This document shows positions 1 to 64,000 of a stretch of 64,000 nucleotides of DNA, piece after piece. The DNA is from Shinella yambaruensis. Lineage in GTDB: Bacteria; Pseudomonadota; Alphaproteobacteria; Rhizobiales; Rhizobiaceae. Location of the stretch: assembly GCF_022899355.1 (NCBI RefSeq), contig NZ_JALJCK010000002.1, positions 372,001-436,000 of the forward strand. Direction: 5' to 3'. The translations under genes and the position numbers were made by a program. The notes under the pieces are model-generated. The model searched no databases. It was given only the letters and a program-made list of their open reading frames with translations, and was not told the origin of the DNA. The number at the start of each line of letters is the position of its first letter. Position 1 is the first letter of the stretch.

Positions 1-1509
1 GGCGGTTTTCCGATGGAGCTGCCGGCATTGTCGCTCTCGGAGAATTTCGTCAAGCCGACGACCATGCTCTACCGCAACCTCCTTGCCATGGAGACCGAGG
101 AGCTGCTGCGCTCCCATCCGATCGACGGCGCGGTGCTGATGGGCGGCTGCGACAAGACCACGCCCGCTTTGGTCATGGGTGCGGTCTCCATGGGCGTCCC
201 CTTCATCTACCTGCCGGCCGGCCCCATGCTGCGCGGCAATTATGCCGGCAAGACGCTGGGCTCCGGCACGGACGGCTTCAAATACTGGGACGAGCGCCGG
301 GCCGGCACGATCTCCAGGGAGGAATGGCAGGGCATCGAGGGCGGCATCGCCCGCAGCTACGGCCATTGCATGACCATGGGCACGGCCTCCACCATGACGG
401 CGATCGCCGAGGCGATGGGGCTGACGCTGCCGGGCGCCTCCTCGATCCCGGCCGCCGATGCCAACCATCAGCGCATGTCGGCCGCCTGCGGCCGGCGCAT
501 CGTCGACATGGTCTGGGAGGATCTGACGCCGGACCGGATTATCACGCCGGCTGCGGTGAACAATGCCGTCACGGTGGCGATGGCGACGGGCTGTTCGACC
601 AATGCCATCATCCACCTCATCGCCATGGCCCGCCGCGCGGGCGTTCCGCTGGAGCTGGACGATCTCGACCGCATCGGCCGCACGACGCCGGTGATCGCCA
701 ATATCCGCCCGTCGGGCTCGACCTATCTCATGGAGGATTTCTTCTATGCCGGGGGCCTGCGCGCGCTGATGAAGCAGCTCGGCGACAAGCTCGACCCGAC
801 CGCGATCACCGTGACCGGCCGGCCGCTGGTCGAGGGGCTCGATGCCGTCAAGGTCTGGAACGACGACGTGATCCGGCCGCTCTCCGATCCGGTCTACCAC
901 GAGGGGTCGCTGGCCGTGTTGAAGGGCAATCTCGCGCCCGATGGCGCGGTCATCAAGCCGGCGGCCTGCGATCCCAGGTTCCACCGTCACCGCGGCCCGG
1001 CGCTCGTGGCCGACAGTTACCCCGACCTGAAGGCGATCATCGACGATCCGGACTACCCGCTGACGCCGGAGACGGTGCTCGTCCTGCGCAATGCCGGGCC
1101 GCAGGGCGGGCCCGGCATGCCGGAATGGGGCATGATCCCGATGCCCAAGGCGCTCCTGAAGCTCGGCCTGCGCGACATGGTGCGCCTGTCGGATGCGCGC
1201 ATGTCGGGCACGAGTTTCGGCGCCTGCGTGCTGCATGTCTCGCCCGAGGCCTTCGTCGGCGGTCCGCTCGCCCTGCTGAGGACCGGCGACATCGTCGAGC
1301 TCGACATCCCGGCGCGCAGCCTCAACATGCTCGTTCCCGAGGCGGAGCTTGCCGCGCGCCGCGCGGCCTGGCGACCGCCGGAGCCCCGTTACGAGCGCGG
1401 CTACGGCTTCATGTTCACCCGGCATATCGAGCAGGCCGACAAGGGCTGCGACTTCGATTTCCTGCGCACCGAATTCGGCGGCAAGACGCCGGAACCGGTC
1501 ATCAACTGA
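1..1509 (+). CDS. IlvD/Edd family sugar-acid dehydratase (5' end outside window)
   Basis: Dehydratase of the dihydroxy-acid/phosphogluconate dehydratase family, which removes water from polyhydroxy acids with an iron-sulfur cluster. The reading frame is open from base 1 and begins inside the family motif (GGFPMELPALSLSE), so the true start lies upstream; about 500 of the usual 570-600 residues are present. Visible family motifs are GGCDKTTPA, SYGHCMTMGTAS, GCSTNAIIHL and, near the C-terminus, SDARMSGTSFGACVLHVSPE, which carries the presumed catalytic serine. The first cluster cysteine would lie outside the window. Downstream neighbours are an RraA-like aldolase and KdgD, so a sugar-acid dehydratase (arabinonate/xylonate type) fits better than branched-chain amino acid synthesis. 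The exact substrate cannot be read from the sequence. Confidence 0.85.
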   Translation, partial: GGFPMELPALSLSENFVKPTTMLYRNLLAMETEELLRSHPIDGAVLMGGCDKTTPALVMGAVSMGVPFIYLPAGPMLRGNYAGKTLGSGTDGFKYWDERRAGTISREEWQGIEGGIARSYGHCMTMGTASTMTAIAEAMGLTLPGASSIPAADANHQRMSAACGRRIVDMVWEDLTPDRIITPAAVNNAVTVAMATGCSTNAIIHLIAMARRAGVPLELDDLDRIGRTTPVIANIRPSGSTYLMEDFFYAGGLRALMKQLGDKLDPTAITVTGRPLVEGLDAVKVWNDDVIRPLSDPVYHEGSLAVLKGNLAPDGAVIKPAACDPRFHRHRGPALVADSYPDLKAIIDDPDYPLTPETVLVLRNAGPQGGPGMPEWGMIPMPKALLKLGLRDMVRLSDARMSGTSFGACVLHVSPEAFVGGPLALLRTGDIVELDIPARSLNMLVPEAELAARRAAWRPPEPRYERGYGFMFTRHIEQADKGCDFDFLRTEFGGKTPEPVIN

Positions 1510-1602
1510 CGAGGCGCGCCATGCCCGGTGGGCTGCGGCCTTGCCGGCAGGGCGCGCGACTGGACCGTTGAAACCCGCCGCTTCGGCGATTGAGGAGGAC
1601 AG

Positions 1603-2313
1603 ATGAAACCCGAAACCCGTGAGAAGCTGCAGGGCGTTTCCGTCGCGACCCTGTGCTCGGCGCTCTACAAGCGCGGCCTCCGGAACCAGACGATCCAGGA
1701 TGTGCGCCCTGTCCGCGCCAAGGGGCGCAACATGGTCGGGCCGGCCTTCACGCTGCGCTACATGCCGGCCCGCGAGGATCGCAATCCGATGTCCGTCTTC
1801 CGCGATCCCAAACATCCCCAGCGCCTCGCCATCGAGACCTGCCCCGAAGGGCATGTGCTCGTCATGGACAGCCGCAAGGATCCGCGCGCGGCCTCGGCCG
1901 GCGACATCCTGATCACGCGGCTGATGGCGCGCGGCGGGGCAGGGGTGGTGACCGACGGCGGCTTTCGCGATTCCATGGTGATCGGCGCGCTCGACATCCC
2001 CGCCTACCACAACCGGCCCTCCAGCCCGACGAACCTGACGCTGCACGAGGCGATCGACATCAACGTGCCGATCGGCTGCGGCGATGTCGCGGTCTTCCCC
2101 GGCGACGTGGTGGTCGGCGATGACGACAGCGTCATCGTCATCCCGGCGGAGATCGCCGACGAGATCGCCGACGAGGCTGTCGAGATGACCGCCTACGAGG
2201 ACTTCGTCGTCGAGCGGGTGAAGGCGGGGCACACGATCATCGGGCTCTACCCGGCGACCGACGAGGCCAATCTCGCGCTCTTTGCCGATTGGCGGGCGGC
2301 GAACGGCCGCTAG
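1603..2313 (+). CDS. RraA-like aldolase (HMG/CHA aldolase family)
   Basis: 236-residue member of the RraA / 4-hydroxy-4-methyl-2-oxoglutarate aldolase fold. In catabolic operons these proteins are usually class II pyruvate aldolases or oxaloacetate decarboxylases rather than RNase E regulators. The family signature TDGGFRDS places the conserved Arg-Asp pair at about R122-D123, the metal/pyruvate site. An AGGAGG-type ribosome site lies just before the ATG. It sits 93 bases after the dehydratase gene and before KdgD, so it probably acts in the same sugar-acid pathway. Annotation as a menaquinone methyltransferase or as an RNase regulator would be misleading here. Confidence 0.8.
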   Translation: MKPETREKLQGVSVATLCSALYKRGLRNQTIQDVRPVRAKGRNMVGPAFTLRYMPAREDRNPMSVFRDPKHPQRLAIETCPEGHVLVMDSRKDPRAASAGDILITRLMARGGAGVVTDGGFRDSMVIGALDIPAYHNRPSSPTNLTLHEAIDINVPIGCGDVAVFPGDVVVGDDDSVIVIPAEIADEIADEAVEMTAYEDFVVERVKAGHTIIGLYPATDEANLALFADWRAANGR

Positions 2314-2453
2314 GCCCTCCGCCCTCAAGGCACGACAGCATTGCAAGGCCGGGGCGTCCGTTCCGGCCGAGAGGACGCGCGCGCCCGGCACGGCCATCGG
2401 AATTTCCCGCCGCTTTTCCGCAAGAGCGGCGCAACCGAACCAAGGAGAATAGC

Positions 2454-3359
2454 ATGATCCACCCGACCGACCTGCGCGAGATCATTCGCAACGGCCTCCT
2501 GTCCTTCCCGGTCACGCCCTTCGATGCCGAGGACAATTTTGCGGCAAAACCTTTTGCCGCGCATCTCGAATGGCTTTCGTCCTATCCGGTGGCGGGCCTC
2601 ATCGTCGCGGGCGGCACGGGCGAGCTCTTCTCGCTGGCGCCGGGCGAGGTGGTCGAGGTCGTGAAGACGGCACGCATGGTGGCGGGGGATGCGCCCGTCA
2701 TCGCCGGCTGCGGCTACGGCACGCGGATCGCCTGCGACATGGCGCGCGAGATCGAGGCGGCCGGCGGCGACGGCATCCTGCTTTTGCCGCACTACCTCAC
2801 CGAAGCGCCGCCGGAGGGCATTGCCGCCCGCATCCGCGCGGTATGCAAGGCCACTCGCATGGCCGTCATCGTCTACAACCGCGGCCAGGCCCGCGTTTCC
2901 GCCGAGCAACTGGCGAAACTGGCCGAGGAATGCCCCAACCTCATCGGCTTCAAGGACGGCACGGGCGACATAGACACCGTCCGGCGGGTGACGGTGATGC
3001 TCGGCGATCGCCTGTCCTATATCGGCGGCATGCCGACGCACGAGCTCTTCGCCCAGGCCTATCGCGGCGCCGGCATGCCGACCTATTCCTCGGCGGTCTT
3101 CAATTTCGTTCCCGAGACGGCCCTGAGGTTCCACGGGGCCTTTCTTGCCGGCGACGATGCGACCTGCGAGCAGATGCTGCGCGGCTTCTACTATCCCTTC
3201 GCCCGGATCCGGGACCGCAAGAGCGGCTATGCCGTCTCCGCCGTCAAGGCGGGCGTGCGCCTGCGCGGCTTCGATGCCGGCCCGGTGCGCGCGCCGCTGA
3301 CGGACCTTTCCGAGGAGGAGATCGCGATGATGCGCGACCTCATCGCGTCGGCAAAATGA
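2454..3359 (+). CDS. kdgD: 5-dehydro-4-deoxyglucarate dehydratase (KdgD, DapA family)
   Basis: 301-residue TIM-barrel enzyme of the DHDPS/NAL family. KdgD converts 5-keto-4-deoxy-glucarate to 2-oxoglutarate semialdehyde, water and CO2 in hexarate breakdown. Seen in the sequence: the phosphate-loop-like GGTGELFSL, the catalytic tyrosine in VIVYNR (Y141) and the Schiff-base lysine in GFKDGTGD (K167), which together are KdgD-like. I chose the ATG at 2454 because it follows AAGGAGAATAGC; an upstream in-frame extension is possible but has no ribosome site. The stop overlaps the start of the next DapA-family gene, so the two are translationally coupled. Confidence 0.85.
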   Translation: MIHPTDLREIIRNGLLSFPVTPFDAEDNFAAKPFAAHLEWLSSYPVAGLIVAGGTGELFSLAPGEVVEVVKTARMVAGDAPVIAGCGYGTRIACDMAREIEAAGGDGILLLPHYLTEAPPEGIAARIRAVCKATRMAVIVYNRGQARVSAEQLAKLAEECPNLIGFKDGTGDIDTVRRVTVMLGDRLSYIGGMPTHELFAQAYRGAGMPTYSSAVFNFVPETALRFHGAFLAGDDATCEQMLRGFYYPFARIRDRKSGYAVSAVKAGVRLRGFDAGPVRAPLTDLSEEEIAMMRDLIASAK

Positions 3360-4264
3360 TGGCGGGCGATCTGAGAAAGGCGCTGGGCGGCATTTCCGGC
3401 ATCCTCGTCACCCCGTTAGATGCCGAGGACCGGGTTGCGCCGGATCGCTTGCGCCCGATCCTCGACCGGGCGCTCGCCGCGGGCCTGCATGTGCCCGTGG
3501 TGAACGGCAATACCGGCGAGTTCTATGCGTTGACCGTCGAGGAGGCCGAGGCGATGGCCGCTGCGGTCTGCGCGCTCGTCGACGGCCGCGCGCCTGTTGT
3601 CGCCGGCGTGGGACGGTCGGTGAAGGACGCCTGCCGGCTGGCGGCCGCGGCCCGCCGCGCCGGCGCGGCGGGCCTCATGGTGCACCAGCCGCCCGATCCC
3701 TTCGCCGCCCCGCGCGGCGTCGTGGACTATGTCGAGCGGGTGGCGGAGGCCGGCGCGGGACTGCCCCTGGTGCTATATCTGCGCAACGACGCCATCGGCA
3801 CCGCGGCCATCGCCCGGCTCTGCGCCATTCCCGGCGTCATCGGGGTGAAATGGGCGACGCCGAACCCGCTGAAGCTCGCCGAGGCGATCGCGGCCTGCGA
3901 TCCCGGCATCCTCTGGGTGGGCGGGCTCGCCGAGGTCTGGGCGCCGGCGCTCTATGCCGTCGGCGCGCGGGGCTTCACCTCCGGCCTCATCAACATCTGG
4001 CCGGAGCGCTCCATCGCCATCCATGCGGCGCTCGAAACCGGCGACTATGCCGCCGCGCGCGGCCTGATCGCGGATATGGCGCCTTTCGAAGCGGTTCGCG
4101 CCATGGAACTGAACGGGGCCAATGTCACCGGCGTGAAGGCGGCGCTTGCGGCGATGGGCTGCGACTGCGGCTCGACGCGCCCGCCCGCGGCCTGGCCGCT
4201 TTCGTCCGACCAGCAGGCCATCCTGCGGCAGTTCCTCGTCGCAAACCGACTCATCCAAGCTTGA
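3356..4264 (+). CDS. Second DapA-family lyase/dehydratase
   Basis: 302-residue DHDPS/N-acetylneuraminate lyase family protein whose ATG overlaps the kdgD stop (ATGATG). The Schiff-base lysine sits in GVIGVKWATP (K165), a tyrosine aligns in LVLYLRND (Y141), and GNTGEFYAL corresponds to the substrate-carboxylate loop. It differs clearly from its neighbour (VVNGNTGEF against VAGGTGELF), so it is a paralogue with another substrate rather than a recent duplicate. A 2-keto-3-deoxy sugar-acid aldolase or a dehydratase would suit the operon. The product is unknown. Confidence 0.75.
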   Translation: MMAGDLRKALGGISGILVTPLDAEDRVAPDRLRPILDRALAAGLHVPVVNGNTGEFYALTVEEAEAMAAAVCALVDGRAPVVAGVGRSVKDACRLAAAARRAGAAGLMVHQPPDPFAAPRGVVDYVERVAEAGAGLPLVLYLRNDAIGTAAIARLCAIPGVIGVKWATPNPLKLAEAIAACDPGILWVGGLAEVWAPALYAVGARGFTSGLINIWPERSIAIHAALETGDYAAARGLIADMAPFEAVRAMELNGANVTGVKAALAAMGCDCGSTRPPAAWPLSSDQQAILRQFLVANRLIQA

Positions 4265-4267
4265 AAT

Positions 4268-4339
4268 AGGAGGTGAACTGGAATATTAGTGTGCATGTGC
4301 ATTAGTTGATCCGCAATTCGGAGGGGAATTGCCCGGATC
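4268..4339 (+). promoter_or_regulatory. Leader with perfect Shine-Dalgarno, mini-ORF and hairpin
   Basis: A perfect AGGAGGTGA at 4268-4276 has no gene behind it. A six-codon frame GTG TGC ATG TGC ATT AGT TGA runs 4289-4309. It ends on an inverted repeat, GATCCG-CAATTC (4308-4319) against GAATTG-cc-CGGATC (4326-4339), with a six-base loop and a two-base bulge. The binding-protein gene follows 75 bases later. Leader-peptide control is an inference only; the hairpin could equally be a terminator for the operon before it. Confidence 0.35.
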
Positions 4340-4414
4340 ACCATCGCGACCCACAGGTCTGGATTTCATCAAAGAAAAGAGGCGTCCTGCCGGATGCCGA
4401 GGGAGGAGACCGAA

Positions 4415-5935
4415 ATGAAACGCCGCATGACAACTGTCTGTTTTTCCACCACGATGCTGGCGCTGGGCGCCGGCCACGCCACCGCGCAGGACGCGAACAG
4501 GAACGTGACGATCGTGCTTGCCGAAACCGTCGATGTGGTCGAGCCCTGCATGGCGGCCCGCCAGGATGTCGGCCGCGTCATTTCCGAGAATGTCAACGAG
4601 ATGCTCGTCGAGTTCGACTATGTGAATGGCGGGCTGAAGCCGCGCCTTGCCACGGAATGGTCGCAGGTCGACGCCGATACCTGGGAATTCAAGCTTCGGC
4701 CGGGCGTCAAGTGGCACGACGGCAAGGACTTCACGGCCAAGGACGTGCAGTTCACCATCGAGCGCAACAAGAATCCCAAATTCAGCTGCGAGGTGGGCGG
4801 CAAGTATTTCGGCGGCACCGAATTCAGCTTCGAGAGCCCCGACGCGCATACGATCCGCATCACCACCAAGCCGGCGCAGCCGATCCTTCCGCTGCTGATG
4901 ACCGTCATGCCGGTCGAATCCGCCGAGGCGACGCCGGCCGACGAATTCACCCGCAACCCCGTCGGCACCGGCGCCTATGTCTTCGACAAGTGGGAGGTCG
5001 GCCAGTCGATCGTCCTCAAGCGCAACCCGAACTATTGGGGCGAGCAGCCCGCCGTGGAGCAGGCCACCTATCTGTTCCGCTCGGACAGCGCCGTGGCGGC
5101 GGCCATGGTCGAGGCCGGCGAGGCGGATATCGTGCCGTCCGTCGCCTTGCAGGATGCCACGAACAAGGAAACGGACTTCGCCTATCCGAATTCCGAGACG
5201 ACGTCCCTGCGCATCGACACGCGCGAGGCGCCGCTTGACGACCGGCGCATCCGCGAGGCGATGAACCTTGCCATCGACCGGCAGGCCATGCTCGGAACGC
5301 TGTTCCCCGAGCAGGCGCAGATCGCCACCCAGCTCGTCGTGCCGACGACCATCGGCTACAATGCCGACATTCCCGTCTGGCCTTATGATCCCGAAAAGGC
5401 CAGGAAGCTGGTCGAGGAGGCGAAGGCCGACGGCGTACCGGTCGACAAGGTGGTCCGCATCATCGGCCGCAATGGCCAGTATCCGAACGCCACCGAGGCG
5501 ATGGAAGCCATCATGGCGATGCTCCAGGAGGTCGGCCTCAACGTGAAGCTCGACATGTACGACGTGTCGGTGTGGAACAACTACTTCGTCTCGCCCTATG
5601 TGGCCGATTCCGGCCCGACGCTGACCCAGTCGCAGCATGACAACGCCACCGGCGACCCGGTCTTCACCGCCTTCGTCAAATATGCCTCGACGGGCGCGCA
5701 TTCGATGGTGCGGGATCCGGCCGTCGATGCGCTGATCGAAAAGGCGACGACGGCGACGGGCGACGAGCGCACAAAGCTGTGGAAGGAGCTGTTCGCCAAG
5801 GTGAACGCGGAGATCATCGCCGATATCCCGATGTTCCACATGGTCGGCTTCACCCGCGTCTCGCCCCGGCTGGATTTCAAGCCGACGATCGCGACGAATT
5901 CCGAGCTCCAGCTCTCCCAGATCAAGTTCAAGTAA
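4415..5935 (+). CDS. ABC transporter solute-binding protein, SBP_bac_5 family (orphan)
   Basis: 506-residue periplasmic binding protein of the peptide/nickel (DppA/OppA) family. The ATG at 4415 follows GGGAGGAG and starts a clear signal peptide (MKRRMTTVCFSTTMLALGAG, cleavage likely after HATA). Family features include VKWHDGKDFTAKDVQFTIER and a mature length near 480. No permease or ATPase gene is next to it; the following gene is a dehydrogenase. It must work with a transporter encoded elsewhere, or outside the left edge. Its place after sugar-acid genes suggests it delivers that substrate, although family members bind many oligopeptide-like or glycoside ligands. Confidence 0.88.
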   Translation: MKRRMTTVCFSTTMLALGAGHATAQDANRNVTIVLAETVDVVEPCMAARQDVGRVISENVNEMLVEFDYVNGGLKPRLATEWSQVDADTWEFKLRPGVKWHDGKDFTAKDVQFTIERNKNPKFSCEVGGKYFGGTEFSFESPDAHTIRITTKPAQPILPLLMTVMPVESAEATPADEFTRNPVGTGAYVFDKWEVGQSIVLKRNPNYWGEQPAVEQATYLFRSDSAVAAAMVEAGEADIVPSVALQDATNKETDFAYPNSETTSLRIDTREAPLDDRRIREAMNLAIDRQAMLGTLFPEQAQIATQLVVPTTIGYNADIPVWPYDPEKARKLVEEAKADGVPVDKVVRIIGRNGQYPNATEAMEAIMAMLQEVGLNVKLDMYDVSVWNNYFVSPYVADSGPTLTQSQHDNATGDPVFTAFVKYASTGAHSMVRDPAVDALIEKATTATGDERTKLWKELFAKVNAEIIADIPMFHMVGFTRVSPRLDFKPTIATNSELQLSQIKFK

Positions 5936-5943
5936 GCCTGTCG

Positions 5944-5968
5944 TGCGGGCCGGTCCGACCGGCCCGCA
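5944..5968 (+). terminator. Hairpin after the binding-protein gene
   Basis: TGCGGGCCGG (5944-5953) pairs perfectly with CCGGCCCGCA (5959-5968), and an inner T-A pair closes a three-base loop. There is no clear T-run, so it may stabilise the binding-protein transcript rather than end it. The next gene starts 18 bases further on. Confidence 0.45.
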
Positions 5969-5986
5969 TCGTCTGCCAAGCGATGG

Positions 5987-7054
5987 ATGGATAGCCCGAT
6001 GCCCCATGTCGACCACCGTGCCCTGACCGCTTTCGTCGAACGCATGCTGGCCAAGGCCGGCATGGAGGCCGACAAGGCTGAAGCCACCGCCGCCATCCTC
6101 GTCGAAGGCGACATGATCGGCCATGACACGCACGGGGTGGGCTTGCTGCACTGGTATCTCGAGGCGCTCGAGGACGGATCGCTGGCCAAGGCCGGCCGCT
6201 ACGACGTGGTAGCCGACCGGGGCAGCACCTTCGTCTGGGACGGCAATCTGCTGCCGGGCGCCTGGCTGCTGACCAGGGCGCTCGACCAGGCCTGCGAACG
6301 CGTCGCCGATCATGGCATCGTCGCGGCGGCCATCCGCAACTGCCACCATACCTGTGCGCTGTCGGCCTTCATGCGCCGCGTGACCGAACGCGGCTATATC
6401 GTGCAGATCTCCGTTTCCAATCCGGGCGCGGCGCGCGTCGCGCCCTATGGCGGCACCCGGCCGCTGCTGACGCCCAATCCGACGGCGGCGGGCTATCCGA
6501 CGTTCGGCGATCCGATTCTGATCGACGTCTCCTGCTCGATCACGACGACCACGATGACGCAGACGCTCGTCAAGCGCGGCGAGGACTTTCCGGAAGACTG
6601 GGGCCTCACGGCGGCGGGTGAGCCGACCCGCGACCCGCGCGACATCACCGAGCGCGGCGGCTCCATGATGCCGCTCGGCGGCGTGGCCAAGGGGCACAAG
6701 GGCTTCGGCCTCGCCCTCATGGTCGACCTCATGGGGCAGGGCCTTTCCGGAAAGGGTCGCGCCAATACCGCGCCCGGCACCTTCGCGCAGAGCGCCTTCC
6801 TGCAGGTGATGGATCCGGCCTTCTTCGCCGGGCTCGACGCCTTCACCACCCAGGCGGACTGGACGGCCGCCGCCTGCCGGGACAATCCGCCGGCCCCCTG
6901 GAACAACGGTCCCGTGCGCATGCCCGGCGACAGTGCGGCCCGCAAGCGGCAGGCGGCGCTGTCGGGCGGCGTTCCCGTCGGCGATGCGGTCTGGGCGAAG
7001 CTCGCCCGGGATGCGGAGCGGCTGGGCGTCGCGATGCCGGCGCCGAACGCCTGA
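5987..7054 (+). CDS. Malate/L-lactate dehydrogenase family oxidoreductase (Ldh2)
   Basis: 355-residue NAD(P)-dependent 2-ketoacid reductase / 2-hydroxyacid dehydrogenase of the Ldh2 family, the non-Rossmann fold of YbiC, YiaK, AllD and Pseudomonas delta1-piperideine-2-carboxylate reductase. Seen: the DTHGVGLLHWYLEALEDGS substrate/catalytic segment with the conserved histidine, NPGAARVAPYGG, and GHKGFGLALMVDLM near the C-terminus. ATG at 5987 and ATG at 5999 are both possible starts, with little ribosome-site support for either. As last gene of the operon it may oxidise a hydroxy-acid or reduce the keto-acid product. The substrate is open. Confidence 0.8.
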   Translation: MDSPMPHVDHRALTAFVERMLAKAGMEADKAEATAAILVEGDMIGHDTHGVGLLHWYLEALEDGSLAKAGRYDVVADRGSTFVWDGNLLPGAWLLTRALDQACERVADHGIVAAAIRNCHHTCALSAFMRRVTERGYIVQISVSNPGAARVAPYGGTRPLLTPNPTAAGYPTFGDPILIDVSCSITTTTMTQTLVKRGEDFPEDWGLTAAGEPTRDPRDITERGGSMMPLGGVAKGHKGFGLALMVDLMGQGLSGKGRANTAPGTFAQSAFLQVMDPAFFAGLDAFTTQADWTAAACRDNPPAPWNNGPVRMPGDSAARKRQAALSGGVPVGDAVWAKLARDAERLGVAMPAPNA

Positions 7055-7110
7055 CCGCCGGCGCTCCGCCGCCGAGGAATTGACCCGTCCTTTCGCGATG
7101 GGATACGGTT

Positions 7111-7144
7111 CCTGTTCCCGCGGGCCATGGCCCGCCGCGACAGG
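7111..7144. repeat. Palindrome upstream of the greA-like gene
   Basis: GCGGGCCATGGCCCGC (7120-7135) is a perfect palindrome framed by CCTGT (7111-7115) and ACAGG (7140-7144). It ends just before the GGAG ribosome site of the next gene, so it could end the upstream operon or occlude that site. Confidence 0.4.
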
Positions 7145-7158
7145 AATGGAGTTCGAGC

Positions 7159-7641
7159 GTGAGCGTTGCCTTCATGAAGGAAGAAAGCGCCGAGACGGCA
7201 GCGGAAACCCTGCTGCCCGAACGGGCGATTTCCCCGCACCCGAACCTCGTCACGGAGGCCGGGCTGAAGGCGCTGGAGGCGCAGCTTCAGGAGGCCCGCG
7301 AGGCCTATGCGGCGGCGAATGCCATCGAGGACGTCAACGAGCGCCGGCGGCAGGCGGCCGGCCCCGGGCGGGACCTGCGTTATCTCGCCGAGAGGGTCCG
7401 CACCGCCGAGCTCGTTGCCGCCCCGGCCTCGAACGATGTCGTTTCCTTCGGCAGCACCGTCACTTTCAGCCGCGACGACGGTCGGGTGCAGACCTACCGC
7501 ATCGTCGGCGAGGACGAGGCCGACCCCAAGGCCGGCTCGATCTCCTATGTGGCGCCGGTGGCCCGCATTCTCATGGGCAAGGCCGTCGGCGATCTCGTGA
7601 CCGTCGGCGCGCAGGAGCTCGAGATCATCGCCATCGCGTGA
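7159..7641 (+). CDS. GreA/GreB-family transcript cleavage factor-like protein
   Basis: 160-residue protein with an N-terminal predicted coiled coil (about residues 30-75: GLKALEAQLQEAREAYAAAN) and a C-terminal FKBP-like domain containing VSFGSTVTFSRDDGRVQTYR and the ending VGDLVTVGAQELEIIAIA. These are hallmarks of GreA/GreB, which insert the coiled-coil tip into the RNA polymerase secondary channel. The start is GTG 7159, preceded by GGAG at 7148-7151. Its location away from the usual greA context and its divergent coiled coil suggest an accessory paralogue rather than the housekeeping factor. It ends four bases from the convergent lrgB stop. Confidence 0.75.
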   Translation: MSVAFMKEESAETAAETLLPERAISPHPNLVTEAGLKALEAQLQEAREAYAAANAIEDVNERRRQAAGPGRDLRYLAERVRTAELVAAPASNDVVSFGSTVTFSRDDGRVQTYRIVGEDEADPKAGSISYVAPVARILMGKAVGDLVTVGAQELEIIAIA

Positions 7642-7645
7642 GCGG

Positions 7646-8350
7646 TCACAGGAAGAGATGCACGATGAGCGACGTGAGTACCGCGTTCAGCCCCATCGCG
7701 ATTCCCGAAAACAGGCCTGCGACCGGATCCACGGAATAGGCGCGCGCCGTGCCGATGCCGTGCGAGGCGAGGCCGACGGCAAAGCCGCGGGCGCTGTAGT
7801 CCTTGATGCGCATGGCGTTCATCATCGGCGTCACGACGATCGCGCCGCAGATGCCGGTGAGGACGACGACGGCCGCGGTAAGGGCCGGATCACCCGCAAG
7901 GCCCGACGAAATGGCCATGGCGACCGCCGCGGTCGTGGATTTCGGGGCGAGCGAGGCGACGACCTCGGGCGTGAAGCCGAACAGCCGGCTGAAGACCACC
8001 GTCGAGCCGACCGCCGCAAGGCTGCCGGCAAAGAGGGCGGCGAGCAGCGGCAGGAGGTTGCTCTTCACCAGCGACAGTTTCTCGTAGAGCGGGATGCCGA
8101 GCGCCACGGTCGCCGGGCCTAGCAGGAAGTGGATGAACTGCGCGCCCTCGAAATAGGCGGCGTAGTCGATCCCGCTGACGCAGAGCACCGTCGCGATCGC
8201 GGCGATGGAGAAGAGGATCGGGTTCAGCAGGGGATTTCCCGGGCTGAGCCCGGCAAGGCCGGTGGCGGCCAGCCAGACGGCCAGCGTGGCGGCGAGCCAG
8301 AGCAGGGGCGAGGTGGCGAGATAGACCCAGAGCCCTTCAGTCATCGGCAT
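7646..8350 (-). CDS. lrgB: LrgB/CidB family membrane protein
   Basis: 234-residue integral membrane protein with about six to seven hydrophobic segments. Signatures of LrgB/CidB are seen: SLAPKSTTAAVAMAIS and GLASHGIGTARAYS. The family was first described as an antiholin partner controlling murein hydrolases; plant and bacterial members are now linked to glycolate/pyruvate transport. It overlaps the lrgA stop by 14 bases, so the two are translated as a pair. Nothing in the sequence decides between the holin-like and transporter roles. Confidence 0.9.
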   Translation of the reverse strand: MPMTEGLWVYLATSPLLWLAATLAVWLAATGLAGLSPGNPLLNPILFSIAAIATVLCVSGIDYAAYFEGAQFIHFLLGPATVALGIPLYEKLSLVKSNLLPLLAALFAGSLAAVGSTVVFSRLFGFTPEVVASLAPKSTTAAVAMAISSGLAGDPALTAAVVVLTGICGAIVVTPMMNAMRIKDYSARGFAVGLASHGIGTARAYSVDPVAGLFSGIAMGLNAVLTSLIVHLFL

Positions 8351-8711
8351 AGCCTCCGGAAAGCCGCTTCACCAGGATGAAGACCCAGACGGTGACGGCG
8401 AGCGTGATGACGGTCGAGAGCAGCACGATGGCAAGCAGCGCCAGGCCGCGGTCGCGGATGAGGTCGAGGTGCTGGATGATGCCGACCCCGGCCGGCACGA
8501 AGAGGATGCCGAGATTGGCGAGGATCGCCCTGGAGGTGTCGAGCGTCTGCCGGTGGGCGGATTCGAGGAGCGGTTTGCCGCCGGTCAGCGTGAGGACCAC
8601 GGCGATCATCGCCATGCCGATGACCGGTCCCGGCACGAAGCCGCCGAGAAAATAGGCGGTCACTTCGCCGATCAACTGGAAAACAAGCAAGATCGTAATT
8701 CCGACGAGCAT
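8337..8711 (-). CDS. lrgA: LrgA/CidA family holin-like protein
   Basis: 124-residue small membrane protein with four hydrophobic helices and the family motif GGFVPGPVIGMAMIAVVLTL. I chose the ATG at 8711 because AGGGAG precedes it; a longer frame upstream (to 8789) adds a hydrophilic tail without such a site. It is the partner of LrgB, with which it forms the membrane complex. The gene is transcribed divergently from the copper block. Confidence 0.88.
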   Translation of the reverse strand: MLVGITILLVFQLIGEVTAYFLGGFVPGPVIGMAMIAVVLTLTGGKPLLESAHRQTLDTSRAILANLGILFVPAGVGIIQHLDLIRDRGLALLAIVLLSTVITLAVTVWVFILVKRLSGGYADD

Positions 8712-8926
8712 CTGCGCACTCCCTGCCCCGGCCTCGATAGGTCCATTCTCGATCCGGACGAGCGGCAAGGCGCGGCTGTCGGAACGCACGGCCTCGGGCC
8801 GTCGCCTGCGAGGATTAAAGGCCTTTTGCCTGTAAATCCATCGCCGTGGCCGGATCGGAGGCCGCGCGGCACTTTGCCCATGGCCGTCCGATGGACAAAG
8901 CCGGGCCGGGCTCCTACTTTCGCTCC
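8712..8926. promoter_or_regulatory. Divergent intergenic region, lrgA / copper block
   Basis: 215 bases between the lrgA start and the start of the small secreted protein gene. It must hold both promoters. I see only a short palindrome AAAGGCCTTT at 8817-8826 in an AT-richer patch and no convincing -35/-10 pair. Confidence 0.3.
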
Positions 8927-9277
8927 ATGCTGCGGTTCCTGATGCTCATCGTTTCGGCGTGTCTGTTCGCGGTCGTGTCCTTTACGGCCGCGGCGCACGA
9001 AACCGGCATGATCGTCTCGACGGAACTGGCCGGCCGCATGCAGCCGATGGACCATGCTTCCATGGCAAAGGCGTCCTGTAGCGACGACGGGACCTGCAAG
9101 ATGGATCCCGGCCTGTGCGATCTCGTCTGCATGGGCGTCGGCGTGTTCCTGCCGGCGGGGCGGCTGTCCGCAGGCCTCGCCATGCCGCGTGAAACCTATC
9201 GCCGCCATCCCGATGCGGTCCTTGTCTCGACCCCGCCGGCCCTTACCGACCGGCCTCCCATAGCGCATCGCCTCTGA
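8927..9277 (+). CDS. Small secreted Met/Cys/His-containing protein, possible copper handling
   Basis: 116-residue protein without a family I recognise. The ATG at 8927 begins a signal peptide (MLRFLMLIVSACLFAVVSFT, AAAHE after it). The mature part holds a metal-ligand-rich stretch: MQPMDHASMAK, then CSDDGTC, KMDPGLC and LVCM, about four Met, three to four Cys and a His within some 40 residues. Earlier in-frame ATGs at 8846 and 8891 exist but would bury the signal peptide. It is 71 bases upstream of a multicopper oxidase, so a periplasmic copper-binding or copper-sensing role is plausible by context only. Confidence 0.55.
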   Translation: MLRFLMLIVSACLFAVVSFTAAAHETGMIVSTELAGRMQPMDHASMAKASCSDDGTCKMDPGLCDLVCMGVGVFLPAGRLSAGLAMPRETYRRHPDAVLVSTPPALTDRPPIAHRL

Positions 9278-9282
9278 AGCCG

Positions 9283-9301
9283 CGGCAGGCCACGCCTGCC
9301 G
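9283..9301 (+). terminator. Short hairpin before the multicopper oxidase gene
   Basis: CGGCAGG (9283-9289) pairs with CCTGCCG (9295-9301) around CCACG. An AT-rich tract with TTTTTT follows about 15 bases later, too far for a classic terminator, so it may be a weak attenuator. Confidence 0.35.
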
Positions 9302-9348
9302 TATTCCTCCAGATTTTTTGAGCGGGACGTCCGTCCCGAGGTGATGCC

Positions 9349-10821
9349 ATGAGATCCTTTTCCCGACGCGGCTTCCTGGCCGCCGGCGCAGCGACGCTCG
9401 CTGCAACCCAGTTCCCCATCCGCGCCTTCGGCCAGGCGGCCGCGCCGCTACGGCTTGCCGCCACGCGCCGCACGCTCGATATCGACGGCCGCGCCGCCAC
9501 CGTCTTCGGCCTTGCCGGCCCCGGCGGGCAAGGCCTCGTGCTCGATCCCGGCCAGCGTTTCCGGGTCGACCTCGACAACGACCTGCCCGTTCCGACCATC
9601 GTGCACTGGCACGGCCAGATCCCGCCGAACGCGCAGGACGGCGTGCCCGACATGCCGCAGCCGCTGCTTGCGCCCGGCGAGACGCGCAGCTTCGATTTCG
9701 CCCCGCTTTCCGGCACGCACTGGATGCACAGCCACGTTCCCATCCAGGAAATGCAACTGCTTGCCGCCCCGCTGATCGTGCGCCGGCCGGAGGACGTCGC
9801 CGCCGACCGGCAGGAGGTTGTGCTCTTCCTGCATGATTTCTCCTTCAAGGCGGCGGAAGAGGTGCTGGCGGAGATCACCGGCGGACACGGCGCCACGGCT
9901 TCCGGCGCGATGCCGGGCATGGGCCACGGCGGCATGCATGGCGGCGCCGGAACCGAGGGATCGATGGCGACGCCGATGGACATGGGCACCATGGGCGGCA
10001 TGGCCATGGACCTCAACGACTACGATTGGGATGCCTATCTCGCCAATGACCGCACGCTCTCCGATCCCGAGGTCGTGCCGGTCGAGCGCGGTGGGCGGGT
10101 CCGGCTGCGTGTCATCAATGCCGCCGCCGCGACGGTCTTCTGGATCGATACCGGCACGGTGGTAGGGCAGCTCGTCGCGGTGGATGGGCACCCGGTGCGC
10201 CCGCTTGCGGGTTCGCGTTTCGGGGTCGCCATGGGGCAGCGCCTCGACATCGAGATCGACCTGCCGAACGAGGGCGGCGCATGGCCCATGCTCGCCCTTC
10301 GCGAGGGTGCCCGCGAGCGGACCGGCATCGTCCTTGCCACGCCCGGTGCGGTGGTCGCCAGGCTCGACGCCCTCGCCGAGAGGGCAGCGCCGGCCTTCGA
10401 TACCGACCTTGCGCAGGAGGCGAGCCTTGTCGGCATCGACGCCTTGCCCGAAAGGCCGGTGGAGCGCCGCCACATGATCATGCTGGGCGGCGCGATGCAG
10501 CCCTATGCCTGGACCATCGACGGGGCGGTCTGGGGCAACCATCGCCCCATCGTCGCAAAAAGCGGCGAGCGGGTGGAACTCGCCTTCCACAACATGTCGA
10601 TGATGGGGCATCCGATGCACCTGCACGGTCATGCCTTCCAGGTGGTCGGGATCAATGCCCGCCGCTTTGCCGGCGCGCGGCGCGACACGCTCTACGTGCC
10701 GCCGATGTCCATGGTCACGGTGGCGCTGGATGCGGGGGAGGCCGCCCGCTGGATGCTGCATTGCCATCACATGCCGCATCTTGCGACCGGCATGATGACC
10801 GAGTTCCGGGTCGAGGCGTGA
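9349..10821 (+). CDS. Tat-exported multicopper oxidase (CopA/CueO-like)
   Basis: 490-residue three-cupredoxin-domain oxidase. N-terminal Tat signal SRRGFLAAG (residues 5-13) predicts folded export to the periplasm. All four copper-binding motifs are present: HWHG (86-89), HWMHSH (124-129), HPMHLHGH and HCHHMPHLATGM (471-482, matching HCHxxxHxxxxM with an axial Met for type 1 copper). A Met/His/Gly-rich insert lies at about 185-220 (MGHGGMHGG, MDMGTMGGMAM), as in cuprous oxidases that detoxify Cu(I). Start ATG at 9349 gives a standard Tat leader. The small secreted protein and the broken cytochrome c gene flank it. Copper oxidase is more likely than a laccase for phenolics, given the Met-rich loop. 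Confidence 0.9.
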   Translation: MRSFSRRGFLAAGAATLAATQFPIRAFGQAAAPLRLAATRRTLDIDGRAATVFGLAGPGGQGLVLDPGQRFRVDLDNDLPVPTIVHWHGQIPPNAQDGVPDMPQPLLAPGETRSFDFAPLSGTHWMHSHVPIQEMQLLAAPLIVRRPEDVAADRQEVVLFLHDFSFKAAEEVLAEITGGHGATASGAMPGMGHGGMHGGAGTEGSMATPMDMGTMGGMAMDLNDYDWDAYLANDRTLSDPEVVPVERGGRVRLRVINAAAATVFWIDTGTVVGQLVAVDGHPVRPLAGSRFGVAMGQRLDIEIDLPNEGGAWPMLALREGARERTGIVLATPGAVVARLDALAERAAPAFDTDLAQEASLVGIDALPERPVERRHMIMLGGAMQPYAWTIDGAVWGNHRPIVAKSGERVELAFHNMSMMGHPMHLHGHAFQVVGINARRFAGARRDTLYVPPMSMVTVALDAGEAARWMLHCHHMPHLATGMMTEFRVEA

Positions 10822-10838
10822 AGGCGGCGTGCATTGCG

Positions 10839-10867
10839 GGCGGGGCGGCCCCGGTGGCCGCCCCGCC
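10839..10867 (+). terminator. Strong GC hairpin after the multicopper oxidase gene
   Basis: GGCGGGGCGGCC (10839-10850) and GGCCGCCCCGCC (10856-10867) form a perfect 12-bp stem with a five-base loop (CCGGT). No T-run follows, so it may act as an RNA stabiliser or a Rho-assisted terminator. Confidence 0.5.
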
Positions 10868-10944
10868 TGTCCCGCGGCCCTTTCTGGAAACCGCTCCTTG
10901 CCGGGCGCGATCGCCGCGACCGGCTTCCTATCAGGACAGGAACC

Positions 10945-11452
10945 ATGACACGAAACGATCAACAGCCCGGGCATTCGAAGACTGCGCCCGGCGCACCGGA
11001 AAAGCCGGCGTCGGCCGGCAGCATGAACAAGGGGAAGATTGCCGTCATCGCCATTGTCGCGGTGGGCATTGCCACTGCCGCCCTCTGGACGCGTCGGGGC
11101 GCGGAGGCGCCGGTGACCGGAGCAGCGACCGGCAAAGATGCCATGGTCGCGGTCACCGTTCCCGCCACCCTCTCGGAGGCGGCGAAGATGGGGGAGAAGG
11201 CGTTCAACGCCGTCTGTGCCGCCTGCCACGGCGCCAATGCCGCGGGAACCGAGGCCGGGCCCCCGCTGGTGCATGAGATCTACGAGCCCTCGCACCACGG
11301 CGACCCAGCCTTTGCGGTGGCCGTCGCCAACGGTGTGCGCGCATCACTGGACATTTGGCGACATGCCGCCCCAGCCGGCGATGACATGGGCTGACCTCCG
11401 GAACGTCATCGCCTATGTGCGCGAGCTGCAGCGGGCAAACGGTATCGACTGA
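10945..11452 (+). pseudogene. Membrane-anchored cytochrome c, frameshifted
   Basis: The first frame from ATG 10945 (after AGGACAGGA) encodes a charged N-terminus, one hydrophobic anchor (about residues 31-48), the haem motif CAACH (91-95) and the segment up to NGVR, then runs to a spurious stop at 11394. The family C-terminus continues in the next frame from 11342: HHWTFGDMPPQPAMTW, then VIAYVRELQRANGI, ending at 11452. Joining them needs a shift near 11338-11341 inside GTGCGCGCAT, by one extra or two missing bases. The axial-ligand methionine (DMPP) lies beyond the break, so the uncorrected product could not bind haem normally. It is a true pseudogene or an assembly error in a GC-alternating run. 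Confidence 0.75.
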
Positions 11453-11587
11453 CCGGCGCATGCCCTGCCGGCCAGATTTGCCGAGTTGCGAAGCGGCCAC
11501 GGATGGCAACAATGGCCGCCCGTGAGATTCGCAGCGATCCCCGCAGGTCAGGCGCCGGGCGGGGCAAGAATGGAAGGCAGGCAGGGC

Positions 11588-13144
11588 ATGATCGACGGCA
11601 AGCGGCTCGAAGCGGAGATGGATGCGCTTCCCCTGCGGTTCCCCGGGCCGGGCGGCGTCGCCAGCGTGGTCAGCGAAGGGCGGGTCGTCGCCCTTCGTGC
11701 CTGGGGGTTCTCCGATCTCGACACGCCTCGGGCCATGACGACGGGGACGCGGCTGCCGATCTGCTCGGTCTCCAAGCAGTTCACCTGCGCGGCCATGCTC
11801 GCCGCCTGTGGGGCGCCGGAGGCACTCGATGGACGGCTTGCCGCGCACCTGCCGAATTTCGAAGGCCCGCTGCCGCGCGTGCGCGATCTCTGCAACAACC
11901 AGTCGGGCCTGCGCGACTACTGGGCGCTAACCGTGCTGCACGGCGCCAGGGCCGAGCAGCGTTTTTCGCGCGATGACGCGGCAGCGGTGTTCGAGCGCAC
12001 GCGCAGCGGGCACTTTGCGCCCGGCACGCGCTATTCCTACAGCAACGGCAATTTCCGCCTCGTCTCCGATCTTCTCGAGGAGTTCTCCGGCGAAACGCTC
12101 GAGGCGCTCTATGCGCGGCACATCTGGGAGCCGGCCGGCATGGCCGGCGCGGTGCTGACCGCCGATACCCGCCAGCCGGAGGACGGCATGGTGGGCTACG
12201 AGGGCAGCGACGCCACCGGCTACCTGCCGGCGGACAACGGCATCTACTGGCGGGGCGATGCCGGCATTTCCGCCTCGCTCGACGACATGATCGCCTATGA
12301 GCGCTGGATCGATGCTACGCGCGGGGATCCGGACAGCCTCTACCGGCAGATCGCGGTGCCGCAGACCTTCCGTGACGGTGCGGCCGCGGCCTATGGTTTC
12401 GGCCTGCAGCATTCGCGTGTCGGTGATGTCGCCTTCACCGGCCATAGCGGCGCCCTGCGCGGCTTCCGGGCCTACCGGGCTCATTCGGCCGAAGCGCGGC
12501 TCTCAGTCGTGGTGATGTTCAACCATCACGGCGATGCGCATGGGGCGGCGCACCGGCTGCTGCGCACCGCGCTCGGCCTGCCGCACCCCGTCCCCCAGCC
12601 GCTCGGCGAGCGCTGGGGTGGGCAGTGGATGAGCCGCGAGACCGGTCTTCTCGCGCGGCTGGAGCCGGGCCTCGACGCGGCGACCCTGCGGTTCGGCACG
12701 TCGCCGGAAAGCCTTTCGCAGACGGAGGACGGCGGCCTTGCCTCCTCGTCCGTCACGGTCGCCCGCGCGGGCGAGGACCTCCTGATGCAGCGCGCGCAGG
12801 AAAATTACGCCGAGAGGCTGGCGCCGGTCGCCCCGGTGCCGGCGTTCGGAGACGGGCGCCTTGCGGGCCGCTACCGCTCCACCGAGCTGGAGGCGGATAT
12901 CGTCATCGAATGCCGCGACGGGGGGACCTATCTCTGGGCGGAGGGTTTCCTCGGCGCGGGCCGGCCCGAGATCGTCCAGCCGGCCGGGCCCGATATCTGG
13001 ATCGTCGTGACGCGCCGCTCGATGGACGCGCCCGCTCCGGGGGACTGGACGCTGTTGGCCGAGCGCGATGCGGCCGGACACATCACCGGCCTGACGCTCG
13101 GCTGCTGGCTGGCCCGAGGAATCCGCTATACCCGATGCACGTGA
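11588..13144 (+). CDS. dap: D-stereospecific aminopeptidase (S12 family, Ochrobactrum DAP type)
   Basis: 518-residue penicillin-recognising fold serine peptidase that removes N-terminal D-amino acids (D-Ala, Gly, D-Ser) from peptides and amides. From my memory of the Ochrobactrum anthropi enzyme, similarity is extensive (PICSVSKQFTCA, RDLCNNQSGLRDYWAL, GFGL, and a C-terminal QRSMDAP/GCWLARG match). Catalytic SxxK is S60-V-S-K63 and YxN is Y151-S-N153. Two C-terminal beta-barrel domains are expected from the length. ATG 11588 gives the family N-terminus; ATG 11570 in frame is an alternative. No signal peptide is seen, so it acts in the cytoplasm. The next operon begins with a D-amino acid aminotransferase. 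Confidence 0.88.
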   Translation: MIDGKRLEAEMDALPLRFPGPGGVASVVSEGRVVALRAWGFSDLDTPRAMTTGTRLPICSVSKQFTCAAMLAACGAPEALDGRLAAHLPNFEGPLPRVRDLCNNQSGLRDYWALTVLHGARAEQRFSRDDAAAVFERTRSGHFAPGTRYSYSNGNFRLVSDLLEEFSGETLEALYARHIWEPAGMAGAVLTADTRQPEDGMVGYEGSDATGYLPADNGIYWRGDAGISASLDDMIAYERWIDATRGDPDSLYRQIAVPQTFRDGAAAAYGFGLQHSRVGDVAFTGHSGALRGFRAYRAHSAEARLSVVVMFNHHGDAHGAAHRLLRTALGLPHPVPQPLGERWGGQWMSRETGLLARLEPGLDAATLRFGTSPESLSQTEDGGLASSSVTVARAGEDLLMQRAQENYAERLAPVAPVPAFGDGRLAGRYRSTELEADIVIECRDGGTYLWAEGFLGAGRPEIVQPAGPDIWIVVTRRSMDAPAPGDWTLLAERDAAGHITGLTLGCWLARGIRYTRCT

Positions 13145-13152
13145 CAATACCT

Positions 13153-13214
13153 AAGTCATTGCGAAACAATGGCTCAGGCGATTTTTGCATAGGATGCTGC
13201 CCAAATTGAATTGG
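13153..13214 (+). promoter_or_regulatory. Shared LysR-type promoter block, copy A
   Basis: AAGTCATT (13153-13160), dyad CATTG-CGAAA-CAATG (13157-13171), GCATAGGAT (13187-13195) and GAATTGG (13208-13214) recur in the same order and almost the same spacing at 17085-17145 upstream of the amidohydrolase operon. The dyad is a candidate LysR operator, and GCATAGGAT a candidate -10 region. It precedes the aminotransferase-dmpA-dppA operon. Confidence 0.6.
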
Positions 13215-13277
13215 TCAGCCGCGGCAAGTCGCACCAATGTTCGGCGCAAAGAGCCACAGGCGCAGCAAGGGGAACAG

Positions 13278-14129
13278 ATGGGCAGGATCGTCTACGTCCA
13301 CGGTCAATTCGTGCCGGAGGAGGAGGCCAGGATCGGGCTGTTCGATCGTGGCTTCCTGTTCGGCGATGCCGTCTACGAGGTGACGGCGGTGATCGCCGGG
13401 CGGATGATCGACAACGACCTGCATCTCGCCCGGCTCGAACGTTCGCTGAAGGAGCTGGGCATCCCCCTGGCGCTGGCCCGGCCGGACATCGTGGCCGTCC
13501 AGACGGAACTTATCGCCCGCAACGCCCTGCAGGACGGCACGGTCTATCTGCAGGTCTCGCGCGGCGAGGCGGACCGCGACTTCTTCTACCCCGCGACGCT
13601 GGCGCCGCGGCTCGTCGGCTTCACGCAGGCCAAGACCCTCACCGGCACCAAGGCGCAGCAGAACGGCATTGCGGTCGATCTTGCCGCCGATCCGCGCTGG
13701 CAGCGGCGCGACATCAAGACGGCCATGCTGCTCGGCCAGGTGATGGCCAAGCAGGCGGCGCGCGCCCGCGGTTTCGACGATGTCTGGCTGGTGGAGGACG
13801 GGTTGGTGACGGAGGGGGCCTCCTCGACCGCCCACGTCATCACCGCCGATGGCAGCATCCTCACCCGCGCCGCCTCGCAGGCCACGCTGCCGGGCTGCAC
13901 CCAGCGCGCCCTTGCGCGACTCTGTGCCGCCGAGGGCCTGCACATCGAGGAGCGCGCCTTTACGCCCGCCGAAGCACAGGATGCCGCGGAGGCCTTCCAG
14001 ACCTCCGCTTCCAGCCTGGTCACGCCCGTCGTGCGCATCGGCGACCGGGTGATCGGTGACGGAAGACCCGGGCCGCGGACGCGGGCACTGCAGGCGCTCT
14101 ATCTGGAAGCGGCCGGCGTTTCGGTCTAG
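13278..14129 (+). CDS. D-amino acid aminotransferase (class IV PLP enzyme)
   Basis: 283-residue fold-type IV aminotransferase. D-amino acid aminotransferase moves the amino group of D-amino acids to 2-oxoglutarate or similar. Seen: GLFDRGFLFGDAVYEV near the N-terminus, the PLP lysine in RRDIKTAMLLG (K147; the DIK context is the D-aminotransferase form) and VEDGLVTEGASSTAHVI for phosphate binding. ATG 13278 follows AAGGGGAAC; in-frame upstream codons lie in the promoter block. It starts the D-peptide operon, and 4-amino-4-deoxychorismate lyase or a branched-chain type is less likely given that context. Confidence 0.85.
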   Translation: MGRIVYVHGQFVPEEEARIGLFDRGFLFGDAVYEVTAVIAGRMIDNDLHLARLERSLKELGIPLALARPDIVAVQTELIARNALQDGTVYLQVSRGEADRDFFYPATLAPRLVGFTQAKTLTGTKAQQNGIAVDLAADPRWQRRDIKTAMLLGQVMAKQAARARGFDDVWLVEDGLVTEGASSTAHVITADGSILTRAASQATLPGCTQRALARLCAAEGLHIEERAFTPAEAQDAAEAFQTSASSLVTPVVRIGDRVIGDGRPGPRTRALQALYLEAAGVSV

Positions 14130-14202
14130 AGCATTTCCCACCGAAGCGAAGTCGCTTCGGCGTCGGATAATGCGGTAAAAGCAGGAATCCAGAGCATTTC
14201 CG
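14129..14202. repeat. Intergenic palindrome with direct repeats
   Basis: AGAGCATTTCC occurs at 14129-14139 and again at 14192-14202. Between them CCGAAGCGA (14142-14150) and TCGCTTCGG (14153-14161) form a perfect inverted repeat. I recall similar AGAGCATTTCC units as dispersed repeats in Rhizobiaceae genomes; that cannot be confirmed here. The element overlaps the aminotransferase stop. Confidence 0.45.
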
Positions 14203-14264
14203 GCGAGGCGGCTCGCTCGGGAAAAGTCATCCTTTCAAGGATTGGAAGGCCGGAAGGGGCGGAC

Positions 14265-15302
14265 ATGAAGACGGCGCGTGAACTGGGGCTGATCCCTGAG
14301 GGGCGGCTGGAGCCGGGGCCGGGCAATGCCATTACCGATGTTGCCGGGGTCGCCGTCGGCCATCGCTCGCTGCGCGGCGAAGGCCTCTTCACCGGCGTGA
14401 CGGCCATCGTGGCGCATCCCGGCGATCTCTTCCGCGTCAAGCCGCGGGCGGCGGTCGAGGTCGTCAACGGTTTCGGCAAGTCGGCCGGGCTGATGCAGGT
14501 GGCCGAGCTCGGCACGATCGAGACGCCGATCCTGCTCACCAACACGTTCGGCGTCGCCGCCTGCACCGAGGCGCTGATCCGCCGCGCCATCGCCGCCAAT
14601 CCGGCGATCGGCCGCAAGACCTCGACGGTCAACGCGCTGGTCTGCGAATGCAACGACGGCAGCATCAACGATATCCAGGCGCTCGGCGTGACGCCCGCGG
14701 ATGCAGAGGCGGCCCTCGATGCCGCGCGGCCGGGGCCGGTCGAGCAGGGCGCGGTCGGTGCCGGATCCGGCATGACCGCCTTCGGCTTCAAGGCCGGCAT
14801 CGGCACCGCCTCGCGGCTGATGCGCATCGGCAAGCGCGACTTCATGCTCGGTACGCTGGTGCTCGCCAATTTCGGTGCCGCGGGCGATCTCGTCCTGCCG
14901 GACGGCCGCCGGCCCGATCCGCGGGTGCCGGCAAGCCCCGAGCGCGGCTCGGTCATCGTCGTCATGGCGACGGACCTGCCGCTGGGGGACCGGCAATTGC
15001 AGCGCGTCGCCCGGCGTGGCGGCGCGGGGCTTGCAAGGCTTGGCGCCTTCTGGGGCCATGGCAGCGGCGATGTCGTCCTCTGTTTCACCACAGCCGATCC
15101 GGTGGAGCACGATCCGGCGGCGCCCGTCGCCATGCAGCAGCGGCTGTCCGACAGCTATATCGACATCGCCTTCCGCGCCGCCGCGGAAACCACGCAGGAG
15201 GCGGTGCTGAACGCGCTCTGTGCGGCTCCCGCCACGCCGGCGCGCAGCGGCCGCATCTATCCCGCCCTCACGGACTGGCTGAAGGAGAGCTCCGCCGCAT
15301 GA
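14265..15302 (+). CDS. DmpA-type P1 family aminopeptidase (L-aminopeptidase/D-esterase)
   Basis: 345-residue self-processing N-terminal-nucleophile peptidase of the DmpA fold, known for removing N-terminal L-amino acids and for hydrolysing D-Ala esters and amides or beta-peptides. Seen: N-terminal PGPGNAITDVAGVAVGH, central GAVGAGSGMTAFGFKAGIG and the autoproteolysis site SPERGSVIVVMATD. Cleavage between G228 and S229 would expose Ser as the nucleophile of the beta chain. It sits between the D-amino acid aminotransferase and dppA and overlaps dppA by ATGA, so it is part of the D-peptide operon. Confidence 0.88.
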   Translation: MKTARELGLIPEGRLEPGPGNAITDVAGVAVGHRSLRGEGLFTGVTAIVAHPGDLFRVKPRAAVEVVNGFGKSAGLMQVAELGTIETPILLTNTFGVAACTEALIRRAIAANPAIGRKTSTVNALVCECNDGSINDIQALGVTPADAEAALDAARPGPVEQGAVGAGSGMTAFGFKAGIGTASRLMRIGKRDFMLGTLVLANFGAAGDLVLPDGRRPDPRVPASPERGSVIVVMATDLPLGDRQLQRVARRGGAGLARLGAFWGHGSGDVVLCFTTADPVEHDPAAPVAMQQRLSDSYIDIAFRAAAETTQEAVLNALCAAPATPARSGRIYPALTDWLKESSAA

Positions 15303-16099
15303 AAGTCTTCATCTCCGCCGACATCGAAGGCACGGCCGGCATCGCCCATTGGAACGAGGCGGAGCGCACCCACCCGGACTGGGCCGAATTCCGCGCGCTG
15401 ATGACGGGCGAGGTGGTCGCCGCCTGCGAAGGCGCGCGCGCCGCCGGCGTCACGGAAGTGGTGATCAAGGATGCCCATGACAGCGGCCGCAACCTCATCC
15501 TCGACCGCCTGCCCGACTACGCCCGCATCGTGCGCGGCTGGTCCGGCCATCCGGACGAGATGATGTTCGGCATCGACGCCGGCTTTGCCGCCGCGATCTA
15601 TACGGGCTACCATTCCAAGGCCGGCACGGAGGGCAATCCGCTCGCGCACACCTCCAACCTGCGCATCTCTCGGCTCCTGCTGAACGGCGAGGTGGCGTCC
15701 GAGTTCACCTTCAACGCGCTCTGCGCGGCCGGCTACGGCGTACCGTCCGTCTTCCTCGCCGGGGACGTGGGCATCTGCGCGGAGGCGCGGGCCATGGTGC
15801 CCGGCCTTGCGACGGTGGAAACGCTGGATGGCAGGGGCCGCGCCTCGACATCCATCTCGCCGGCCTGGTCGCGCCGCCTTATCCGCGAAGGCGTGGCGGC
15901 GGCGCTGTCGGGCGACTTCGCGCAGGCGCTGCCCGCAAAGGCGGATCACTACGAAGTGGTGATCGAGTTCAGCACGCCGACCGAGGCCTACCGGGCCGCG
16001 TGGTATCCCGGTGCGAAGGCACATGGTCCCCGTGCCGTCGCCTTCGAGCACAGGGATTTCTCCGAAATCCTCAGGGCGCTGCTCTTCCTGAAGGTCTGA
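15299..16099 (+). CDS. dppA: DppA-type D-aminopeptidase (M55 family)
   Basis: 266-residue zinc-dependent D-aminopeptidase like Bacillus DppA, which hydrolyses D-Ala-D-Ala and D-Ala-Gly-Gly in a decameric ring. The metal motif ADIEG at the N-terminus (D8, E10), KDAHDSGRN (histidine ligand), YTGYHSKAGT (second histidine) and the FTFNALCAAGYGVPSVFLAG glutamate/Asn region match the family. The start overlaps the dmpA-like stop (ATGA). The 3' end overlaps the convergent LysR gene by 29 bases. It probably degrades peptidoglycan-derived or other D-peptides brought in by the ABC system nearby. Confidence 0.9.
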   Translation: MKVFISADIEGTAGIAHWNEAERTHPDWAEFRALMTGEVVAACEGARAAGVTEVVIKDAHDSGRNLILDRLPDYARIVRGWSGHPDEMMFGIDAGFAAAIYTGYHSKAGTEGNPLAHTSNLRISRLLLNGEVASEFTFNALCAAGYGVPSVFLAGDVGICAEARAMVPGLATVETLDGRGRASTSISPAWSRRLIREGVAAALSGDFAQALPAKADHYEVVIEFSTPTEAYRAAWYPGAKAHGPRAVAFEHRDFSEILRALLFLKV

Positions 16100-17042
16100 T
16101 GTCCGGCGGCCCGCGTTCGAGAAGCTGCCGCGCCGTGCGCCAGAAATCCTCGACCTTGCCGGTTCGGCTCGCCGCATGGCGGTAGAGGCGGACTTCGAGG
16201 TCGAGGTTCCAGCCCTCGTCCACGGAGGCCGGCACGAGGCGGCCCGCCTCCATCTCCTCGCGCGCCAGGCTCTCCGGTAGCCAGCAGACGCCCGCGCCCG
16301 TCACCGCCATGTTCATCAGCCCGGCGCTGATGGTGTTTTCATGCGTCGTGCGCCGGCGGAAGGGCGGGCGGCGCAGGAGGAGGCGCGACAGGGCGACGCC
16401 GAAGAACGAATTGAAGCCGTAGCTGAGATAGGGAATGGCGAGCCGCGGCTGCGCGACGGCGCGGTCGAGGAGATTGCGCCCGGGCTGCAGCTGGCCCGAA
16501 ATCGCGATCTCCGCCGATACCAGCGGCATCAGCCGGTCGCGCCCGACCGTCAGCGAGGCGAACTGGCCGCGGTCGAGATGGAACGGCACTTCCGGATGGG
16601 CATAGGTGAGGAAGAAATCCGCCTCGTCGCCGACGAGTGCGTCGAGATTGGCCTCGATGCCGCCGCGATCGGGGATGAGCGAGGTGCTGAAGGCGCCGCC
16701 CGCGCCTTCCAGCGTCTTCAGCCAGCGCGGGAAGAAGGTGACCGTCAGCGTGTGCAGGGCGGCAAAGCGGATGAGGCCAGGCTCATGCGCGGGGCGCAAG
16801 GCTTCCCGTGCCGCATAGAAGGTGCGGATCGCCTCCTGTGCGACGGGCAGGAAATTGCGCCCCGCGGGCGTCAGCTCGGCCGGCATGGTGGCGCGGCTGA
16901 TCAGCGTGGCGCCGAGCCAGCCTTCCAGCTGCTTGATGCGGCGGCTGAAGGCCGGCTGGGTGACATTGCGCAATTCGGCGGCGCGCGAAAAGCTGGACGT
17001 GTCGGCCAGCGTCACGAAGTCCTCCAGCCACTTGATCTCCAT
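16071..17042 (-). CDS. LysR-family transcriptional regulator of the D-peptide region
   Basis: 323-residue LysR-type regulator. Winged helix-turn-helix at residues 1-60 (MEIKWLEDFVTLADTSSFSR, then AAELRNVTQPAFSRRIKQLE) is followed by a substrate-binding-type effector domain. ATG 17042 follows GGGGGA; an upstream in-frame codon at 17084 has no ribosome site. It is divergent from the amidohydrolase/ABC operon and convergent with dppA. The promoter block in its own upstream region also occurs before the aminotransferase operon, so it is the natural candidate for controlling both. The inducer is unknown. Confidence 0.87.
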   Translation of the reverse strand: MEIKWLEDFVTLADTSSFSRAAELRNVTQPAFSRRIKQLEGWLGATLISRATMPAELTPAGRNFLPVAQEAIRTFYAAREALRPAHEPGLIRFAALHTLTVTFFPRWLKTLEGAGGAFSTSLIPDRGGIEANLDALVGDEADFFLTYAHPEVPFHLDRGQFASLTVGRDRLMPLVSAEIAISGQLQPGRNLLDRAVAQPRLAIPYLSYGFNSFFGVALSRLLLRRPPFRRRTTHENTISAGLMNMAVTGAGVCWLPESLAREEMEAGRLVPASVDEGWNLDLEVRLYRHAASRTGKVEDFWRTARQLLERGPPDIRPSGRAAP

Positions 17043-17084
17043 TTGCGCGTCCCCCGGTGCCTTCTGCGCGGCGAAAGCGATCAT

Positions 17085-17145
17085 AAGTCATTCAATCGAA
17101 ATGGGTATGCCGATTTCGCATAGGATCGTGCCAAAAGCGAATTGG
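17085..17145 (+). promoter_or_regulatory. Shared LysR-type promoter block, copy B
   Basis: AAGTCATT (17085-17092), dyad CATT-CAATCGA-AATG (17089-17103), GCATAGGAT (17118-17126) and GAATTGG (17139-17145) mirror copy A at 13153-13214. The GCATAGGAT-to-GAATTGG distance is 21 bases in both, and the dyad-to-GCATAGGAT distance is 29 here against 30 in copy A. It lies between the divergent LysR and amidohydrolase genes, the usual place for a LysR operator. Confidence 0.6.
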
Positions 17146-17224
17146 CCAAGCCCGCCGCAACCTTTCAGTTTGCGCGTGGAGGAAATGGGCGCTGGTTCGC
17201 CGGTGCCGACAGGGGGAGCTGTGC

Positions 17225-18850
17225 ATGGCATTCGGAATTGAAGCCGATCTTGTCCTCATCAATGGCCGCATCTGGCGGGGACGGGAGGAAGGCATCTGCG
17301 AGGCCCTGGCCGTCTGGCAGGGCAAGGTTCTGGCAACCGGCAGCACGGCCGACATGCTGAGCCTGAAGGGGGCGGCGACCGAGGTGATCGACCTCGAGGA
17401 CCGTTTTGCGACGCCCGGCCTCATCGACAACCACCTGCATCTCATCGCGACCGGCATCGCCATGGGCTTCGTCGATGCGACGCCCGCAGCCGCGCCGACG
17501 CTTGCAACCCTGATGAAGGGCATTGCCGAGCGCGCGGCTTCGACGCCGAAGGGCGGCTGGGTGCGCGCCCGCGGCTATGATCAGGTCAAGCTCGACACCG
17601 GCCGCCACCCGACGCGGGACGATCTCGACCGCGCCGCGCCGGATCACCCGGTCCTGCTGACGCGCGCCTGCGGCCATGTCTCCATCGCCAATTCCCGCGC
17701 GCTGGAACTTGCCGGCATCAGCGAAGCGACGCCGGTGCCCGATGGCGGCGTGATCGGCGTCACCGACGGGAAGCTCAACGGCTTTCTCGCGGAGAACGCC
17801 CAGAACCTCGTCAAGGCCGTCATGCCGCCGGCGACCACCGAGGAGCTGATCGACGGCATCGAGCGGGCCGGCCGGCATCTGCTTTCCTTCGGCATCACCA
17901 GCTGCATGGATGCGGCGGTCGGCCATGTCGCCGGGTTCTCCGAGATCCAGGCCTATGAGATGGCAAAACTGTCCGGCCGCCTGCCGGTGCGCGTCTGGCT
18001 GACGCTGCTCGGCGATCCCGGCGTCTCCATCGTCGAGGACGCCTGGCGCGCCGGGCTGCTGTCGGGTGCCGGCGACGACATGCTGCGCGTCGGCGGCGTG
18101 AAGGTCTTCCTCGACGGCTCGGCCGGCGGGCGCACCGCCTGGATGACGAAGCCCTATGAGGGCGAGCCCGACAATATCGGCGTGCAGATGCTGCCGGACG
18201 AGACGGTCGAGGCGGTCGTTCGCGATTGCCACGACCGCGGCTACCAGATGGTCTGCCATGCCATCGGCGACGGGGCGATCGAACAGCTGATCACGGCCTA
18301 TGAGAAGGCGCTCGCCGCCAACCCGGATCCCGACCGCCGCCACCGCATCGAGCATTGCGGCTTCTCCACGCCAGAACAGCATGCGCGCATGCAGGCCGCC
18401 GGCATCCTGCCCGCGCCGCAGATGGCCTTCATCCACGATTTCGGCGACAGCTACATTTCCGTGCTCGGCGAGGCGCGCGGCAAGCCGTCCTATCCGATCG
18501 GCACTTGGATGCGCATGGGCCTCAACCCCTCGACCGGTTCGGATTCGCCGGTCTGCTCGCCCGATCCCTTCCCGAACCTTCACGCGATGATCACGCGCCA
18601 GACCGGCAAGGGCACGGTGATGGACGCGTCCGAGCGGCTGAGCCCGGAGGAGGCGCTGCAGGCCTATACGGAACACGGCGCCTATTCCCAGAAGGCCGAG
18701 GGCGTAAAGGGCCGGCTCATACCCGGCCAATGGGCCGATATCGCGGTCTTCGACAACGATCTTCTGACAGTGGAGTCGAAAACCATTCTCTCAGGCACGC
18801 GCTGCCTGCTGACCCTGCTTGCAGGCCGTGTCGTGCATGATGCGCGGTAA
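17225..18850 (+). CDS. YtcJ-like metal-dependent amidohydrolase
   Basis: 541-residue amidohydrolase-superfamily enzyme. An N-terminal beta-sandwich (DLVLINGRIWRGR) leads into the TIM barrel with the metal motif DNHLHL (about residues 69-74), further histidines in VCHAIGDGAI and HRIEHCGF, and the late aspartate in STGSDSPVCSPDP. The C-terminal GRLIPGQWADIAVFDNDLL closes the sandwich. The best-known close type hydrolyses N-substituted formamides or amides; N-acyl-D-amino acid deacylation would suit this region but is an inference. The ATG at 17225 follows GGGGGAG. It is the first gene of the operon whose later genes encode the peptide importer. Confidence 0.82.
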   Translation: MAFGIEADLVLINGRIWRGREEGICEALAVWQGKVLATGSTADMLSLKGAATEVIDLEDRFATPGLIDNHLHLIATGIAMGFVDATPAAAPTLATLMKGIAERAASTPKGGWVRARGYDQVKLDTGRHPTRDDLDRAAPDHPVLLTRACGHVSIANSRALELAGISEATPVPDGGVIGVTDGKLNGFLAENAQNLVKAVMPPATTEELIDGIERAGRHLLSFGITSCMDAAVGHVAGFSEIQAYEMAKLSGRLPVRVWLTLLGDPGVSIVEDAWRAGLLSGAGDDMLRVGGVKVFLDGSAGGRTAWMTKPYEGEPDNIGVQMLPDETVEAVVRDCHDRGYQMVCHAIGDGAIEQLITAYEKALAANPDPDRRHRIEHCGFSTPEQHARMQAAGILPAPQMAFIHDFGDSYISVLGEARGKPSYPIGTWMRMGLNPSTGSDSPVCSPDPFPNLHAMITRQTGKGTVMDASERLSPEEALQAYTEHGAYSQKAEGVKGRLIPGQWADIAVFDNDLLTVESKTILSGTRCLLTLLAGRVVHDAR

Positions 18851-18906
18851 ACGCCTGCCGGACTGAACTGAAACGATGCCGAAAACGGCACGAGAGGGAG
18901 AACGAC

Positions 18907-20499
18907 ATGCTCAAGACACTGACACTGGCCGCAATGCTCAGCCTCGGCGTGGCTTCCGGGGCGCTCGCCGCGGGTGAACGCCAGGGCGGGACGCTCGTCT
19001 TCACCGCACCCTACGGATCGAGCTTCGCCACGCTCGACGTGCAGGCGAGCCCCAACACGCAGGAAGAGTTCATCACCCAGGCGATCCACCGCGCGCTCTA
19101 CAGCTGGGACTCGATCCAGAACAAGCCGGTGCTGGAACTGGCGGATTCCGAGGACGTTTCCGAGGACGGCACGGTCCATACCTATCACCTGCGCAAGAAT
19201 GCCGTCTTCCACAACGGCAAGCCGCTGACGGCCGACGACTTCATCTACAGCTACAAGCGCATCGCCAATCCGAAGAATGCCTTCCCGGGGGCGAGTTTCA
19301 TCGCCAATATCAAGGGTGCGGACGACTATATCGTTGGCAAGGCGGACGAGATTTCCGGCCTGAAGAAGATCGACGACAACACGCTGGAGATCACCTATAC
19401 CGGCCCGATCAATCCCGGTTTCCCGCTGATGCAGAACACGACGGTCATCTATCCGTCGAATGTCGAGGACGAATCGAGCTTCGGCAAGTCCCCCGTCGGC
19501 CTCGGCGCCTTCACCTTCAAGGAGCATGTGCCGGGCTCGCAGGTCGTCGTTGAGAAGTTCGACAAGTATTACGAGGAGGGCAAGCCCTATCTCGACCGCA
19601 TCAACATCGTGCTGATGGCCGAGGATGCCGCGCGCGACGTCGCCTTCCGCAACAAGGAGATCGACGTCTCCATCCTCGGCCCGACGCAGTACCAGGCCTA
19701 TCAGGGCGAGGACGCGCTGAAGGGGCAGTTGCTGGAGGTCGCCGAGGTCTATACCCGCAACATCGGCTTCAACCCGGCCTTCGAGCCCTTCAAGGACAAG
19801 CGGGTGCGCCAGGCGATCAACCACGCCATCAACGCGCCGCTGATCATCGAGCGCCTCGTCAAGAACAAGGCCTATCCGGCTTCCGGCTGGCTGCCGATCT
19901 CCTCGCCGGCCTTCGACAAGGACAAGCCGGCCTATGCCTTCGATCCGGAAAAGGCCAAGGCCCTGCTGGCGGAGGCCGGTTATGCCGACGGCTTCGAATT
20001 CGAGGTAACGGCGAGCCCGAACGAAAGCTGGGGCGTGCCGATTGTCGAGGCCATCCTGCCGATGCTGAAGAAGGTCGGCATCACCGTGAAGCCGAAGCCG
20101 GTGGAAAGCTCGGCGCTCGGCGAGGCGGTGACGACCAACAACTTCCAGGCCTTCATCTGGTCGAACCTCTCCGGCCCCGACCCGCTGAACGCGCTGCGCT
20201 GCTACCACTCCAAGACGGCGCAATCGGCCTGCAACTATACGAGCTATGCGAGCGCCGAATTCGACAAGCTCTACGACGCGGCCCAGCAGGAGCGTGACCC
20301 CGCCAAGCAGAACGACCTCCTGCGCCAGGCCAACAACATCGTGCAGGACGACGCGCCGGTCTGGTTCTTCAACTACAACAAGGCGGTCATGGCCTACCAG
20401 CCGTGGATCCACGGCCTCGTTCCCAACGCCACGGAACTGGCGGTCCAGCCCTATGACGAGATCTGGATCGACGAGACCGCGCCGGACTCGCGCAAGTAA
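18907..20499 (+). CDS. Peptide ABC transporter solute-binding protein (OppA-like)
   Basis: 530-residue periplasmic binding protein of the SBP_bac_5 family. Signal peptide MLKTLTLAAMLSLGVASGAL ends at an ALAAG site. Motifs such as DGTVHTYHLRKNAVFHNGKP and KSPVGLGAFTFKEH place it with oligopeptide-binding OppA/MppA proteins. It is followed by two permeases and two ATPases, a complete importer. With the D-peptidases upstream, likely ligands are D-amino acid-containing or murein peptides. Confidence 0.92.
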   Translation: MLKTLTLAAMLSLGVASGALAAGERQGGTLVFTAPYGSSFATLDVQASPNTQEEFITQAIHRALYSWDSIQNKPVLELADSEDVSEDGTVHTYHLRKNAVFHNGKPLTADDFIYSYKRIANPKNAFPGASFIANIKGADDYIVGKADEISGLKKIDDNTLEITYTGPINPGFPLMQNTTVIYPSNVEDESSFGKSPVGLGAFTFKEHVPGSQVVVEKFDKYYEEGKPYLDRINIVLMAEDAARDVAFRNKEIDVSILGPTQYQAYQGEDALKGQLLEVAEVYTRNIGFNPAFEPFKDKRVRQAINHAINAPLIIERLVKNKAYPASGWLPISSPAFDKDKPAYAFDPEKAKALLAEAGYADGFEFEVTASPNESWGVPIVEAILPMLKKVGITVKPKPVESSALGEAVTTNNFQAFIWSNLSGPDPLNALRCYHSKTAQSACNYTSYASAEFDKLYDAAQQERDPAKQNDLLRQANNIVQDDAPVWFFNYNKAVMAYQPWIHGLVPNATELAVQPYDEIWIDETAPDSRK

Positions 20500-20514
20500 A
20501 GCCTTGAGGGGTTC

Positions 20515-20538
20515 GGGGGCGGCATCGATGTCGCCCCC
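20515..20538 (+). terminator. Intra-operon hairpin after the binding-protein gene
   Basis: GGGGGCG (20515-20521) pairs with CGCCCCC (20532-20538), and the loop region CATCGATG is itself self-complementary. Such hairpins after binding-protein genes usually protect the 5' transcript and lower permease expression. Confidence 0.5.
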
Positions 20539-20583
20539 GCATCGATTGTCGCGCCCGTCCGGGCGGCCAAAACGGAACCGCTC

Positions 20584-21519
20584 ATGCTTCGCTTCACCCT
20601 GCGCCGCATCTTCCAGATCATTCCGACGGTCGTCGTGGTGGCGCTGCTAATCTTCGTCATCTTCTCCGTCGTGCCCGGAACCTTCGCCGCCAGCCTCTTC
20701 GCCGATGGCAAGCGCGCCGCCGATCCGCAGATGATCGCCCGCCTCAACGAGGAGTTCGGCCTCAACAAGCCGCTGATCGAGCGCTTTACGACCTATGTCA
20801 CGGATCTTGCGCAGTTCGACCTCGGCACCAGTTTCCGCACGCGCCAGCCGGTGATCGACCTCATCAACGACCGCATGTGGGCCTCGCTGCAGCTTGCCAT
20901 CGCCGCCATGGTCTTCGCCCTCGTCGTCGGCGTGCCGCTCGGTTTCCTCGCCGCGCTCCGGCCCGGCTCCGTGCTCGACACGGTGACGATGATCGGCGCG
21001 GTCTCGGGGCTCTCCATGCCGCAGTTCTGGCTGGGCCTCCTGATGATGTATCTCTTCGCCCTGCAACTGAACTGGCTGCCGAGCTTCGGCTATGGCGACG
21101 GCTCGTTCCGCAACCTCATCCTGCCCGCCGTCACCCTCGGCGTCACGCCGCTGGCGCTTCTCGCGCGCACCACGCGGGCGGGCGTGCTCGATGTGCTCAA
21201 CGCCGATTTCATCCGCACCGCCCATTCCAAGGGCATGAGCGAGGCGAAGGTCGTGCGCTGGCATGTGGCGCGGAACGTCCTGGTGCTGATCGTCACCACG
21301 GTCGGCCTGCAATTCGGCTCGCTGATCGGCCAGGCTGTCGTCATCGAGAAGCTGTTCGCCTGGCCCGGCATCGGCTCGCTGCTGGTCGACAGCGTCGCCA
21401 TCCGCGACATTCCCGTGGTGCAGGGCACGATCCTCGTCATCGTGCTGTGGTTCCTCGTCATCAATACGGCCGTCGATCTGATCTATGCCGCGATCGATCC
21501 GCGCATCAAGCAGGAGTGA
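20584..21519 (+). CDS. Peptide ABC transporter permease, DppB type
   Basis: 311-residue permease with about six membrane helices, starting MLRFTLRRIFQIIPTVVVVA. The first-subunit (OppB/DppB) features are the large periplasmic loop after helix 1 and the coupling motif RTAHSKGMSEAKVVRWHVAR (EAA-like loop). It pairs with the next permease; the gap is five bases. Confidence 0.93.
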   Translation: MLRFTLRRIFQIIPTVVVVALLIFVIFSVVPGTFAASLFADGKRAADPQMIARLNEEFGLNKPLIERFTTYVTDLAQFDLGTSFRTRQPVIDLINDRMWASLQLAIAAMVFALVVGVPLGFLAALRPGSVLDTVTMIGAVSGLSMPQFWLGLLMMYLFALQLNWLPSFGYGDGSFRNLILPAVTLGVTPLALLARTTRAGVLDVLNADFIRTAHSKGMSEAKVVRWHVARNVLVLIVTTVGLQFGSLIGQAVVIEKLFAWPGIGSLLVDSVAIRDIPVVQGTILVIVLWFLVINTAVDLIYAAIDPRIKQE

Positions 21520-21524
21520 CGGGA

Positions 21525-22342
21525 ATGCGCCTCGGCTTCAACTTCTGGCTCGGCGCGAGCCTGACGGCGCTGGTCATCCTCGCCGGCGTGCTCGCCCCGT
21601 GGATCGCGCCCTTCGATCCGGTGCTCGACGCGGACCTGATGAGCTCGGAACTGCCGCCCGACGCCACCTTCTGGTTCGGCACGGACGGGCAGGGGCGTGA
21701 CGTTTATACCCGCATCCTCTACGGCGCGCAGATCTCGCTGACGGTGGGCATCGTCTCGCAGGTGATCAACTCGGTCATCGGCATCACGCTCGGCATGACC
21801 GCCGGCTACTGGGGCGGCTGGTGGGACGACCTGGTGAACGGCCTCACCAACGTCATGCTCGCCATCCCCTCGCTGATCTTCGCGCTCGCCGTCATGGCGG
21901 TGCTCGGCCCCGGCCTGCCGTCGCTCTTGATCGCGCTCGGCCTCACCAACTGGAGTTGGACCTGCCGCATCGCCCGCTCCTCGACGCTCTCCTTGAAATC
22001 GCAGGGCTACGTGCAGGCGGCGCAGACGCTCGGCTACGGGGACCTGCGCATCATGTTCACGCAGATATTGCCCAACATGATGGGGCCGATCCTCGTCATG
22101 GCGACGCTCGGCATGGGCTCGGCCGTGCTCTCCGAAGCCGCGCTCTCCTTCCTCGGCCTCGGCATCCAGCCGCCGTTCCCCAGCTGGGGCTCGATGCTGA
22201 CGGATGCGCGCCAGCTCATCCAGCTCGCGCCCTGGGTGGCGATCTTCCCGGGCCTTGCCATCTTCCTCTCCGTGCTCGGCTTCAACCTTCTGGGTGACGG
22301 TCTGCGCGACAGCCTCGACCCGCATATGAGGACGCGCAAGCC

Positions 22343-22346
<4 letters not shown>
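21525..22346 (+). CDS. Peptide ABC transporter permease, DppC type
   Basis: 273-residue permease of the OppC/DppC class, with N-terminal helix FNFWLGASLTALVILAGVLA, the FGTDGQGRDVYTRILYGAQI motif typical of the second subunit, and the EAA loop YVQAAQTLGYGDLRIMFTQI. ATG 21525 follows GACGGGA just after the previous stop. Its stop overlaps the first ATPase start (ATGA). Confidence 0.93.
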
Positions 22347-23250
<904 letters not shown>

Positions 23251-23254
<4 letters not shown>

Positions 23255-24213
23255 CAGCGCCCCTGCTGCAGGTGGACGATCTTCATGTCCGCTTCCCGAT
23301 TTCCGGCGGCGGCCTGTTCGGTACGGGACGGCGCATGCTGCACGCCGTCAACGGCATCAGCTTCGAGCTCGCCAAGGGCGAATGCCTGTCGATCGTCGGC
23401 GAATCCGGCTGCGGCAAATCCACCACGGCCCTCTCCATCCTCGGCCTTCAGGAGCCGACGGAAGGCACGATCCGCTATCGCGGCCAGCCGCTTGCCGGTC
23501 CCGGCGCGCCGGGCCGCATGCAGCGCGCCAAAGCGGTGCAGATGGTCTTCCAGGACCCCTATGCCTCGCTGAACCCGCGCCAGTCCGTGCGCACCTCGCT
23601 TGCCGCGCCGTTGAAGCTGCACGGCGTCACCGCGGCGTCGGAAATCGAGGGCCGAATCGAGGCCATGCTGAAGAATGTCGGCCTGACGCCCGAGCAGGCG
23701 CGCCGCTATCCGCACGAGTTCTCCGGCGGACAGCGCCAGCGCATCGGCATCGCCCGCGCGCTGATCCTGGAGCCGGAGATCGTCGTGCTCGACGAGCCGG
23801 TCTCCGCCCTCGACGTCTCGATCCGCGCCCAGATCATCAACCTGCTGCTCGACCTGCAGGAAAAGCTCGGCCTTTCCTATATCATGATCAGCCACGACCT
23901 CAGCGTCGTCGAGCACATGAGCGACCGGGTGCTGGTGATGTTCTTCGGCGAGGTGGTGGAGGAGGGCGGCTGGCGGCAGATCTTCGAGACGCCGACCCAC
24001 CCCTATACTCGCCGGCTGATCGCCGCCATTCCCGATCCGGATGCGGCGCTGAACCCGGGCGCGGCCGCTTTCGCGGCGGATGCGCCCCTGCCCGATGGGC
24101 GCCGCTTCGTGTCCGACGGCAGCGCGGCGCCGGATGTCTTCACGCCGCCGGTGCCCTCCGCGCTCACCGAGATCGCCCCCGGCCATCGCGTGCGGCTGGC
24201 ATCGACGGCTTGA
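23251..24213 (+). CDS. Peptide ABC transporter ATP-binding protein, DppF type
   Basis: 320-residue second ATPase with Walker A GESGCGKSTT, Q-loop VFQDPYASLNPRQSV, signature FSGGQRQR and Walker B IVVLDEPVSALD. The C-terminal tail with HPYTRRLIAAIPDPD is the oligopeptide transporter C-terminal domain. It completes the SBP-B-C-D-F importer and is the last gene of the operon. Confidence 0.94.
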
Positions 24214-24299
24214 CCGCCCGCGAGGGCATTTCGCATCCGACCTATGGGTGATTGTCCCGCGGCGGCTCCTGTGCCACCATGCGGGCGGGAGGATGTCTT

Positions 24300-26171
24300 A
24301 TGGTGTCGACGCTGTCGCACATACGGGAGATCGAACGCGTCGGCATGGGCGCCGTCAGCCCGCGCGATGCGCCCGTCGTCAAATCCTGGCTGCGCTGCCT
24401 CAACGACTACAAGCTCGACCCGACCATCGCGCAGGAAGCCTATATCGTTCCCGAACTGAAGCTGCGCGAGCATCGCGAGCAGGCGGAGGAACTGATCCGC
24501 ATCGGCCGCTCCGGCCTCGAAGGCCTGTTCAACCAGGTCGCCGGGCAGAACTATGTGCTGCTGCTGTCCGATGCGCGTGGCGTCACCGTCGATTTCATGG
24601 GCGATCCGACCTTCGACAACCAGCTGCGCAAGGCGGGGCTCTATCTCGGCTCGGAATGGTCGGAAAACCGCGCGGGCACCTGCGCCGTCGGTGCCTGCAT
24701 CGTCTCCGGCGAGCCGGTCATCATCCACCAGGACGATCATTTCGATGCCAGCCATATCGGGCTGACCTGCACGGCCGCGCCGGTCTTCGACACGCTGGGC
24801 GACCTCACCGCCGTGCTCGACATTTCCCAGCTCCGCTCGCCGACCGCCAAGGCCAGCCAGCAGCTGGCGCTGCATCTTGCCACCTCCACCGCGCGGCGCA
24901 TCGAGCTTGCCAACCTCATGACCCGCACCCGCAACGACTGGGTGCTGCGCCTTGCCCGCTCGCCGGAATTCCTGGACGTCGATCCGGACGCCGCCATCGC
25001 GCTCGACGGTTCCGGCCGCATCACCGGCATGACCCATGGCGGTTTCGGCGCGCTCGCCCGCTCGATGAACATGCGCGGCCTGGCGACGCGCGATTTCCTC
25101 GGCCTGCGGATCTCCGAGGTCTTCGACATGGATGTGGACGACCTGCCGCGTTTCATGCGCGGCCGGCCGAACGGCGAACGCCTGCTGCGCGCGAAAAACG
25201 GCCTCGTGCTCTTCGCCAGTGCCATCGCGCCCGCCGTCAGCCTGCGCGCGCCGAACATTCCGGCGCCGCGTCTGCCGCGGGCGTTGCGCGACCTCAGCCA
25301 GGGCGATACGGCGATGGAGCGGGTGCAGGCGCGGGCGGCGAAGCTTGCGGCGCGCGACATCCCGATCCTCATCCAGGGCGAGACCGGCAGCGGCAAGGAG
25401 TTCCTCGCCCGCGCGATCCATGACAGCTGCGGCGGCAGCGGCAACTTCGTCGCCGTCAATTGCGCGGCGATCCCCGAACATCTTATCGAGTCGGAGCTGT
25501 TCGGCTACACGCCCGGCGCCTTCACCGGCGCCAGCCAGAAGGGCAAGCGCGGCCTGATCGAGGAGGCGAACGGCGGAACGCTCTTCCTCGACGAGATCGG
25601 CGACATGCCGCTCACGCTGCAAAGCCGGCTGCTGCGCGTGCTTTCGGAAAACGAGGTGCAGCCGGTCGGCGCGCTGAAGGCGCGCCCGGTGCGCCTGCGC
25701 GTGCTCTCCGCCTCGCACCGAGACCTTGCCGACCTGGTGAAGGAGGGCCGCTTCCGGCAGGATCTCTACTATCGCCTGAATGCGGCGACGCTCAGCCTGC
25801 CGGCCCTGCGCGAGCGGCAGGACCTCGGCTGGCTGATCGACCAGCTTCTCGCCCGCATCGAAAAGGAGAACGGCGAGACCTACCGCATCGACAAGGCGGC
25901 GCAGGCCGCCCTGCTGGCCCATGCCTGGCCGGGCAATCTGCGCGAGCTTTCCAATGCGCTGCGCGTCGCCGCGGCGCTCTCCGAGGGCGGCGTCATCGAT
26001 GTCGACTGCCTTCCGGACCATCTCTTCGCCGGGGCCGTGGCCGCCCCGTCCGACGATGACGGCGAACTGCGCCAGGCCCTCAGCGATTGCGGCAACAATG
26101 TCTCCGCGCTCGCCCGCAAACTCGGCGTCAACCGCTCGACCATCCACCGTCGCCTGAAGCGTCTCAACTGA
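24300..26171 (+). CDS. AcoR-like sigma-54-dependent activator (GAF, AAA+, Fis HTH)
   Basis: 623-residue enhancer-binding protein. An N-terminal GAF-type sensor region (about 60-330) precedes the AAA+ domain with Walker A GETGSGKE (360-367), the sigma-54 contact loop GAFTGA (406-411) and Walker B GTLFLDEIGDMP. The C-terminal Fis-type helix-turn-helix (LARKLGVNRSTIHRRLKRLN) ends the protein. ATG 24300 follows GGGAGG; a longer frame starts at 24252 without a site. The downstream dehydrogenase gene has a consensus sigma-54 promoter and a palindrome between, so this protein very likely activates it. By family, acetoin, 2,3-butanediol or alcohols are the expected inducers. Confidence 0.92.
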   Translation: MVSTLSHIREIERVGMGAVSPRDAPVVKSWLRCLNDYKLDPTIAQEAYIVPELKLREHREQAEELIRIGRSGLEGLFNQVAGQNYVLLLSDARGVTVDFMGDPTFDNQLRKAGLYLGSEWSENRAGTCAVGACIVSGEPVIIHQDDHFDASHIGLTCTAAPVFDTLGDLTAVLDISQLRSPTAKASQQLALHLATSTARRIELANLMTRTRNDWVLRLARSPEFLDVDPDAAIALDGSGRITGMTHGGFGALARSMNMRGLATRDFLGLRISEVFDMDVDDLPRFMRGRPNGERLLRAKNGLVLFASAIAPAVSLRAPNIPAPRLPRALRDLSQGDTAMERVQARAAKLAARDIPILIQGETGSGKEFLARAIHDSCGGSGNFVAVNCAAIPEHLIESELFGYTPGAFTGASQKGKRGLIEEANGGTLFLDEIGDMPLTLQSRLLRVLSENEVQPVGALKARPVRLRVLSASHRDLADLVKEGRFRQDLYYRLNAATLSLPALRERQDLGWLIDQLLARIEKENGETYRIDKAAQAALLAHAWPGNLRELSNALRVAAALSEGGVIDVDCLPDHLFAGAVAAPSDDDGELRQALSDCGNNVSALARKLGVNRSTIHRRLKRLN

Positions 26172-26180
26172 CGCGGCGCC

Positions 26181-26210
26181 TGCAACACCTGTTGCACGCC
26201 ACCTGTTGCA
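26181..26210 (+). promoter_or_regulatory. Upstream activator palindrome for the AcoR-like protein
   Basis: TGCAACA-CC-TGTTGCA (26181-26196) is a perfect 16-base palindrome, followed by another TGTTGCA half-site at 26204-26210. It lies about 90 bases before the -24 element, the usual distance for an enhancer site. Confidence 0.7.
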
Positions 26211-26282
26211 TTTCGCCCGGCGGCGGAATCCTCTTCCTCGCAATCGTTTGAAAAGGCATTGAAATCGGGCGCTCCGCCAGTC

Positions 26283-26298
26283 TGGCACGGCGCTTGCT
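26283..26298 (+). promoter_or_regulatory. Sigma-54 (-24/-12) promoter
   Basis: TGGCACG-GCGC-TTGCT matches the consensus TGGCACG-N4-TTGCW at every position. Transcription should start near 26309, leaving a short leader with AGGAGGAAA before the dehydrogenase ATG at 26334. Confidence 0.88.
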
Positions 26299-26333
26299 GA
26301 CCTTCCTGTGCAAGAACAACAGGAGGAAACACA

Positions 26334-27407
26334 ATGAAAGCTCTGCGCTTTCACGCCGCCAAGGATCTGCGCATCGAGGAGGTTGATGCCCCGCCGCCGC
26401 CCGGCCCGGGCGAGGTGCTGGTCGAGAATCGCTTCTGCGGCATCTGCGGCACGGACCTGCATGAATATGCCTATGGCCCGATCTTCGTGCCGAAGGAGCC
26501 GCATCCCTTCACCGGCGCGCACGGGCCGCAGATCCTCGGCCACGAATTCGGTGGCGTCGTCAAGGCGGTCGGCGCGGGCGTCGTGCATGTGAAGCCCGGC
26601 GACCGGGTGTCGATCCAGCCGCTCATCATGCCCCGCCAGGGCGACTACTATGCCGATCGCGGCCTCTTTCATCTCAGCAGCAACCTCGCTCTTGCCGGCC
26701 TTTCCTGGCATTCCGGCGGCATGGCCGAGGCCGCCCTTCTCAACGACTACAATGTCCAGCCCATTCCGGACGCCCTGAGCGATGAGGAGGCCGCGCTCAT
26801 CGAGCCGACGGCGGTCGCCGTCTATGCCTGCGATCGCGGCGGCGTGACGGCCGGCAACAGCGTGCTCGTCACCGGCGCCGGTCCGATCGGCATTCTCGTC
26901 GCCATGGCGGCGCGTGCCGCAGGCGCCTCGCAGATTTTCCTCTCCGATCTCAACGATACGCGGCTGGCGCTGGCGCGCGAGGCGCTGGGCACGGTGCGCA
27001 CCATCAATCCGAAGACGGAAAAGGTGGGCGACGTCATCCGCGCCGAGACGGAGGGCGGCGTCGGCTGCGATGTCGCCATCGAATGCGTCGGCAACGAGCA
27101 TGCGCTGAAGAACTGCGCCGATGCGGTGCGCAAGCAGGGCGTCGTCGTGCAGACCGGGCTTCACCCCGGCGAGAACCCGCTGAACTGGTTCGACGTCACC
27201 TTCAAGGACATCGATATCCGCGGCTCCTGGGCCTATCCGACCCACTATTGGCCGCGCGTCGCCCGGCTGATCGCCAGCGGCCAAATCCCGGCAAGCCGCA
27301 TCGTCACGAAATATGTCTCGCTCCGCGAGGCCGTTTCGGAAGGGTTCGACCAGTTGCTCGACCCGGCCGGCAAGCACCTGAAGATCCTGATCGACCTGTC
27401 CCGCTAG
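26334..27407 (+). CDS. 2,3-butanediol dehydrogenase-like zinc alcohol dehydrogenase
   Basis: 357-residue medium-chain dehydrogenase. Catalytic zinc ligands are visible as C38 (FCGICGTDLHE), H70-E71 (GHEFGG) and a later glutamate (ALIEPTAVA). The nucleotide motif is GAGPIG. The region that normally carries four structural-zinc cysteines (about residues 92-125) has none (SIQPLIMPRQGDYYADRGLF). Family members oxidise (R,R)-butanediol or meso-butanediol to acetoin. The gene is directly behind the sigma-54 promoter, and the AcoR-like activator precedes it. The substrate is inferred from family and regulator type. Confidence 0.85.
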   Translation: MKALRFHAAKDLRIEEVDAPPPPGPGEVLVENRFCGICGTDLHEYAYGPIFVPKEPHPFTGAHGPQILGHEFGGVVKAVGAGVVHVKPGDRVSIQPLIMPRQGDYYADRGLFHLSSNLALAGLSWHSGGMAEAALLNDYNVQPIPDALSDEEAALIEPTAVAVYACDRGGVTAGNSVLVTGAGPIGILVAMAARAAGASQIFLSDLNDTRLALAREALGTVRTINPKTEKVGDVIRAETEGGVGCDVAIECVGNEHALKNCADAVRKQGVVVQTGLHPGENPLNWFDVTFKDIDIRGSWAYPTHYWPRVARLIASGQIPASRIVTKYVSLREAVSEGFDQLLDPAGKHLKILIDLSR

Positions 27408-27421
27408 GCCGGTCCGTCTTG

Positions 27422-27445
27422 CGGGGCGGTTGAGGAGCCGCCCCG
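27422..27445 (+). terminator. Hairpin between dehydrogenase and monooxygenase
   Basis: CGGGGCGG (27422-27429) pairs with CCGCCCCG (27438-27445), with TCTTTC following. It could partly terminate or attenuate transcription into the monooxygenase gene 28 bases later. Confidence 0.5.
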
Positions 27446-27473
27446 TCTTTCACCTGAGCAGGAGGAGAAACAT

Positions 27474-29273
27474 ATGCTCGACAAAACCCCCACCACCCGC
27501 GTCCAGACGCTTCTCGATACGCTCGGCGCGGCCCTCGAGGCCGACCGGATCGACGATGCCGTCGCCCTCTTCGCCGAGGAATGCTACTGGCGCGACCTCG
27601 TCGCCTTCACCTGGAACCTCAAGACCGTCGAGGGGCGCGATCAGGTGCGCGACATGCTGCAATCGCAGCTCTCCACCGCCAGGCCTTCCAACTGGCGCGT
27701 CGCCGACGGCGAGGCGGCGACGGAGGCGGATGGCGTCCTGGAAAGCTGGATCTCGTTCGAGACGGCGGTCGGGCGCGGTTATGGCCTCGTGCGCTTCAAG
27801 AGCGGCCTCATCTGGACGCTGCTGACGGTGCTGTCCGAACTGAAGGGCCACGAGGAGAAATCCGGCTTCACGCGCCCGCTCGGTGCCAGGCATGGCCAGA
27901 ATGTCGGCGCCAAGACCTGGAAGGAGGAGCGCGAGGAGGAGGAACGCACGCTCGGCTACGAAAAGCAGCCCTATACCGTCATCATCGGCGGCGGGCAGGG
28001 CGGCATCGCGCTCGGCGCGCGGCTGCGCCAGCTCGGCGTGCCAACGATCATCCTGGAAAAGAACGACCGGCCCGGTGACAGCTGGCGCAAGCGCTACAAG
28101 TCGCTCTGCCTGCACGATCCCGTCTGGTACGACCACCTGCCCTATATCGATTTCCCGAAGAACTGGCCGGTCTTCGCGCCGAAGGACAAGATCGGCGACT
28201 GGCTGGAATTCTACACCAAGGTCATGGAGCTGAACTACTGGACGCGCTCCGCCGCCAAATCCGCCAAATGGGACGAGGCCGCCGGGGAATGGACCGTCGT
28301 CGTCGACCGCGACGGCGAGGAGGTGGTGCTGCGGCCGAAGCAGCTGGTCTTTGCGACCGGCATGTCCGGCAAGGCGAACATCCCGGATTTCAAGGGCCGC
28401 GAGCGGTTCAAGGGCGAGCAGCACCATTCCTCGCAGCATCCGGGTCCGGACGGTTACAGGGGCAGGAAGGTCGTGGTCATCGGATCGAACAATTCGGCGC
28501 ATGACATCTGTGCCGCGCTCTACGAGGCCGGCGTCGACGTCACCATGATCCAGCGCTCGACGACCCATATCGTGCGCTCCGACACGCTGATGGATATCGG
28601 CCTCGGTTCGCTCTATTCGGAGCAGGCGCTGGCGAACGGCGTGACGACGGCGAAAGCCGACCTCATCTTCGCCTCGCTGCCCTACCGCATCATGCACGAG
28701 TTCCAGATCCCGCTCTACGACAAGATGCGCGAGCGCGACGCCGATTTCTACGCGGCGCTGGAAAAGGCCGGGTTCCAGCTCGACTGGGGCGCGGACGGCT
28801 CGGGCCTCTTCATGAAGTACCTGCGCCGCGGCTCCGGCTACTATATCGACATCGGCGCCTCACAGCTCATCATCGACGGCAAGGTGAAGCTTGCCGCGGG
28901 GCAGGTGGAGGAGATCACGGAAAACGCCATCAGGCTTTCCGATGGCAAGGAAATCCCCGCCGACGTCATCGTCTATGCCACGGGCTACGGCTCGATGAAC
29001 GGCTGGGTCGCCGATCTCATCGACCAGGAGACCGCCGACAAGGTCGGCAAGGTCTGGGGTCTCGGTTCGGATACGCCGAAGGATCCGGGACCCTGGGAGG
29101 GGGAGCAGCGCAACATGTGGAAGCCGACACAGCAGGAGGCGCTGTGGTTCCATGGCGGCAACCTGCACCAGTCGCGCCACTATTCGCAATATCTCGCCCT
29201 GCAGCTGAAGGCGCGCATGGAAGGCATCCCGACGCCGGTCTACGCCCTCCAACCGGTGCATCACCGGAAGTAG
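27474..29273 (+). CDS. Flavin-containing monooxygenase with NTF2-like N-terminal domain
   Basis: 599-residue protein in two parts. Residues 1 to about 125 look like an NTF2/SnoaL-type domain (RIDDAVALFAEECYWRDLVA). From about 168 a class B flavoprotein follows: FAD motif IIGGGQGG (170-177), the NADPH-site VVVIGSNNSAHD, and ATGYGSMNGW near the C-terminus. Family members hydroxylate or Baeyer-Villiger oxidise ketones, or N-oxygenate amines, with NADPH. The gene has its own AGGAGGAG site 67 bases after the dehydrogenase gene, so both are probably under the sigma-54 promoter. The pairing suggests alcohol oxidation then ketone oxygenation, an inference. Confidence 0.82.
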   Translation: MLDKTPTTRVQTLLDTLGAALEADRIDDAVALFAEECYWRDLVAFTWNLKTVEGRDQVRDMLQSQLSTARPSNWRVADGEAATEADGVLESWISFETAVGRGYGLVRFKSGLIWTLLTVLSELKGHEEKSGFTRPLGARHGQNVGAKTWKEEREEEERTLGYEKQPYTVIIGGGQGGIALGARLRQLGVPTIILEKNDRPGDSWRKRYKSLCLHDPVWYDHLPYIDFPKNWPVFAPKDKIGDWLEFYTKVMELNYWTRSAAKSAKWDEAAGEWTVVVDRDGEEVVLRPKQLVFATGMSGKANIPDFKGRERFKGEQHHSSQHPGPDGYRGRKVVVIGSNNSAHDICAALYEAGVDVTMIQRSTTHIVRSDTLMDIGLGSLYSEQALANGVTTAKADLIFASLPYRIMHEFQIPLYDKMRERDADFYAALEKAGFQLDWGADGSGLFMKYLRRGSGYYIDIGASQLIIDGKVKLAAGQVEEITENAIRLSDGKEIPADVIVYATGYGSMNGWVADLIDQETADKVGKVWGLGSDTPKDPGPWEGEQRNMWKPTQQEALWFHGGNLHQSRHYSQYLALQLKARMEGIPTPVYALQPVHHRK

Positions 29274-29283
29274 GCCGGCGCGC

Positions 29284-29316
29284 CGAGGGCGGGCGGCGCT
29301 GCGCCACCCGCCCTCG
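29284..29316. terminator. Bidirectional terminator hairpin
   Basis: CGAGGGCGGG (29284-29293) pairs perfectly with CCCGCCCTCG (29307-29316). It sits between the convergent monooxygenase and doeD stops and can serve both strands. Confidence 0.6.
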
Positions 29317-29349
29317 ATGGGGTCGTGCCGGTATGGATTGCCGGCCGGC

Positions 29350-30723
29350 TTAGCCGAGAGCCGCCTTCACCGCATCGGCCGTCGCCTTCACGACGATGTC
29401 CGCTTCTTCCCTGGTCAGGCACAGCGGCGGGGCGAAGCCCAGAATGTCGCCCTGCGGCATGGCGCGGCCGATGACGCCGCGTTCCAGGAGGGCGGCGGAG
29501 ACCTGCGGGCCGATCTTTCTGCCCGGATCGAAGAAGGCGCGGTCGTCCTTGTCCTCGACGAATTCGACCGCCGCCATCAGGCCGTCGCCGCGCACCTCGC
29601 CGACATGCTTGTGGTCGCCGACGGCCTTGGCGAGTTCGCTGCGGAAATAGGCGCCGGTGGAGCCGGCATTTTCCACGAGGCCGAGCTCGTCGATGAGTTC
29701 CAGATTGGCGACGCCGGCGGCGGCGCAGATCGGGTGCGAGGAATAGGTCCAGCCGTGGCCGATGGGGCCGAGTTCATCCGAGCCCTTCACCAGCACCTCC
29801 CAGACCTTGTCCGAGACGATGGTGCCGGAGAGCGGCGCATAGGCCGAGGTGAGGCCCTTGGCGATGGTGATGAGGGCGGGCTTCATGCCGTAGTGGTCGG
29901 AGCCGAACATCGTGCCGAGGCGGCCGAAGCCGGTGACGACCTCGTCGGCGATCAGCAGGATGTCGTACTTGTCGAGCACGGCCTGGATCTTCTGCCAGTA
30001 ACCCTTCGGCGGCGGCACGATGCCGCCGGTGCCGAGGATCGGCTCGCCGATGAAGGCGGCGACGGTGTCCGGGCCTTCGGCAAGGATCATCTCCTCCAGC
30101 TTGTCGGCGCAATATTGCGCGAACTGTTCCTCGTCCATCGACCGGTCCGGCCGGCGGAAGAAATAGGGGGCCTCCGTGTGCAGGATCGGCGCGCGCGGCA
30201 GGTCGAAGGCGTTGTGGAAGAGATGGAGGCCGGTCAGCGAGCCGGTCATGACGCCGGAGCCGTGGTAGCCGCGCCAGCGCGAGATGATCTTCTTCTTCTC
30301 CGGCCGGCCGAGGATGTTGTTGTAGTACCAGACGAGCTTGATGTTGGTCTCGTTTGCATCCGAGCCGGACAGGCCGAAATAGACGCGGCTCATGCCCTCG
30401 GGCGCACGGTCGATGATCATCTTGGACAGCGTGATCGAGGCTTCCGTGCCGTGGCCGACATAGGCGTGGTAGTAGGCGAGGTTCTTCGCCTGCTCTGCGA
30501 TGGCGTCGGCGATCTTCGTGCGGCCGTAGCCGACATTGACGCAATAGAGGCCGGCAAAGGCGTCGAGGCTCGTCTTGCCGTTCGTGTCGGTGATGTAGAC
30601 GCCTTCGCCGCCGCCGATCACGCGCGTCGGCGTCTCGCCGCGGGCGTGCATGCCCATATGGGTGGAGGGGTGGAAGAAGTGGTCGCGGTCCCAGGCGGTG
30701 AGTTCGTTGCGTCGGTCGAGCAT
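29350..30723 (-). CDS. doeD: Class III aminotransferase, DoeD/Atf (diaminobutyrate transaminase of ectoine breakdown)
   Basis: 457-residue PLP enzyme of the omega-aminotransferase subgroup. Landmarks: FGLSGSDANETNIKL, HGSGVMTGSLTG, the DE pair D260-E261 (LLIADEVVTGFGR) and the PLP lysine K289 (ITIAKGLTSAYAPL). In ectoine degradation this enzyme converts L-2,4-diaminobutyrate to aspartate semialdehyde. The call rests on position: it precedes the doeC-like dehydrogenase on the same strand, beside enuR-ehu-eut. A general omega-amino acid:pyruvate transaminase cannot be ruled out by sequence alone. Confidence 0.82.
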   Translation of the reverse strand: MLDRRNELTAWDRDHFFHPSTHMGMHARGETPTRVIGGGEGVYITDTNGKTSLDAFAGLYCVNVGYGRTKIADAIAEQAKNLAYYHAYVGHGTEASITLSKMIIDRAPEGMSRVYFGLSGSDANETNIKLVWYYNNILGRPEKKKIISRWRGYHGSGVMTGSLTGLHLFHNAFDLPRAPILHTEAPYFFRRPDRSMDEEQFAQYCADKLEEMILAEGPDTVAAFIGEPILGTGGIVPPPKGYWQKIQAVLDKYDILLIADEVVTGFGRLGTMFGSDHYGMKPALITIAKGLTSAYAPLSGTIVSDKVWEVLVKGSDELGPIGHGWTYSSHPICAAAGVANLELIDELGLVENAGSTGAYFRSELAKAVGDHKHVGEVRGDGLMAAVEFVEDKDDRAFFDPGRKIGPQVSAALLERGVIGRAMPQGDILGFAPPLCLTREEADIVVKATADAVKAALG

Positions 30724-30833
30724 GGTCTTTTCCTTTCGAAGTCGGTTGTTTTTAGAGTTCTGGGGCGCGGTTGTCCGATATTTTCACCGTCATTCCCTTT
30801 TTCCCATCGTCATCCTCACTCTCCCTCCGTCAT

Positions 30834-30897
30834 CCTCGGGCTTGACCCGAGGATCCACAATCTCGGTGGCACATGGATCCTCGGGTCAAGCCCGAGG
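30834..30897. repeat. Perfect 24-bp inverted repeat between doeD and doeC
   Basis: Positions 30834-30857 and 30874-30897 are exact reverse complements around a 16-base spacer. Extending five bases each way adds one mismatch. Each arm itself contains CCTCGGG and CCCGAGG around CTTGA or TCAAG, so it can also fold alone. It follows doeC on the minus strand and may end its transcript. It resembles dispersed palindromes I recall in rhizobia. Confidence 0.6.
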
Positions 30898-30980
30898 ACG
30901 ACGTTCGAGAGGTTGGGCACCCCGGGGTCGGGCGCCCGGAGCAGGTGCCCGGAATCAAGCCGGTGGAGGCGCGCCCGCGC

Positions 30981-32477
30981 TCAAGCAGCGGTGTCGATGC
31001 AGAGATATTTCAGTTCCGTGAAGGCCTCCATGCCGTGGCGCGAACCTTCGCGGCCGAGGCCGGATTGTTTCCAGCCGCCGAAGGGGATCGGCCCGCCGGT
31101 GATCTTCACGCGGTTGACCGCCACCATGCCGTATTCCAGCGCGCGGGCAAGCCGCATCTGGCGCGCGCCGTTCTCGGTGACGACATAGGCGACGAGGCCG
31201 TATTCGGTGTCGTTGGCGCGGGCGATCACTTCCGCCTCGCTGTCGAAGGCCGTGACGGCGGCGACGGGGCCGAAGGTTTCCTCGCGCATGATCAGCGCAT
31301 CGTCGGAAACCTCGGTCAGAAGCGTCGGTTCGTAGAACAGCGGGCCAGCCTTGTGGCGCCTGCCGCCGGTGAGGACTTTCGCCCCGCGTTTCACGGCGTC
31401 GGCCACCTGCTCCTCCACCTTGGCGATGGCGCGCTCGTGCATCAGCGGGCCGATCTCGACATCCGCATCCAGCCCGGCACCGACCTTCAGCGCCGCGATG
31501 CGGGCCTTGAAGGCCTTGGTGAAGGCGGCAAGGACGGGGCGCTCGACATAGATGCGGTTGGCGGCAAGGCAATCCTGTCCCGATGTGGCGAACTTGGCGT
31601 TGACGGCAATGTCGGCCGCCTTCTCTATATCGGCGTCGGCAAAGACGATCAGGGGCGCATGGCCGCCGAGCTCCATCACGAGGCGCTTCATGGTCGGCGC
31701 GCACTGGCCGGCGATCAGCCTGCCGATCTCCGTCGAACCGGTGAAGCTCATGGCGCGCACGCGGGCGTCGGCGTTCATGCAGCCGACGATGGTGGCGGCA
31801 TCGCCCGTCACGACATTGAAGACGCCTGCCGGAAGGCCGGCCCGCTCGCCGAGTTCGGCAAGCGCGAGGGCGGAAAGCGGCGTTTCGCTGGAGGGATGGG
31901 CGACCAAGGTGCAGCCGGCGGCAAGCGCGGCGGCGGCCTTGCGGGTGATCATGGCGGAGGGGAAGTTCCACGGCGTCACGATGCCGACGACGCCGAGCGC
32001 CTCGCGGCGCACGATCATCTCGGCGCCGGGCAGGTGGCTCGTCACGCTCTCGGCATTGAGGCGCTTGCCTTCCTCGGCATACCACTCGATGAAGGAGGCG
32101 GCATAGTCGATCTCGCCGCGGGATTCGGCGAGTGGCTTGCCCTGTTCCAGCGTCATCAGCAGCGCGAGGTCCTCGCGCGCTTCGAGGATCAGCCCGTGCC
32201 ATTTGCGCAGGATCGCGGCGCGCTGCTGCGCCAGCAGGTCCCGCCAGGCGGGGAAGGCCTGCGCCGCGGCCGAGACCGCCTCCGCCGTCTGGCCGGCATC
32301 GAGCGCGGCGACCCAGGCGAGCGTCGCGCCGGAGGCGGGGTCCGTCACGGCGAAGCTGTCGCCATCGCGGCCGGCCACCCAGCGGCCGCCGACATAGGAG
32401 AGTTCGCGCAGCAGGTGAGGATCGCCCAGGCGGGCGAGCGCTTCGTGGAAAACGGTCCGGGCGAATAGGGCGGTCAT
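30981..32477 (-). CDS. doeC: Aldehyde dehydrogenase, DoeC/Ssd (aspartate-semialdehyde to aspartate)
   Basis: 498-residue NAD(P)-dependent aldehyde dehydrogenase of the succinate-semialdehyde type. Catalytic pair: E269 (VMELGGHAP) and C303 (SGQDCLAANR), with N171 in TPWNFPSA. In the ectoine pathway it oxidises aspartate semialdehyde made by DoeD to aspartate. ATG 32477 follows GAGGAGG; an upstream in-frame extension lacks this. One oddity: the NAD-ribose lysine in the usual KPA/KPS motif is replaced (TLVAHPSSETP). The dyad upstream is described separately. Confidence 0.84.
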   Translation of the reverse strand: MTALFARTVFHEALARLGDPHLLRELSYVGGRWVAGRDGDSFAVTDPASGATLAWVAALDAGQTAEAVSAAAQAFPAWRDLLAQQRAAILRKWHGLILEAREDLALLMTLEQGKPLAESRGEIDYAASFIEWYAEEGKRLNAESVTSHLPGAEMIVRREALGVVGIVTPWNFPSAMITRKAAAALAAGCTLVAHPSSETPLSALALAELGERAGLPAGVFNVVTGDAATIVGCMNADARVRAMSFTGSTEIGRLIAGQCAPTMKRLVMELGGHAPLIVFADADIEKAADIAVNAKFATSGQDCLAANRIYVERPVLAAFTKAFKARIAALKVGAGLDADVEIGPLMHERAIAKVEEQVADAVKRGAKVLTGGRRHKAGPLFYEPTLLTEVSDDALIMREETFGPVAAVTAFDSEAEVIARANDTEYGLVAYVVTENGARQMRLARALEYGMVAVNRVKITGGPIPFGGWKQSGLGREGSRHGMEAFTELKYLCIDTAA

Positions 32478-32528
32478 GTCGGCCTCCTCTGGCTGTGTCG
32501 ACGGTAAGTCTGCCAGAGGCGCGGCGAC

Positions 32529-32595
32529 AGATTGTCTATTGCCGGGCTCGGCCGTAGAGACTTTGGCCAAACCTGCCGCCGGCCATAGACAATCT
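32529..32595. promoter_or_regulatory. Inverted repeat upstream of doeC
   Basis: AGATTGTCTAT (32529-32539) and ATAGACAATCT (32585-32595) are perfect reverse complements 45 bases apart, in the gap between asnC and doeC. They could be paired operator half-sites for the AsnC-type regulator next door or for EnuR. Confidence 0.5.
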
Positions 32596-32608
32596 CTCTA
32601 CGTCGATA

Positions 32609-33091
32609 TCAGTCCGGGGCCGGCAGCAGCGTCGTCAGCGGCAACACGGTCTCCTCCTTCACCGTCTTGGTGACGATGTAGGTGAAGTAGCGGTCGATGC
32701 CGAGTTCGCGGTCGAGCAGGTCGTCCACCAGCCGCTGGTAGGCGTCGATGTCGGGGGCCATGATCTTCAGGATGTAGTCGACGCCGCCGCCGACGGACCA
32801 GCAGGCGACGATCTCCGGCGTTGCCGCCACCGCGCGCTCGAAGCGGTCGAAATCGGCCTGCCGATGGTTGGCCAGCGTCACCTCCATCATGACGCTGGCG
32901 ACCGGCGCCAGGCGCCGCACCGCGACGCGCGCATGATAGCCCGTAACGATGCCCGCCTTTTCCAGCTTGCGCAGCCGCAGCCAGCAGGGCGTCGGGGAAA
33001 GGCCAACCTTCTCCGCCAGCGCCAGCTTGGTGATGCGCCCGTTCTCCTGGATCGCCTCCAGGATGCGCAGGTCGATGGCGTCGAGTTTCAT
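32609..33091 (-). CDS. Lrp/AsnC family regulator (DoeX-like)
   Basis: 160-residue feast/famine regulator. N-terminal winged helix (LDAIDLRILEAIQENGRITK, then LALAEKVGLSPTPCWLRLRK) and C-terminal RAM effector domain (ACWSVGGGVDYILKI). In ectoine loci an AsnC/Lrp gene called asnC or doeX accompanies doeC and doeD, which matches its place here. It is divergent from enuR with 102 bases between. It probably tunes the locus to amino acid supply. Confidence 0.83.
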   Translation of the reverse strand: MKLDAIDLRILEAIQENGRITKLALAEKVGLSPTPCWLRLRKLEKAGIVTGYHARVAVRRLAPVASVMMEVTLANHRQADFDRFERAVAATPEIVACWSVGGGVDYILKIMAPDIDAYQRLVDDLLDRELGIDRYFTYIVTKTVKEETVLPLTTLLPAPD

Positions 33092-33112
33092 GCGGTCGCC
33101 CTCCGGGCGGAT

Positions 33113-33122
33113 ATCATGTCAA
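33113..33122. promoter_or_regulatory. TTGACATGAT motif (inverted) between asnC and enuR
   Basis: ATCATGTCAA is the reverse complement of TTGACATGAT, which is found exactly at the ehuA promoter (34639-34648). A related GTTGTCAATTGA lies at 33157-33168. The shared ten-base word suggests one regulator, probably EnuR, at both places. Confidence 0.45.
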
Positions 33123-33193
33123 AGCGAGGAAAAAGACAATGGAAAGGCATTTTGGCGTTGTCAATTGAACTGAATTTGAGCACTGTTGAAATC

Positions 33194-34579
33194 ATGACAA
33201 ATTGGCGACCCGATATATCCCAATTGCGCCGGCCGGCCTACCTTTCTCTCGCCGAGCAGATCGCCCGCGCCATCCAGGAAGGGCTGCTGCCCAACGGTAC
33301 ACGCCTTCTGCCACACCGCAAGCTTGCCGACGACCTGAAACTTTCCGTGCAGACCGTCAGCCGCGCCTATGACGAACTGATCCGCCGCGGCCTGATTTCC
33401 GGCGAGATCGGCCGCGGCTCCTTCGTGCAGACGCGGCCGAAGGAGCCGGAACCGCCCTACCTGCCCGAGCGGCTCGGCGAGCTGGTCGACCTGTCGATCC
33501 TGAAGCCCGTCTGCGAGCAGATCCACCTGGAGCGCATGCGCGAGGCCTTCGGGTGGCTCGCGGAAAACCTGCCGTCGAGCTCGGCGCTCTCCTTCCGCCC
33601 CAACATGGTTTTCCCGCGCCACCGGACCGTCGCGGCCGAATGGCTGGCGCGCTGCGGGCTCGACATTTCGCCGCTCAACATCAGCCTCACCAACGGCGCG
33701 ACGTCCGGCATGACGGTGGCGCTGATGAGCGTCGCCCCGCCCGGCGCGACCGTTGCCACGGAGGCGATCAGCCACCACACGCTGGTGCCGCTCTCCACCT
33801 ATCTCGGCCTCCATCTGGAGGGCCTGCCGATCGACCGCGACGGCATGATCCCGGAGGCGCTGGACGAGGCCTGCCGCAAGGGCGTCATTCGTGCCGTGTT
33901 CCTGCAGCCCTCCGTCATCAACCCGACCGCGACGCTGATGAGCGGAGAGCGCCGGCAGGCGCTGGCCGAGGTGGCGCGGCGCCACGATATCGCGATCATC
34001 GAGAACGACATTCTGGGGCCGCTCGTCGAGGAGCGGGCGCCGCCGCTCGCCGCCTATGCGCCGGAGCGCACGCTCTACGTGACGAGCTTCACCAAGATCA
34101 CGGTGCCGGGCCTGCGCATCGGCTATCTCGCCGCGCCCGACCGCTATGTCGCGGCCGTCGCCAACCGGCACCTCGTCTCGAACTGGATGGCGACGCCCTC
34201 GATCGCCGAGATCGCCACGCGCTGGGTCGGCGACGGCACGGCGATGGAGCTCGTCACCTGGCAGCGCCGGGCGCTGGCGGCGCGCCATGCCATCGCGGAG
34301 GAGATCTTCGCGGGCCTGCCCTATCGCTCGCATCCCCAGAGCCTGCATGTCTGGCTGCCGCTGCCGGAAGGGCATACGGAGGAGGGCTTCGTCTCGCAGG
34401 CCCGCCTGCGCGGCGTCGCCATCGCGCCCGGCTCCTCCTTCCGCACCGCCGACCAGGGCTGGCAGCCCGCCGTGCGCATCTCCCTCGGCTCGACGACGGA
34501 GCAGGAACTTCGCACGGGCCTCGGCATCCTGGCTTCGCTGGCCAGCGGGAACCCGGAGGCGCTGCTGCTCGCGATTTGA
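33194..34579 (+). CDS. enuR: MocR/GntR-type PLP regulator EnuR of ectoine use
   Basis: 461-residue regulator with an N-terminal GntR winged helix (about 15-80: YLSLAEQIARAIQEG, KLSVQTVSRAYDELIRRG) fused to an aminotransferase fold domain. The PLP-binding lysine is K301 (TSFTKITVPGLRIGYL). EnuR proteins repress ectoine genes until the ectoine breakdown products N-acetyl-diaminobutyrate or diaminobutyrate react with the bound PLP. ATG 33194 is preceded only by a weak site, but the N-terminus MTNWRPD matches the family as I recall it. The gene lies 122 bases before ehuA. Confidence 0.88.
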   Translation: MTNWRPDISQLRRPAYLSLAEQIARAIQEGLLPNGTRLLPHRKLADDLKLSVQTVSRAYDELIRRGLISGEIGRGSFVQTRPKEPEPPYLPERLGELVDLSILKPVCEQIHLERMREAFGWLAENLPSSSALSFRPNMVFPRHRTVAAEWLARCGLDISPLNISLTNGATSGMTVALMSVAPPGATVATEAISHHTLVPLSTYLGLHLEGLPIDRDGMIPEALDEACRKGVIRAVFLQPSVINPTATLMSGERRQALAEVARRHDIAIIENDILGPLVEERAPPLAAYAPERTLYVTSFTKITVPGLRIGYLAAPDRYVAAVANRHLVSNWMATPSIAEIATRWVGDGTAMELVTWQRRALAARHAIAEEIFAGLPYRSHPQSLHVWLPLPEGHTEEGFVSQARLRGVAIAPGSSFRTADQGWQPAVRISLGSTTEQELRTGLGILASLASGNPEALLLAI

Positions 34580-34615
34580 GTGCGGATGCCCGCGAAATGG
34601 GCGGTGAAACAATAA

Positions 34616-34667
34616 TTGTCATGAGATTATTATCTACATTGACATGATTTCGATCGCCGCGCATCGT
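34616..34667 (+). promoter_or_regulatory. ehuA promoter with direct repeats TTGWCATGA
   Basis: TTGTCATGA (34616-34624) and TTGACATGA (34639-34647) start 23 bases apart, about two helix turns. The second supplies a perfect -35 TTGACA, 17 bases from CATCGT (34662-34667) as a weak -10. A repressor bound to the repeats would cover the -35. Confidence 0.5.
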
Positions 34668-34701
34668 TAGGCCAACACGGTCTCGACAGGGAGAGACATG
34701 C

Positions 34702-35487
34702 ATGGCCGCACCCATCATCCGCATCGACAATATCGTGAAGCGCTACGGTCCCTTGACCGTGCTCGACGGGTTGTCGATGGAGGTGCTGCCGGGCGAGAAG
34801 CTCGCCCTCATCGGCCCCTCCGGCTCCGGCAAGACGACGATCCTGCGCATCCTGATGACGCTGGAGACGATCAGCGACGGCCATATCGAGGTCGACGGCG
34901 ACCAGCTCTACCACATGCCGAAGAACGGCGGCCTCGTGCCGGCGGACGACCGGCACCTGCACAGGATGCGCGAGAAGATCGGCATGGTCTTCCAGCACTT
35001 CAACCTCTTCCCGCACAAATGCGTGCTCGACAATGTCACGCTGGCGCCGATGCTGACCAAGGGCGTGGCGAAGGCCGCGGCCGAGAAGCGGGCGATGGAG
35101 CTTCTCGACATGGTGGGCCTTGCCGACAAGGCGAAGAACATGCCCGCCCAGTTGTCCGGCGGACAGAAGCAGCGTGTCGCCATCGCCCGCGCCCTGGCGC
35201 TCTCGCCGAAGATCATGCTGTTCGACGAGGTGACCTCGGCGCTCGACCCGGAACTGGTCGAGGAGGTGCTGAACGTCATGCGCAAGCTCGCCTCCGAGAC
35301 CGACATGACCATGCTGCTCGTCACCCACGAGATGGGCTTTGCCCACGATTTCGCCGACCGTATCCTCTTCTTCGATCGCGGCAGGATCGTCGAGGAGGGC
35401 AAGCCGGACGAGATTTTCCGCAATCCCAGGCAGGAACGCACGCAGACCTTCCTGCGCAAGATCATCGCGGCAGGGCACCGCGTCTGA
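34702..35487 (+). CDS. ehuA: Ectoine/hydroxyectoine ABC transporter ATP-binding protein EhuA
   Basis: 261-residue amino-acid type ATPase. Walker A GPSGSGKTT, Q-loop VFQHFNLFPH, signature LSGGQKQR, Walker [17 protein letters not shown]; the V in DEVTSALD replaces the usual P. ATG 34702 follows GGGAGAG. First gene of ehuABCD-eutABCDE, energising uptake of ectoines through EhuC and EhuD. Confidence 0.92.
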   Translation: MAAPIIRIDNIVKRYGPLTVLDGLSMEVLPGEKLALIGPSGSGKTTILRILMTLETISDGHIEVDGDQLYHMPKNGGLVPADDRHLHRMREKIGMVFQHFNLFPHKCVLDNVTLAPMLTKGVAKAAAEKRAMELLDMVGLADKAKNMPAQLSGGQKQRVAIARALALSPKIMLFDEVTSALDPELVEEVLNVMRKLASETDMTMLLVTHEMGFAHDFADRILFFDRGRIVEEGKPDEIFRNPRQERTQTFLRKIIAAGHRV

Positions 35488-35549
35488 GGATCTTCCTCGG
35501 AAACAATGCTCCAAGCAACAACCAGAGACAGCCAGAGGAGTTCGGAACA

Positions 35550-36401
35550 ATGAGCATCAGGACGTTTTTGACCATGGCCGCCGGCGCGAGCGCGCTCGTC
35601 GCCATCGCCGTCGCTTCCCCCGCTACGGCCGATGACGGCAAGCTGGAGGAGCTTAAAGGACAGGGCTTTGCCCGCGTTGCCATCGCCAACGAGCCGCCGT
35701 TCACGGCGGTCGCCGCCGACGGCAAGGTTTCGGGTGCGGCGCCCGACGTCGCCCGCGAGGTCTTCAAGCGCCTCGGCGTCGGCGACATCGTCGCCTCGAT
35801 CTCGGAATATGGCGCGATGATCCCCGGCCTGCAGGCCGGCCGCCACGACGTCATCACCGCCGGCCTCTTCATGAAGCCGGAGCGTTGCGCCGCCGTCGCC
35901 TATTCCGAGCCGATCCTGTGCGATGCCGAGGCCTTCGCGCTGAAGAAGGGCAATCCGCTCGGCCTCAAGAGCTATAAGGATATCGCCGACAATCCGGATG
36001 CCAAGATCGGCGCGCCGGGCGGCGGCACGGAAGAGAAGCTGGCGCTCGAAGCCGGCGTGCCGCGTGACCGTGTCATCGTCGTGCCGGATGGCCAGAGCGG
36101 CCTGAAGATGCTGCAGGACGGCCGCATCGACGTCTATTCGCTGCCGGTCCTGTCCATCAACGACCTCGTCTCCAAGGCGAACGATCCGAACATCGAGGTC
36201 GTCGCACCGGTCGAGGGCGCCCCGGTCTATTGCGACGGCGCGGCCTTCCGCAAGGGCGACGAGGCGCTGCGCGATGCCTTCGACGTCGAGCTCGCCAAGC
36301 TGAAGGAATCCGGTGAATTCGCCAAGATCATCGAGCCCTACGGCTTCTCCGCCGCAGCGGCCATGTCGACGACGCGCGAAAAGCTCTGCGCGGCGCAGTA
36401 G
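35550..36401 (+). CDS. ehuB: Ectoine/hydroxyectoine binding protein EhuB
   Basis: 283-residue periplasmic binding protein of the amino-acid (SBP_bac_3) family. Signal peptide ends near ASPATADD (about residue 27). ANEPPFTAV, SEYGAMIPGLQAGRHDV and GLFMKPERC supply the acidic, aromatic and arginine residues expected of the EhuB ligand cage. ATG 35550 gives the proper signal sequence. In Sinorhizobium EhuB binds ectoine and hydroxyectoine with micromolar affinity; assignment here is by homology and position. Confidence 0.9.
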   Translation: MSIRTFLTMAAGASALVAIAVASPATADDGKLEELKGQGFARVAIANEPPFTAVAADGKVSGAAPDVAREVFKRLGVGDIVASISEYGAMIPGLQAGRHDVITAGLFMKPERCAAVAYSEPILCDAEAFALKKGNPLGLKSYKDIADNPDAKIGAPGGGTEEKLALEAGVPRDRVIVVPDGQSGLKMLQDGRIDVYSLPVLSINDLVSKANDPNIEVVAPVEGAPVYCDGAAFRKGDEALRDAFDVELAKLKESGEFAKIIEPYGFSAAAAMSTTREKLCAAQ

Positions 36402-36413
36402 AATGGTGGATCT

Positions 36414-36573
36414 GCCCCTCATCCCGCTGCCGCGACCTTCTCCCCGTAGACGGGGAGAAGGGGCTGGTGGCCAGGCTTTCCCGTCACCGCGTGCTTTGGT
36501 GGGCGGGAAGCCGGCTCCTGTTCTGCCTTCTCCCCGCTTGCGGGGAGAAGGTGCCGGCAGGCGGATGAGGGGC
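36414..36573. repeat. RIME-like mosaic palindrome element
   Basis: GCCCCTCATCC (36414-36424) and GGATGAGGGGC (36563-36573) are perfect outer inverted arms. Inside are two 12-bp hairpins, CCTTCTCCCCGT/ACGGGGAGAAGG (36436-36461) and CCTTCTCCCCGC/GCGGGGAGAAGG (36526-36551). The layout resembles the Rhizobium intergenic mosaic element as I remember it. It has inserted between ehuB and ehuC and fills nearly the whole gap. Confidence 0.7.
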
Positions 36574-36605
36574 GATGCTCCGTTGACGTTAACGTGGAAC
36601 ACACC

Positions 36606-37265
36606 ATGACCGACTGGTCCGGCTATATAGGCTTGATCCTGCAAGGCGCGCTGGTGACGCTTCAGCTCACCGTGATGGGCTCGGCGCTCGCCCTCGTCAT
36701 GGCCTTCGTCGCCGGGCTCGGGCGCGTCAGCCGCTTCATCGCGGTCCGGGCGCTCGCCACCACCTATATCGAGTTCTTCCGCGGCACATCGATCTTCGTG
36801 CAGCTCTTCTGGGTCTATTTCGTGCTGCCCTTTGCCGGCGTCACGCTCTCGCCGCTGCAGGCGGGCGTCCTGGCGCTCGGCCTCAATGTCGGGGCCTACG
36901 GGGCGGAGGTGGTGCGCGGCGCGGTCAAGGCGATCGGGCGCGAGCAGCGCGAGGCCTGCATCGCGCTCAACCTGACGCGCGGCCAGGCGATGCGCCACGT
37001 CATCCTGCCGCAGGCGCTGCCCCTGATGCTGCCGACCTTCTGCAACAATGCGATCGAGCTCCTGAAGGGCACGGCCGTCGTCTCGCTGATCTCGCTCACC
37101 GACATGACCTTCCAGGCCCAGGTGGTGCGCGCGCAGACCGGCAACACGCTGATCCCCTTCGCCACCATCCTCGTGCTCTACTTCCTGATGGCGCTCGCCA
37201 TCTCCACCGCCATGCGCTGGCTGGAACGGCGCGTCACCCGCGGCCTCGATGGTGTGAGGACCTGA
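36606..37265 (+). CDS. ehuC: Ectoine/hydroxyectoine ABC transporter permease EhuC
   Basis: 219-residue HisM/ArtM-type permease with about five helices. The EAA loop is EQREACIALNLTRGQAMRHV and the following VILPQALPLMLPTF. Start ATG 36606, or GTG 36594 in frame; neither has a strong ribosome site. The RIME-like element separates it from ehuB. Confidence 0.9.
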   Translation: MTDWSGYIGLILQGALVTLQLTVMGSALALVMAFVAGLGRVSRFIAVRALATTYIEFFRGTSIFVQLFWVYFVLPFAGVTLSPLQAGVLALGLNVGAYGAEVVRGAVKAIGREQREACIALNLTRGQAMRHVILPQALPLMLPTFCNNAIELLKGTAVVSLISLTDMTFQAQVVRAQTGNTLIPFATILVLYFLMALAISTAMRWLERRVTRGLDGVRT

Positions 37266-37267
37266 CG

Positions 37268-37930
37268 ATGGAATGGGACTGGAATTTCGTCTGGGAGATC
37301 ATGCCGACCCTGCTTCAGGGCCTGAAGATCACCCTGTTGGCGACCGTGCTTGGCGCCGCCGTCGCCACCGTGATCGGCCTCGTCTTCGCGATCCTGCGCA
37401 TGACGGCGCCGAAGCCGATCGCCAGGGCCACGGGTTTCGTCGTGGAGTTCATCCGCGGCACGCCGCTGCTTGTGCAGCTCTATTTCATCTTCTACGTGCT
37501 GCCCGATATCGGCATCCGCCTGCCGGCGCTGCTCGCCGGCGTCATCGGCCTCGGCCTGCACTACGGCACCTATGCGGCGGAGGTCTATCGCGCCGGCATC
37601 GAGAACGTGCCGCGCGGGCAGTGGGAGGCGGCGAAGGCGACGAACCTCACCGGCCGCCAGACCTGGATCCACGTCGTCCTGCCGCAGGCAATCCCGCCGA
37701 TGATCCCGGCGCTTGCCAACTACCTGATCGCCATGTTCAAGGAGACGCCGCTGCTCTCCGCCATCACGGTGCTCGAACTGATGAACCAGGCCAAGAGCGT
37801 CGCCAACAGCAGCTATCGCTACATCGAGCCGATGACGCTGGTCGGCGTGTTCTTCCTGATCATGAGCCTGATCTCCGTCGTCTTCCTGCGCTGGCTGGAA
37901 GAGCGCTACGCCCGGGTGGAGGAACGCTGA
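37268..37930 (+). CDS. ehuD: Ectoine/hydroxyectoine ABC transporter permease EhuD
   Basis: 220-residue second permease, HisQ-like, with IRGTPLLVQLYFIFYVLP and the EAA loop GQWEAAKATNLTGRQTWIHV. It begins two bases after ehuC stops and its own stop overlaps the eutA start (TGATG). Together EhuC and EhuD form the channel. Confidence 0.9.
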   Translation: MEWDWNFVWEIMPTLLQGLKITLLATVLGAAVATVIGLVFAILRMTAPKPIARATGFVVEFIRGTPLLVQLYFIFYVLPDIGIRLPALLAGVIGLGLHYGTYAAEVYRAGIENVPRGQWEAAKATNLTGRQTWIHVVLPQAIPPMIPALANYLIAMFKETPLLSAITVLELMNQAKSVANSSYRYIEPMTLVGVFFLIMSLISVVFLRWLEERYARVEER

Positions 37931-38706
37931 TGCAGACCCTTGATCTCTCGCTGGCCTCCCGCGCGCCGAAACTCGACGATCGCCCGCTGGAAAAACGCGT
38001 CGGCCTGATCATCCTGGCGACCGACCACACGACGGAGGTGGATTTCCAGCGCATGGTGGCGAACGGACGGATCGGCGTCTATGCCACCCGCATTCCCTAC
38101 GCCAACCCGGTGACGCCGGAGAACCTCGCCGCCATGCAGCCCTCGCTGACGGCGGGCGCGGCGCTCATCCTGCCGGATGAACCGCTGGATGTCGTGATGT
38201 ATTCCTGCACCTCGGCCTCGGTCGTCATCGGCGACGCGGCAGTGAAGGCGGCGATCAAGGCGGCCAAGCCCACCGCCACGGTGGTGACGCCGACCGCTGC
38301 CGCGGTTTCCGGCCTGAAGGCGCTCGGCGCGAAGCGGATTTCCGTCCTGACGCCCTATACGCTCGAAACCAGCCGGCCGATGGCCGACTATTTCCTGGCG
38401 CTCGGCTTCGATATCGCCCGCTTCACCTGCCTCGGCCTTTCCGACGATCGGGACATGGCGCGGATTTCCCCAGAAGAGATCGTCGCCTTCGCGAAGGAGG
38501 CGACGGCGCCGGAGTGCGACGCGCTCTTCATCTCCTGCACCGCCGTGCGCGCGGCGGGCGTGGCGGCGCAGATTGAGGCCGCCATCGGCAAGCCGGTCGT
38601 CACCAGCAACCTTGCTACCGCCTGGGCATGCCTTCGCCTTTGCGGCGACGAAACGGCTCGGCCGGCGCTCGGCCGGCTGATGACGCGCGCCTATCCGGGA
38701 CGGTGA
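37930..38706 (+). CDS. eutA: EutA, Asp/Glu racemase-superfamily protein of hydroxyectoine use
   Basis: 258-residue protein of the maleate isomerase/arylmalonate decarboxylase/Asp-Glu racemase superfamily. Two catalytic-type cysteines lie in MYSCTSASVVIG and FISCTAVRAAG. In eut clusters EutA, EutB and EutC are thought to convert hydroxyectoine to ectoine, EutA acting as a racemase or isomerase on the hydroxyl-bearing intermediate. The start overlaps the ehuD stop. Reaction details are inferred, not established by the sequence. Confidence 0.83.
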   Translation: MQTLDLSLASRAPKLDDRPLEKRVGLIILATDHTTEVDFQRMVANGRIGVYATRIPYANPVTPENLAAMQPSLTAGAALILPDEPLDVVMYSCTSASVVIGDAAVKAAIKAAKPTATVVTPTAAAVSGLKALGAKRISVLTPYTLETSRPMADYFLALGFDIARFTCLGLSDDRDMARISPEEIVAFAKEATAPECDALFISCTAVRAAGVAAQIEAAIGKPVVTSNLATAWACLRLCGDETARPALGRLMTRAYPGR

Positions 38707-38709
38707 CGC

Positions 38710-39717
38710 ATGACGAAGACAGACCTTCCCGTGACATTGGCGGATATCGAACTGGCTGCCCGGCGTATCGACGGCCGCGTGCTGCGCACGCCCTTCGTCC
38801 CGTCGGCGTCGCTGACCGAACGCTGCGGCGTGCCGGTCGGCCTGAAGCTCGAACACCATCAGACGACGGGCAGCTTCAAGCTGCGCGGGGCGACGAATGC
38901 CGTGCTGTCGCTTTCGGCGGACCAGCGGGCACGCGGCGTCGTGGCCGCCTCGACGGGCAATCATGGGCGGGCGCTTGCCTATGCGGCGAAGGCCGAGGGA
39001 TCGGTCGCGACGATCTGCATGTCGCGGCTCGTGCCGGAGAACAAGGTCGCGGAGATCCGCCGGCTCGGCGCGGACGTGCGCATTGTCGGCCGGTCGCAGG
39101 ACGAGGCGCAGGTCGAGGTGGACCGGCTGGTCACCGAGGCCGGCCTGGTCATGGTGCCGCCTTTCGACAATGCGACGGTCGTGGCGGGGCAGGGCACACT
39201 CGGCCTCGAGATCGTCGAGGCGATGCCGGATGTCGCGACCGTTCTCGTGCCGCTGTCGGGCGGCGGGCTGGCGGCGGGCGTTGCCGCGGCGGTGAAGGGG
39301 CGCGTGCCGAAGGCGCGTGTCATCGGCCTCACCATGGAGCGCGGCGCGGCGATGAAGGCGAGCCTCGATGCGGGGCGGCCGGTCGCGGTCGAGGAGGTGG
39401 CGAGCCTTGCCGATTCGCTCGGCGGCGGCATCGGCCTCGACAATGCCGTGACCTTTCAAATGTGCCGCGCGCTGCTCGACGAGGTGATCCTCCTGTCGGA
39501 AGCGGAGATCGCGGCCGGCATGCGCCATGCCTATGGCGAGGAGCGCGAGGTGATCGAAGGGGCGGCGGCGGTCGGCATCGCGGCACTGCTTTCCGGCCGA
39601 CTTGGCCGGCTGGATGGCCCGGTGGCCGTCATCCTTTCCGGTCGGAACGTGGACATGGGCCTGCACAAGCGGGTCCTTGACGGCGTGGCCGATCCCTTTG
39701 CGGAGGACAGAACGTGA
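38710..39717 (+). CDS. eutB: EutB, threonine dehydratase-like PLP enzyme
   Basis: 335-residue fold-type II PLP enzyme with the lysine in TTGSFKLRGA (K57), ASTGNHGRALAYAA for substrate binding and the PLP-phosphate loop VPLSGGGLAAG. As with serine/threonine dehydratases, it should eliminate water; in hydroxyectoine use the hydroxyl of an intermediate is the proposed target. It follows eutA by three bases and overlaps eutC by four. Confidence 0.87.
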   Translation: MTKTDLPVTLADIELAARRIDGRVLRTPFVPSASLTERCGVPVGLKLEHHQTTGSFKLRGATNAVLSLSADQRARGVVAASTGNHGRALAYAAKAEGSVATICMSRLVPENKVAEIRRLGADVRIVGRSQDEAQVEVDRLVTEAGLVMVPPFDNATVVAGQGTLGLEIVEAMPDVATVLVPLSGGGLAAGVAAAVKGRVPKARVIGLTMERGAAMKASLDAGRPVAVEEVASLADSLGGGIGLDNAVTFQMCRALLDEVILLSEAEIAAGMRHAYGEEREVIEGAAAVGIAALLSGRLGRLDGPVAVILSGRNVDMGLHKRVLDGVADPFAEDRT

Positions 39718-40706
39718 CGCGGATGAAGATACTGACGGAAGCGGAGCTGCGGCGCATCGTTCCGCTCGACCTTGAAGCCATCGCCTGCGTGGAGGACGCC
39801 TTCCATGCGCTCGCCACCAAGGCCGTCGCCATGCCGCCGATCCTTCGGCTCGACATTCCCGAGCACCGCGGCGAGGTGGACGTGAAGACCGCCTATGTGC
39901 CCGGTCTCTCCGGGTTCGCCATCAAGATCAGCCCCGGCTTCTTCGACAATCCGAAGATCGGCCTGCCGAGCACCAACGGCCTGATGGTGCTGTTCTCGGC
40001 GACGACCGGCCTCGTCGAGGCGGTGCTGCTCGACAACGGCTACCTGACGGATGTGCGTACCGCCGCGGCCGGTGCCGTCGCCGCCCGGCACCTCTCGCGT
40101 CCGGATGCGACGGTCGCCGCCATCTTCGGTGCCGGCATGCAGGCGAAGCTGCAACTGGAGGCCTTGTGCCTCGTCCGGCCGATCCGGGAGGCCCGCCTCT
40201 GGGCGCGCGACGGAAGGAAGGCGGGGGCGGCTGCGTTGGAACTGACGGCAAGGCTCGGCCTTCCCGTCCGCGTCGAGGCCGATGGCCGGGCGGCGGTCGA
40301 TGGTGCGGATATCATCGTCACCACCACGCCCTCGGAAACCCCTGTCCTCAAGGCCGAATGGCTCCAGCCCGGCCAGCATGTCACGGCCATGGGCTCGGAT
40401 GCCGAGCACAAGAACGAGATCGAGCCGGCCGTCATCACGGGCGCCGGCCTCTATGTCGCCGACAGCCTCAAGCAGACGCGCCGGCTCGGCGAACTGCACC
40501 ACGCCATCGCGGCGGGGCTCGTGACGGAGGGCGCGGGCTTCCCCGAACTCGGCGAGATCGTCGCCGGGCGCAAACCGGGCCGCAGCGGCCCCGAAGAGAT
40601 CACCGTGGCGGACCTGACCGGCACGGGCATTCAGGACACGGCCATCGCAACGCTTGCTGCCGCCCGCGCGGCAGCGGCGGGCGCCGGCACGACCTTCGAG
40701 AGTTGA
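39714..40706 (+). CDS. eutC: EutC, ornithine cyclodeaminase/mu-crystallin family
   Basis: 330-residue NAD(P)-binding protein of the ornithine cyclodeaminase/ketimine reductase family. Motifs are GFAIKISPGFFDNP, the DNGYLTDVRTAAAGAVAARH segment and IFGAGMQAKLQLEAL for nucleotide binding. Proposed to reduce the dehydrated intermediate so that ectoine is restored. GTG 39714 is well placed behind GGAGGA and overlaps the eutB stop (GTGA); ATG 39723 is an alternative start. Confidence 0.86.
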   Translation: MTRMKILTEAELRRIVPLDLEAIACVEDAFHALATKAVAMPPILRLDIPEHRGEVDVKTAYVPGLSGFAIKISPGFFDNPKIGLPSTNGLMVLFSATTGLVEAVLLDNGYLTDVRTAAAGAVAARHLSRPDATVAAIFGAGMQAKLQLEALCLVRPIREARLWARDGRKAGAAALELTARLGLPVRVEADGRAAVDGADIIVTTTPSETPVLKAEWLQPGQHVTAMGSDAEHKNEIEPAVITGAGLYVADSLKQTRRLGELHHAIAAGLVTEGAGFPELGEIVAGRKPGRSGPEEITVADLTGTGIQDTAIATLAAARAAAAGAGTTFES

Positions 40707-40740
40707 GACCGGCTTCTCGCCGGGTATAGAGGAAAAACCG

Positions 40741-41922
40741 ATGAAACAAGCGAACCTGAAGTTCTCACTTCCGGAGTATGAGGCGCGCCTTGAGAAAACG
40801 CGCAGGGCCATGGAAGCCAAGGGCATCGACGTCCTGATCTGCAGCGATCCCTCCAACATGAACTGGCTGACGGGCTATGATGGCTGGTCCTTCTACGTGC
40901 ACCAGTGCGTCGTCGTGCCGCCGACGGGCGAGCCGATCTGGTACGGCCGCGGACAGGATGCCAACGGGGCGAAGTTCACCGCCTATCTGAAGCACGAGAA
41001 CATCATCGGCTATCCCGACAACTACGTGCAGTCCACCGAGCGCCACCCGATGGACTATCTCTCGGCCAGGCTCGCCGAGCGCGGCCTCGACAAACTGACC
41101 ATCGGCGTCGAGATGGACAATTACTGGTTCTCCGCCGCCGCCTTCGCCTCGCTGCAAAAACACCTGCCGAATGCCCGCTTCGTCGATGCCACCGCGCTCG
41201 TCAACTGGCAGCGCGCGGTGAAGAGCGAGACGGAAATCAAGTACATGCGCAATGCCGCGCGCATCGTGGAAAAGATGCACCAGCGCATCTTCGACAGGAT
41301 CGAGGTCGGCATGCGCAAATGCGATCTCGTGGCCGAGATCTACGACGCCGGCATCCGCGGCACGGACGGCATCGGCGGCGATTATCCTGCCATCGTGCCG
41401 CTGCTGCCTTCGGGCGTCGAGGCCTCCGCGCCGCATCTCACCTGGGACGACCGGCCGATGAAATCGGGCGAGGGCACCTTCTTCGAGATCGCCGGCTGCT
41501 ACAACCGCTACCATGTGCCGCTCTCGCGCACCGTCTTCCTCGGCAAGCCGACGCAGGCCTTCCTCGATGCGGAGAAGGCGACGCTGGAGGGCATGGAGGC
41601 GGGCCTTGCGGTGGCGAAACCCGGCAATACCTGCGAGGATATCGCCAATGCCTTCTTCGCGGTGCTCAAGAAATACGGCATCGTCAAGGACAACCGCACC
41701 GGCTACGGCATCGGCGTCTCCTATCCGCCGGACTGGGGCGAGCGCACCATGAGCCTGCGTCCCGGTGACCGGAGCGAACTCAAACCCGGCATGACCTTCC
41801 ACTTCATGACGGGCCTCTGGCTCGAGGACATGGGCTTCGAGACGACGGAGAGCATCCTCATCACCGAGACCGGCGTCGAGTGCCTCGCCGACGTGCCGCG
41901 CAAGCTTCTCGTGAAGGACTGA
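40741..41922 (+). CDS. eutD: Ectoine hydrolase EutD (DoeA)
   Basis: 393-residue M24 (pita-bread) family hydrolase. ATG 40741 follows AGAGGAAA. It opens the ectoine ring to N-alpha-acetyl-L-2,4-diaminobutyrate, which is also an EnuR inducer. Visible features are the creatinase-like N-terminal domain (MEAKGIDVLICSDPSNMNWL), a central YNRYHVPLSRTV and the C-terminal GLWLEDMGFETTESILIT with conserved glutamate. The neighbours eutE, enuR and ehu make the assignment firm. Confidence 0.9.
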   Translation: MKQANLKFSLPEYEARLEKTRRAMEAKGIDVLICSDPSNMNWLTGYDGWSFYVHQCVVVPPTGEPIWYGRGQDANGAKFTAYLKHENIIGYPDNYVQSTERHPMDYLSARLAERGLDKLTIGVEMDNYWFSAAAFASLQKHLPNARFVDATALVNWQRAVKSETEIKYMRNAARIVEKMHQRIFDRIEVGMRKCDLVAEIYDAGIRGTDGIGGDYPAIVPLLPSGVEASAPHLTWDDRPMKSGEGTFFEIAGCYNRYHVPLSRTVFLGKPTQAFLDAEKATLEGMEAGLAVAKPGNTCEDIANAFFAVLKKYGIVKDNRTGYGIGVSYPPDWGERTMSLRPGDRSELKPGMTFHFMTGLWLEDMGFETTESILITETGVECLADVPRKLLVKD

Positions 41923-41925
41923 ACC

Positions 41926-42933
41926 ATGGCGGACCGCACGCTTCGTCCGTCGCCGATCAGCCCCACCGTCGATTTCTCGGCCGAGGGCGTGCAGCACGGT
42001 TTCCTGCGCCTGCCCTACAGCCGGGACGATTCCGCCTGGGGCTCGGTGATGATCCCGGTGACGACAGTCAAGAACGGGGAGGGGCCGACGGCGCTCCTCA
42101 CCGGCGGCAACCATGGCGACGAATACGAGGGCCCGATCGCGCTCTTCGACCTTGCCCGCACGCTGAAGGCGGAGGATGTGACCGGCCGCGTGATCATCGT
42201 GCCGGCGATGAACTACCCGGCCTTCCTGGCTGGCACGCGCACCTCGCCGATCGACAAGGGCAACATGAACCGCAGCTTTCCGGGCGCGCCGGACGGCACG
42301 GTCACGCCGAAGATCGCCGACTACTTCCAGCGCATGCTGTTGCCGCTCGCTGATATCGTGCTGGACTTCCATTCCGGCGGCAAGACGCTCGACTTCCTGC
42401 CCTTCTGCGCCGCCCACATCCTGCCGGACAAGGCGCAGGAGGCGAAGGCCTTCGAGCTGGTGCGTGCCTTCGGTGCGCCCTGGTCGATGAAGATGCTGGA
42501 GATCGATGCGGTCGGGATGTACGACACGGCGGCCGAGGAGATGGGCAAGGTCTTCATCACCACGGAACTCGGCGGCGGCGGCACGGCGACGGCGAGAAGC
42601 GCCGGCATCGCCAAGAAGGGTGTGGCGAACGTGCTGAAGGCGGCGGGCATCCTCAAGGGCGCCGTCGAGGCGTCCGGGACGACCTGGCTCGACATGCCGG
42701 ACGGCAACTGCTTCTCCTTCGCCGAGGACGGCGGCCTCATCGAGCCGCTTTACGACCTTGGCGACATGGTAAAGACTGGCGCCGTCGTCGCCCGCATCCA
42801 TCCCGTCGGCCGTACCGGCGTGGAGCCGCTGGAGGTGAAGGCAAGGATGGACGGCATCCTCGCCGCCCGCCATTTCCCCGGCCTCGTCAAGTCCGGCGAC
42901 TGCGTCAGCGTCCTCGCCGCCGTCGTCGCGTGA
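41926..42933 (+). CDS. eutE: N-acetyl-diaminobutyrate deacetylase EutE (DoeB)
   Basis: 335-residue zinc deacylase of the succinylglutamate desuccinylase/aspartoacylase family. Zinc site from GGNHGDEYEG (H-x2-E) and DFHSGG. It removes the acetyl group from N-alpha-acetyl-L-2,4-diaminobutyrate, giving diaminobutyrate for DoeD. It is the last gene of the ehu-eut operon, three bases after eutD, and a strong hairpin follows. Confidence 0.9.
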   Translation: MADRTLRPSPISPTVDFSAEGVQHGFLRLPYSRDDSAWGSVMIPVTTVKNGEGPTALLTGGNHGDEYEGPIALFDLARTLKAEDVTGRVIIVPAMNYPAFLAGTRTSPIDKGNMNRSFPGAPDGTVTPKIADYFQRMLLPLADIVLDFHSGGKTLDFLPFCAAHILPDKAQEAKAFELVRAFGAPWSMKMLEIDAVGMYDTAAEEMGKVFITTELGGGGTATARSAGIAKKGVANVLKAAGILKGAVEASGTTWLDMPDGNCFSFAEDGGLIEPLYDLGDMVKTGAVVARIHPVGRTGVEPLEVKARMDGILAARHFPGLVKSGDCVSVLAAVVA

Positions 42934-42944
42934 AACCCTAATAT

Positions 42945-42972
42945 CGTCGCCGCAAACCATTTTGCGGCGACG
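42945..42972. terminator. Terminator hairpin of the ehu-eut operon
   Basis: CGTCGCCGCAAA (42945-42956) and TTTGCGGCGACG (42961-42972) form a perfect 12-bp stem with loop CCAT. It follows eutE by 12 bases and lies between convergent genes; no long T-run follows on either strand. Confidence 0.6.
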
Positions 42973-43039
42973 TCCGGGGTGGTCCTGCGTCAGCGGCTTT
43001 CCCTGGACAAAGGCAGCCGTCGAACATTTCCTGCGACCG

Positions 43040-43891
43040 TCAGAACCGCTCCTCGTTCTCGCGCGCCAGTGCTGCGAATGCATCCGAATCGGCAATGTAG
43101 CGCTGCCCGGCGGCGTCCCAGCGATAGGTCACGGCGATGGTGCGTGTTCCCGGTTCTGGAGCGGTTGCATCGCCGCATTGCTCCCCGGAGCCTGCTGTGC
43201 GTTCGGTTACGGTGGCCTCTATATCCGCGAACGGCGCTCCCGTCCCCTGCCGGATGTCGAGCCGCTGCGTGCGCTCGAAGGCGCATGCCCTGTCGTCCAG
43301 CGTGGAAATCCTGTCGACAAGTTCGAAGCGATCTTCGCGCAGAAGTACCAGGGCCGTGGTCGCATAGCCCTGGCTGGAATTGGAATGGGTGCTGCGGGTG
43401 ACCAGCAGATCGTCACCTTCGCCGATTGCAAGCCGACCCGGTTCGGCAAAGGATGTCCAGCGGTCGAAGGCGACATCGGTCGCGTCGAGAAGCCTCGGCT
43501 CGCCCGTGACGTCGAAGAGGGCAAGTACGGCAAAACCGGAGGCGCTGTCCCGCGCCTGGCCGAAATCCAGAAGCAGCACCATCCGATCCAGACCACCGGA
43601 GCGCGCCGGAAGAGCCGCAAGCTTCAGAAGTTTCATCGCCTCTGGTGCAGGGCTGCTCCACGCTTCGCCACCAATATGGCGGACGTCGATTGCCCCGTCG
43701 CCGGAAGACGCCTCGCCGTTTGCGGCGATCCGGGGCGCGACGAGCCGGATGAGATCGGCAAAGGTCACATCCTTCCTGCCGGCGACCGAATCCGCGAGAT
43801 CGGGAAACGACGCCGGTTCGGCGAACGCGCGATCAGCCGGCGTCCATGAGATCGCCAGCGCGATCAGCGCCATGCGCAACAGAACAACCAT
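43040..43891 (-). CDS. Secreted protein of unknown function
   Basis: 283-residue protein I do not recognise. The ATG at 43891 follows GGGAG and begins a signal peptide (MVVLLRMALIALAISW, cleavage near RAFAEP). The rest is soluble, with few cysteines, and contains the sections LLLDFGQARDSASGFAVLAL and TRTIAVTYRWDAAGQRYIAD, suggestive of beta-strand-rich structure. A longer frame upstream reaches 44026 but is unsupported. It is convergent with the ehu-eut operon. No function can be assigned. Confidence 0.6.
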   Translation of the reverse strand: MVVLLRMALIALAISWTPADRAFAEPASFPDLADSVAGRKDVTFADLIRLVAPRIAANGEASSGDGAIDVRHIGGEAWSSPAPEAMKLLKLAALPARSGGLDRMVLLLDFGQARDSASGFAVLALFDVTGEPRLLDATDVAFDRWTSFAEPGRLAIGEGDDLLVTRSTHSNSSQGYATTALVLLREDRFELVDRISTLDDRACAFERTQRLDIRQGTGAPFADIEATVTERTAGSGEQCGDATAPEPGTRTIAVTYRWDAAGQRYIADSDAFAALARENEERF

Positions 43892-43910
43892 CGTGACGGC
43901 TCCCGTGGGA

Positions 43911-44045
43911 TCACCTTGCGGAGAATAGCCGTTTTTTGTCGGACAGATAGGGAGCGCCGTCGAGCGCGAACCTGCCTGTCCCGTCGTGGAGCTCCTGCAG
44001 AAGTCTTGGTGTAAAGCCTGCATCATCCCTCGGTTCGCGTGTCAT
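43911..44045 (-). CDS. Possible 44-residue small protein
   Basis: ATG at 44045 to TGA at 43911-43913 on the minus strand, ending 20 bases before the start of the secreted protein. The peptide begins MTREPRDDAGFTPRLL and ends YLSDKKRLFSAR, with protein-like composition. The start has only a weak ribosome site. It may be a real small gene, part of a tight chain of short frames after the monooxygenase-like gene, or chance. Confidence 0.2.
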   Translation of the reverse strand: MTREPRDDAGFTPRLLQELHDGTGRFALDGAPYLSDKKRLFSAR

Positions 44046-44097
44046 GCGGTCGATTTCAGGTTCGGCTCGATGAGGTTGCCGTTCACGGCCTTCTCCA

Positions 44098-44424
44098 CTA
44101 GCCGGTGAGCCGGGTCAGATCGGAAACCCGCACCTCATGATGCTCGACGAATTCCGGCCGATCGAGCAGATATTGGTCATCCTCGGGATAGTAACGCGCG
44201 ACGCCATAGTCATGGCCGGCAAAGCGGCGGACGGCGTCGAGATCCGTCCACCAGCTGATGGTCGAAATCTCGCTGGTGCCATCGCCGAGCTCGCGCAACA
44301 CGATCTGGTAGCCAAGGTTGCCCTCGGTCTCGGCATAATGACCGGCGCCCGTCTTCTCCACGTACTGGACGTATTCTTCCGCCTGCGCGGTGCGGATGCG
44401 AGCCGACCATTTTCTGAGGATCAT
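44098..44424 (-). CDS. Antibiotic-biosynthesis-monooxygenase (ABM)-like small protein
   Basis: 108-residue dimeric alpha-beta barrel type protein. The frame starts MILRKWSARIRTAQAEEYVQ and carries YAETEGNLGYQIVLREL and ISTISWWTDLDAVRRFAGHD, a pattern of ABM/EthD-like folds. ATG 44424 follows AGGAAAG. Family members act as small monooxygenases or as stress proteins; with few conserved residues the function stays open. It lies downstream of the binding-protein gene of the catabolic island, separated by 259 bases and a hairpin. Confidence 0.7.
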   Translation of the reverse strand: MILRKWSARIRTAQAEEYVQYVEKTGAGHYAETEGNLGYQIVLRELGDGTSEISTISWWTDLDAVRRFAGHDYGVARYYPEDDQYLLDRPEFVEHHEVRVSDLTRLTG

Positions 44425-44625
44425 CTTTCCTGCCCCTATGTTTCGGTGTCCGGCTGACTTTCGCCGGTGCGGTGTCGCCACGGCTCGCGCCCGTGCGCGA
44501 GCCAGACCAGCTCGGGGTCGAGCGCGAGCACTATATCACATCCGGCGCGTCCTGGATGACGTTGGCTATCGCGGTGGCAGGTATTGAGCGGGCGACTGCG
44601 CATCGGCAGTTACGGACACGCTGAC

Positions 44626-44658
44626 CGACGAGCCATCGGCGCTATGCTGATGGCTCGT
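44626..44658 (-). terminator. Hairpin after the binding-protein gene
   Basis: GACGAGCCATC (44626-44636) and GATGGCTCGTC (44648-44658) are perfect complements with an 11-base loop, 26 bases after the stop of the minus-strand binding-protein gene. No T-run is visible. Confidence 0.45.
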
Positions 44659-44683
44659 CATCATTCGTCCTGGATCGACTTCT

Positions 44684-45529
44684 TTATTGTCGTGTCTCGA
44701 TGGGAATGAGGATTTCGGCAGGCAGCCCATATTTCTCGGCCAATGCCTTGAAGCGGCCGTCCTGTTGCTGGACCGCCAACCCGTCGGCGATGACCTGGAG
44801 CATTTCCTTGTTGCCCTTGGCGACGACCATCCCGGTATAGATGTCCGTAATGACGGTTTGGACGATTTCCATCGACGCTTCCTTCTGGATTCGTGCGTTT
44901 GCCGCGACCGCGTCATCCATCACGAAGTCCATGCGGCCGGTCAGGATCTGGCGATAGGCGGATTCAGCGGAATCGGCGGGCCGGTAGTCGATTGCGGTCA
45001 ATCCATTCTCGACGCATTTCTGGCTTTGGCGCTGAAGGGATTGCGCGGAGGAACCGCTCATGTTTGCCGAACCGACGAGGCCGCACACATCGTCGAGCTT
45101 CGCGATCTTTTTCGGATTGCCTTTCGGCACGATCACGCTTTGGCCGGCACGCGCGTAGAGAACGAAGTCAGCCTTCTCGGCGCGCTCGGGGCGGTAGTTG
45201 ACCGAGCCGATCATAAGATCGGTCGAGCCGGCAAACAGCGTCGGGAGCAGGCCGGACCATGCGCCTTTGTAATATTCATACTTGAGGCCGGCACAGTCCA
45301 TGACGTTCTGGATCAGTTCGGCTTCGAAGCCGATCATCTCGTCCGGATTGTCGGGGTCGGAATAGGCGAACGGCGGCTGCGCCGGCGACGCGGCGATTTT
45401 CACGACTTTGCCCGCAAAACCGGGATACTTTTCAGCGACCTTCCCGGGTTCGCACTGAGCGGCACTCGCAGAGGAGATCGCGGTGCCGAAGAATGCTAGG
45501 CATGCAAATGGCAACAACATACGTTTCAT
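44684..45529 (-). CDS. Amino-acid-type ABC binding protein of the catabolic island
   Basis: 281-residue family 3 (polar amino acid) periplasmic binding protein. Signal peptide MKRMLLPFACLAFFGTAISS with cleavage at SASAA. Core motifs are AQPPFAYSDPDNPDEMIGFE, YKGAWSGLLPTLFAGSTDLM and ADFVLYAR. Two cysteines each in the N-terminal and middle part may form disulfides. ATG 45529 follows AGGGAGAA. The fused permease-ATPase gene lies three genes upstream on the same strand and is the likely partner. A FadR-type operator sits 27 bases ahead of the start. Confidence 0.88.
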   Translation of the reverse strand: MKRMLLPFACLAFFGTAISSASAAQCEPGKVAEKYPGFAGKVVKIAASPAQPPFAYSDPDNPDEMIGFEAELIQNVMDCAGLKYEYYKGAWSGLLPTLFAGSTDLMIGSVNYRPERAEKADFVLYARAGQSVIVPKGNPKKIAKLDDVCGLVGSANMSGSSAQSLQRQSQKCVENGLTAIDYRPADSAESAYRQILTGRMDFVMDDAVAANARIQKEASMEIVQTVITDIYTGMVVAKGNKEMLQVIADGLAVQQQDGRFKALAEKYGLPAEILIPIETRQ

Positions 45530-45555
45530 GACATTCTCCCTCTTTATTTTTTATA

Positions 45556-45569
45556 ACTAGTATACTGGT
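45556..45569 (-). promoter_or_regulatory. FadR-type operator 1 (binding-protein promoter)
   Basis: ACTAGTATACTGGT is a near-perfect 14-base palindrome. On the minus strand, TTGACA (45585-45590) lies 17 bases before CAGTAT (45562-45567), so the operator covers the -10. Confidence 0.65.
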
Positions 45570-45650
45570 TTAATAGTAGCGCGATGTCAAGCGAGGCGGC
45601 CGCGGAAAGTGATTTTCGGCAGTTGCGAACGGAAAAGCCGCTGCGGCGGA

Positions 45651-46811
45651 TCACTCGCCGCCTGCCTGAACCGGATTGGGCCGACGCTTCTCGATCGCGT
45701 ATTTCAAGAGAGCCGCGCTGCGGAAGATGCCGTGGGCGAACTTGCCGTAGGGCAATGTGAGGAAGAAGCCCATGACGAACCCGAGATGGACGGCGAGAAG
45801 CAGCGGCATTGCGGCAGTGTCTCTCCATGCCAGCAGCGCGAGCCCTGTCAGGCTCACGAAGAACAGAAGCGCTATGAAACCTCGATCCATCGTTTTCTGC
45901 GTCTCATCGGCCTGCATCGGATTACGCCGGATATTGAGCCAGAACAGCCCCGCGGGGCCGATCAGGAGGCCGATGCCGCCGGCGGTGCCGAGGAGGACCG
46001 GCAGGCTGAGGATCGGGTAGGGTGCCTCCATGGCGAACAGGTAGTGGTACAGGGTCGCGACCGACGTCGAGGCAAAGCAGAGCATGAACCCGTAGAACGT
46101 AAAATGGTGAAAGCGGCGCCGCCAGAGCGTGAACGCGTCGTCTTCATTGTTGCAGCCGTCACGGTGGCCTCCGTCGAGATACTGAAGCGTCAGGACAGCC
46201 CGGGCCGCTTCTCCTGCAGCGTTTGGAAGGGGCACGGGCTTTCCCGGCTCGGATACCTGCCTCCAGAACCGGATGACCCCGATCGCCAGCGCCAGAACAG
46301 AAAAGCCGAAGGCGGCACCAAAGAGGACGGCGAGGAGGTTGTGGGGGAAGATCACGTAGAATTGCCCCTCGAGGCCATGCACGAACAGGCTGCCCTGCAT
46401 CAGGATCGCACCGATAAGGAACGCCGCGACGCCGAGGCTGACAGCCATGGCGACGGTCAGTCCGTTGCGGCGGTAGAGCACGCCGAGGGATTTCGGGAAG
46501 GCATATTCGACATAGGTGTCGCGCCGTACCTGCGCCAGTGTCTTCGGCACGTTGACGCCGAACTCATGCGGAGGCGCGTACTGGCATGCATAGAGGCAGG
46601 CGGAGCAGTTGTGGCATAGATTGGCCAGGTAGTGCGCATCGGCCACGTTGAAGTCGAGCCGGCGTGTCATGGCTGGAAACACTGCGCAGAAGCTTTCGCA
46701 GTAGCGGCAGGCATTGCAGATATGCAGGATGCGGTCGACCTCCGCGGCGTTCGTCTCGAGTTCGCGCTCGGCATCCAATGCGAGCCTTGTCAGGTCTTCA
46801 ATTGCGGCCAT
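45651..46811 (-). CDS. tcuB: TcuB, membrane Fe-S protein for tricarballylate-type oxidation
   Basis: 386-residue CitB/TcuB-type protein. Two cysteine clusters, [11 protein letters not shown] (about 32-42) and [11 protein letters not shown] (about 66-76), predict two [4Fe-4S] clusters. Some six hydrophobic helices follow, with histidines ([18 protein letters not shown]) that may bind haem. In Salmonella TcuB reoxidises the flavin of TcuA and passes electrons to the membrane chain. It starts 15 bases after tcuA, at ATG 46811 after GGAGGG. Confidence 0.87.
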
Positions 46812-46826
46812 TTCGAACGCCCTCCA

Positions 46827-48221
46827 TTATGCCGGCCTGCCGAGCGCGGCGGCCGCGGCCCGGGTTCCGGCGATCCGCCCGAAGGCCGTGCCTATGCTCA
46901 TGCCGACCCCGGCGGTGTAGCCTTTTCCGAGCACATTGCCGGCCATCATCTCGCCGGCGACGAAGAGGTTGGAGCTCGGCTTGTTGCCGAACCGCACCGC
47001 GGCCGTGTCATCCACTTTCAGCGAAAGGTAGGTGAAGGTGATCCCCGGCCTCAGGGCATACCCGTAGAAGGGTGGCGTATCGATCGGCAGAGCCCAGTGG
47101 GTCTTTGCGGGTACGACGCCCTCCGTCCGGCAGTCGTCGAGGATCGTGTGATTGAACGTGCCCGGCCGGCAGGCTGCATTGTAGCTGTCCAGCGTGCGCA
47201 TGAAGACCTCGACCGGCACGCCGAGTCTGGTCGCCAGTTCAGGCAGGCTATTGGCTGTGATCCCCGGGAATACCGGAGGCATGAAGCGTCCGATCACCTT
47301 CCTGTCGATGATCGAATAGCCGATCTGGCCCGGTTGCTGGGCAACGAGACGTCCCCAGATGGCGTATCGTTTTGGCCAGAAGTCCTCGCCTTCATCGTAG
47401 AAGCGTTCACCATCGCGATTGACGACCACTCCGAGCGAGACGCAGTCGATGCGGGTGCAGATGCCTCCGTCATAGAGTGGCGCGCGCGCATCGATCGCGA
47501 CGCAATGGCCCTGCGACGGATCGCCGATCATGTCGGCTCCGGCCCGCATCATGTCTTTGAGGAGGACCCCCTGATTGAAGCGGGTCCCGCGGATCAGGAA
47601 ATTGTCGGCCGGCCATTCGCCGCGATCGTTGCGGCCCCAGGCCTCCCGCAGCCATTCCCGGTTCGACTCGAAGCCGCCGGCGGCCAGCACGCAGGCCCTG
47701 GCGGTGATCAGTTCTCCGCTTTCCGTGCGAGCGCCGACGAAGCGATCGCCGTCGAGCACGATCCCGGCCACCGGCGTTTCGTAGCGAACACGGACACCAA
47801 GGGTCTGGGCACTTCGATAATAGGCATTGACGAGCGCCTTGCCGCCGCCCATGAAAAATGCGTTCGTCCGGGCAACATGCAGCGCGCCCGATAGCGGCGG
47901 CTGAAAGCGCACGCCGTGGCGGCGCATCCAGTCCCGGCAATTCGAGGAGGCGCGGATAACGAGACGGGCGAGATGCTCGCTGGTCTCGCCTCCCGTCACC
48001 TTCAGCAGGTCCTGCCAGTATTCCTCTTCCGGATATGCCTCGACAAGGACGTCCTGCGGCGCGTCGTGCATGCAACGCAGGTTGCGGGTATGCTGGGAGT
48101 TGCCGCCGCGCCACTCCTTCGGCGAGGCTTCGAGCATCAGCACCGACGCGCCCGCCTCGCGCGCCATCAGCGCCGCGCACAATGCCGCATTGCCGCCTCC
48201 GATGACCAATACGTCAATCAC
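46827..48221 (-). CDS. tcuA: TcuA, FAD-dependent tricarballylate dehydrogenase-like
   Basis: 464-residue flavoprotein of the FAD_binding_2 (fumarate reductase) family: N-terminal VIDVLVIGGGNAALCAALMA, LEASPKEWRGGNSQHTRN and C-terminal NVLGKGYTAGVGMSIGTAFG. In Salmonella TcuA oxidises tricarballylate to cis-aconitate. Start GTG 48221 is best placed behind GAGGA; earlier GTG codons at 48245 and 48269 lack a site. Family members also act on other dicarboxylates, so the true substrate here is open, given that tcuC (the usual transporter) and tcuR are absent. Confidence 0.85.
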   Translation of the reverse strand: MIDVLVIGGGNAALCAALMAREAGASVLMLEASPKEWRGGNSQHTRNLRCMHDAPQDVLVEAYPEEEYWQDLLKVTGGETSEHLARLVIRASSNCRDWMRRHGVRFQPPLSGALHVARTNAFFMGGGKALVNAYYRSAQTLGVRVRYETPVAGIVLDGDRFVGARTESGELITARACVLAAGGFESNREWLREAWGRNDRGEWPADNFLIRGTRFNQGVLLKDMMRAGADMIGDPSQGHCVAIDARAPLYDGGICTRIDCVSLGVVVNRDGERFYDEGEDFWPKRYAIWGRLVAQQPGQIGYSIIDRKVIGRFMPPVFPGITANSLPELATRLGVPVEVFMRTLDSYNAACRPGTFNHTILDDCRTEGVVPAKTHWALPIDTPPFYGYALRPGITFTYLSLKVDDTAAVRFGNKPSSNLFVAGEMMAGNVLGKGYTAGVGMSIGTAFGRIAGTRAAAAALGRPA

Positions 48222-48396
48222 GATGAAATCCTCACTTCGGGTCACCCGGAACCTCCCATTCGAGGGCACGGGTCATCGGCCGCCCCGGATGTCCAAGGAA
48301 CGAGACCATTCACAGTCGGCAGTTTGAGAGGGCCCTTCCCTGGGACGTGCCTGCTCCCCGCACGGCGGAGCGGGCCGTCTGCCCGGCGGTCCCGCG
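48222..48396. other. Gap between tcuA and the fused ABC gene
   Basis: 175 bases with a GC-rich stretch and no clear promoter, and no match to the island operator. tcuAB is probably co-transcribed from the ABC gene upstream. Confidence 0.3.
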
Positions 48397-50043
48397 TCAG
48401 TCGCGCCGGTCGACCATGCGCAGGAACTGCTTCGTGCGTTCCTCTTTCGGGTTGGTCAGCACCTCGCGGGCCGGGCCGTCCTCGACGATCACGCCCTTGT
48501 CCATGAAGACCACCCGATCGGCGACGTCACGGGCAAAGTTGATTTCATGGGTCACGACGATCATCGTCATTCCTGCTTCGGCAAGGCTGCGCATGACGGC
48601 AAGGACCTCGCCGACAAGCTCCGGATCGAGTGCCGAGGTCGGTTCGTCGAACAGCATGAGCTTGGGTTCCGTGGCGAGCGCGCGGGCAATCGCAACGCGT
48701 TGCTGCTGGCCGCCGGAAAGGCGCATCGGCAAGTGGTCCGCATGCTCTTCGAGGCCGACGCCCTTCAGCAACTGCATCGCGCGTTCGCGGGCCGCCTGGG
48801 GCTTCATCCCGTAGACCTGGATCGGCGCTTCCATGATGTTCTCCAGCGCCGTCTTGTGGTCGAAGAGATCGAAGCTCTGGAAAACCATGCCGATCTTCGC
48901 ATCCGCCCGGGCCTTGGCCAGGTGCTTGGTGGGCACGAGCTTGCCGCGTTTGCGCTCGTAGCCGACATGCTTGCCTTCGACCAGGATCTCGCCGTCGTTC
49001 AGGACTTCGAGGTGATTGATCAGGCGCAGAAGCGTGCTCTTGCCGGAGCCGCTGGCGCCGAGGATGGCGACGACCTCGCCCGGATGGACCTCGAAGTCGA
49101 CGCCTTTGAGAACTTCGAGGTCACCCCTTCCGCGCAGGTGATACGCCTTGTGCACGTTCTTGCAGATGACGAAGGGCGTATCGGCCGTCTCGCGTGCGCT
49201 CCTTGACGCACTGGCCGCGAGCACCTTGATGATGGAGTTGTCGTCGGGTTTGGCGGGCGCGGGTTTCGAACTGTCGGCGGCCGTGGTTCCGGCGCCGCCT
49301 GCCGCTCCGCCGTCGTCTGCATCGACGACCTCGTAGTGCTGGGTGCGCACACCGGTGACCCAGCGCTCCCAGATGGACGGCTGTTTGCTGAGGCTGCGCA
49401 GCTCCGGATCGAGCCGGCGCTCGATGACGAGCTGGCCGAGCGATATCAGCGTCGTCGTGAAGAGATAGAGCGATGCGGCAGCGATGAAAACCGTGAAGAA
49501 GTCGAAGTTTGTCGCGACGATCTGCTGTGCGCGGAACGTCAGCTCGTTCACGAAGACGACCGAGGCGAGCGATGTTCCCTTCAGCATCGATATCGTCGCG
49601 TTGGATATCTGCGGGGTGATCGACCGGAGCGCCTGGGGAATGATGATCCTGCGCAGCGTTATGAATGGGCCCATGCCGAGCGCCGAGGCAGCCACGGACT
49701 GGTTTCGCTTCACCGACAGGAGACCGCCACGGATAAACTCCGCCGCAAAGGCCGCTTCGTTCAGGGCAAAACCGATGACCGCCGTCGTGAACGGATCCAG
49801 CCGGATTCCCAGCCGGGGCAACGCATCGAAGATGAAGATCAGCTGCAGCAGGATCGGCGTACCGCGCATGATCCAGATATACACCCACGCCACGCCGCTG
49901 ATGGCCGGATTCTTCGACATCCTCATCAATGCGAGGGCCAGGCCCAGCGCCAGGCCGCACACCATGGCAAGCGCGGTAATCTGGATAGCGATCCAAAGGC
50001 CCGTCAGCAGGTTCACGCTTGTGAGGTATTTCACGATTTCCAT
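48397..50043 (-). CDS. Fused amino-acid ABC permease and ATP-binding protein
   Basis: 548-residue single polypeptide. Residues 1-220 form a HisM/GlnP-type permease (about five helices; loop [20 protein letters not shown] at 119-138). Residues 235-285 are a Ala/Gly/Pro-rich linker. The rest is a GlnQ-type ATPase with Walker [10 protein letters not shown] (329-337), signature LSGGQQQR, and Walker [13 protein letters not shown]. Permease-ATPase fusions are uncommon in this family, where separate genes are the rule; a homodimer would make the full transporter. ATG 50043 is preceded by AAGGGA; an upstream frame to 50097 covers the operator and is unlikely. Confidence 0.9.
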
Positions 50044-50071
50044 GACATGTTCCCTTATCGTTATTAAGGAT

Positions 50072-50085
50072 ACTAGTATAACTAA
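50072..50085 (-). promoter_or_regulatory. FadR-type operator 2 (fused ABC promoter)
   Basis: ACTAGTATAACTAA resembles the other sites; read with a three-base spacer it is ACTAGT-ATA-ACTAAT. On minus, TTGACA (50092-50097) lies 16 bases from TAGTAT (50070-50075), so the site sits in the core promoter, 29 bases before the ATG. Confidence 0.55.
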
Positions 50086-50170
50086 TTTCCTTGTCAATCG
50101 GGATTATGATCGAGACATTGCGAGGTGCCGGGCATGCGCAACCCGGATGAGCGATCGAGACCCCGCAGGT

Positions 50171-51151
50171 CTAGAAGTCGACAACCACGCCCGCGCCCTT
50201 TTCCAGGGCCCGCCGGTAGACATGGCGGGCGATGACCAGATCCTGCACGCCCACGCCCGTTGACTTGAACACGGTCAACCTGTCTGCAAAGGTCCTTTGG
50301 TCGAGCTTGCCGTCCGCAAGGTCGCCGATCTCGGCGACAAAGTGATCGGCATCGTAGAGGCCCTCGGAAATGGGAATGAGATAGTCGCCGGCTTCGGCCA
50401 TAAGCGCGTCCTTGCTCTCGATGAAGATCGCGGCCGCGGCCATGGTCGCGCTGTCTACCTCTCGCTGATCCTTGCGATGCGCTCCGAGCGCGGAAACATG
50501 ACAGTTTGCGGTCAGCCATTCGCGTTTGATCACCGGATCGTGGGACGTGGTTGCCAGCGACACGAGGTTCGCGCCGCTTACCGCCTCTTCGTTCGATGCG
50601 CAGATCGTCACGGTGATGCCGGTTTTCCGCTCCACGACCCCGCGAAACCTTTCCGCAGCTTCCCGGTTCGGATCGTGGACCGTGATCCGCGACAACGGAC
50701 GGACTGCGGCCATGACTTCCGCTTCCGCCTGACCCATCGGTCCGCAGCCGAGCACCGCAAGGTGCGAAGCCTCCGGCAAGGAAAGGAATCTCGCGGCGAG
50801 CGCGGAGCAGGCAGCGGTACGATACATCCCGAGCAGGGTTCCGTGCATGACCGCCAGGAGCCGCCCTTCCGTGTCGCCGAGGGCGATGATCTGCGTCAGG
50901 TGACGGGTGCCATCCACGTCCCGGAGCGTGGGATGACTGAAACCGAGCTTTGCACTGAACAGTTCCTCACCGGAGAGATAGCAGGGCAGGCTCGCCAGAA
51001 GGCCGCCTGTCCTGCTGGAAAAAACCCGGGTCCTCAGCGGCTGCACCGCCTCGCCCCTGCTCAACGCGGCCATCCCGTCGCCAATCTCGTCGACCAGCTT
51101 GTCCAGCTCAAGGCAATCGAGCGTGGCGGCCTTGTCCAAAATCAGTACCAT
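50171..51151 (-). CDS. Ornithine cyclodeaminase-family protein of the island
   Basis: 326-residue OCD/mu-crystallin-family protein with LGFSHPTLRDVDGTRHL, MYRTAACSALAARFL and the NAD motif VLGCGPMGQAEAEVMAA. Members reduce ketimines, deaminate amino acids cyclically or dehydrogenate alanine and the like. It is eight bases behind the DAO-type oxidase gene and precedes the fused ABC gene. A role on the amino-acid part of the imported substrate is likely but not specified. Confidence 0.78.
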   Translation of the reverse strand: MVLILDKAATLDCLELDKLVDEIGDGMAALSRGEAVQPLRTRVFSSRTGGLLASLPCYLSGEELFSAKLGFSHPTLRDVDGTRHLTQIIALGDTEGRLLAVMHGTLLGMYRTAACSALAARFLSLPEASHLAVLGCGPMGQAEAEVMAAVRPLSRITVHDPNREAAERFRGVVERKTGITVTICASNEEAVSGANLVSLATTSHDPVIKREWLTANCHVSALGAHRKDQREVDSATMAAAAIFIESKDALMAEAGDYLIPISEGLYDADHFVAEIGDLADGKLDQRTFADRLTVFKSTGVGVQDLVIARHVYRRALEKGAGVVVDF

Positions 51152-51159
51152 TTGATCTC

Positions 51160-52362
51160 CTATTGAATGGGTGGCGCCACGAGATTGCCAAGATGGCCGA
51201 CACGGCTCACCGGCTCGTCGGACGCTTCGATGTCGAGTGGCCGTTCAAACCGGACGGGCGCGAATGGATCGAGGCTGACCGTCGGGGTTTCGCCGAGGAT
51301 CGCCTGCGCCAGGCTCTCGGTTACCGACGGCGCGATCGCCATGCCGTGGCCGTTGAAACCAGTCGCAATCCACAGACCGGAGACATGCTCGGCCGGTCCG
51401 ATCATGGCGCGGCCGTCGGGCGTGAGGTCGAAGAGACCGCTCCAGCTGCGCACGATATGCGCGTCCTTGAGGGCCGGCACCAGCCGGATCGTCTCCCTGG
51501 CGATCGCTTCGATCTTGCTCGGTTCGACGCGTTGCGGCGCATCCGGAGCGATGTCGCTGGCCGGGCCGAGGCCGAGCAGCAGCGTTCCGCTGGCGGTTTG
51601 ACAGAAGCTTATTCGTGGCGAGGCGCAGCGAAGGTAGGGGCCGGTTACGAAGGGCAGCTTCTCCGTCACCAGGATCTGGTGGAGCGCGAGGCTGATCGGC
51701 GTCTTGATTCCAAGCGGTTCGAGGAGGCGGACACTGTCGCCGGCCGCCGCGACGAGGACGCTCTCCGTCGCTATCCGGCCGGCACTGGTTTGAACGGCCG
51801 TAACCTTGCCGTGGTCGTGCTCGATCAGGTCCGCGGCAGTTCCGCGAAGGAAGCGGACACCGGCGAGCTTGGCTTGCCGGGCGGCCTCCCATGTGGCCAG
51901 CTGCCCGTTGACGTGCCCGTCCTGTGTCGTCAGGAAACCGGCGACGATGTCCGGCGAAATATGGGGAACGAGTTCGCGAAGGGCGGCGCCCTCGACGATA
52001 TGCGCATCGAGACCGATCGCCCTGTGGCGGTCGACTTCGATCTGGAAATCGGCGGTGAGGGTCTCGTCATAACTCACCAGCAGATTGCCGGTCACTCTGT
52101 ACTCGACCGTCGTCCGGGCGCTTTCTTCGAAGCCCTGCCAAAGGACAAGCGACCGGTTGATGAGATCGCGCTCGACGGCCTCACGCAGCTGCACACGCAC
52201 GTTTCCGCGGTTTCGGCCTGAGCCGTTATGCGCGATCTCGGCCTTTTCGACGACGCAAACCTGTTTGCCTGCACGGGCGAGGTGCAGGGCGGTCCAGCAG
52301 CCGATGATGCCACCCCCTATGACCACGAGGTCAGCGCTCTTGAGATTGGGTGAGTTCGACAT
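51160..52362 (-). CDS. DAO-type FAD-dependent oxidoreductase
   Basis: 400-residue flavoprotein of the D-amino acid oxidase/sarcosine oxidase family: ADLVVIGGGIIGCWTALHLA, QLATWEAARQAKLAG and C-terminal GLWIATGFNGHGMAIAPSV. It should oxidise the C-N bond of an amine or N-substituted amino acid and give an aldehyde or keto acid plus free amine. The next upstream gene, an aldehyde dehydrogenase, could take an aldehyde product. ATG 52362 chosen; a TTG at 52395 is an in-frame alternative. Confidence 0.82.
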   Translation of the reverse strand: MSNSPNLKSADLVVIGGGIIGCWTALHLARAGKQVCVVEKAEIAHNGSGRNRGNVRVQLREAVERDLINRSLVLWQGFEESARTTVEYRVTGNLLVSYDETLTADFQIEVDRHRAIGLDAHIVEGAALRELVPHISPDIVAGFLTTQDGHVNGQLATWEAARQAKLAGVRFLRGTAADLIEHDHGKVTAVQTSAGRIATESVLVAAAGDSVRLLEPLGIKTPISLALHQILVTEKLPFVTGPYLRCASPRISFCQTASGTLLLGLGPASDIAPDAPQRVEPSKIEAIARETIRLVPALKDAHIVRSWSGLFDLTPDGRAMIGPAEHVSGLWIATGFNGHGMAIAPSVTESLAQAILGETPTVSLDPFAPVRFERPLDIEASDEPVSRVGHLGNLVAPPIQ

Positions 52363-52446
52363 TTCCTTCTCGGTCTCCGTCGGCGCGCCATTCAAGTCAT
52401 GCGCCTGTTTGCGAGAATAGTGTTAAGAACGCCGTGCCCGCGACGG

Positions 52447-53883
52447 TCACGCAGGCCAGAAGATCGCCTTTGACTGGAGATACTGACGCAGGCCGTCCAA
52501 GCCCTTTTCACGCCCGAGGCCGCTTTGCTTGTGGCCTTGGAACGGCGTGGAAATCGAAAGGTTCTTGTAGGAGTTGAGCCAGAGCGTGCCGGTTTGAAGC
52601 CTGGTGGCGATCTTCCAGGCGCGTTCGATGTCGCGTGTCCACAGGCCGGCTGCCAGTCCGAACGCGCTGTCATTGGCCTGCGCGATCAAGTCCTCGTCGT
52701 TCTCGAAGGTGAGAATGACGCCGACAGGCCCGAAAACCTCCTGTTGCGCAATGTCCGAACGGTTCGAAAGCCCGTTCAGGAGGGTCGGGGGATAATAGGC
52801 GCCGGCGGCGAGTTTCTCGTCGGTCGGCAGGGCGCCGCCGGTCAGCAGATTTGCGCCGGCGGCCACGGCACGGCTGACATGGGCGTGAACGGTGTCTCGA
52901 TGGGCGAAGCTCACCAAGGGGCCGAGATGCGTGCCGGGGTCCGCGGGGGATCCGAGCCGTAGGGATCGGGCGATGCCCACGAGCGTTGCGGTGAACGCGC
53001 TCGCGATCCGCTTTTCGATGAAGATCCGCGATCCCGCGACACAGCTCTGGCCCGCGCCGGAAAAGATGCCCATCGCGACGGCGTTGGCCGCCTTTTCCAG
53101 ATCCGCGTCGGCACAGACGATATGCGGGGACTTGCCGCCGAGTTCGAGAACGACGGGCTTGAGCTGGCGTGCGGCCTCCGCTGCGATGTGCCGCCCGCCG
53201 GCCGTGCCGCCGGTGAAGCTGATCATGTCGATACCGGGATGGGACACCATCGCGCGGCCGAGCTCGATCCCGCCGGTCAGGACCGATACGATACCGCCGG
53301 GGAAACCGGCCTCCCTGGCCAGGGACGCATATTCCAGCCCGATGAGCGGCGTCACCTCCGACGGCTTCAGTATGACGGCATTGCCGGCAGCCAGGATCGG
53401 AGCCAGTTTCTGCGCCTCCAGGGTGGCCGGCGAATTCCAGGGCGTTATGGCGCCGACCACACCGACGGGAACATCGACCGCGATATTGAGATAGGCGCCC
53501 CGGGAAGGAGGAACCGTGCCCTCCATGGTCTCGCAGGCGGCCGCGTAATAGCGAAAGGTGTTCGCGGCACTTTCCAGAAGGGCGCGACATTCCGCGAGCG
53601 TCTTGCCGTTGTCCACCATCTGAACATGGGCAAGCCGCTCGCGATCACGATCGATGAGCTCACCCATCTTGTGCAGCATGCGGGCGCGCAAATGCGGTGC
53701 CAGGTCCGCCCAGGACGGTGCGGCGACAGCCTGGCGGGCCGCCCGTACCGCTTCGTCGAGGTCTTCCGCCGAAGCGGATGACAGGACCTCGATGACATCT
53801 CCCGTTGCCGGGTTCCTGCTTTCGAGCGGCATGCCGCGGCCCTCGGTCCAGACGCCTGCTGAGAAGAATGGTCGAGTTGCCAT
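52447..53883 (-). CDS. NAD-dependent aldehyde dehydrogenase of the island
   Basis: 478-residue aldehyde dehydrogenase with N150 (TPWNSPATLE), E247 (LELGGKSP) and C281 (GAGQSCVAGSR), all three catalytic residues in place, and an intact KPSE motif. ATG 53883 follows AGAGGAAA; upstream in-frame codons lie beyond the promoter. First gene of the minus-strand arm, which runs through the DAO-type oxidase, OCD-like, ABC, tcuA and tcuB genes. The aldehyde may come from the neighbouring oxidase. Confidence 0.88.
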   Translation of the reverse strand: MATRPFFSAGVWTEGRGMPLESRNPATGDVIEVLSSASAEDLDEAVRAARQAVAAPSWADLAPHLRARMLHKMGELIDRDRERLAHVQMVDNGKTLAECRALLESAANTFRYYAAACETMEGTVPPSRGAYLNIAVDVPVGVVGAITPWNSPATLEAQKLAPILAAGNAVILKPSEVTPLIGLEYASLAREAGFPGGIVSVLTGGIELGRAMVSHPGIDMISFTGGTAGGRHIAAEAARQLKPVVLELGGKSPHIVCADADLEKAANAVAMGIFSGAGQSCVAGSRIFIEKRIASAFTATLVGIARSLRLGSPADPGTHLGPLVSFAHRDTVHAHVSRAVAAGANLLTGGALPTDEKLAAGAYYPPTLLNGLSNRSDIAQQEVFGPVGVILTFENDEDLIAQANDSAFGLAAGLWTRDIERAWKIATRLQTGTLWLNSYKNLSISTPFQGHKQSGLGREKGLDGLRQYLQSKAIFWPA

Positions 53884-53940
53884 GAAGTGATTTCCTCTGG
53901 AGGTCGCCGGTGGGCCTGTCATTCCGACTTTGTATATGAT

Positions 53941-53954
53941 ACTAGTGCACTCAT
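53941..53954 (-). promoter_or_regulatory. FadR-type operator 3 (aldehyde dehydrogenase promoter)
   Basis: ACTAGTGCACTCAT. On minus, TTGCCA (53962-53967) is exactly 17 bases from TAGTAT (53939-53944), so the operator overlaps the -10 and spacer of the leftward promoter. Confidence 0.65.
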
Positions 53955-53981
53955 TAATCGCTGGCAAGTTCCAAAATTCCG

Positions 53982-54011
53982 TTGACATTACTTATATCAG
54001 TATACTAGTAA
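53982..54011 (+). promoter_or_regulatory. Rightward promoter with FadR-type operator 4
   Basis: TTGACA (53982-53987) is 18 bases from TAGTAA (54006-54011). ATCAGTATACTAGT (53996-54009), the reverse complement of ACTAGTATACTGAT, lies between and over the -10. It serves the hydantoinase-like operon. Confidence 0.65.
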
Positions 54012-54064
54012 TTTGAAAAGCCTTTAAGCCGGCCAACGGCTGTGGCGGTCCCCAGGAGCGGTTC

Positions 54065-55717
54065 ATGAGCGATGTGTTCGACCCCATTTCCCTTGAGATT
54101 TATTGGTCTCGATTGATCTCGATCGCCGACGAGTCCGCGGCTGCCCTGCTGCGTACGGCGTTCTCGACGGTGGTCCGTGAATCCAATGACTTCACCACCG
54201 TTCTCATGGACGCCGATTGCAACTGCCTCTCGGAAAACACCGCGGGCATCCCGTCCTTCGTCGGCATGTTGCCGAGCGCGGTCCGCTCGTTCCTTCAGCA
54301 TATTCCGCGCGAGGAATGGCGGCCCGGCGACTGCATCATCACCAATGATCCGGAAATCGGCTCGGGGCACCTGCCGGACATCACGATGGCCGCGCCGATC
54401 TTCTACAAGGATCGCCTGGTCGGCTTCTCGGGTTCGATCGCGCACCTGCCTGACATCGGCGGCGCCGGCTGGGCGGGGGACTGCCGCGAGCTGGTCGAGG
54501 AAGGACTTCGCCTCATGCCGGTGAAGTTCATCAGCGAGGGGCGCGAAAACACCTATGTGACCCAGCTTCTCCGTCACAATGTCCGCGCTCCCGACCAGGT
54601 CATCGGCGACATCTACGCCCAGGTCTCCGCGCAGCGGGTCTGCGCCGCCGGCGTCCGGCAGTTTCTGGAAGACACCGGCATGGACGATCTCGTCCTGCTG
54701 TCCGCCGAACTTCGCGCCCGCGCGGAAGCCGCCATGCGCAAGGCGATCGTGGCGCTGCCTGACGGCTCCTGGACATCGAGCGTGCGCGCCGACGGCTTCG
54801 ACGCCGACGAGACCTTCATCAACTGCCGGCTGACCATTCGTGGTTCGGATCTCGAGATCGATTTCGAAGGAACCTCGCCGCAGATCAATCGCGGCATCAA
54901 CTCGGTGCTCAAATACACGACGGCATACGCCACCTATCCCATCAAATGCGCCCTCGACCCGGAAAGCCCCCGCAACGAAGGCTCGTTCCAGCCGGTTTCG
55001 GTGAAGGCGCCGGTCGGTTCCATCCTCAATCCGATCTTCCCGGCACCTGTCGCCGCGCGCCAGCTGACAGGGCACCTTCTTACCGGCGCGATCTATGGAT
55101 GCCTGGCGCAGGTCGTTCCCGAGCTGGTCGTCGCGGAATCCGGCAGCGCCCCGACGCTGCGTACCGTCTTCGGTGGCCGCACGCGGGATGGCCAGGCCTT
55201 CAACCAGGTTCTGTTCGCCTCGGGTGGCCTCGGCGCCAGCAGCAGGATGGATGGCTACGGCTGCACGGCCTTCCCCTCGAACACCGGCGCCGGCAGTATC
55301 GAGGTGCTGGAAAGCGTCTCGCCCTTGCTCGTGCGCCACAAGGAGCTGGCGCAGGATTCCGGCGGCGCGGGCAGGTTCCGGGGCGGCCTGGGCCAGGACG
55401 TCGTGCTGGACATCCAGTCCGACAGCCCGGTCAATATCTCGCTCCTTTCGGACCGCCACAAATACCCGCCGCAAGGTCTGCTCGGCGGCCGACCCGGCTC
55501 GAAATCGATCGTGGCCCTGTCGGACGGGACGCGCCTGCACCCCAAGTCGCGCAGCGTCCTGCAGCCGGGCGAAACCCTGCACATTCATTTTCCGGGCGGC
55601 GGTGGCTTCGGCCCGCCGGCCGACAGAGACCCCGCCGCGATCAAGCGGGACATCGAATTTGGATACGTGTCGCAGGATGCGGCCGAGAAGCTCTATGGGG
55701 TGCGAAATGACCGCTAA
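54065..55717 (+). CDS. Hydantoinase B/oxoprolinase-type subunit
   Basis: 550-residue HyuB-family protein. N-terminal DPISLEIYWSRLISIADESA, ITNDPEIGSGHLPDI (metal-binding acid/His cluster), and FPGGGGFGPPADRDP at the C-terminus, all typical of hydantoinase B/oxoprolinase and acetone carboxylase alpha. It forms a complex with the A subunit encoded next and overlaps it by 11 bases. B before A is the reverse of many operons. Start ATG 54065. The substrate may be a lactam, hydantoin or amide, opened with ATP. Confidence 0.88.
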   Translation: MSDVFDPISLEIYWSRLISIADESAAALLRTAFSTVVRESNDFTTVLMDADCNCLSENTAGIPSFVGMLPSAVRSFLQHIPREEWRPGDCIITNDPEIGSGHLPDITMAAPIFYKDRLVGFSGSIAHLPDIGGAGWAGDCRELVEEGLRLMPVKFISEGRENTYVTQLLRHNVRAPDQVIGDIYAQVSAQRVCAAGVRQFLEDTGMDDLVLLSAELRARAEAAMRKAIVALPDGSWTSSVRADGFDADETFINCRLTIRGSDLEIDFEGTSPQINRGINSVLKYTTAYATYPIKCALDPESPRNEGSFQPVSVKAPVGSILNPIFPAPVAARQLTGHLLTGAIYGCLAQVVPELVVAESGSAPTLRTVFGGRTRDGQAFNQVLFASGGLGASSRMDGYGCTAFPSNTGAGSIEVLESVSPLLVRHKELAQDSGGAGRFRGGLGQDVVLDIQSDSPVNISLLSDRHKYPPQGLLGGRPGSKSIVALSDGTRLHPKSRSVLQPGETLHIHFPGGGGFGPPADRDPAAIKRDIEFGYVSQDAAEKLYGVRNDR

Positions 55718-57815
55718 TCTCCGTGTCAGGATCGGTGTCGACGTCGGCGGGACATTTACCGATCTCGTTCTCGTCGATGACCGTCGTGGTGTGATCTACA
55801 CCGGAAAGCAGCTCACCACGCACCAGGACCCCTCGCAGGCGATCTGCGAAGGCATCGCGCGGATCGTGCGGGAATCGGGGCTCACGATCGATCAGGTCGA
55901 TGGCATCGTCCACGGCACGACGCTGGTGACGAACACCCTGATCGAACGGAACGGATCGCGCGTCGGTCTTGTGACCACGAAGGGGTTCCGCGATGTCCTG
56001 GAGGTCGGCCACGAGATGCGCTACGACCTCTACGACCTCTTCATGGAAAAGCCGGAGCCGCTCGTCCCTCGGCCGCTTCGCCTGACCGTGACCGAACGCA
56101 TGTCGGCAAAGGGCGAGGTTCTCGAACCCCTCGACGAAGAGGAGGTCCTGGCGGCGGCGAGGCAGCTGGTCGAGGCCGGGGTCGATGCGATCGCCGTCAG
56201 CTTCCTCAATGCCTTCGCCAACCCCTCGCATGAAACGCGGGCCGCGGAACTGATCGCGGGGGCTTATCCGGACATCCCCGTCACGACGTCCGTCGGCGTC
56301 GCCCCGGAAATCCGGGAATACGAGCGGACCTGCACGGCCGCTGCCAATGCCTACGTGCTCCCGCAGATGCGCCGCTACATCAAGGTCCTGCGCCAGAAGC
56401 TTCAGGACCTCGGCTTCCGCGGAACATTGAGCGTGATGCTTTCCAACGGCGGCACGGCCGCGCTCGGCGTTGCCGAGGATGCGCCGATCCAGATGATCGA
56501 GTCCGGTCCCGCCGCCGGCGCGATATCGGGCGCCCACTACGCTGGCCTCAGCGACACCGATCATGCGGTCGCCTTCGACATGGGCGGCACGACAGCGAAG
56601 ATGTGTCTGATCGAGAAGGGCCAGCCCGAACATTCGCAGACCTTCGAAGCCGGCCGCGTTCGCCGTTTCCGACAGGGCTCCGGCATCCCGCTGAAGGTCC
56701 CGGTCATCGATCTCATCGAGATCGGCGCCGGCGGCGGCTCGATCGCGCGGCTCGACCGGATGGGCCTCCTGAAGGTCGGCCCGGACAGCGCGAGTTCCGA
56801 GCCGGGGCCGGTCTGCTATCGCAAGGGGGGAGAAAACCCGACCGTTACCGATGCGGACCTCATGCTCGGCTATCTCTCGCCCGAATACTTCCTGGGCGGG
56901 GAGCTGGAACTCGACACCGGCGCCGTCGAGGCCGCCCTGAAAAGGAAGCTCGCGGACGATGCCGGGCTGGAGACGATCGAAAGCGCCGCCGGCATCCATG
57001 CCGTCGTCAACAACAACATGGCGGCCGCCACGCGGCGCTACATCGCCGAGAAGGGCCGCGATCCCCGCAAATATACGCTGATCGCGACGGGCGGCGCCGG
57101 ACCGGTCCATGCATACGGGCTCGCCAAGGAACTCAAGATCAGCCGCCTGATCATCCCGTTCGGTGCCGGCGTCAGCTCGGCCCTTGGTTTCCTGCTTGCA
57201 GCCCCGGCGGTCAATGACGTCCGCAGCCAGATCGTCCTGCTCGATCAGGCAACGCCGGAGGTCGCGGCGGGTCTCTACGGACAGATGCGGGAAAACGCAG
57301 TCGCGCAGCTGACGGCGGCTGGTGCGAACCGGCACGAGGTGACGATGAAGTCGTCCGTCGACATTCGCTATCGGGGGCAGGGCTTCGATATCGAAGTGGA
57401 GCTTCCGGGCGATTTCCTCGAAGCGGACTTCCGCGCGGGGCTGAAGGCACGGTTCGAAGAAAAGTACGAGCTCCTGTTCGGCCGCCACATCACCGATGTG
57501 CCGATCGAGATCGTCTCCTGGCGCCTCACGGCGAGCTGCCCGCGCCCGGAAATCAAACTGCAGTTCGAGGGCCGGCAGATCGACCGGCGCGAAGCCCGCA
57601 AGGGAACGCGCCGCGTGCATTTCGGCCAGTCCGGCTTCGTCGAGGCGCAGGTCTACAACCGCTACGGCCTGACGGCCGGGACGACCTTCAAGGGACCGGC
57701 GGTGATCGAGGAGCGCGAGTCCACCGCCGTTGTCGGCCCCGACGCCACGGTCAGCGTCGATCAGCACCTGAACCTGATCGTCGACATTCAAGATACCAGA
57801 GGAGATCTCGTCTAA
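55707..57815 (+). CDS. Hydantoinase A/oxoprolinase-type ATP-dependent subunit
   Basis: 702-residue HyuA-family protein. Two ATPase-like halves: GVDVGGTFTDLVLVDD at the N-terminus with HGTTLVTNTLIERNG, and AFDMGGTTAKMCLIEKG in the second half, then GAGGGSIARLD and ATGGAGPVHAYGLA. These proteins spend ATP to hydrolyse 5-oxoproline or hydantoins or to carboxylate ketones. ATG 55707 overlaps the B subunit stop. The stop overlaps the next start by one base (TAATG), giving strict coupling. Confidence 0.88.
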   Translation: MTANLRVRIGVDVGGTFTDLVLVDDRRGVIYTGKQLTTHQDPSQAICEGIARIVRESGLTIDQVDGIVHGTTLVTNTLIERNGSRVGLVTTKGFRDVLEVGHEMRYDLYDLFMEKPEPLVPRPLRLTVTERMSAKGEVLEPLDEEEVLAAARQLVEAGVDAIAVSFLNAFANPSHETRAAELIAGAYPDIPVTTSVGVAPEIREYERTCTAAANAYVLPQMRRYIKVLRQKLQDLGFRGTLSVMLSNGGTAALGVAEDAPIQMIESGPAAGAISGAHYAGLSDTDHAVAFDMGGTTAKMCLIEKGQPEHSQTFEAGRVRRFRQGSGIPLKVPVIDLIEIGAGGGSIARLDRMGLLKVGPDSASSEPGPVCYRKGGENPTVTDADLMLGYLSPEYFLGGELELDTGAVEAALKRKLADDAGLETIESAAGIHAVVNNNMAAATRRYIAEKGRDPRKYTLIATGGAGPVHAYGLAKELKISRLIIPFGAGVSSALGFLLAAPAVNDVRSQIVLLDQATPEVAAGLYGQMRENAVAQLTAAGANRHEVTMKSSVDIRYRGQGFDIEVELPGDFLEADFRAGLKARFEEKYELLFGRHITDVPIEIVSWRLTASCPRPEIKLQFEGRQIDRREARKGTRRVHFGQSGFVEAQVYNRYGLTAGTTFKGPAVIEERESTAVVGPDATVSVDQHLNLIVDIQDTRGDLV

Positions 57816-59425
57816 TGGCTAGCACAGTCGAAGTTTTGGCCGACGCCATCAAGGAAAGCGGCACGCCCTTTATCGTCGGCCATCCGGGCGGCGAGACCGT
57901 CGAGCTGATGGATGCGGCCAGCCAGCGCGACATGCGCTATATCCTGATGAAGCAGGAGACGGCCGGCGCGATCCTCGCCGCGACATGGGGCGAGATCACC
58001 GGCAGTCCGGGCGTCTGCACGTCGACCCGCGGGCCGGGCGCCACGAACATGGTCAACGGGGTCGCCTATGCCTGGCTCGACCGCGCACCGCTCATCGCCC
58101 TCACCGATCAGTATCCGGGCGCGACCCTGGAAACCGGCCAGCGCCAGGTGATCAATCATCGGGCGATCTACGATCCGATCACCAAATGGAGCACGACGCT
58201 CTATGCGAAGAGCGCGCAGCAGCAGATCCGCCGTGCTCTGAGGACTGCCACCGCTCCGACACCGGGGCCCGTTCATATCGACGTTCCGGCGGGGGAAACG
58301 ACTGCCGAAGCCCCGGAGATGAAGTTTCCGCCGGATCTGCGGCAAAACACGCTGTCGACGATCCCCGTCGAGGAAACGCTGACGCCGGCGCTCGACATGA
58401 TCCGCCGGGCGAAGCGGCCGATCCTTCTTGCGGGTCTCGGCGTGCTGTGGGACCGGGCATCGGCCGAGCTCGTCGGCTTCGCCGAGGCACTTGGCGCACC
58501 GGTTCTGACGACGTCGAAGTGCAAGGGCGTCATTTCCGAGGACCATCCGCTCCGCGCCGGCTGCATCATCGGCGGCCTGATCGAGCGCGATCTCGTCAGC
58601 CAGGCGGATCTCATCATCACCGTCGGCCTTGACGCCGTCGAGCTTCAGCCGAAGGCGTGGCCCTACGGCACGCCGCTCCTGAGCCTTGCGAATACCCCGA
58701 CGCTCGATGCGCTCGTCCCCGCGACGCTCGAAATCCTCGGTGAGATCAATGGTCTCCTCAAGGGGCTGCGCGCCGGCATCGGCGGCCAGGGGGAATGGGG
58801 CGAGAAGGCCGCCGCCACGTTCCGCACCGCGGTCATCGACGCCCTGAACGTGCCGACCAAGGGGCTTTCGCCTCACCGCGCGATGGAAGTCGCGCGCGCA
58901 GCGCTTCCGCGCGACACGATCGCGACGTGCGATGCCGGTGCAAGCCGACTGCTCGTCGTGCAGAAGTGGGAATCCTACGGTCCCCGCGAGTTCCTGACGT
59001 CGAACGGCCTCGGTACGATGGGCTACGCGATCCCGGGCGCGCTTGCCGCGCGCCTTGCCCATCCGGGCCGCCCTGTCATTGCTTTCGCCGGCGACGGCGG
59101 TTTCCTCATGGCTGTCGGCGATCTGCACACGGCGGTGAAGGAAAAGCTTCCGATCATCGTCATGGTCTTCGACGACCGCGAGATCGCCCTGATCCGCATC
59201 AAGCAGGAACTGAAGAAGATCAAGCGGTTCGGCATCGAACTGGGCGGTTTGGACTGGGTCAGTCTCGCGCAGGGCTTTGGTGCCGATGGCGTCGTCGTCG
59301 AGACGGAAGGCCAGCTGACCGACGCCCTTCAGGCAGCGGTGAAGTCCGGCAATACGACCGTCATCGCCGTTCGCATCGATGGCTCGTGCTACGTGGATCA
59401 GTTCAACGCTCTGCGTGAGCTTTAA
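57815..59425 (+). CDS. Thiamine-diphosphate-dependent enzyme, acetolactate synthase-like
   Basis: 536-residue TPP enzyme with N-terminal Pyr domain (HPGGETVELMDA, catalytic E48 in MKQETAGA), central Rossmann-like domain and C-terminal PP domain. The cofactor motif is GDGGF (426-430) followed by FDD at 452-454; the usual GDG-x25-N asparagine is D453. Acetolactate synthase, benzoylformate or sulfopyruvate/phosphonopyruvate decarboxylase and oxalyl-CoA decarboxylase are family relatives. No regulatory subunit is nearby, so this is a catabolic decarboxylase or ligase of unknown substrate. The gene is tightly coupled to the preceding HyuA-like gene. Confidence 0.82.
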   Translation: MASTVEVLADAIKESGTPFIVGHPGGETVELMDAASQRDMRYILMKQETAGAILAATWGEITGSPGVCTSTRGPGATNMVNGVAYAWLDRAPLIALTDQYPGATLETGQRQVINHRAIYDPITKWSTTLYAKSAQQQIRRALRTATAPTPGPVHIDVPAGETTAEAPEMKFPPDLRQNTLSTIPVEETLTPALDMIRRAKRPILLAGLGVLWDRASAELVGFAEALGAPVLTTSKCKGVISEDHPLRAGCIIGGLIERDLVSQADLIITVGLDAVELQPKAWPYGTPLLSLANTPTLDALVPATLEILGEINGLLKGLRAGIGGQGEWGEKAAATFRTAVIDALNVPTKGLSPHRAMEVARAALPRDTIATCDAGASRLLVVQKWESYGPREFLTSNGLGTMGYAIPGALAARLAHPGRPVIAFAGDGGFLMAVGDLHTAVKEKLPIIVMVFDDREIALIRIKQELKKIKRFGIELGGLDWVSLAQGFGADGVVVETEGQLTDALQAAVKSGNTTVIAVRIDGSCYVDQFNALREL

Positions 59426-59436
59426 GGGGCATCGAA

Positions 59437-60222
59437 ATGCGTATGAAGGGAAAACGTGTTGTCGTCACGGGAGGCGCGCGTTCGATCGGACGCGCCTGCG
59501 CCGAACGCTTCGCCGAGGAAGGCGCGGATGTCGCCATCCTCGATGTTCTTGCCGACCGGGGCGGGACAACCGCGGCGGAGATCGCCAGGCAATACGGCGT
59601 CGATTGCCGTTTCTATGAATGCGACGTCGGCACGAAATCGTCGGTGGACAGCACCATCGACCGGGTCATCGGGGACTTGGGCGCCATCGACATCCTTTTT
59701 TCCAATGCCGGCATCACGCGCCGTGCCGACTTCCTCGAGCTCACCGAGGAAGACTGGGACGATGTCATCCGGATCAATCTGAAGTCGATGTATCTGGTCG
59801 GCCAGAAGGTCGCCAGGCATATGGTCGAGCGCGGCGGAGGGGGGGCGATCGTCAATATGTCGTCCTCCTCGGTCAGGATGACCATGCCGACGATTGCACC
59901 CTATGCCGCGTCGAAAGGGGGTATTTCGGCGCTCACGACGGCCATGTCGCTGTCGCTGGCTCCGCACGGCATCCGTGTGAACGCCGTCGGTCCGGGCACG
60001 ATCTACACCGAGCTCAACAAGGACAATCTCCTCAAGGATGTGGAGAAGCGCCGGGAAGTCCTGTCGCGCATCCCGCTGATGCGTTTTGGCGAGGGACGCG
60101 ACGTCGCCAACGTCGTGCTGTTCCTGGCCAGTGACGACGCCGGCTACATCACCGGCGAGACCCTCTACATCGACGGCGGCCGGTCCGGTCTCAACTACAC
60201 CCTTCCCGTCGAAGAGAAATAG
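59437..60222 (+). CDS. Short-chain dehydrogenase/reductase
   Basis: 261-residue classical SDR. Cofactor motif TGGARSIG (11-18), NNAG-type SNAG (89-92), catalytic Ser in MSSSSVRM (about 143), Y156 and K160 (PYAASKG), C-terminal GETLYIDGGRSG. Substrate specificity cannot be read; it probably handles a hydroxy or keto intermediate. It follows the TPP gene by 11 bases. Confidence 0.88.
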   Translation: MRMKGKRVVVTGGARSIGRACAERFAEEGADVAILDVLADRGGTTAAEIARQYGVDCRFYECDVGTKSSVDSTIDRVIGDLGAIDILFSNAGITRRADFLELTEEDWDDVIRINLKSMYLVGQKVARHMVERGGGGAIVNMSSSSVRMTMPTIAPYAASKGGISALTTAMSLSLAPHGIRVNAVGPGTIYTELNKDNLLKDVEKRREVLSRIPLMRFGEGRDVANVVLFLASDDAGYITGETLYIDGGRSGLNYTLPVEEK

Positions 60223-60234
60223 GAACCATCCGTC

Positions 60235-61149
60235 ATGTCCGACTACTCAAATCTTCTGGTCTATCTCGACGGAGAATTCGTCGCGTGGAACGACGCCAGG
60301 ATCCACGTTTTCACTCCGGCGGTCAAATACGGCGCCGCCGTGTTCGAGGGCATTCGTGGATATTGGAATGCCGACACGGAAAAGATGTATCTCTTCCGGC
60401 TCGAAGAGCATATGCGACGCCTGGAGCTCAGCCAGCGGATCATGCGCTTCGGCCGGATCGTCCCGGCTGAAACCATGATGGAGGCGACTGTCGATCTCAT
60501 TCGCAGGAATGCGTTCCGTGCGGCGGTCCACATTCGCCCGACGGTCTATGTCGCCGGCGCCGGCGAGAGCAATGCGCAGACCCCGATCGGCACGTTCATA
60601 ACGGCAATCGCGCGCGATACGCCCAAGAAGGTGGAACGTGGCGTGCGCGCTCAAATCTCGTCCTGGCAGCGCATCTCGGATAACGTCATGCCGGCGCGCG
60701 CCAAGGCGAACGGCAATTATAACAATTCCCGTTATGCCGGCCTGCAGGCCGCCAAGGACGGCTATGATGCGGCGATTTTCCTCAACAGCCGTGGCAAGCT
60801 GTCGGAAGGTCAGGCAATGTGCCTCTTCCTCGTTCGCAACGGCGTTGCGGTGACGCCCTCGGCAACGAGCGACATCCTCGAGAGCATCACGCGTGATACC
60901 GTCATTCGCCTGCTTCGCGAGAAAGGTATCGAGGTGCAGGAACGGGACGTCGATCGCAGCGAATTCTTCGATGCGAGCGAGGCGTTTTTCTGCGGGACCG
61001 GGGCCGAGATCACGCCGATCATCGATGTCGACGGCGACGCTATCGGCGCCGGCACGCCCGGCGAGCTGACCAGGGCACTGCAGGCCACGTATTTCGATCT
61101 CGCGTTCGGTCGCTCGAACCCGGATCACGCGTGGCTGACGGCGGTATGA
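60235..61149 (+). CDS. Branched-chain aminotransferase-like class IV enzyme
   Basis: 304-residue fold-type IV aminotransferase. VKYGAAVFEGIRGYWN, PLP lysine K157 (PARAKANGNYNNSR) and LSEGQAMCLFLV are typical of IlvE. In this catabolic operon it may interconvert an amino acid and a keto acid that the TPP enzyme or SDR uses, rather than serve branched-chain synthesis. It starts 12 bases after the SDR gene. Confidence 0.86.
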   Translation: MSDYSNLLVYLDGEFVAWNDARIHVFTPAVKYGAAVFEGIRGYWNADTEKMYLFRLEEHMRRLELSQRIMRFGRIVPAETMMEATVDLIRRNAFRAAVHIRPTVYVAGAGESNAQTPIGTFITAIARDTPKKVERGVRAQISSWQRISDNVMPARAKANGNYNNSRYAGLQAAKDGYDAAIFLNSRGKLSEGQAMCLFLVRNGVAVTPSATSDILESITRDTVIRLLREKGIEVQERDVDRSEFFDASEAFFCGTGAEITPIIDVDGDAIGAGTPGELTRALQATYFDLAFGRSNPDHAWLTAV

Positions 61150-61175
61150 CAGGCGGTATGGACGAGGAGGGCGCG

Positions 61176-61652
61176 ATGGATACACGGATCTTGTCGACGG
61201 TCGATGCGGTTCTCGCCGCGATCGGCAGGGAAATCGGCGTAAGCGAATGGCTGCTGATTGAGCAGTCGCGCGTCGACGCCTTCGCGGCTGTCGTCGGAGA
61301 TTTCCAATGGATCCATTGCGACCCTGCACGGGCCGCGAAGGAGAGTGCGTTCGGCGGTACGATCGCCCATGGCGCCCTCACATTGTCGCTGGTCTCGACC
61401 CTGCGCGAAGACCTGCGCGGAACGCGGATCGAGCTGAACGCGAAGATGGGCGTGCTCTACGGGTACAACAAAGTGCGTTTTGTCTCGCCCGTCCCCGTGG
61501 GGTCGAGGATCCGCCTGCGGCAGACCCTGGCCGATGCAAAACTGGTCAAGCCGGGGGTTTTCGAAATGCAGTTCAAGGAGACCGTCGAGGTCGAGGGCAA
61601 GGAGCGCCCGGCGCTCATCGTCGAGGCCATCAACCGCAAGTTCCTGGACTGA
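61176..61652 (+). CDS. MaoC-like hydratase
   Basis: 158-residue hot-dog fold protein. The hydratase motif is VVGDFQWIHCDPARAAKESA with FGGTIAHGALTLSL, as in (R)-specific enoyl-CoA hydratases and mesaconyl-CoA hydratases. ATG 61176 follows GAGGAGGG, clearly better than earlier in-frame codons. It is the last gene of the plus arm, convergent with the FadR-type gene 32 bases away. CoA-thioester hydration is expected by family, but no CoA ligase is in view. Confidence 0.84.
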   Translation: MDTRILSTVDAVLAAIGREIGVSEWLLIEQSRVDAFAAVVGDFQWIHCDPARAAKESAFGGTIAHGALTLSLVSTLREDLRGTRIELNAKMGVLYGYNKVRFVSPVPVGSRIRLRQTLADAKLVKPGVFEMQFKETVEVEGKERPALIVEAINRKFLD

Positions 61653-61684
61653 GAAGGCCGGAACGCCTCGTGATCTGCTTCGAC

Positions 61685-62434
61685 CTATCGAAGCAGGTTT
61701 CTCGTCATCTGCTCGCTCGTGGCGTCGTTTCGGAGCTTGTAGCCGGTTTGCGAGGACCGGACCGCGAACTCGCACTGATGCGCGTGATCGAGCGTTGCCT
61801 CACGAGCCGCTTCGGCATCGCCCTTCTTGATCGCATCGACGATACGCTGGTGTTCTTCCGCGACTTTCAGCGGCCGTTCGCCCACGCCCTGATAGTCCAG
61901 GCGGACGATCACCTGCCGGATCATCGTGCTGAGGAAGATCAGCATCTGGTTCTTGGTGGCGCGCGCCAGCAACACATGGAAGCGGTTTGCCTGGGTTTGG
62001 CAAAGCACGCGGTCCGTGGTGTTGGCGAGCATGATGTCGATCGATTCCTGGAGGGCGTCGATGTCTTCCTTCGTGTGCCGCTGTGTCGCCAACTCGGCTA
62101 TGATCGGCTCGATGTGTTCGAGCGTCTCGTGGACCTGGTCGATCGAGGTGTTCTGCAGCCGCATGAGCGTTGTGATCGCCGGCACGAACTTCAGCGGATC
62201 AGGCTCGCAGATCTCCGCGCCGCCGTTTCGGCCGGAGACCAGGCGGATGAGGCCTTCCGCTTCCAGCGTTCGCAAGGCCTCGCGGATGACCGCGCGGCTG
62301 AAGCCGAACTGCTCGATCAGATCCTTCTCCTGCGGCAGGCGGTCGCCGACGCGCAGCTTGCCGGCATCGACCGCCTCTCGAATCTGAGAGACGATCACCT
62401 GAGACGCTTTTCCGGGATTGGCTGAATCAAACAT
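61685..62434 (-). CDS. FadR-family (GntR) transcriptional regulator of the island
   Basis: 249-residue GntR regulator. Winged helix: GKASQVIVSQIREAVDAGKL, then FGFSRAVIREALRTLEAEGL; the all-helical FCD effector domain follows (EHIEPIIAELATQRH, ANRFHVLLARAT, DHAHQCEFAV). ATG 62434 gives the standard family length. A longer frame (ATG 62536) would put the start codon inside the operator-like site, so I prefer the shorter one, although its ribosome site AGGAAG is very close. The repeated ACTAGT-N2-ACT motifs across the island are its probable operators; carboxylic acids are common inducers. Confidence 0.85.
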   Translation of the reverse strand: MFDSANPGKASQVIVSQIREAVDAGKLRVGDRLPQEKDLIEQFGFSRAVIREALRTLEAEGLIRLVSGRNGGAEICEPDPLKFVPAITTLMRLQNTSIDQVHETLEHIEPIIAELATQRHTKEDIDALQESIDIMLANTTDRVLCQTQANRFHVLLARATKNQMLIFLSTMIRQVIVRLDYQGVGERPLKVAEEHQRIVDAIKKGDAEAAREATLDHAHQCEFAVRSSQTGYKLRNDATSEQMTRNLLR

Positions 62435-62522
62435 CTTCCTGGTCGCCGCCTGCGATGTGTCTTGCTGAGTATCCACCAGACTAAGGCCTCGCGCTGTTTC
62501 TCGATATCTGTCTATCGGGGTT

Positions 62523-62536
62523 ACTATTCTACTCAT
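62523..62536 (-). promoter_or_regulatory. FadR-type operator 5 (own gene)
   Basis: ACTATTCTACTCAT differs by one base in the core from ACTAGTGCACTCAT at 53941. On minus it carries TAGTAA, like the -10 elements of the other four promoters. This supports autoregulation. Confidence 0.5.
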
Positions 62537-62570
62537 ACCCAATCCGTCTTTGCATGTCTATCATACGCCC

Positions 62571-64000
62571 TCAGGGCGTTTGATCTGTCGGTCGCAGCCC
62601 TCCTTGCGTCGGATCGAGCCATGGCGCGACTTCACGCAGGGCCAAGGGTTTGACGGGCATTCGCGCCGTGTCGGGCGCCGGGATGCTGTCGGCGGCAGCG
62701 CAATACCGGCGGACGAGTTGCGCGACGGCAAAACCGCACATCCGCCCCTGGCATCTTCCCATGCCGGCACGCGTGCATTGCTTCACCGCTCGCTGGGCCC
62801 CGTCCCACATCTCGGCATGGTAGTCGATTTCCCTGCGAGGGACGGACTCGCATCGGCAGACGATCGTATCCGGCTTCGTGAGATCGAAGATCTTCGGCTT
62901 CAGCGCGAAGGACTTCAGCATGTGGTGAGCGAACTGCCGGCCGGCCGACCTGGTTCGCGACGCTGCCTCCCGTTTTTGGACCGCTTCCGGAGCAAGCCTG
63001 TGGCCCAGGTGCTCGAGAACGCTTGCGGCGGCAAGGATGCCCTCGGCCTTCGCCACGCGGTGCCCGCCAATTCCGGCGATTTCACCGGCAAGATAAACGC
63101 CTTCACGCGAGGTTTGGAGCTGACCGTCGGCTTTGACGAAGTGTGCCTGCTGAACCGGATCCCAGCGCAGCTCGCATCCCAGAAGCCGGGCTATCTGAAC
63201 ATTCGGCACGAAGCTGAAACTGGTCAGCAACGTATCGGCGGGTATCGTTCGGCGCGTTCCGGGAATCTCGCTGTGCGCAGCGTCGAATTCGGCGACCACG
63301 ACCGCACGCAGAGCGACATCGCCAACAGCTTCCACGACGCTGGTGCCCATGGAGACGTGAAGGCCCAGTCGCCGCATCCTGGCCAGGTACCCGAGCGCTT
63401 CCCGATAGATATGAAAATGCCTGTAGGGCTGCTTGACGCGGAGAGGCCAGAAGCGATCACGCGACAGTTCGCAGATTGCCGCCAGTTCGGCGCCTGCAGC
63501 CGCCAGCTGGGTCGATACCGGATACAGAAAGGGGCCTGTGCCGGCAATCACGACCTGTTTTCCGGGAAGAATCCCCTGGGCTTTCAAGAGGGTCTGGGCG
63601 GCCCCGGCCGTCATGACACCGGGCAGAGTCCATCCGGGAAACGGGATAACCCGTTCATGGGCGCCGGTGGCCAGAATGATCGCTCCCGCCGATATGCGCC
63701 CCGAATGTCCGCCCTGCGTATAAAGGATGGTCTTGCTGTCCTCGACGCCCCAAACGAGGGTGTCGGTGGAGATGGTTGCGTGATCGGCCTTGATCTTGCC
63801 AATCAGGTCGCGACCCGCCTCCTGCGAGGGGCCGACGATCGTTTCGGGCAGGGAGCCGGCCAGCCTGCTCTGACGATAATACTGGCCGCCGGGACGCGCA
63901 TTCTCGTCGAGAACGACGACGTTCACACCCGCATCGCTGAGGAGCGCGGCGGCCGAAAGGCCGGCCGGGCCGGCACCGATGACCAGGACGTCCGTGCTGG
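62571..64000 (-). CDS. FAD-dependent oxidoreductase with C-terminal [2Fe-2S] motif (5' end outside window)
   Basis: About 476 residues are visible and the frame runs off the right edge: STDVLVIGAGPAGLSAAALL gives the FAD site at the start of the visible part, and DENARPGGQYYRQS follows. The middle has IAGTGPFLYPVSTQLAAAGA as second nucleotide site. The C-terminal part has CRCE, then CTRAGMGRCQGRMCG, a BFD-like four-cysteine [2Fe-2S] cluster. Such proteins (HcnB, OoxA, SoxA-like) are the alpha subunits of heteromeric amine, opine or hydrogen-cyanide-type dehydrogenases, needing a partner encoded to the right. It is upstream of the FadR-type gene on the same strand. Confidence 0.83.
   Translation of the reverse strand, partial: STDVLVIGAGPAGLSAAALLSDAGVNVVVLDENARPGGQYYRQSRLAGSLPETIVGPSQEAGRDLIGKIKADHATISTDTLVWGVEDSKTILYTQGGHSGRISAGAIILATGAHERVIPFPGWTLPGVMTAGAAQTLLKAQGILPGKQVVIAGTGPFLYPVSTQLAAAGAELAAICELSRDRFWPLRVKQPYRHFHIYREALGYLARMRRLGLHVSMGTSVVEAVGDVALRAVVVAEFDAAHSEIPGTRRTIPADTLLTSFSFVPNVQIARLLGCELRWDPVQQAHFVKADGQLQTSREGVYLAGEIAGIGGHRVAKAEGILAAASVLEHLGHRLAPEAVQKREAASRTRSAGRQFAHHMLKSFALKPKIFDLTKPDTIVCRCESVPRREIDYHAEMWDGAQRAVKQCTRAGMGRCQGRMCGFAVAQLVRRYCAAADSIPAPDTARMPVKPLALREVAPWLDPTQGGLRPTDQTP

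What the first reader, a model, noticed from the sequence alone, without database searches (positions are those of the whole stretch)
45556..62536. A five-site operator ties a 20-kb catabolic island into one regulon
Seen directly: ACTAGTATACTGGT (45556), ACTAGTATAACTAA (50072), ACTAGTGCACTCAT (53941), ACTAGTATACTGAT (54009-53996, other strand) and ACTATTCTACTCAT (62523). Each is upstream of a gene of the island. Four have a TTGACA or TTGCCA at 16-18 bases from a -10 of the form YAGTAW that is part of the site; the fifth is at the FadR-family gene. Known: FadR-type regulators bind short AGT-N2-ACT or GT-N-AC palindromes and often repress their own gene. Inferred: this protein represses all five promoters.
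Basis: partly seen in the sequence, partly recalled or inferred. Interest (0 to 1): 0.85.

Follow-up and report, generated by a model that had tools for sequence, protein, structure and literature searches.

The report
One repressor's operators across catabolic island
A mobile cluster of bacterial degradation genes carries the same short DNA switch in front of most of its gene groups, probably read by one regulator encoded in the cluster; it is a clear, well conserved example of a familiar kind of gene control.

Summary
All five sequences are where stated, and four promoters have the described TTGACA/TTGCCA. The regulon continues past the window: nine operator regions before nine inferred transcription units over about 32 kb. 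The motif was incomplete. The unit is a GTRYAC palindrome, usually with a second, often degenerate box exactly 8 bp away (GTRYAC-TR-GTRYAC); ACTAGT is the junction. Such operators precede the same genes in two diverged islands, Rhizobiales isolate AFS073149 (regulator 95% identical) and an Antarctobacter plasmid (80%), although their letters vary. The FCD/GntR protein is the only regulator found inside these islands, and a conserved block lies upstream of its gene in each. Most likely it is a local repressor covering -10 boxes, relieved by a pathway metabolite. Binding and repression were not tested. Similar regulators are known: Agrobacterium Atu1419 and E. coli NanR. This is a new regulon of a known kind; the 8-bp box grammar is its most interesting feature.

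The parts
44684..45529 (-). SBP1, amino-acid-type ABC substrate-binding protein
   Evidence: NCBIfam matches below cut-off; RefSeq name in the near-identical WSC3-e plasmid
45560..45573 (.). operator O1 (GTATAC-TG-GTTTAA), over the -10 CAGTAT of SBP1
   Evidence: 21.2 bits with the AFS+ANT matrix; promoter
45651..46811 (-). TcuB-type membrane electron-transfer protein
   Evidence: NCBIfam above cut-off
46827..48224 (-). TcuA-type FAD dehydrogenase (5' end approximate: frame start used)
   Evidence: NCBIfam above cut-off on the longer ORF 46827-48269
48397..50043 (-). ABC permease/ATPase fusion
   Evidence: NCBIfam matches below cut-off on the longer ORF; RefSeq name in WSC3-e
50068..50081 (.). 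operator O2 (TTATAC-TA-GTATCC on the gene strand), over the -10 TAGTAT
   Evidence: 25.3 bits; TTGACA-16-TAGTAT
50171..51151 (-). ornithine cyclodeaminase-family enzyme
   Evidence: (below cut-off)
51160..52362 (-). FAD amine/amino-acid oxidoreductase (sarcosine-oxidase-beta-like)
   Evidence: (below cut-off)
52447..53883 (-). aldehyde dehydrogenase (start at 53883 preferred over 53988)
   Evidence: (below cut-off); Antarctobacter match begins at residue 36 of the long ORF
53937..53950 (.). operator O3 (GTGCAC-TA-GTATCA on the ALDH strand), over the -10 TAGTAT
   Evidence: 22.2 bits; TTGCCA-17-TAGTAT
53992..54005 (.). operator O4 (TTATAT-CA-GTATAC), over the HyuB promoter
   Evidence: 17.9 bits; TTGACA-18-TAGTAA
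54065..55717 (+). HyuB/CapB-like subunit of an ATP-dependent lactamase/hydantoinase family
   Evidence: NF050157 7.6e-70, below its cut-off
55707..57815 (+). HyuA/CapA-like subunit
   Evidence: NF050156 2.9e-160, below its cut-off
57815..59425 (+). thiamine-diphosphate enzyme, acetolactate-synthase-like
   Evidence: (below cut-off)
59437..60222 (+). short-chain dehydrogenase
   Evidence: Pfam above cut-off
60235..61149 (+). class IV (branched-chain-type) aminotransferase
   Evidence: above cut-off
61131..61652 (+). MaoC-family hydratase
   Evidence: RefSeq name in WSC3-e
61685..62476 (-). FCD/GntR regulator; likely start GTG at 62476 (annotated ATG at 62434)
   Evidence: Pfam GntR + FCD above cut-off; upstream reading frame similar in own and AFS, Antarctobacter start annotated nearby
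62519..62532 (.). operator O5 before the regulator gene (GTAGAA-TA-GTAACC), weak
   Evidence: 9.6 bits; block conserved in three lineages
62571..64000 (-). FAD oxidoreductase (sarcosine-oxidase-alpha-like), runs to C22:436025, just past the window end
   Evidence: (below cut-off)

Best explanation
A self-contained, horizontally spread catabolic island of about 32 kb is controlled by its own FCD/GntR regulator. The regulator recognises GTRYAC palindromes arranged in an 8-bp register, usually two per operator, upstream of each inferred transcription unit and, in at least four of the nine, over the -10 box. With no inducer it blocks RNA polymerase at these promoters, its own included; a substrate or intermediate binding the FCD domain releases it, so transporters, lactamase/hydantoinase-like enzymes, amino-acid-processing enzymes and the beta-oxidation block switch on together. 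Shown here: the sites, their clustering, their conservation at orthologous promoters, and their overlap with promoter-like sequences. Inferred: that this protein is the reader of the sites, that it represses, cooperative binding of two dimers, the unit boundaries, and the inducer.
For: Genome-wide clustering. A matrix trained only on the other two lineages scores 8 distinct own sites at 10 bits or more in 59.7 kb (9 rows, two being registers of one site), against 3 in 799,320 background positions, a sample that on purpose included the six non-island places. De novo search of AFS and ANT intergenic DNA alone gives WAnnAGTATACTnnTW, score 287.8 against 67-73 in ten shuffled sets run alike (earlier run 287.3 against 65-109). 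29 exact GTRYAC in 6,317 intergenic nt of the three islands against 5.6 expected; 21 of 29 have a second box (4/6 or better) at 8 bp, at most 8 of 29 at any other offset from 4 to 30. Good promoters overlap the operators of ABC, ALDH and HyuB in three lineages and of SBP1 in the own one. The regulator gene travels with the island at 95% and 80% identity, has no match at 1e-45 in 393 other family genomes, and a conserved block precedes it. Precedent: Atu1419, an FCD repressor of an Agrobacterium degradation region, binds ATGTATACAT over -10 boxes (PMC7797058, passages).
Against: No binding or expression data. The fadR site scores only 9.6 bits, a level met by 3-5 of 799,320 background positions. 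O5, O6, O7 and O9 have no convincing -35/-10 pair. Two gaps long enough for a promoter have no site: before own TcuA (172 nt) and before own amidase (212 nt). AFS and ANT training sites were chosen with a pattern first seen in the own island, so the matrix test is not fully independent. In the de novo search of the own island alone the best solution was an AT-rich pattern, not this motif. Column-permuted matrices reached up to 6 hits where the real one gave 9 (mean 0.92 of 200). One unlinked site scores 17.5 bits (C3:21670). Part of the ACTAGTAT conservation may reflect the -10 box itself.
Confidence: 0.85

Rival explanations
1. The operators are real but are read by another regulator of the host, and the FCD protein controls something else.
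For: Binding cannot be shown by sequence; an FCD/GntR paralogue exists in the own genome (C2:39940, 33% identity).
Confidence: 0.08
2. The regulator is an activator or dual regulator rather than a repressor.
For: CitO, an FCD protein, activates with its ligand (PMC4746285, start of abstract and passages). Some sites (O5, O6, O7, O9) lack a clear promoter on which to judge.
Against: At SBP1, ABC, ALDH and HyuB the box lies over the -10 of an otherwise good promoter, where a bound protein should block.
Confidence: 0.1
3. The shared strings are only -10 boxes of a common AT-rich promoter style, not operators.
For: TAGTAT is part of both; the own-only de novo search gave an AT-rich pattern.
Against: The 8-bp offset preference of GTRYAC boxes, strong boxes away from any clear -10 (w73166), and clustering in 28 kb of a 6.87-Mb genome.
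Confidence: 0.04

Closest known systems
Atu1419 of Agrobacterium fabrum (FCD/GntR, VanR subgroup; PMC7797058, passages seen)
   Same: FCD repressor of a species-specific degradation region; GTATAC-centred 10-bp palindrome over -10 boxes; several sites; autoregulation.
   Different: Its palindromes lie 109-190 bp apart and can be bridged by a tetramer; here boxes sit 8 bp apart within one operator, and the core is AGTRYACT.
NanR of E. coli (FCD/GntR; PMC8012715, abstract and passages seen)
   Same: Repeated hexamer boxes in close arrangement in one operator; repression.
   Different: NanR boxes are GGTATA repeats, three per operator, and cooperativity needs a 32-residue N-terminal extension; here the boxes are palindromic, usually two, and about 25 residues precede the GntR domain if the GTG start is right. 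Sequence relation is distant (PDB match 6on4, E 3.9e-9).
Caprolactamase CapAB of Pseudomonas jessenii (search listing only, PMC8453981, PMC6061476)
   Same: Best NCBIfam matches of HyuA/HyuB.
   Different: Scores far below the curated cut-offs (534.9 and 235.8 bits against 1000); the substrate here is unknown.

Membership tests
FCD/GntR transcription regulators | N-terminal GntR winged helix | tested here: met
   PF00392 1.1e-16, above cut-off
FCD/GntR transcription regulators | C-terminal FCD effector domain | tested here: met
   PF07729 8.4e-20, above cut-off
FCD/GntR transcription regulators | metal ligands of the FCD domain (Asp and His; ligand set partly recalled) | tested here: inconclusive
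   His of RFH, EEH and DHAH present; the usual Asp four before the first His is Ala/Ser in the three orthologues (alignment, sequences); read by eye
FCD/GntR transcription regulators | GT-Nx-AC palindromic operator | tested here: met
   GTRYAC boxes
FCD/GntR transcription regulators | the protein binds these sites | not testable with these tools
   needs a binding assay
NanR-like cooperative repeat operators | two or more boxes at fixed close spacing | tested here: met
   8-bp offset in 21 of 29 boxes, 16 of 24 after merging exact pairs
NanR-like cooperative repeat operators | N-terminal extension mediating dimer contacts | tested here: inconclusive
   about 25 residues before the GntR domain if the GTG start is used; role unknown
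Atu1419-type tetrameric FCD repressors | tetramer, looping between distant palindromes | not testable with these tools
   The two operators in the ALDH/HyuB gap are 55, 122 and 84 bp apart in own, AFS and ANT (positions), with no evident shared helical phase

The most novel reading that the evidence does not exclude
The regulator reads a modular operator: GTRYAC boxes at multiples of 8 bp (two adjacent, or two 16 bp apart with the middle box lost, as before ACAD2 in both own and AFS), bound by dimers that touch each other. The combination of boxes sets the strength of each promoter, and the regulon controls an undescribed pathway for a lactam- or hydantoin-like nitrogen compound.
Probability: 0.3. 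Interest if true: 0.55.

Novelty: new member of a known kind. Interest (0 to 1): 0.4.

Why it matters
It gives a testable regulon map for an uncharacterised mobile degradation island shared by Rhizobiales and a marine Roseobacteraceae plasmid. The three diverged copies supply ready-made operator variants for working out how FCD/GntR proteins read closely phased boxes, and the regulon suggests which genes belong to the pathway, including a second substrate-binding protein and a beta-oxidation block beyond the window.

Tried and rejected
Relaxed tandem pattern GTRYACTRGTRYAC at 2 mismatches genome-wide: 62 + 64 matches (list cut at the first 100 rows), dominated by background, so useless alone; its only exact own place is in the island. 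Regulator search beyond the three lineages: in 397 order genomes 35 have a match at 1e-20, the own one included, and all others are 28-37% identical; in 394 family genomes none at 1e-45 but the own; in genome contigs 9 loci, one of them close (95%), the rest 26-33%. Literature: no paper with all of 'FCD domain', 'GntR', 'operator', 'hydantoinase'; three operator strings gave 18 papers, 15 listed, none of which looks to be about this operator by title and start of abstract. Papers on Antarctobacter heliothermus (8, 5 listed) and a second acesulfame paper (PMC10413263, listing) were not opened. OplR, a lactam sensor, was looked for in a listing only. Looping between the paired operators of the ALDH/HyuB gap was set aside because their spacings show no shared helical phase. 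The C28:192847 background hit (12.4 bits) was listed but not pursued.

Errors of mine: coordinates printed are one too low; most proteins downstream of the window were therefore out of frame and were redone; the own regulator translation is out of frame, so its N-terminus is taken; searches took the own 2-hydroxyacid dehydrogenase to start at C22:436620 (its ATG is at 436519) and the regulator to start later than now thought, so one search's distance of 131 nt for that gene should be about 30, and the box statistics (30 boxes, 21 with a partner at 8 bp) were recomputed with corrected limits. In one search the real set had 150 starts and the shuffled sets 40; one search repeats it with equal starts for AFS+ANT only.
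Full report
Location. The window is G000:C22:372001-436000 of a 6.87-Mb, 34-contig genome. Window coordinate = C22 coordinate - 372000. The same island, nearly identical, is on plasmid paSHIWSC3 of Shinella sp. WSC3-e. None of seven same-genus genomes listed has the regulator at 1e-45, so the island is accessory.

Check of the observation. The five strings are present at the stated coordinates. The reversed control pattern had 90 matches, so the cluster is not explained by a common word. Of 151 family genomes 28 (own included) have an exact match; no other genome has two within 400 kb of one contig. In the window alone the pattern at 2 mismatches is only twofold over shuffles.

Beyond the window. 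I fetched the DNA to the right. Further sites lie at w64341 (before the 2Fe-2S subunit), w64475 (before a 2-hydroxyacid dehydrogenase), w73027 (before two acyl-CoA dehydrogenases) and w73166 (before a second substrate-binding protein). From gene order I infer nine transcription units: ALDH-FAD oxidoreductase-cyclodeaminase; ABC-TcuA-TcuB; SBP1; HyuB-HyuA-ThDP enzyme-SDR-aminotransferase-MaoC; the regulator; 2Fe-2S-FAD oxidoreductase; 2-hydroxyacid dehydrogenase; acyl-CoA dehydrogenases-SDR-thiolase-OB protein-CoA ligase; SBP2-hydratases (and perhaps amidase). Each has an operator region before it. Unit boundaries are inferred, not measured; the gaps before own TcuA (172 nt) and own amidase (212 nt) have no site, so if those are separate units the count is nine of eleven.

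Redefining the motif. Two diverged islands exist: in the Rhizobiales isolate AFS073149 (G771:C27; regulator 95% identical) and on plasmid pSMS3-1 of Antarctobacter heliothermus SMS3 (regulator 80%, HyuB 87%). AFS keeps the gene order (read on the other strand) but has no SBP1 orthologue in the 60 kb read; Antarctobacter has blocks moved or missing, with no match to TcuA, TcuB or the acyl-CoA dehydrogenases in its 41.6 kb. In both, sites of the form GTRYAC-TR-GTRYAC (up to 3 mismatches) precede ABC, ALDH, HyuB and SBP2, and in AFS also 2HADH; boxes also precede AFS 2Fe-2S and ACAD2. Exact GTRYACTRGTRYAC occurs at one place in the own genome (in the island), two in G771 (both on the island contig C27) and two in the Antarctobacter plasmid (both in the island).

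Statistics. Exact GTRYAC occurs 29 times in 6,317 nt of intergenic DNA of the three islands; 300 shuffles give a mean of 5.6 and a maximum of 13. Taking these 29 without regard to neighbours, 21 have a second box of at least 4/6 at 8 bp, while no other offset from 4 to 30 exceeds 8 of 29; after merging exact pairs into one site it is 16 of 24 (a first run with slightly wrong gene limits gave 21 of 30). An 18-bp matrix trained on 13 AFS and ANT sites scored 9 own positions at 10 bits or more and none of 399,660 background positions. With one more training site and 799,320 background positions from 40 stretches, which include the six non-island places, 3 background positions reach 10 bits, the best 17.5; the own island has 9 rows (8 distinct sites) at 10 or more, and the regulator's own site 9.6. 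Because those training sites were chosen with a pattern first seen in the own island, I also ran a de novo search on AFS and ANT alone; it returned WAnnAGTATACTnnTW (287.3 against 65-109 in six shuffled sets; 287.8 against 67-73 in ten shuffled sets with equal starts). On the own island alone it returned an AT-rich pattern instead. Matrices with permuted columns gave a mean of 0.92 and at most 6 hits in 200 trials against 9.

The regulator. It has GntR and FCD domains. An alignment of the DNA upstream of the gene in the three lineages shows a conserved block GTNNAA-TA-GTANCC in otherwise poorly conserved DNA, so autoregulation is likely although the own site is weak. The upstream reading frame VDTQQDTSQAATRK (own) and VDSQLETSQAVATK (AFS) is similar, and the Antarctobacter gene is annotated to start at about the same place, which points to a GTG start at 62476 rather than the ATG at 62434. 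The segment QEKDLIEQFGFSRAVIREALRTLEAEGLI differs by at most one residue among the three proteins. No other regulator is annotated inside the WSC3-e or Antarctobacter island (the plasmid gene table is incomplete), and the mapped genes of the own and AFS islands leave no intergenic stretch over 300 nt.

Mechanism. At ABC, ALDH and HyuB in the three lineages, and SBP1 in the own one, the boxes lie on or beside the -10 of a TTGACA/TTGCCA promoter. Steric repression with release by a pathway metabolite is the simplest reading. Two boxes 8 bp apart suggest two dimers in contact, as three NanR dimers on (GGTATA)3 (PMC8012715, abstract and passages; the exact NanR spacing was not seen, and one search found no such string). 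ACAD2 sites in own and AFS have two perfect boxes 16 bp apart, the same register with the middle box lost. In one search, 24 of 26 sites have two or more boxes of 4/6, but most of those sites were chosen with the tandem pattern or matrix; the unbiased figure is that.

What the pathway might be. HyuA/HyuB match caprolactamase subunits best, far below cut-off; one acyl-CoA dehydrogenase resembles the pimeloyl-CoA type, below cut-off. With the transaminase, ThDP enzyme, ALDH and CoA-ligase/thiolase block this suggests opening of a lactam- or hydantoin-like ring, loss of nitrogen and beta-oxidation. This is inference; the substrate is unknown.

Comparison. Atu1419 of Agrobacterium (PMC7797058, passages) is the nearest described case that I saw: FCD repressor, degradation region, GTATAC palindromes over -10 boxes, autoregulation. 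The present regulon is the same kind, with a different, closely phased operator. I found no paper describing it, and the main text of the 2024 Shinella acesulfame paper has neither 'hydantoin' nor 'GntR' (PMC11500405, term search and passages); the library is limited, so this does not prove absence.

Noticed in passing
G000:C3:21670 (L085 11670): An unlinked 17.5-bit match (holding ACTATTCCACTCAT, very like the site before the regulator) lies upstream of an ORF that looks like a membrane glucose dehydrogenase (named by eye, not searched); either chance overlap with a -10 box or an unlinked regulon member.
   Followed up: partly
L059-L061 (G771:C27:72737-73635): In AFS073149 the two acyl-CoA dehydrogenase genes are reduced to stretches matching the first half of ACAD2 and a late part of ACAD1, so an internal deletion seems to have removed most of both.
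   Followed up: no
window 53883-53988: The RefSeq-style ALDH start (513 aa) would put the operator and promoter inside the coding region; the start at 53883 fits the Antarctobacter protein and a GAGG ribosome-binding sequence better.
   Followed up: partly
L058 679-8911 (left of the island in WSC3-e; in the window it lies left of about 43 kb): An ectoine uptake and breakdown cluster (ehuABCD, eutABC, doeAB as annotated) lies directly beside the island.
   Followed up: no
window 61685-62476: The FCD domain has Ala/Ser where many members have the metal-binding Asp, while three His remain; the effector site may be atypical.
   Followed up: no
L057 11483 and 13334: Two more strong operators in Antarctobacter: one 275 nt upstream of the amidase, one between an alpha/beta hydrolase and an EamA transporter gene; possible extra regulon members there.
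   Followed up: no
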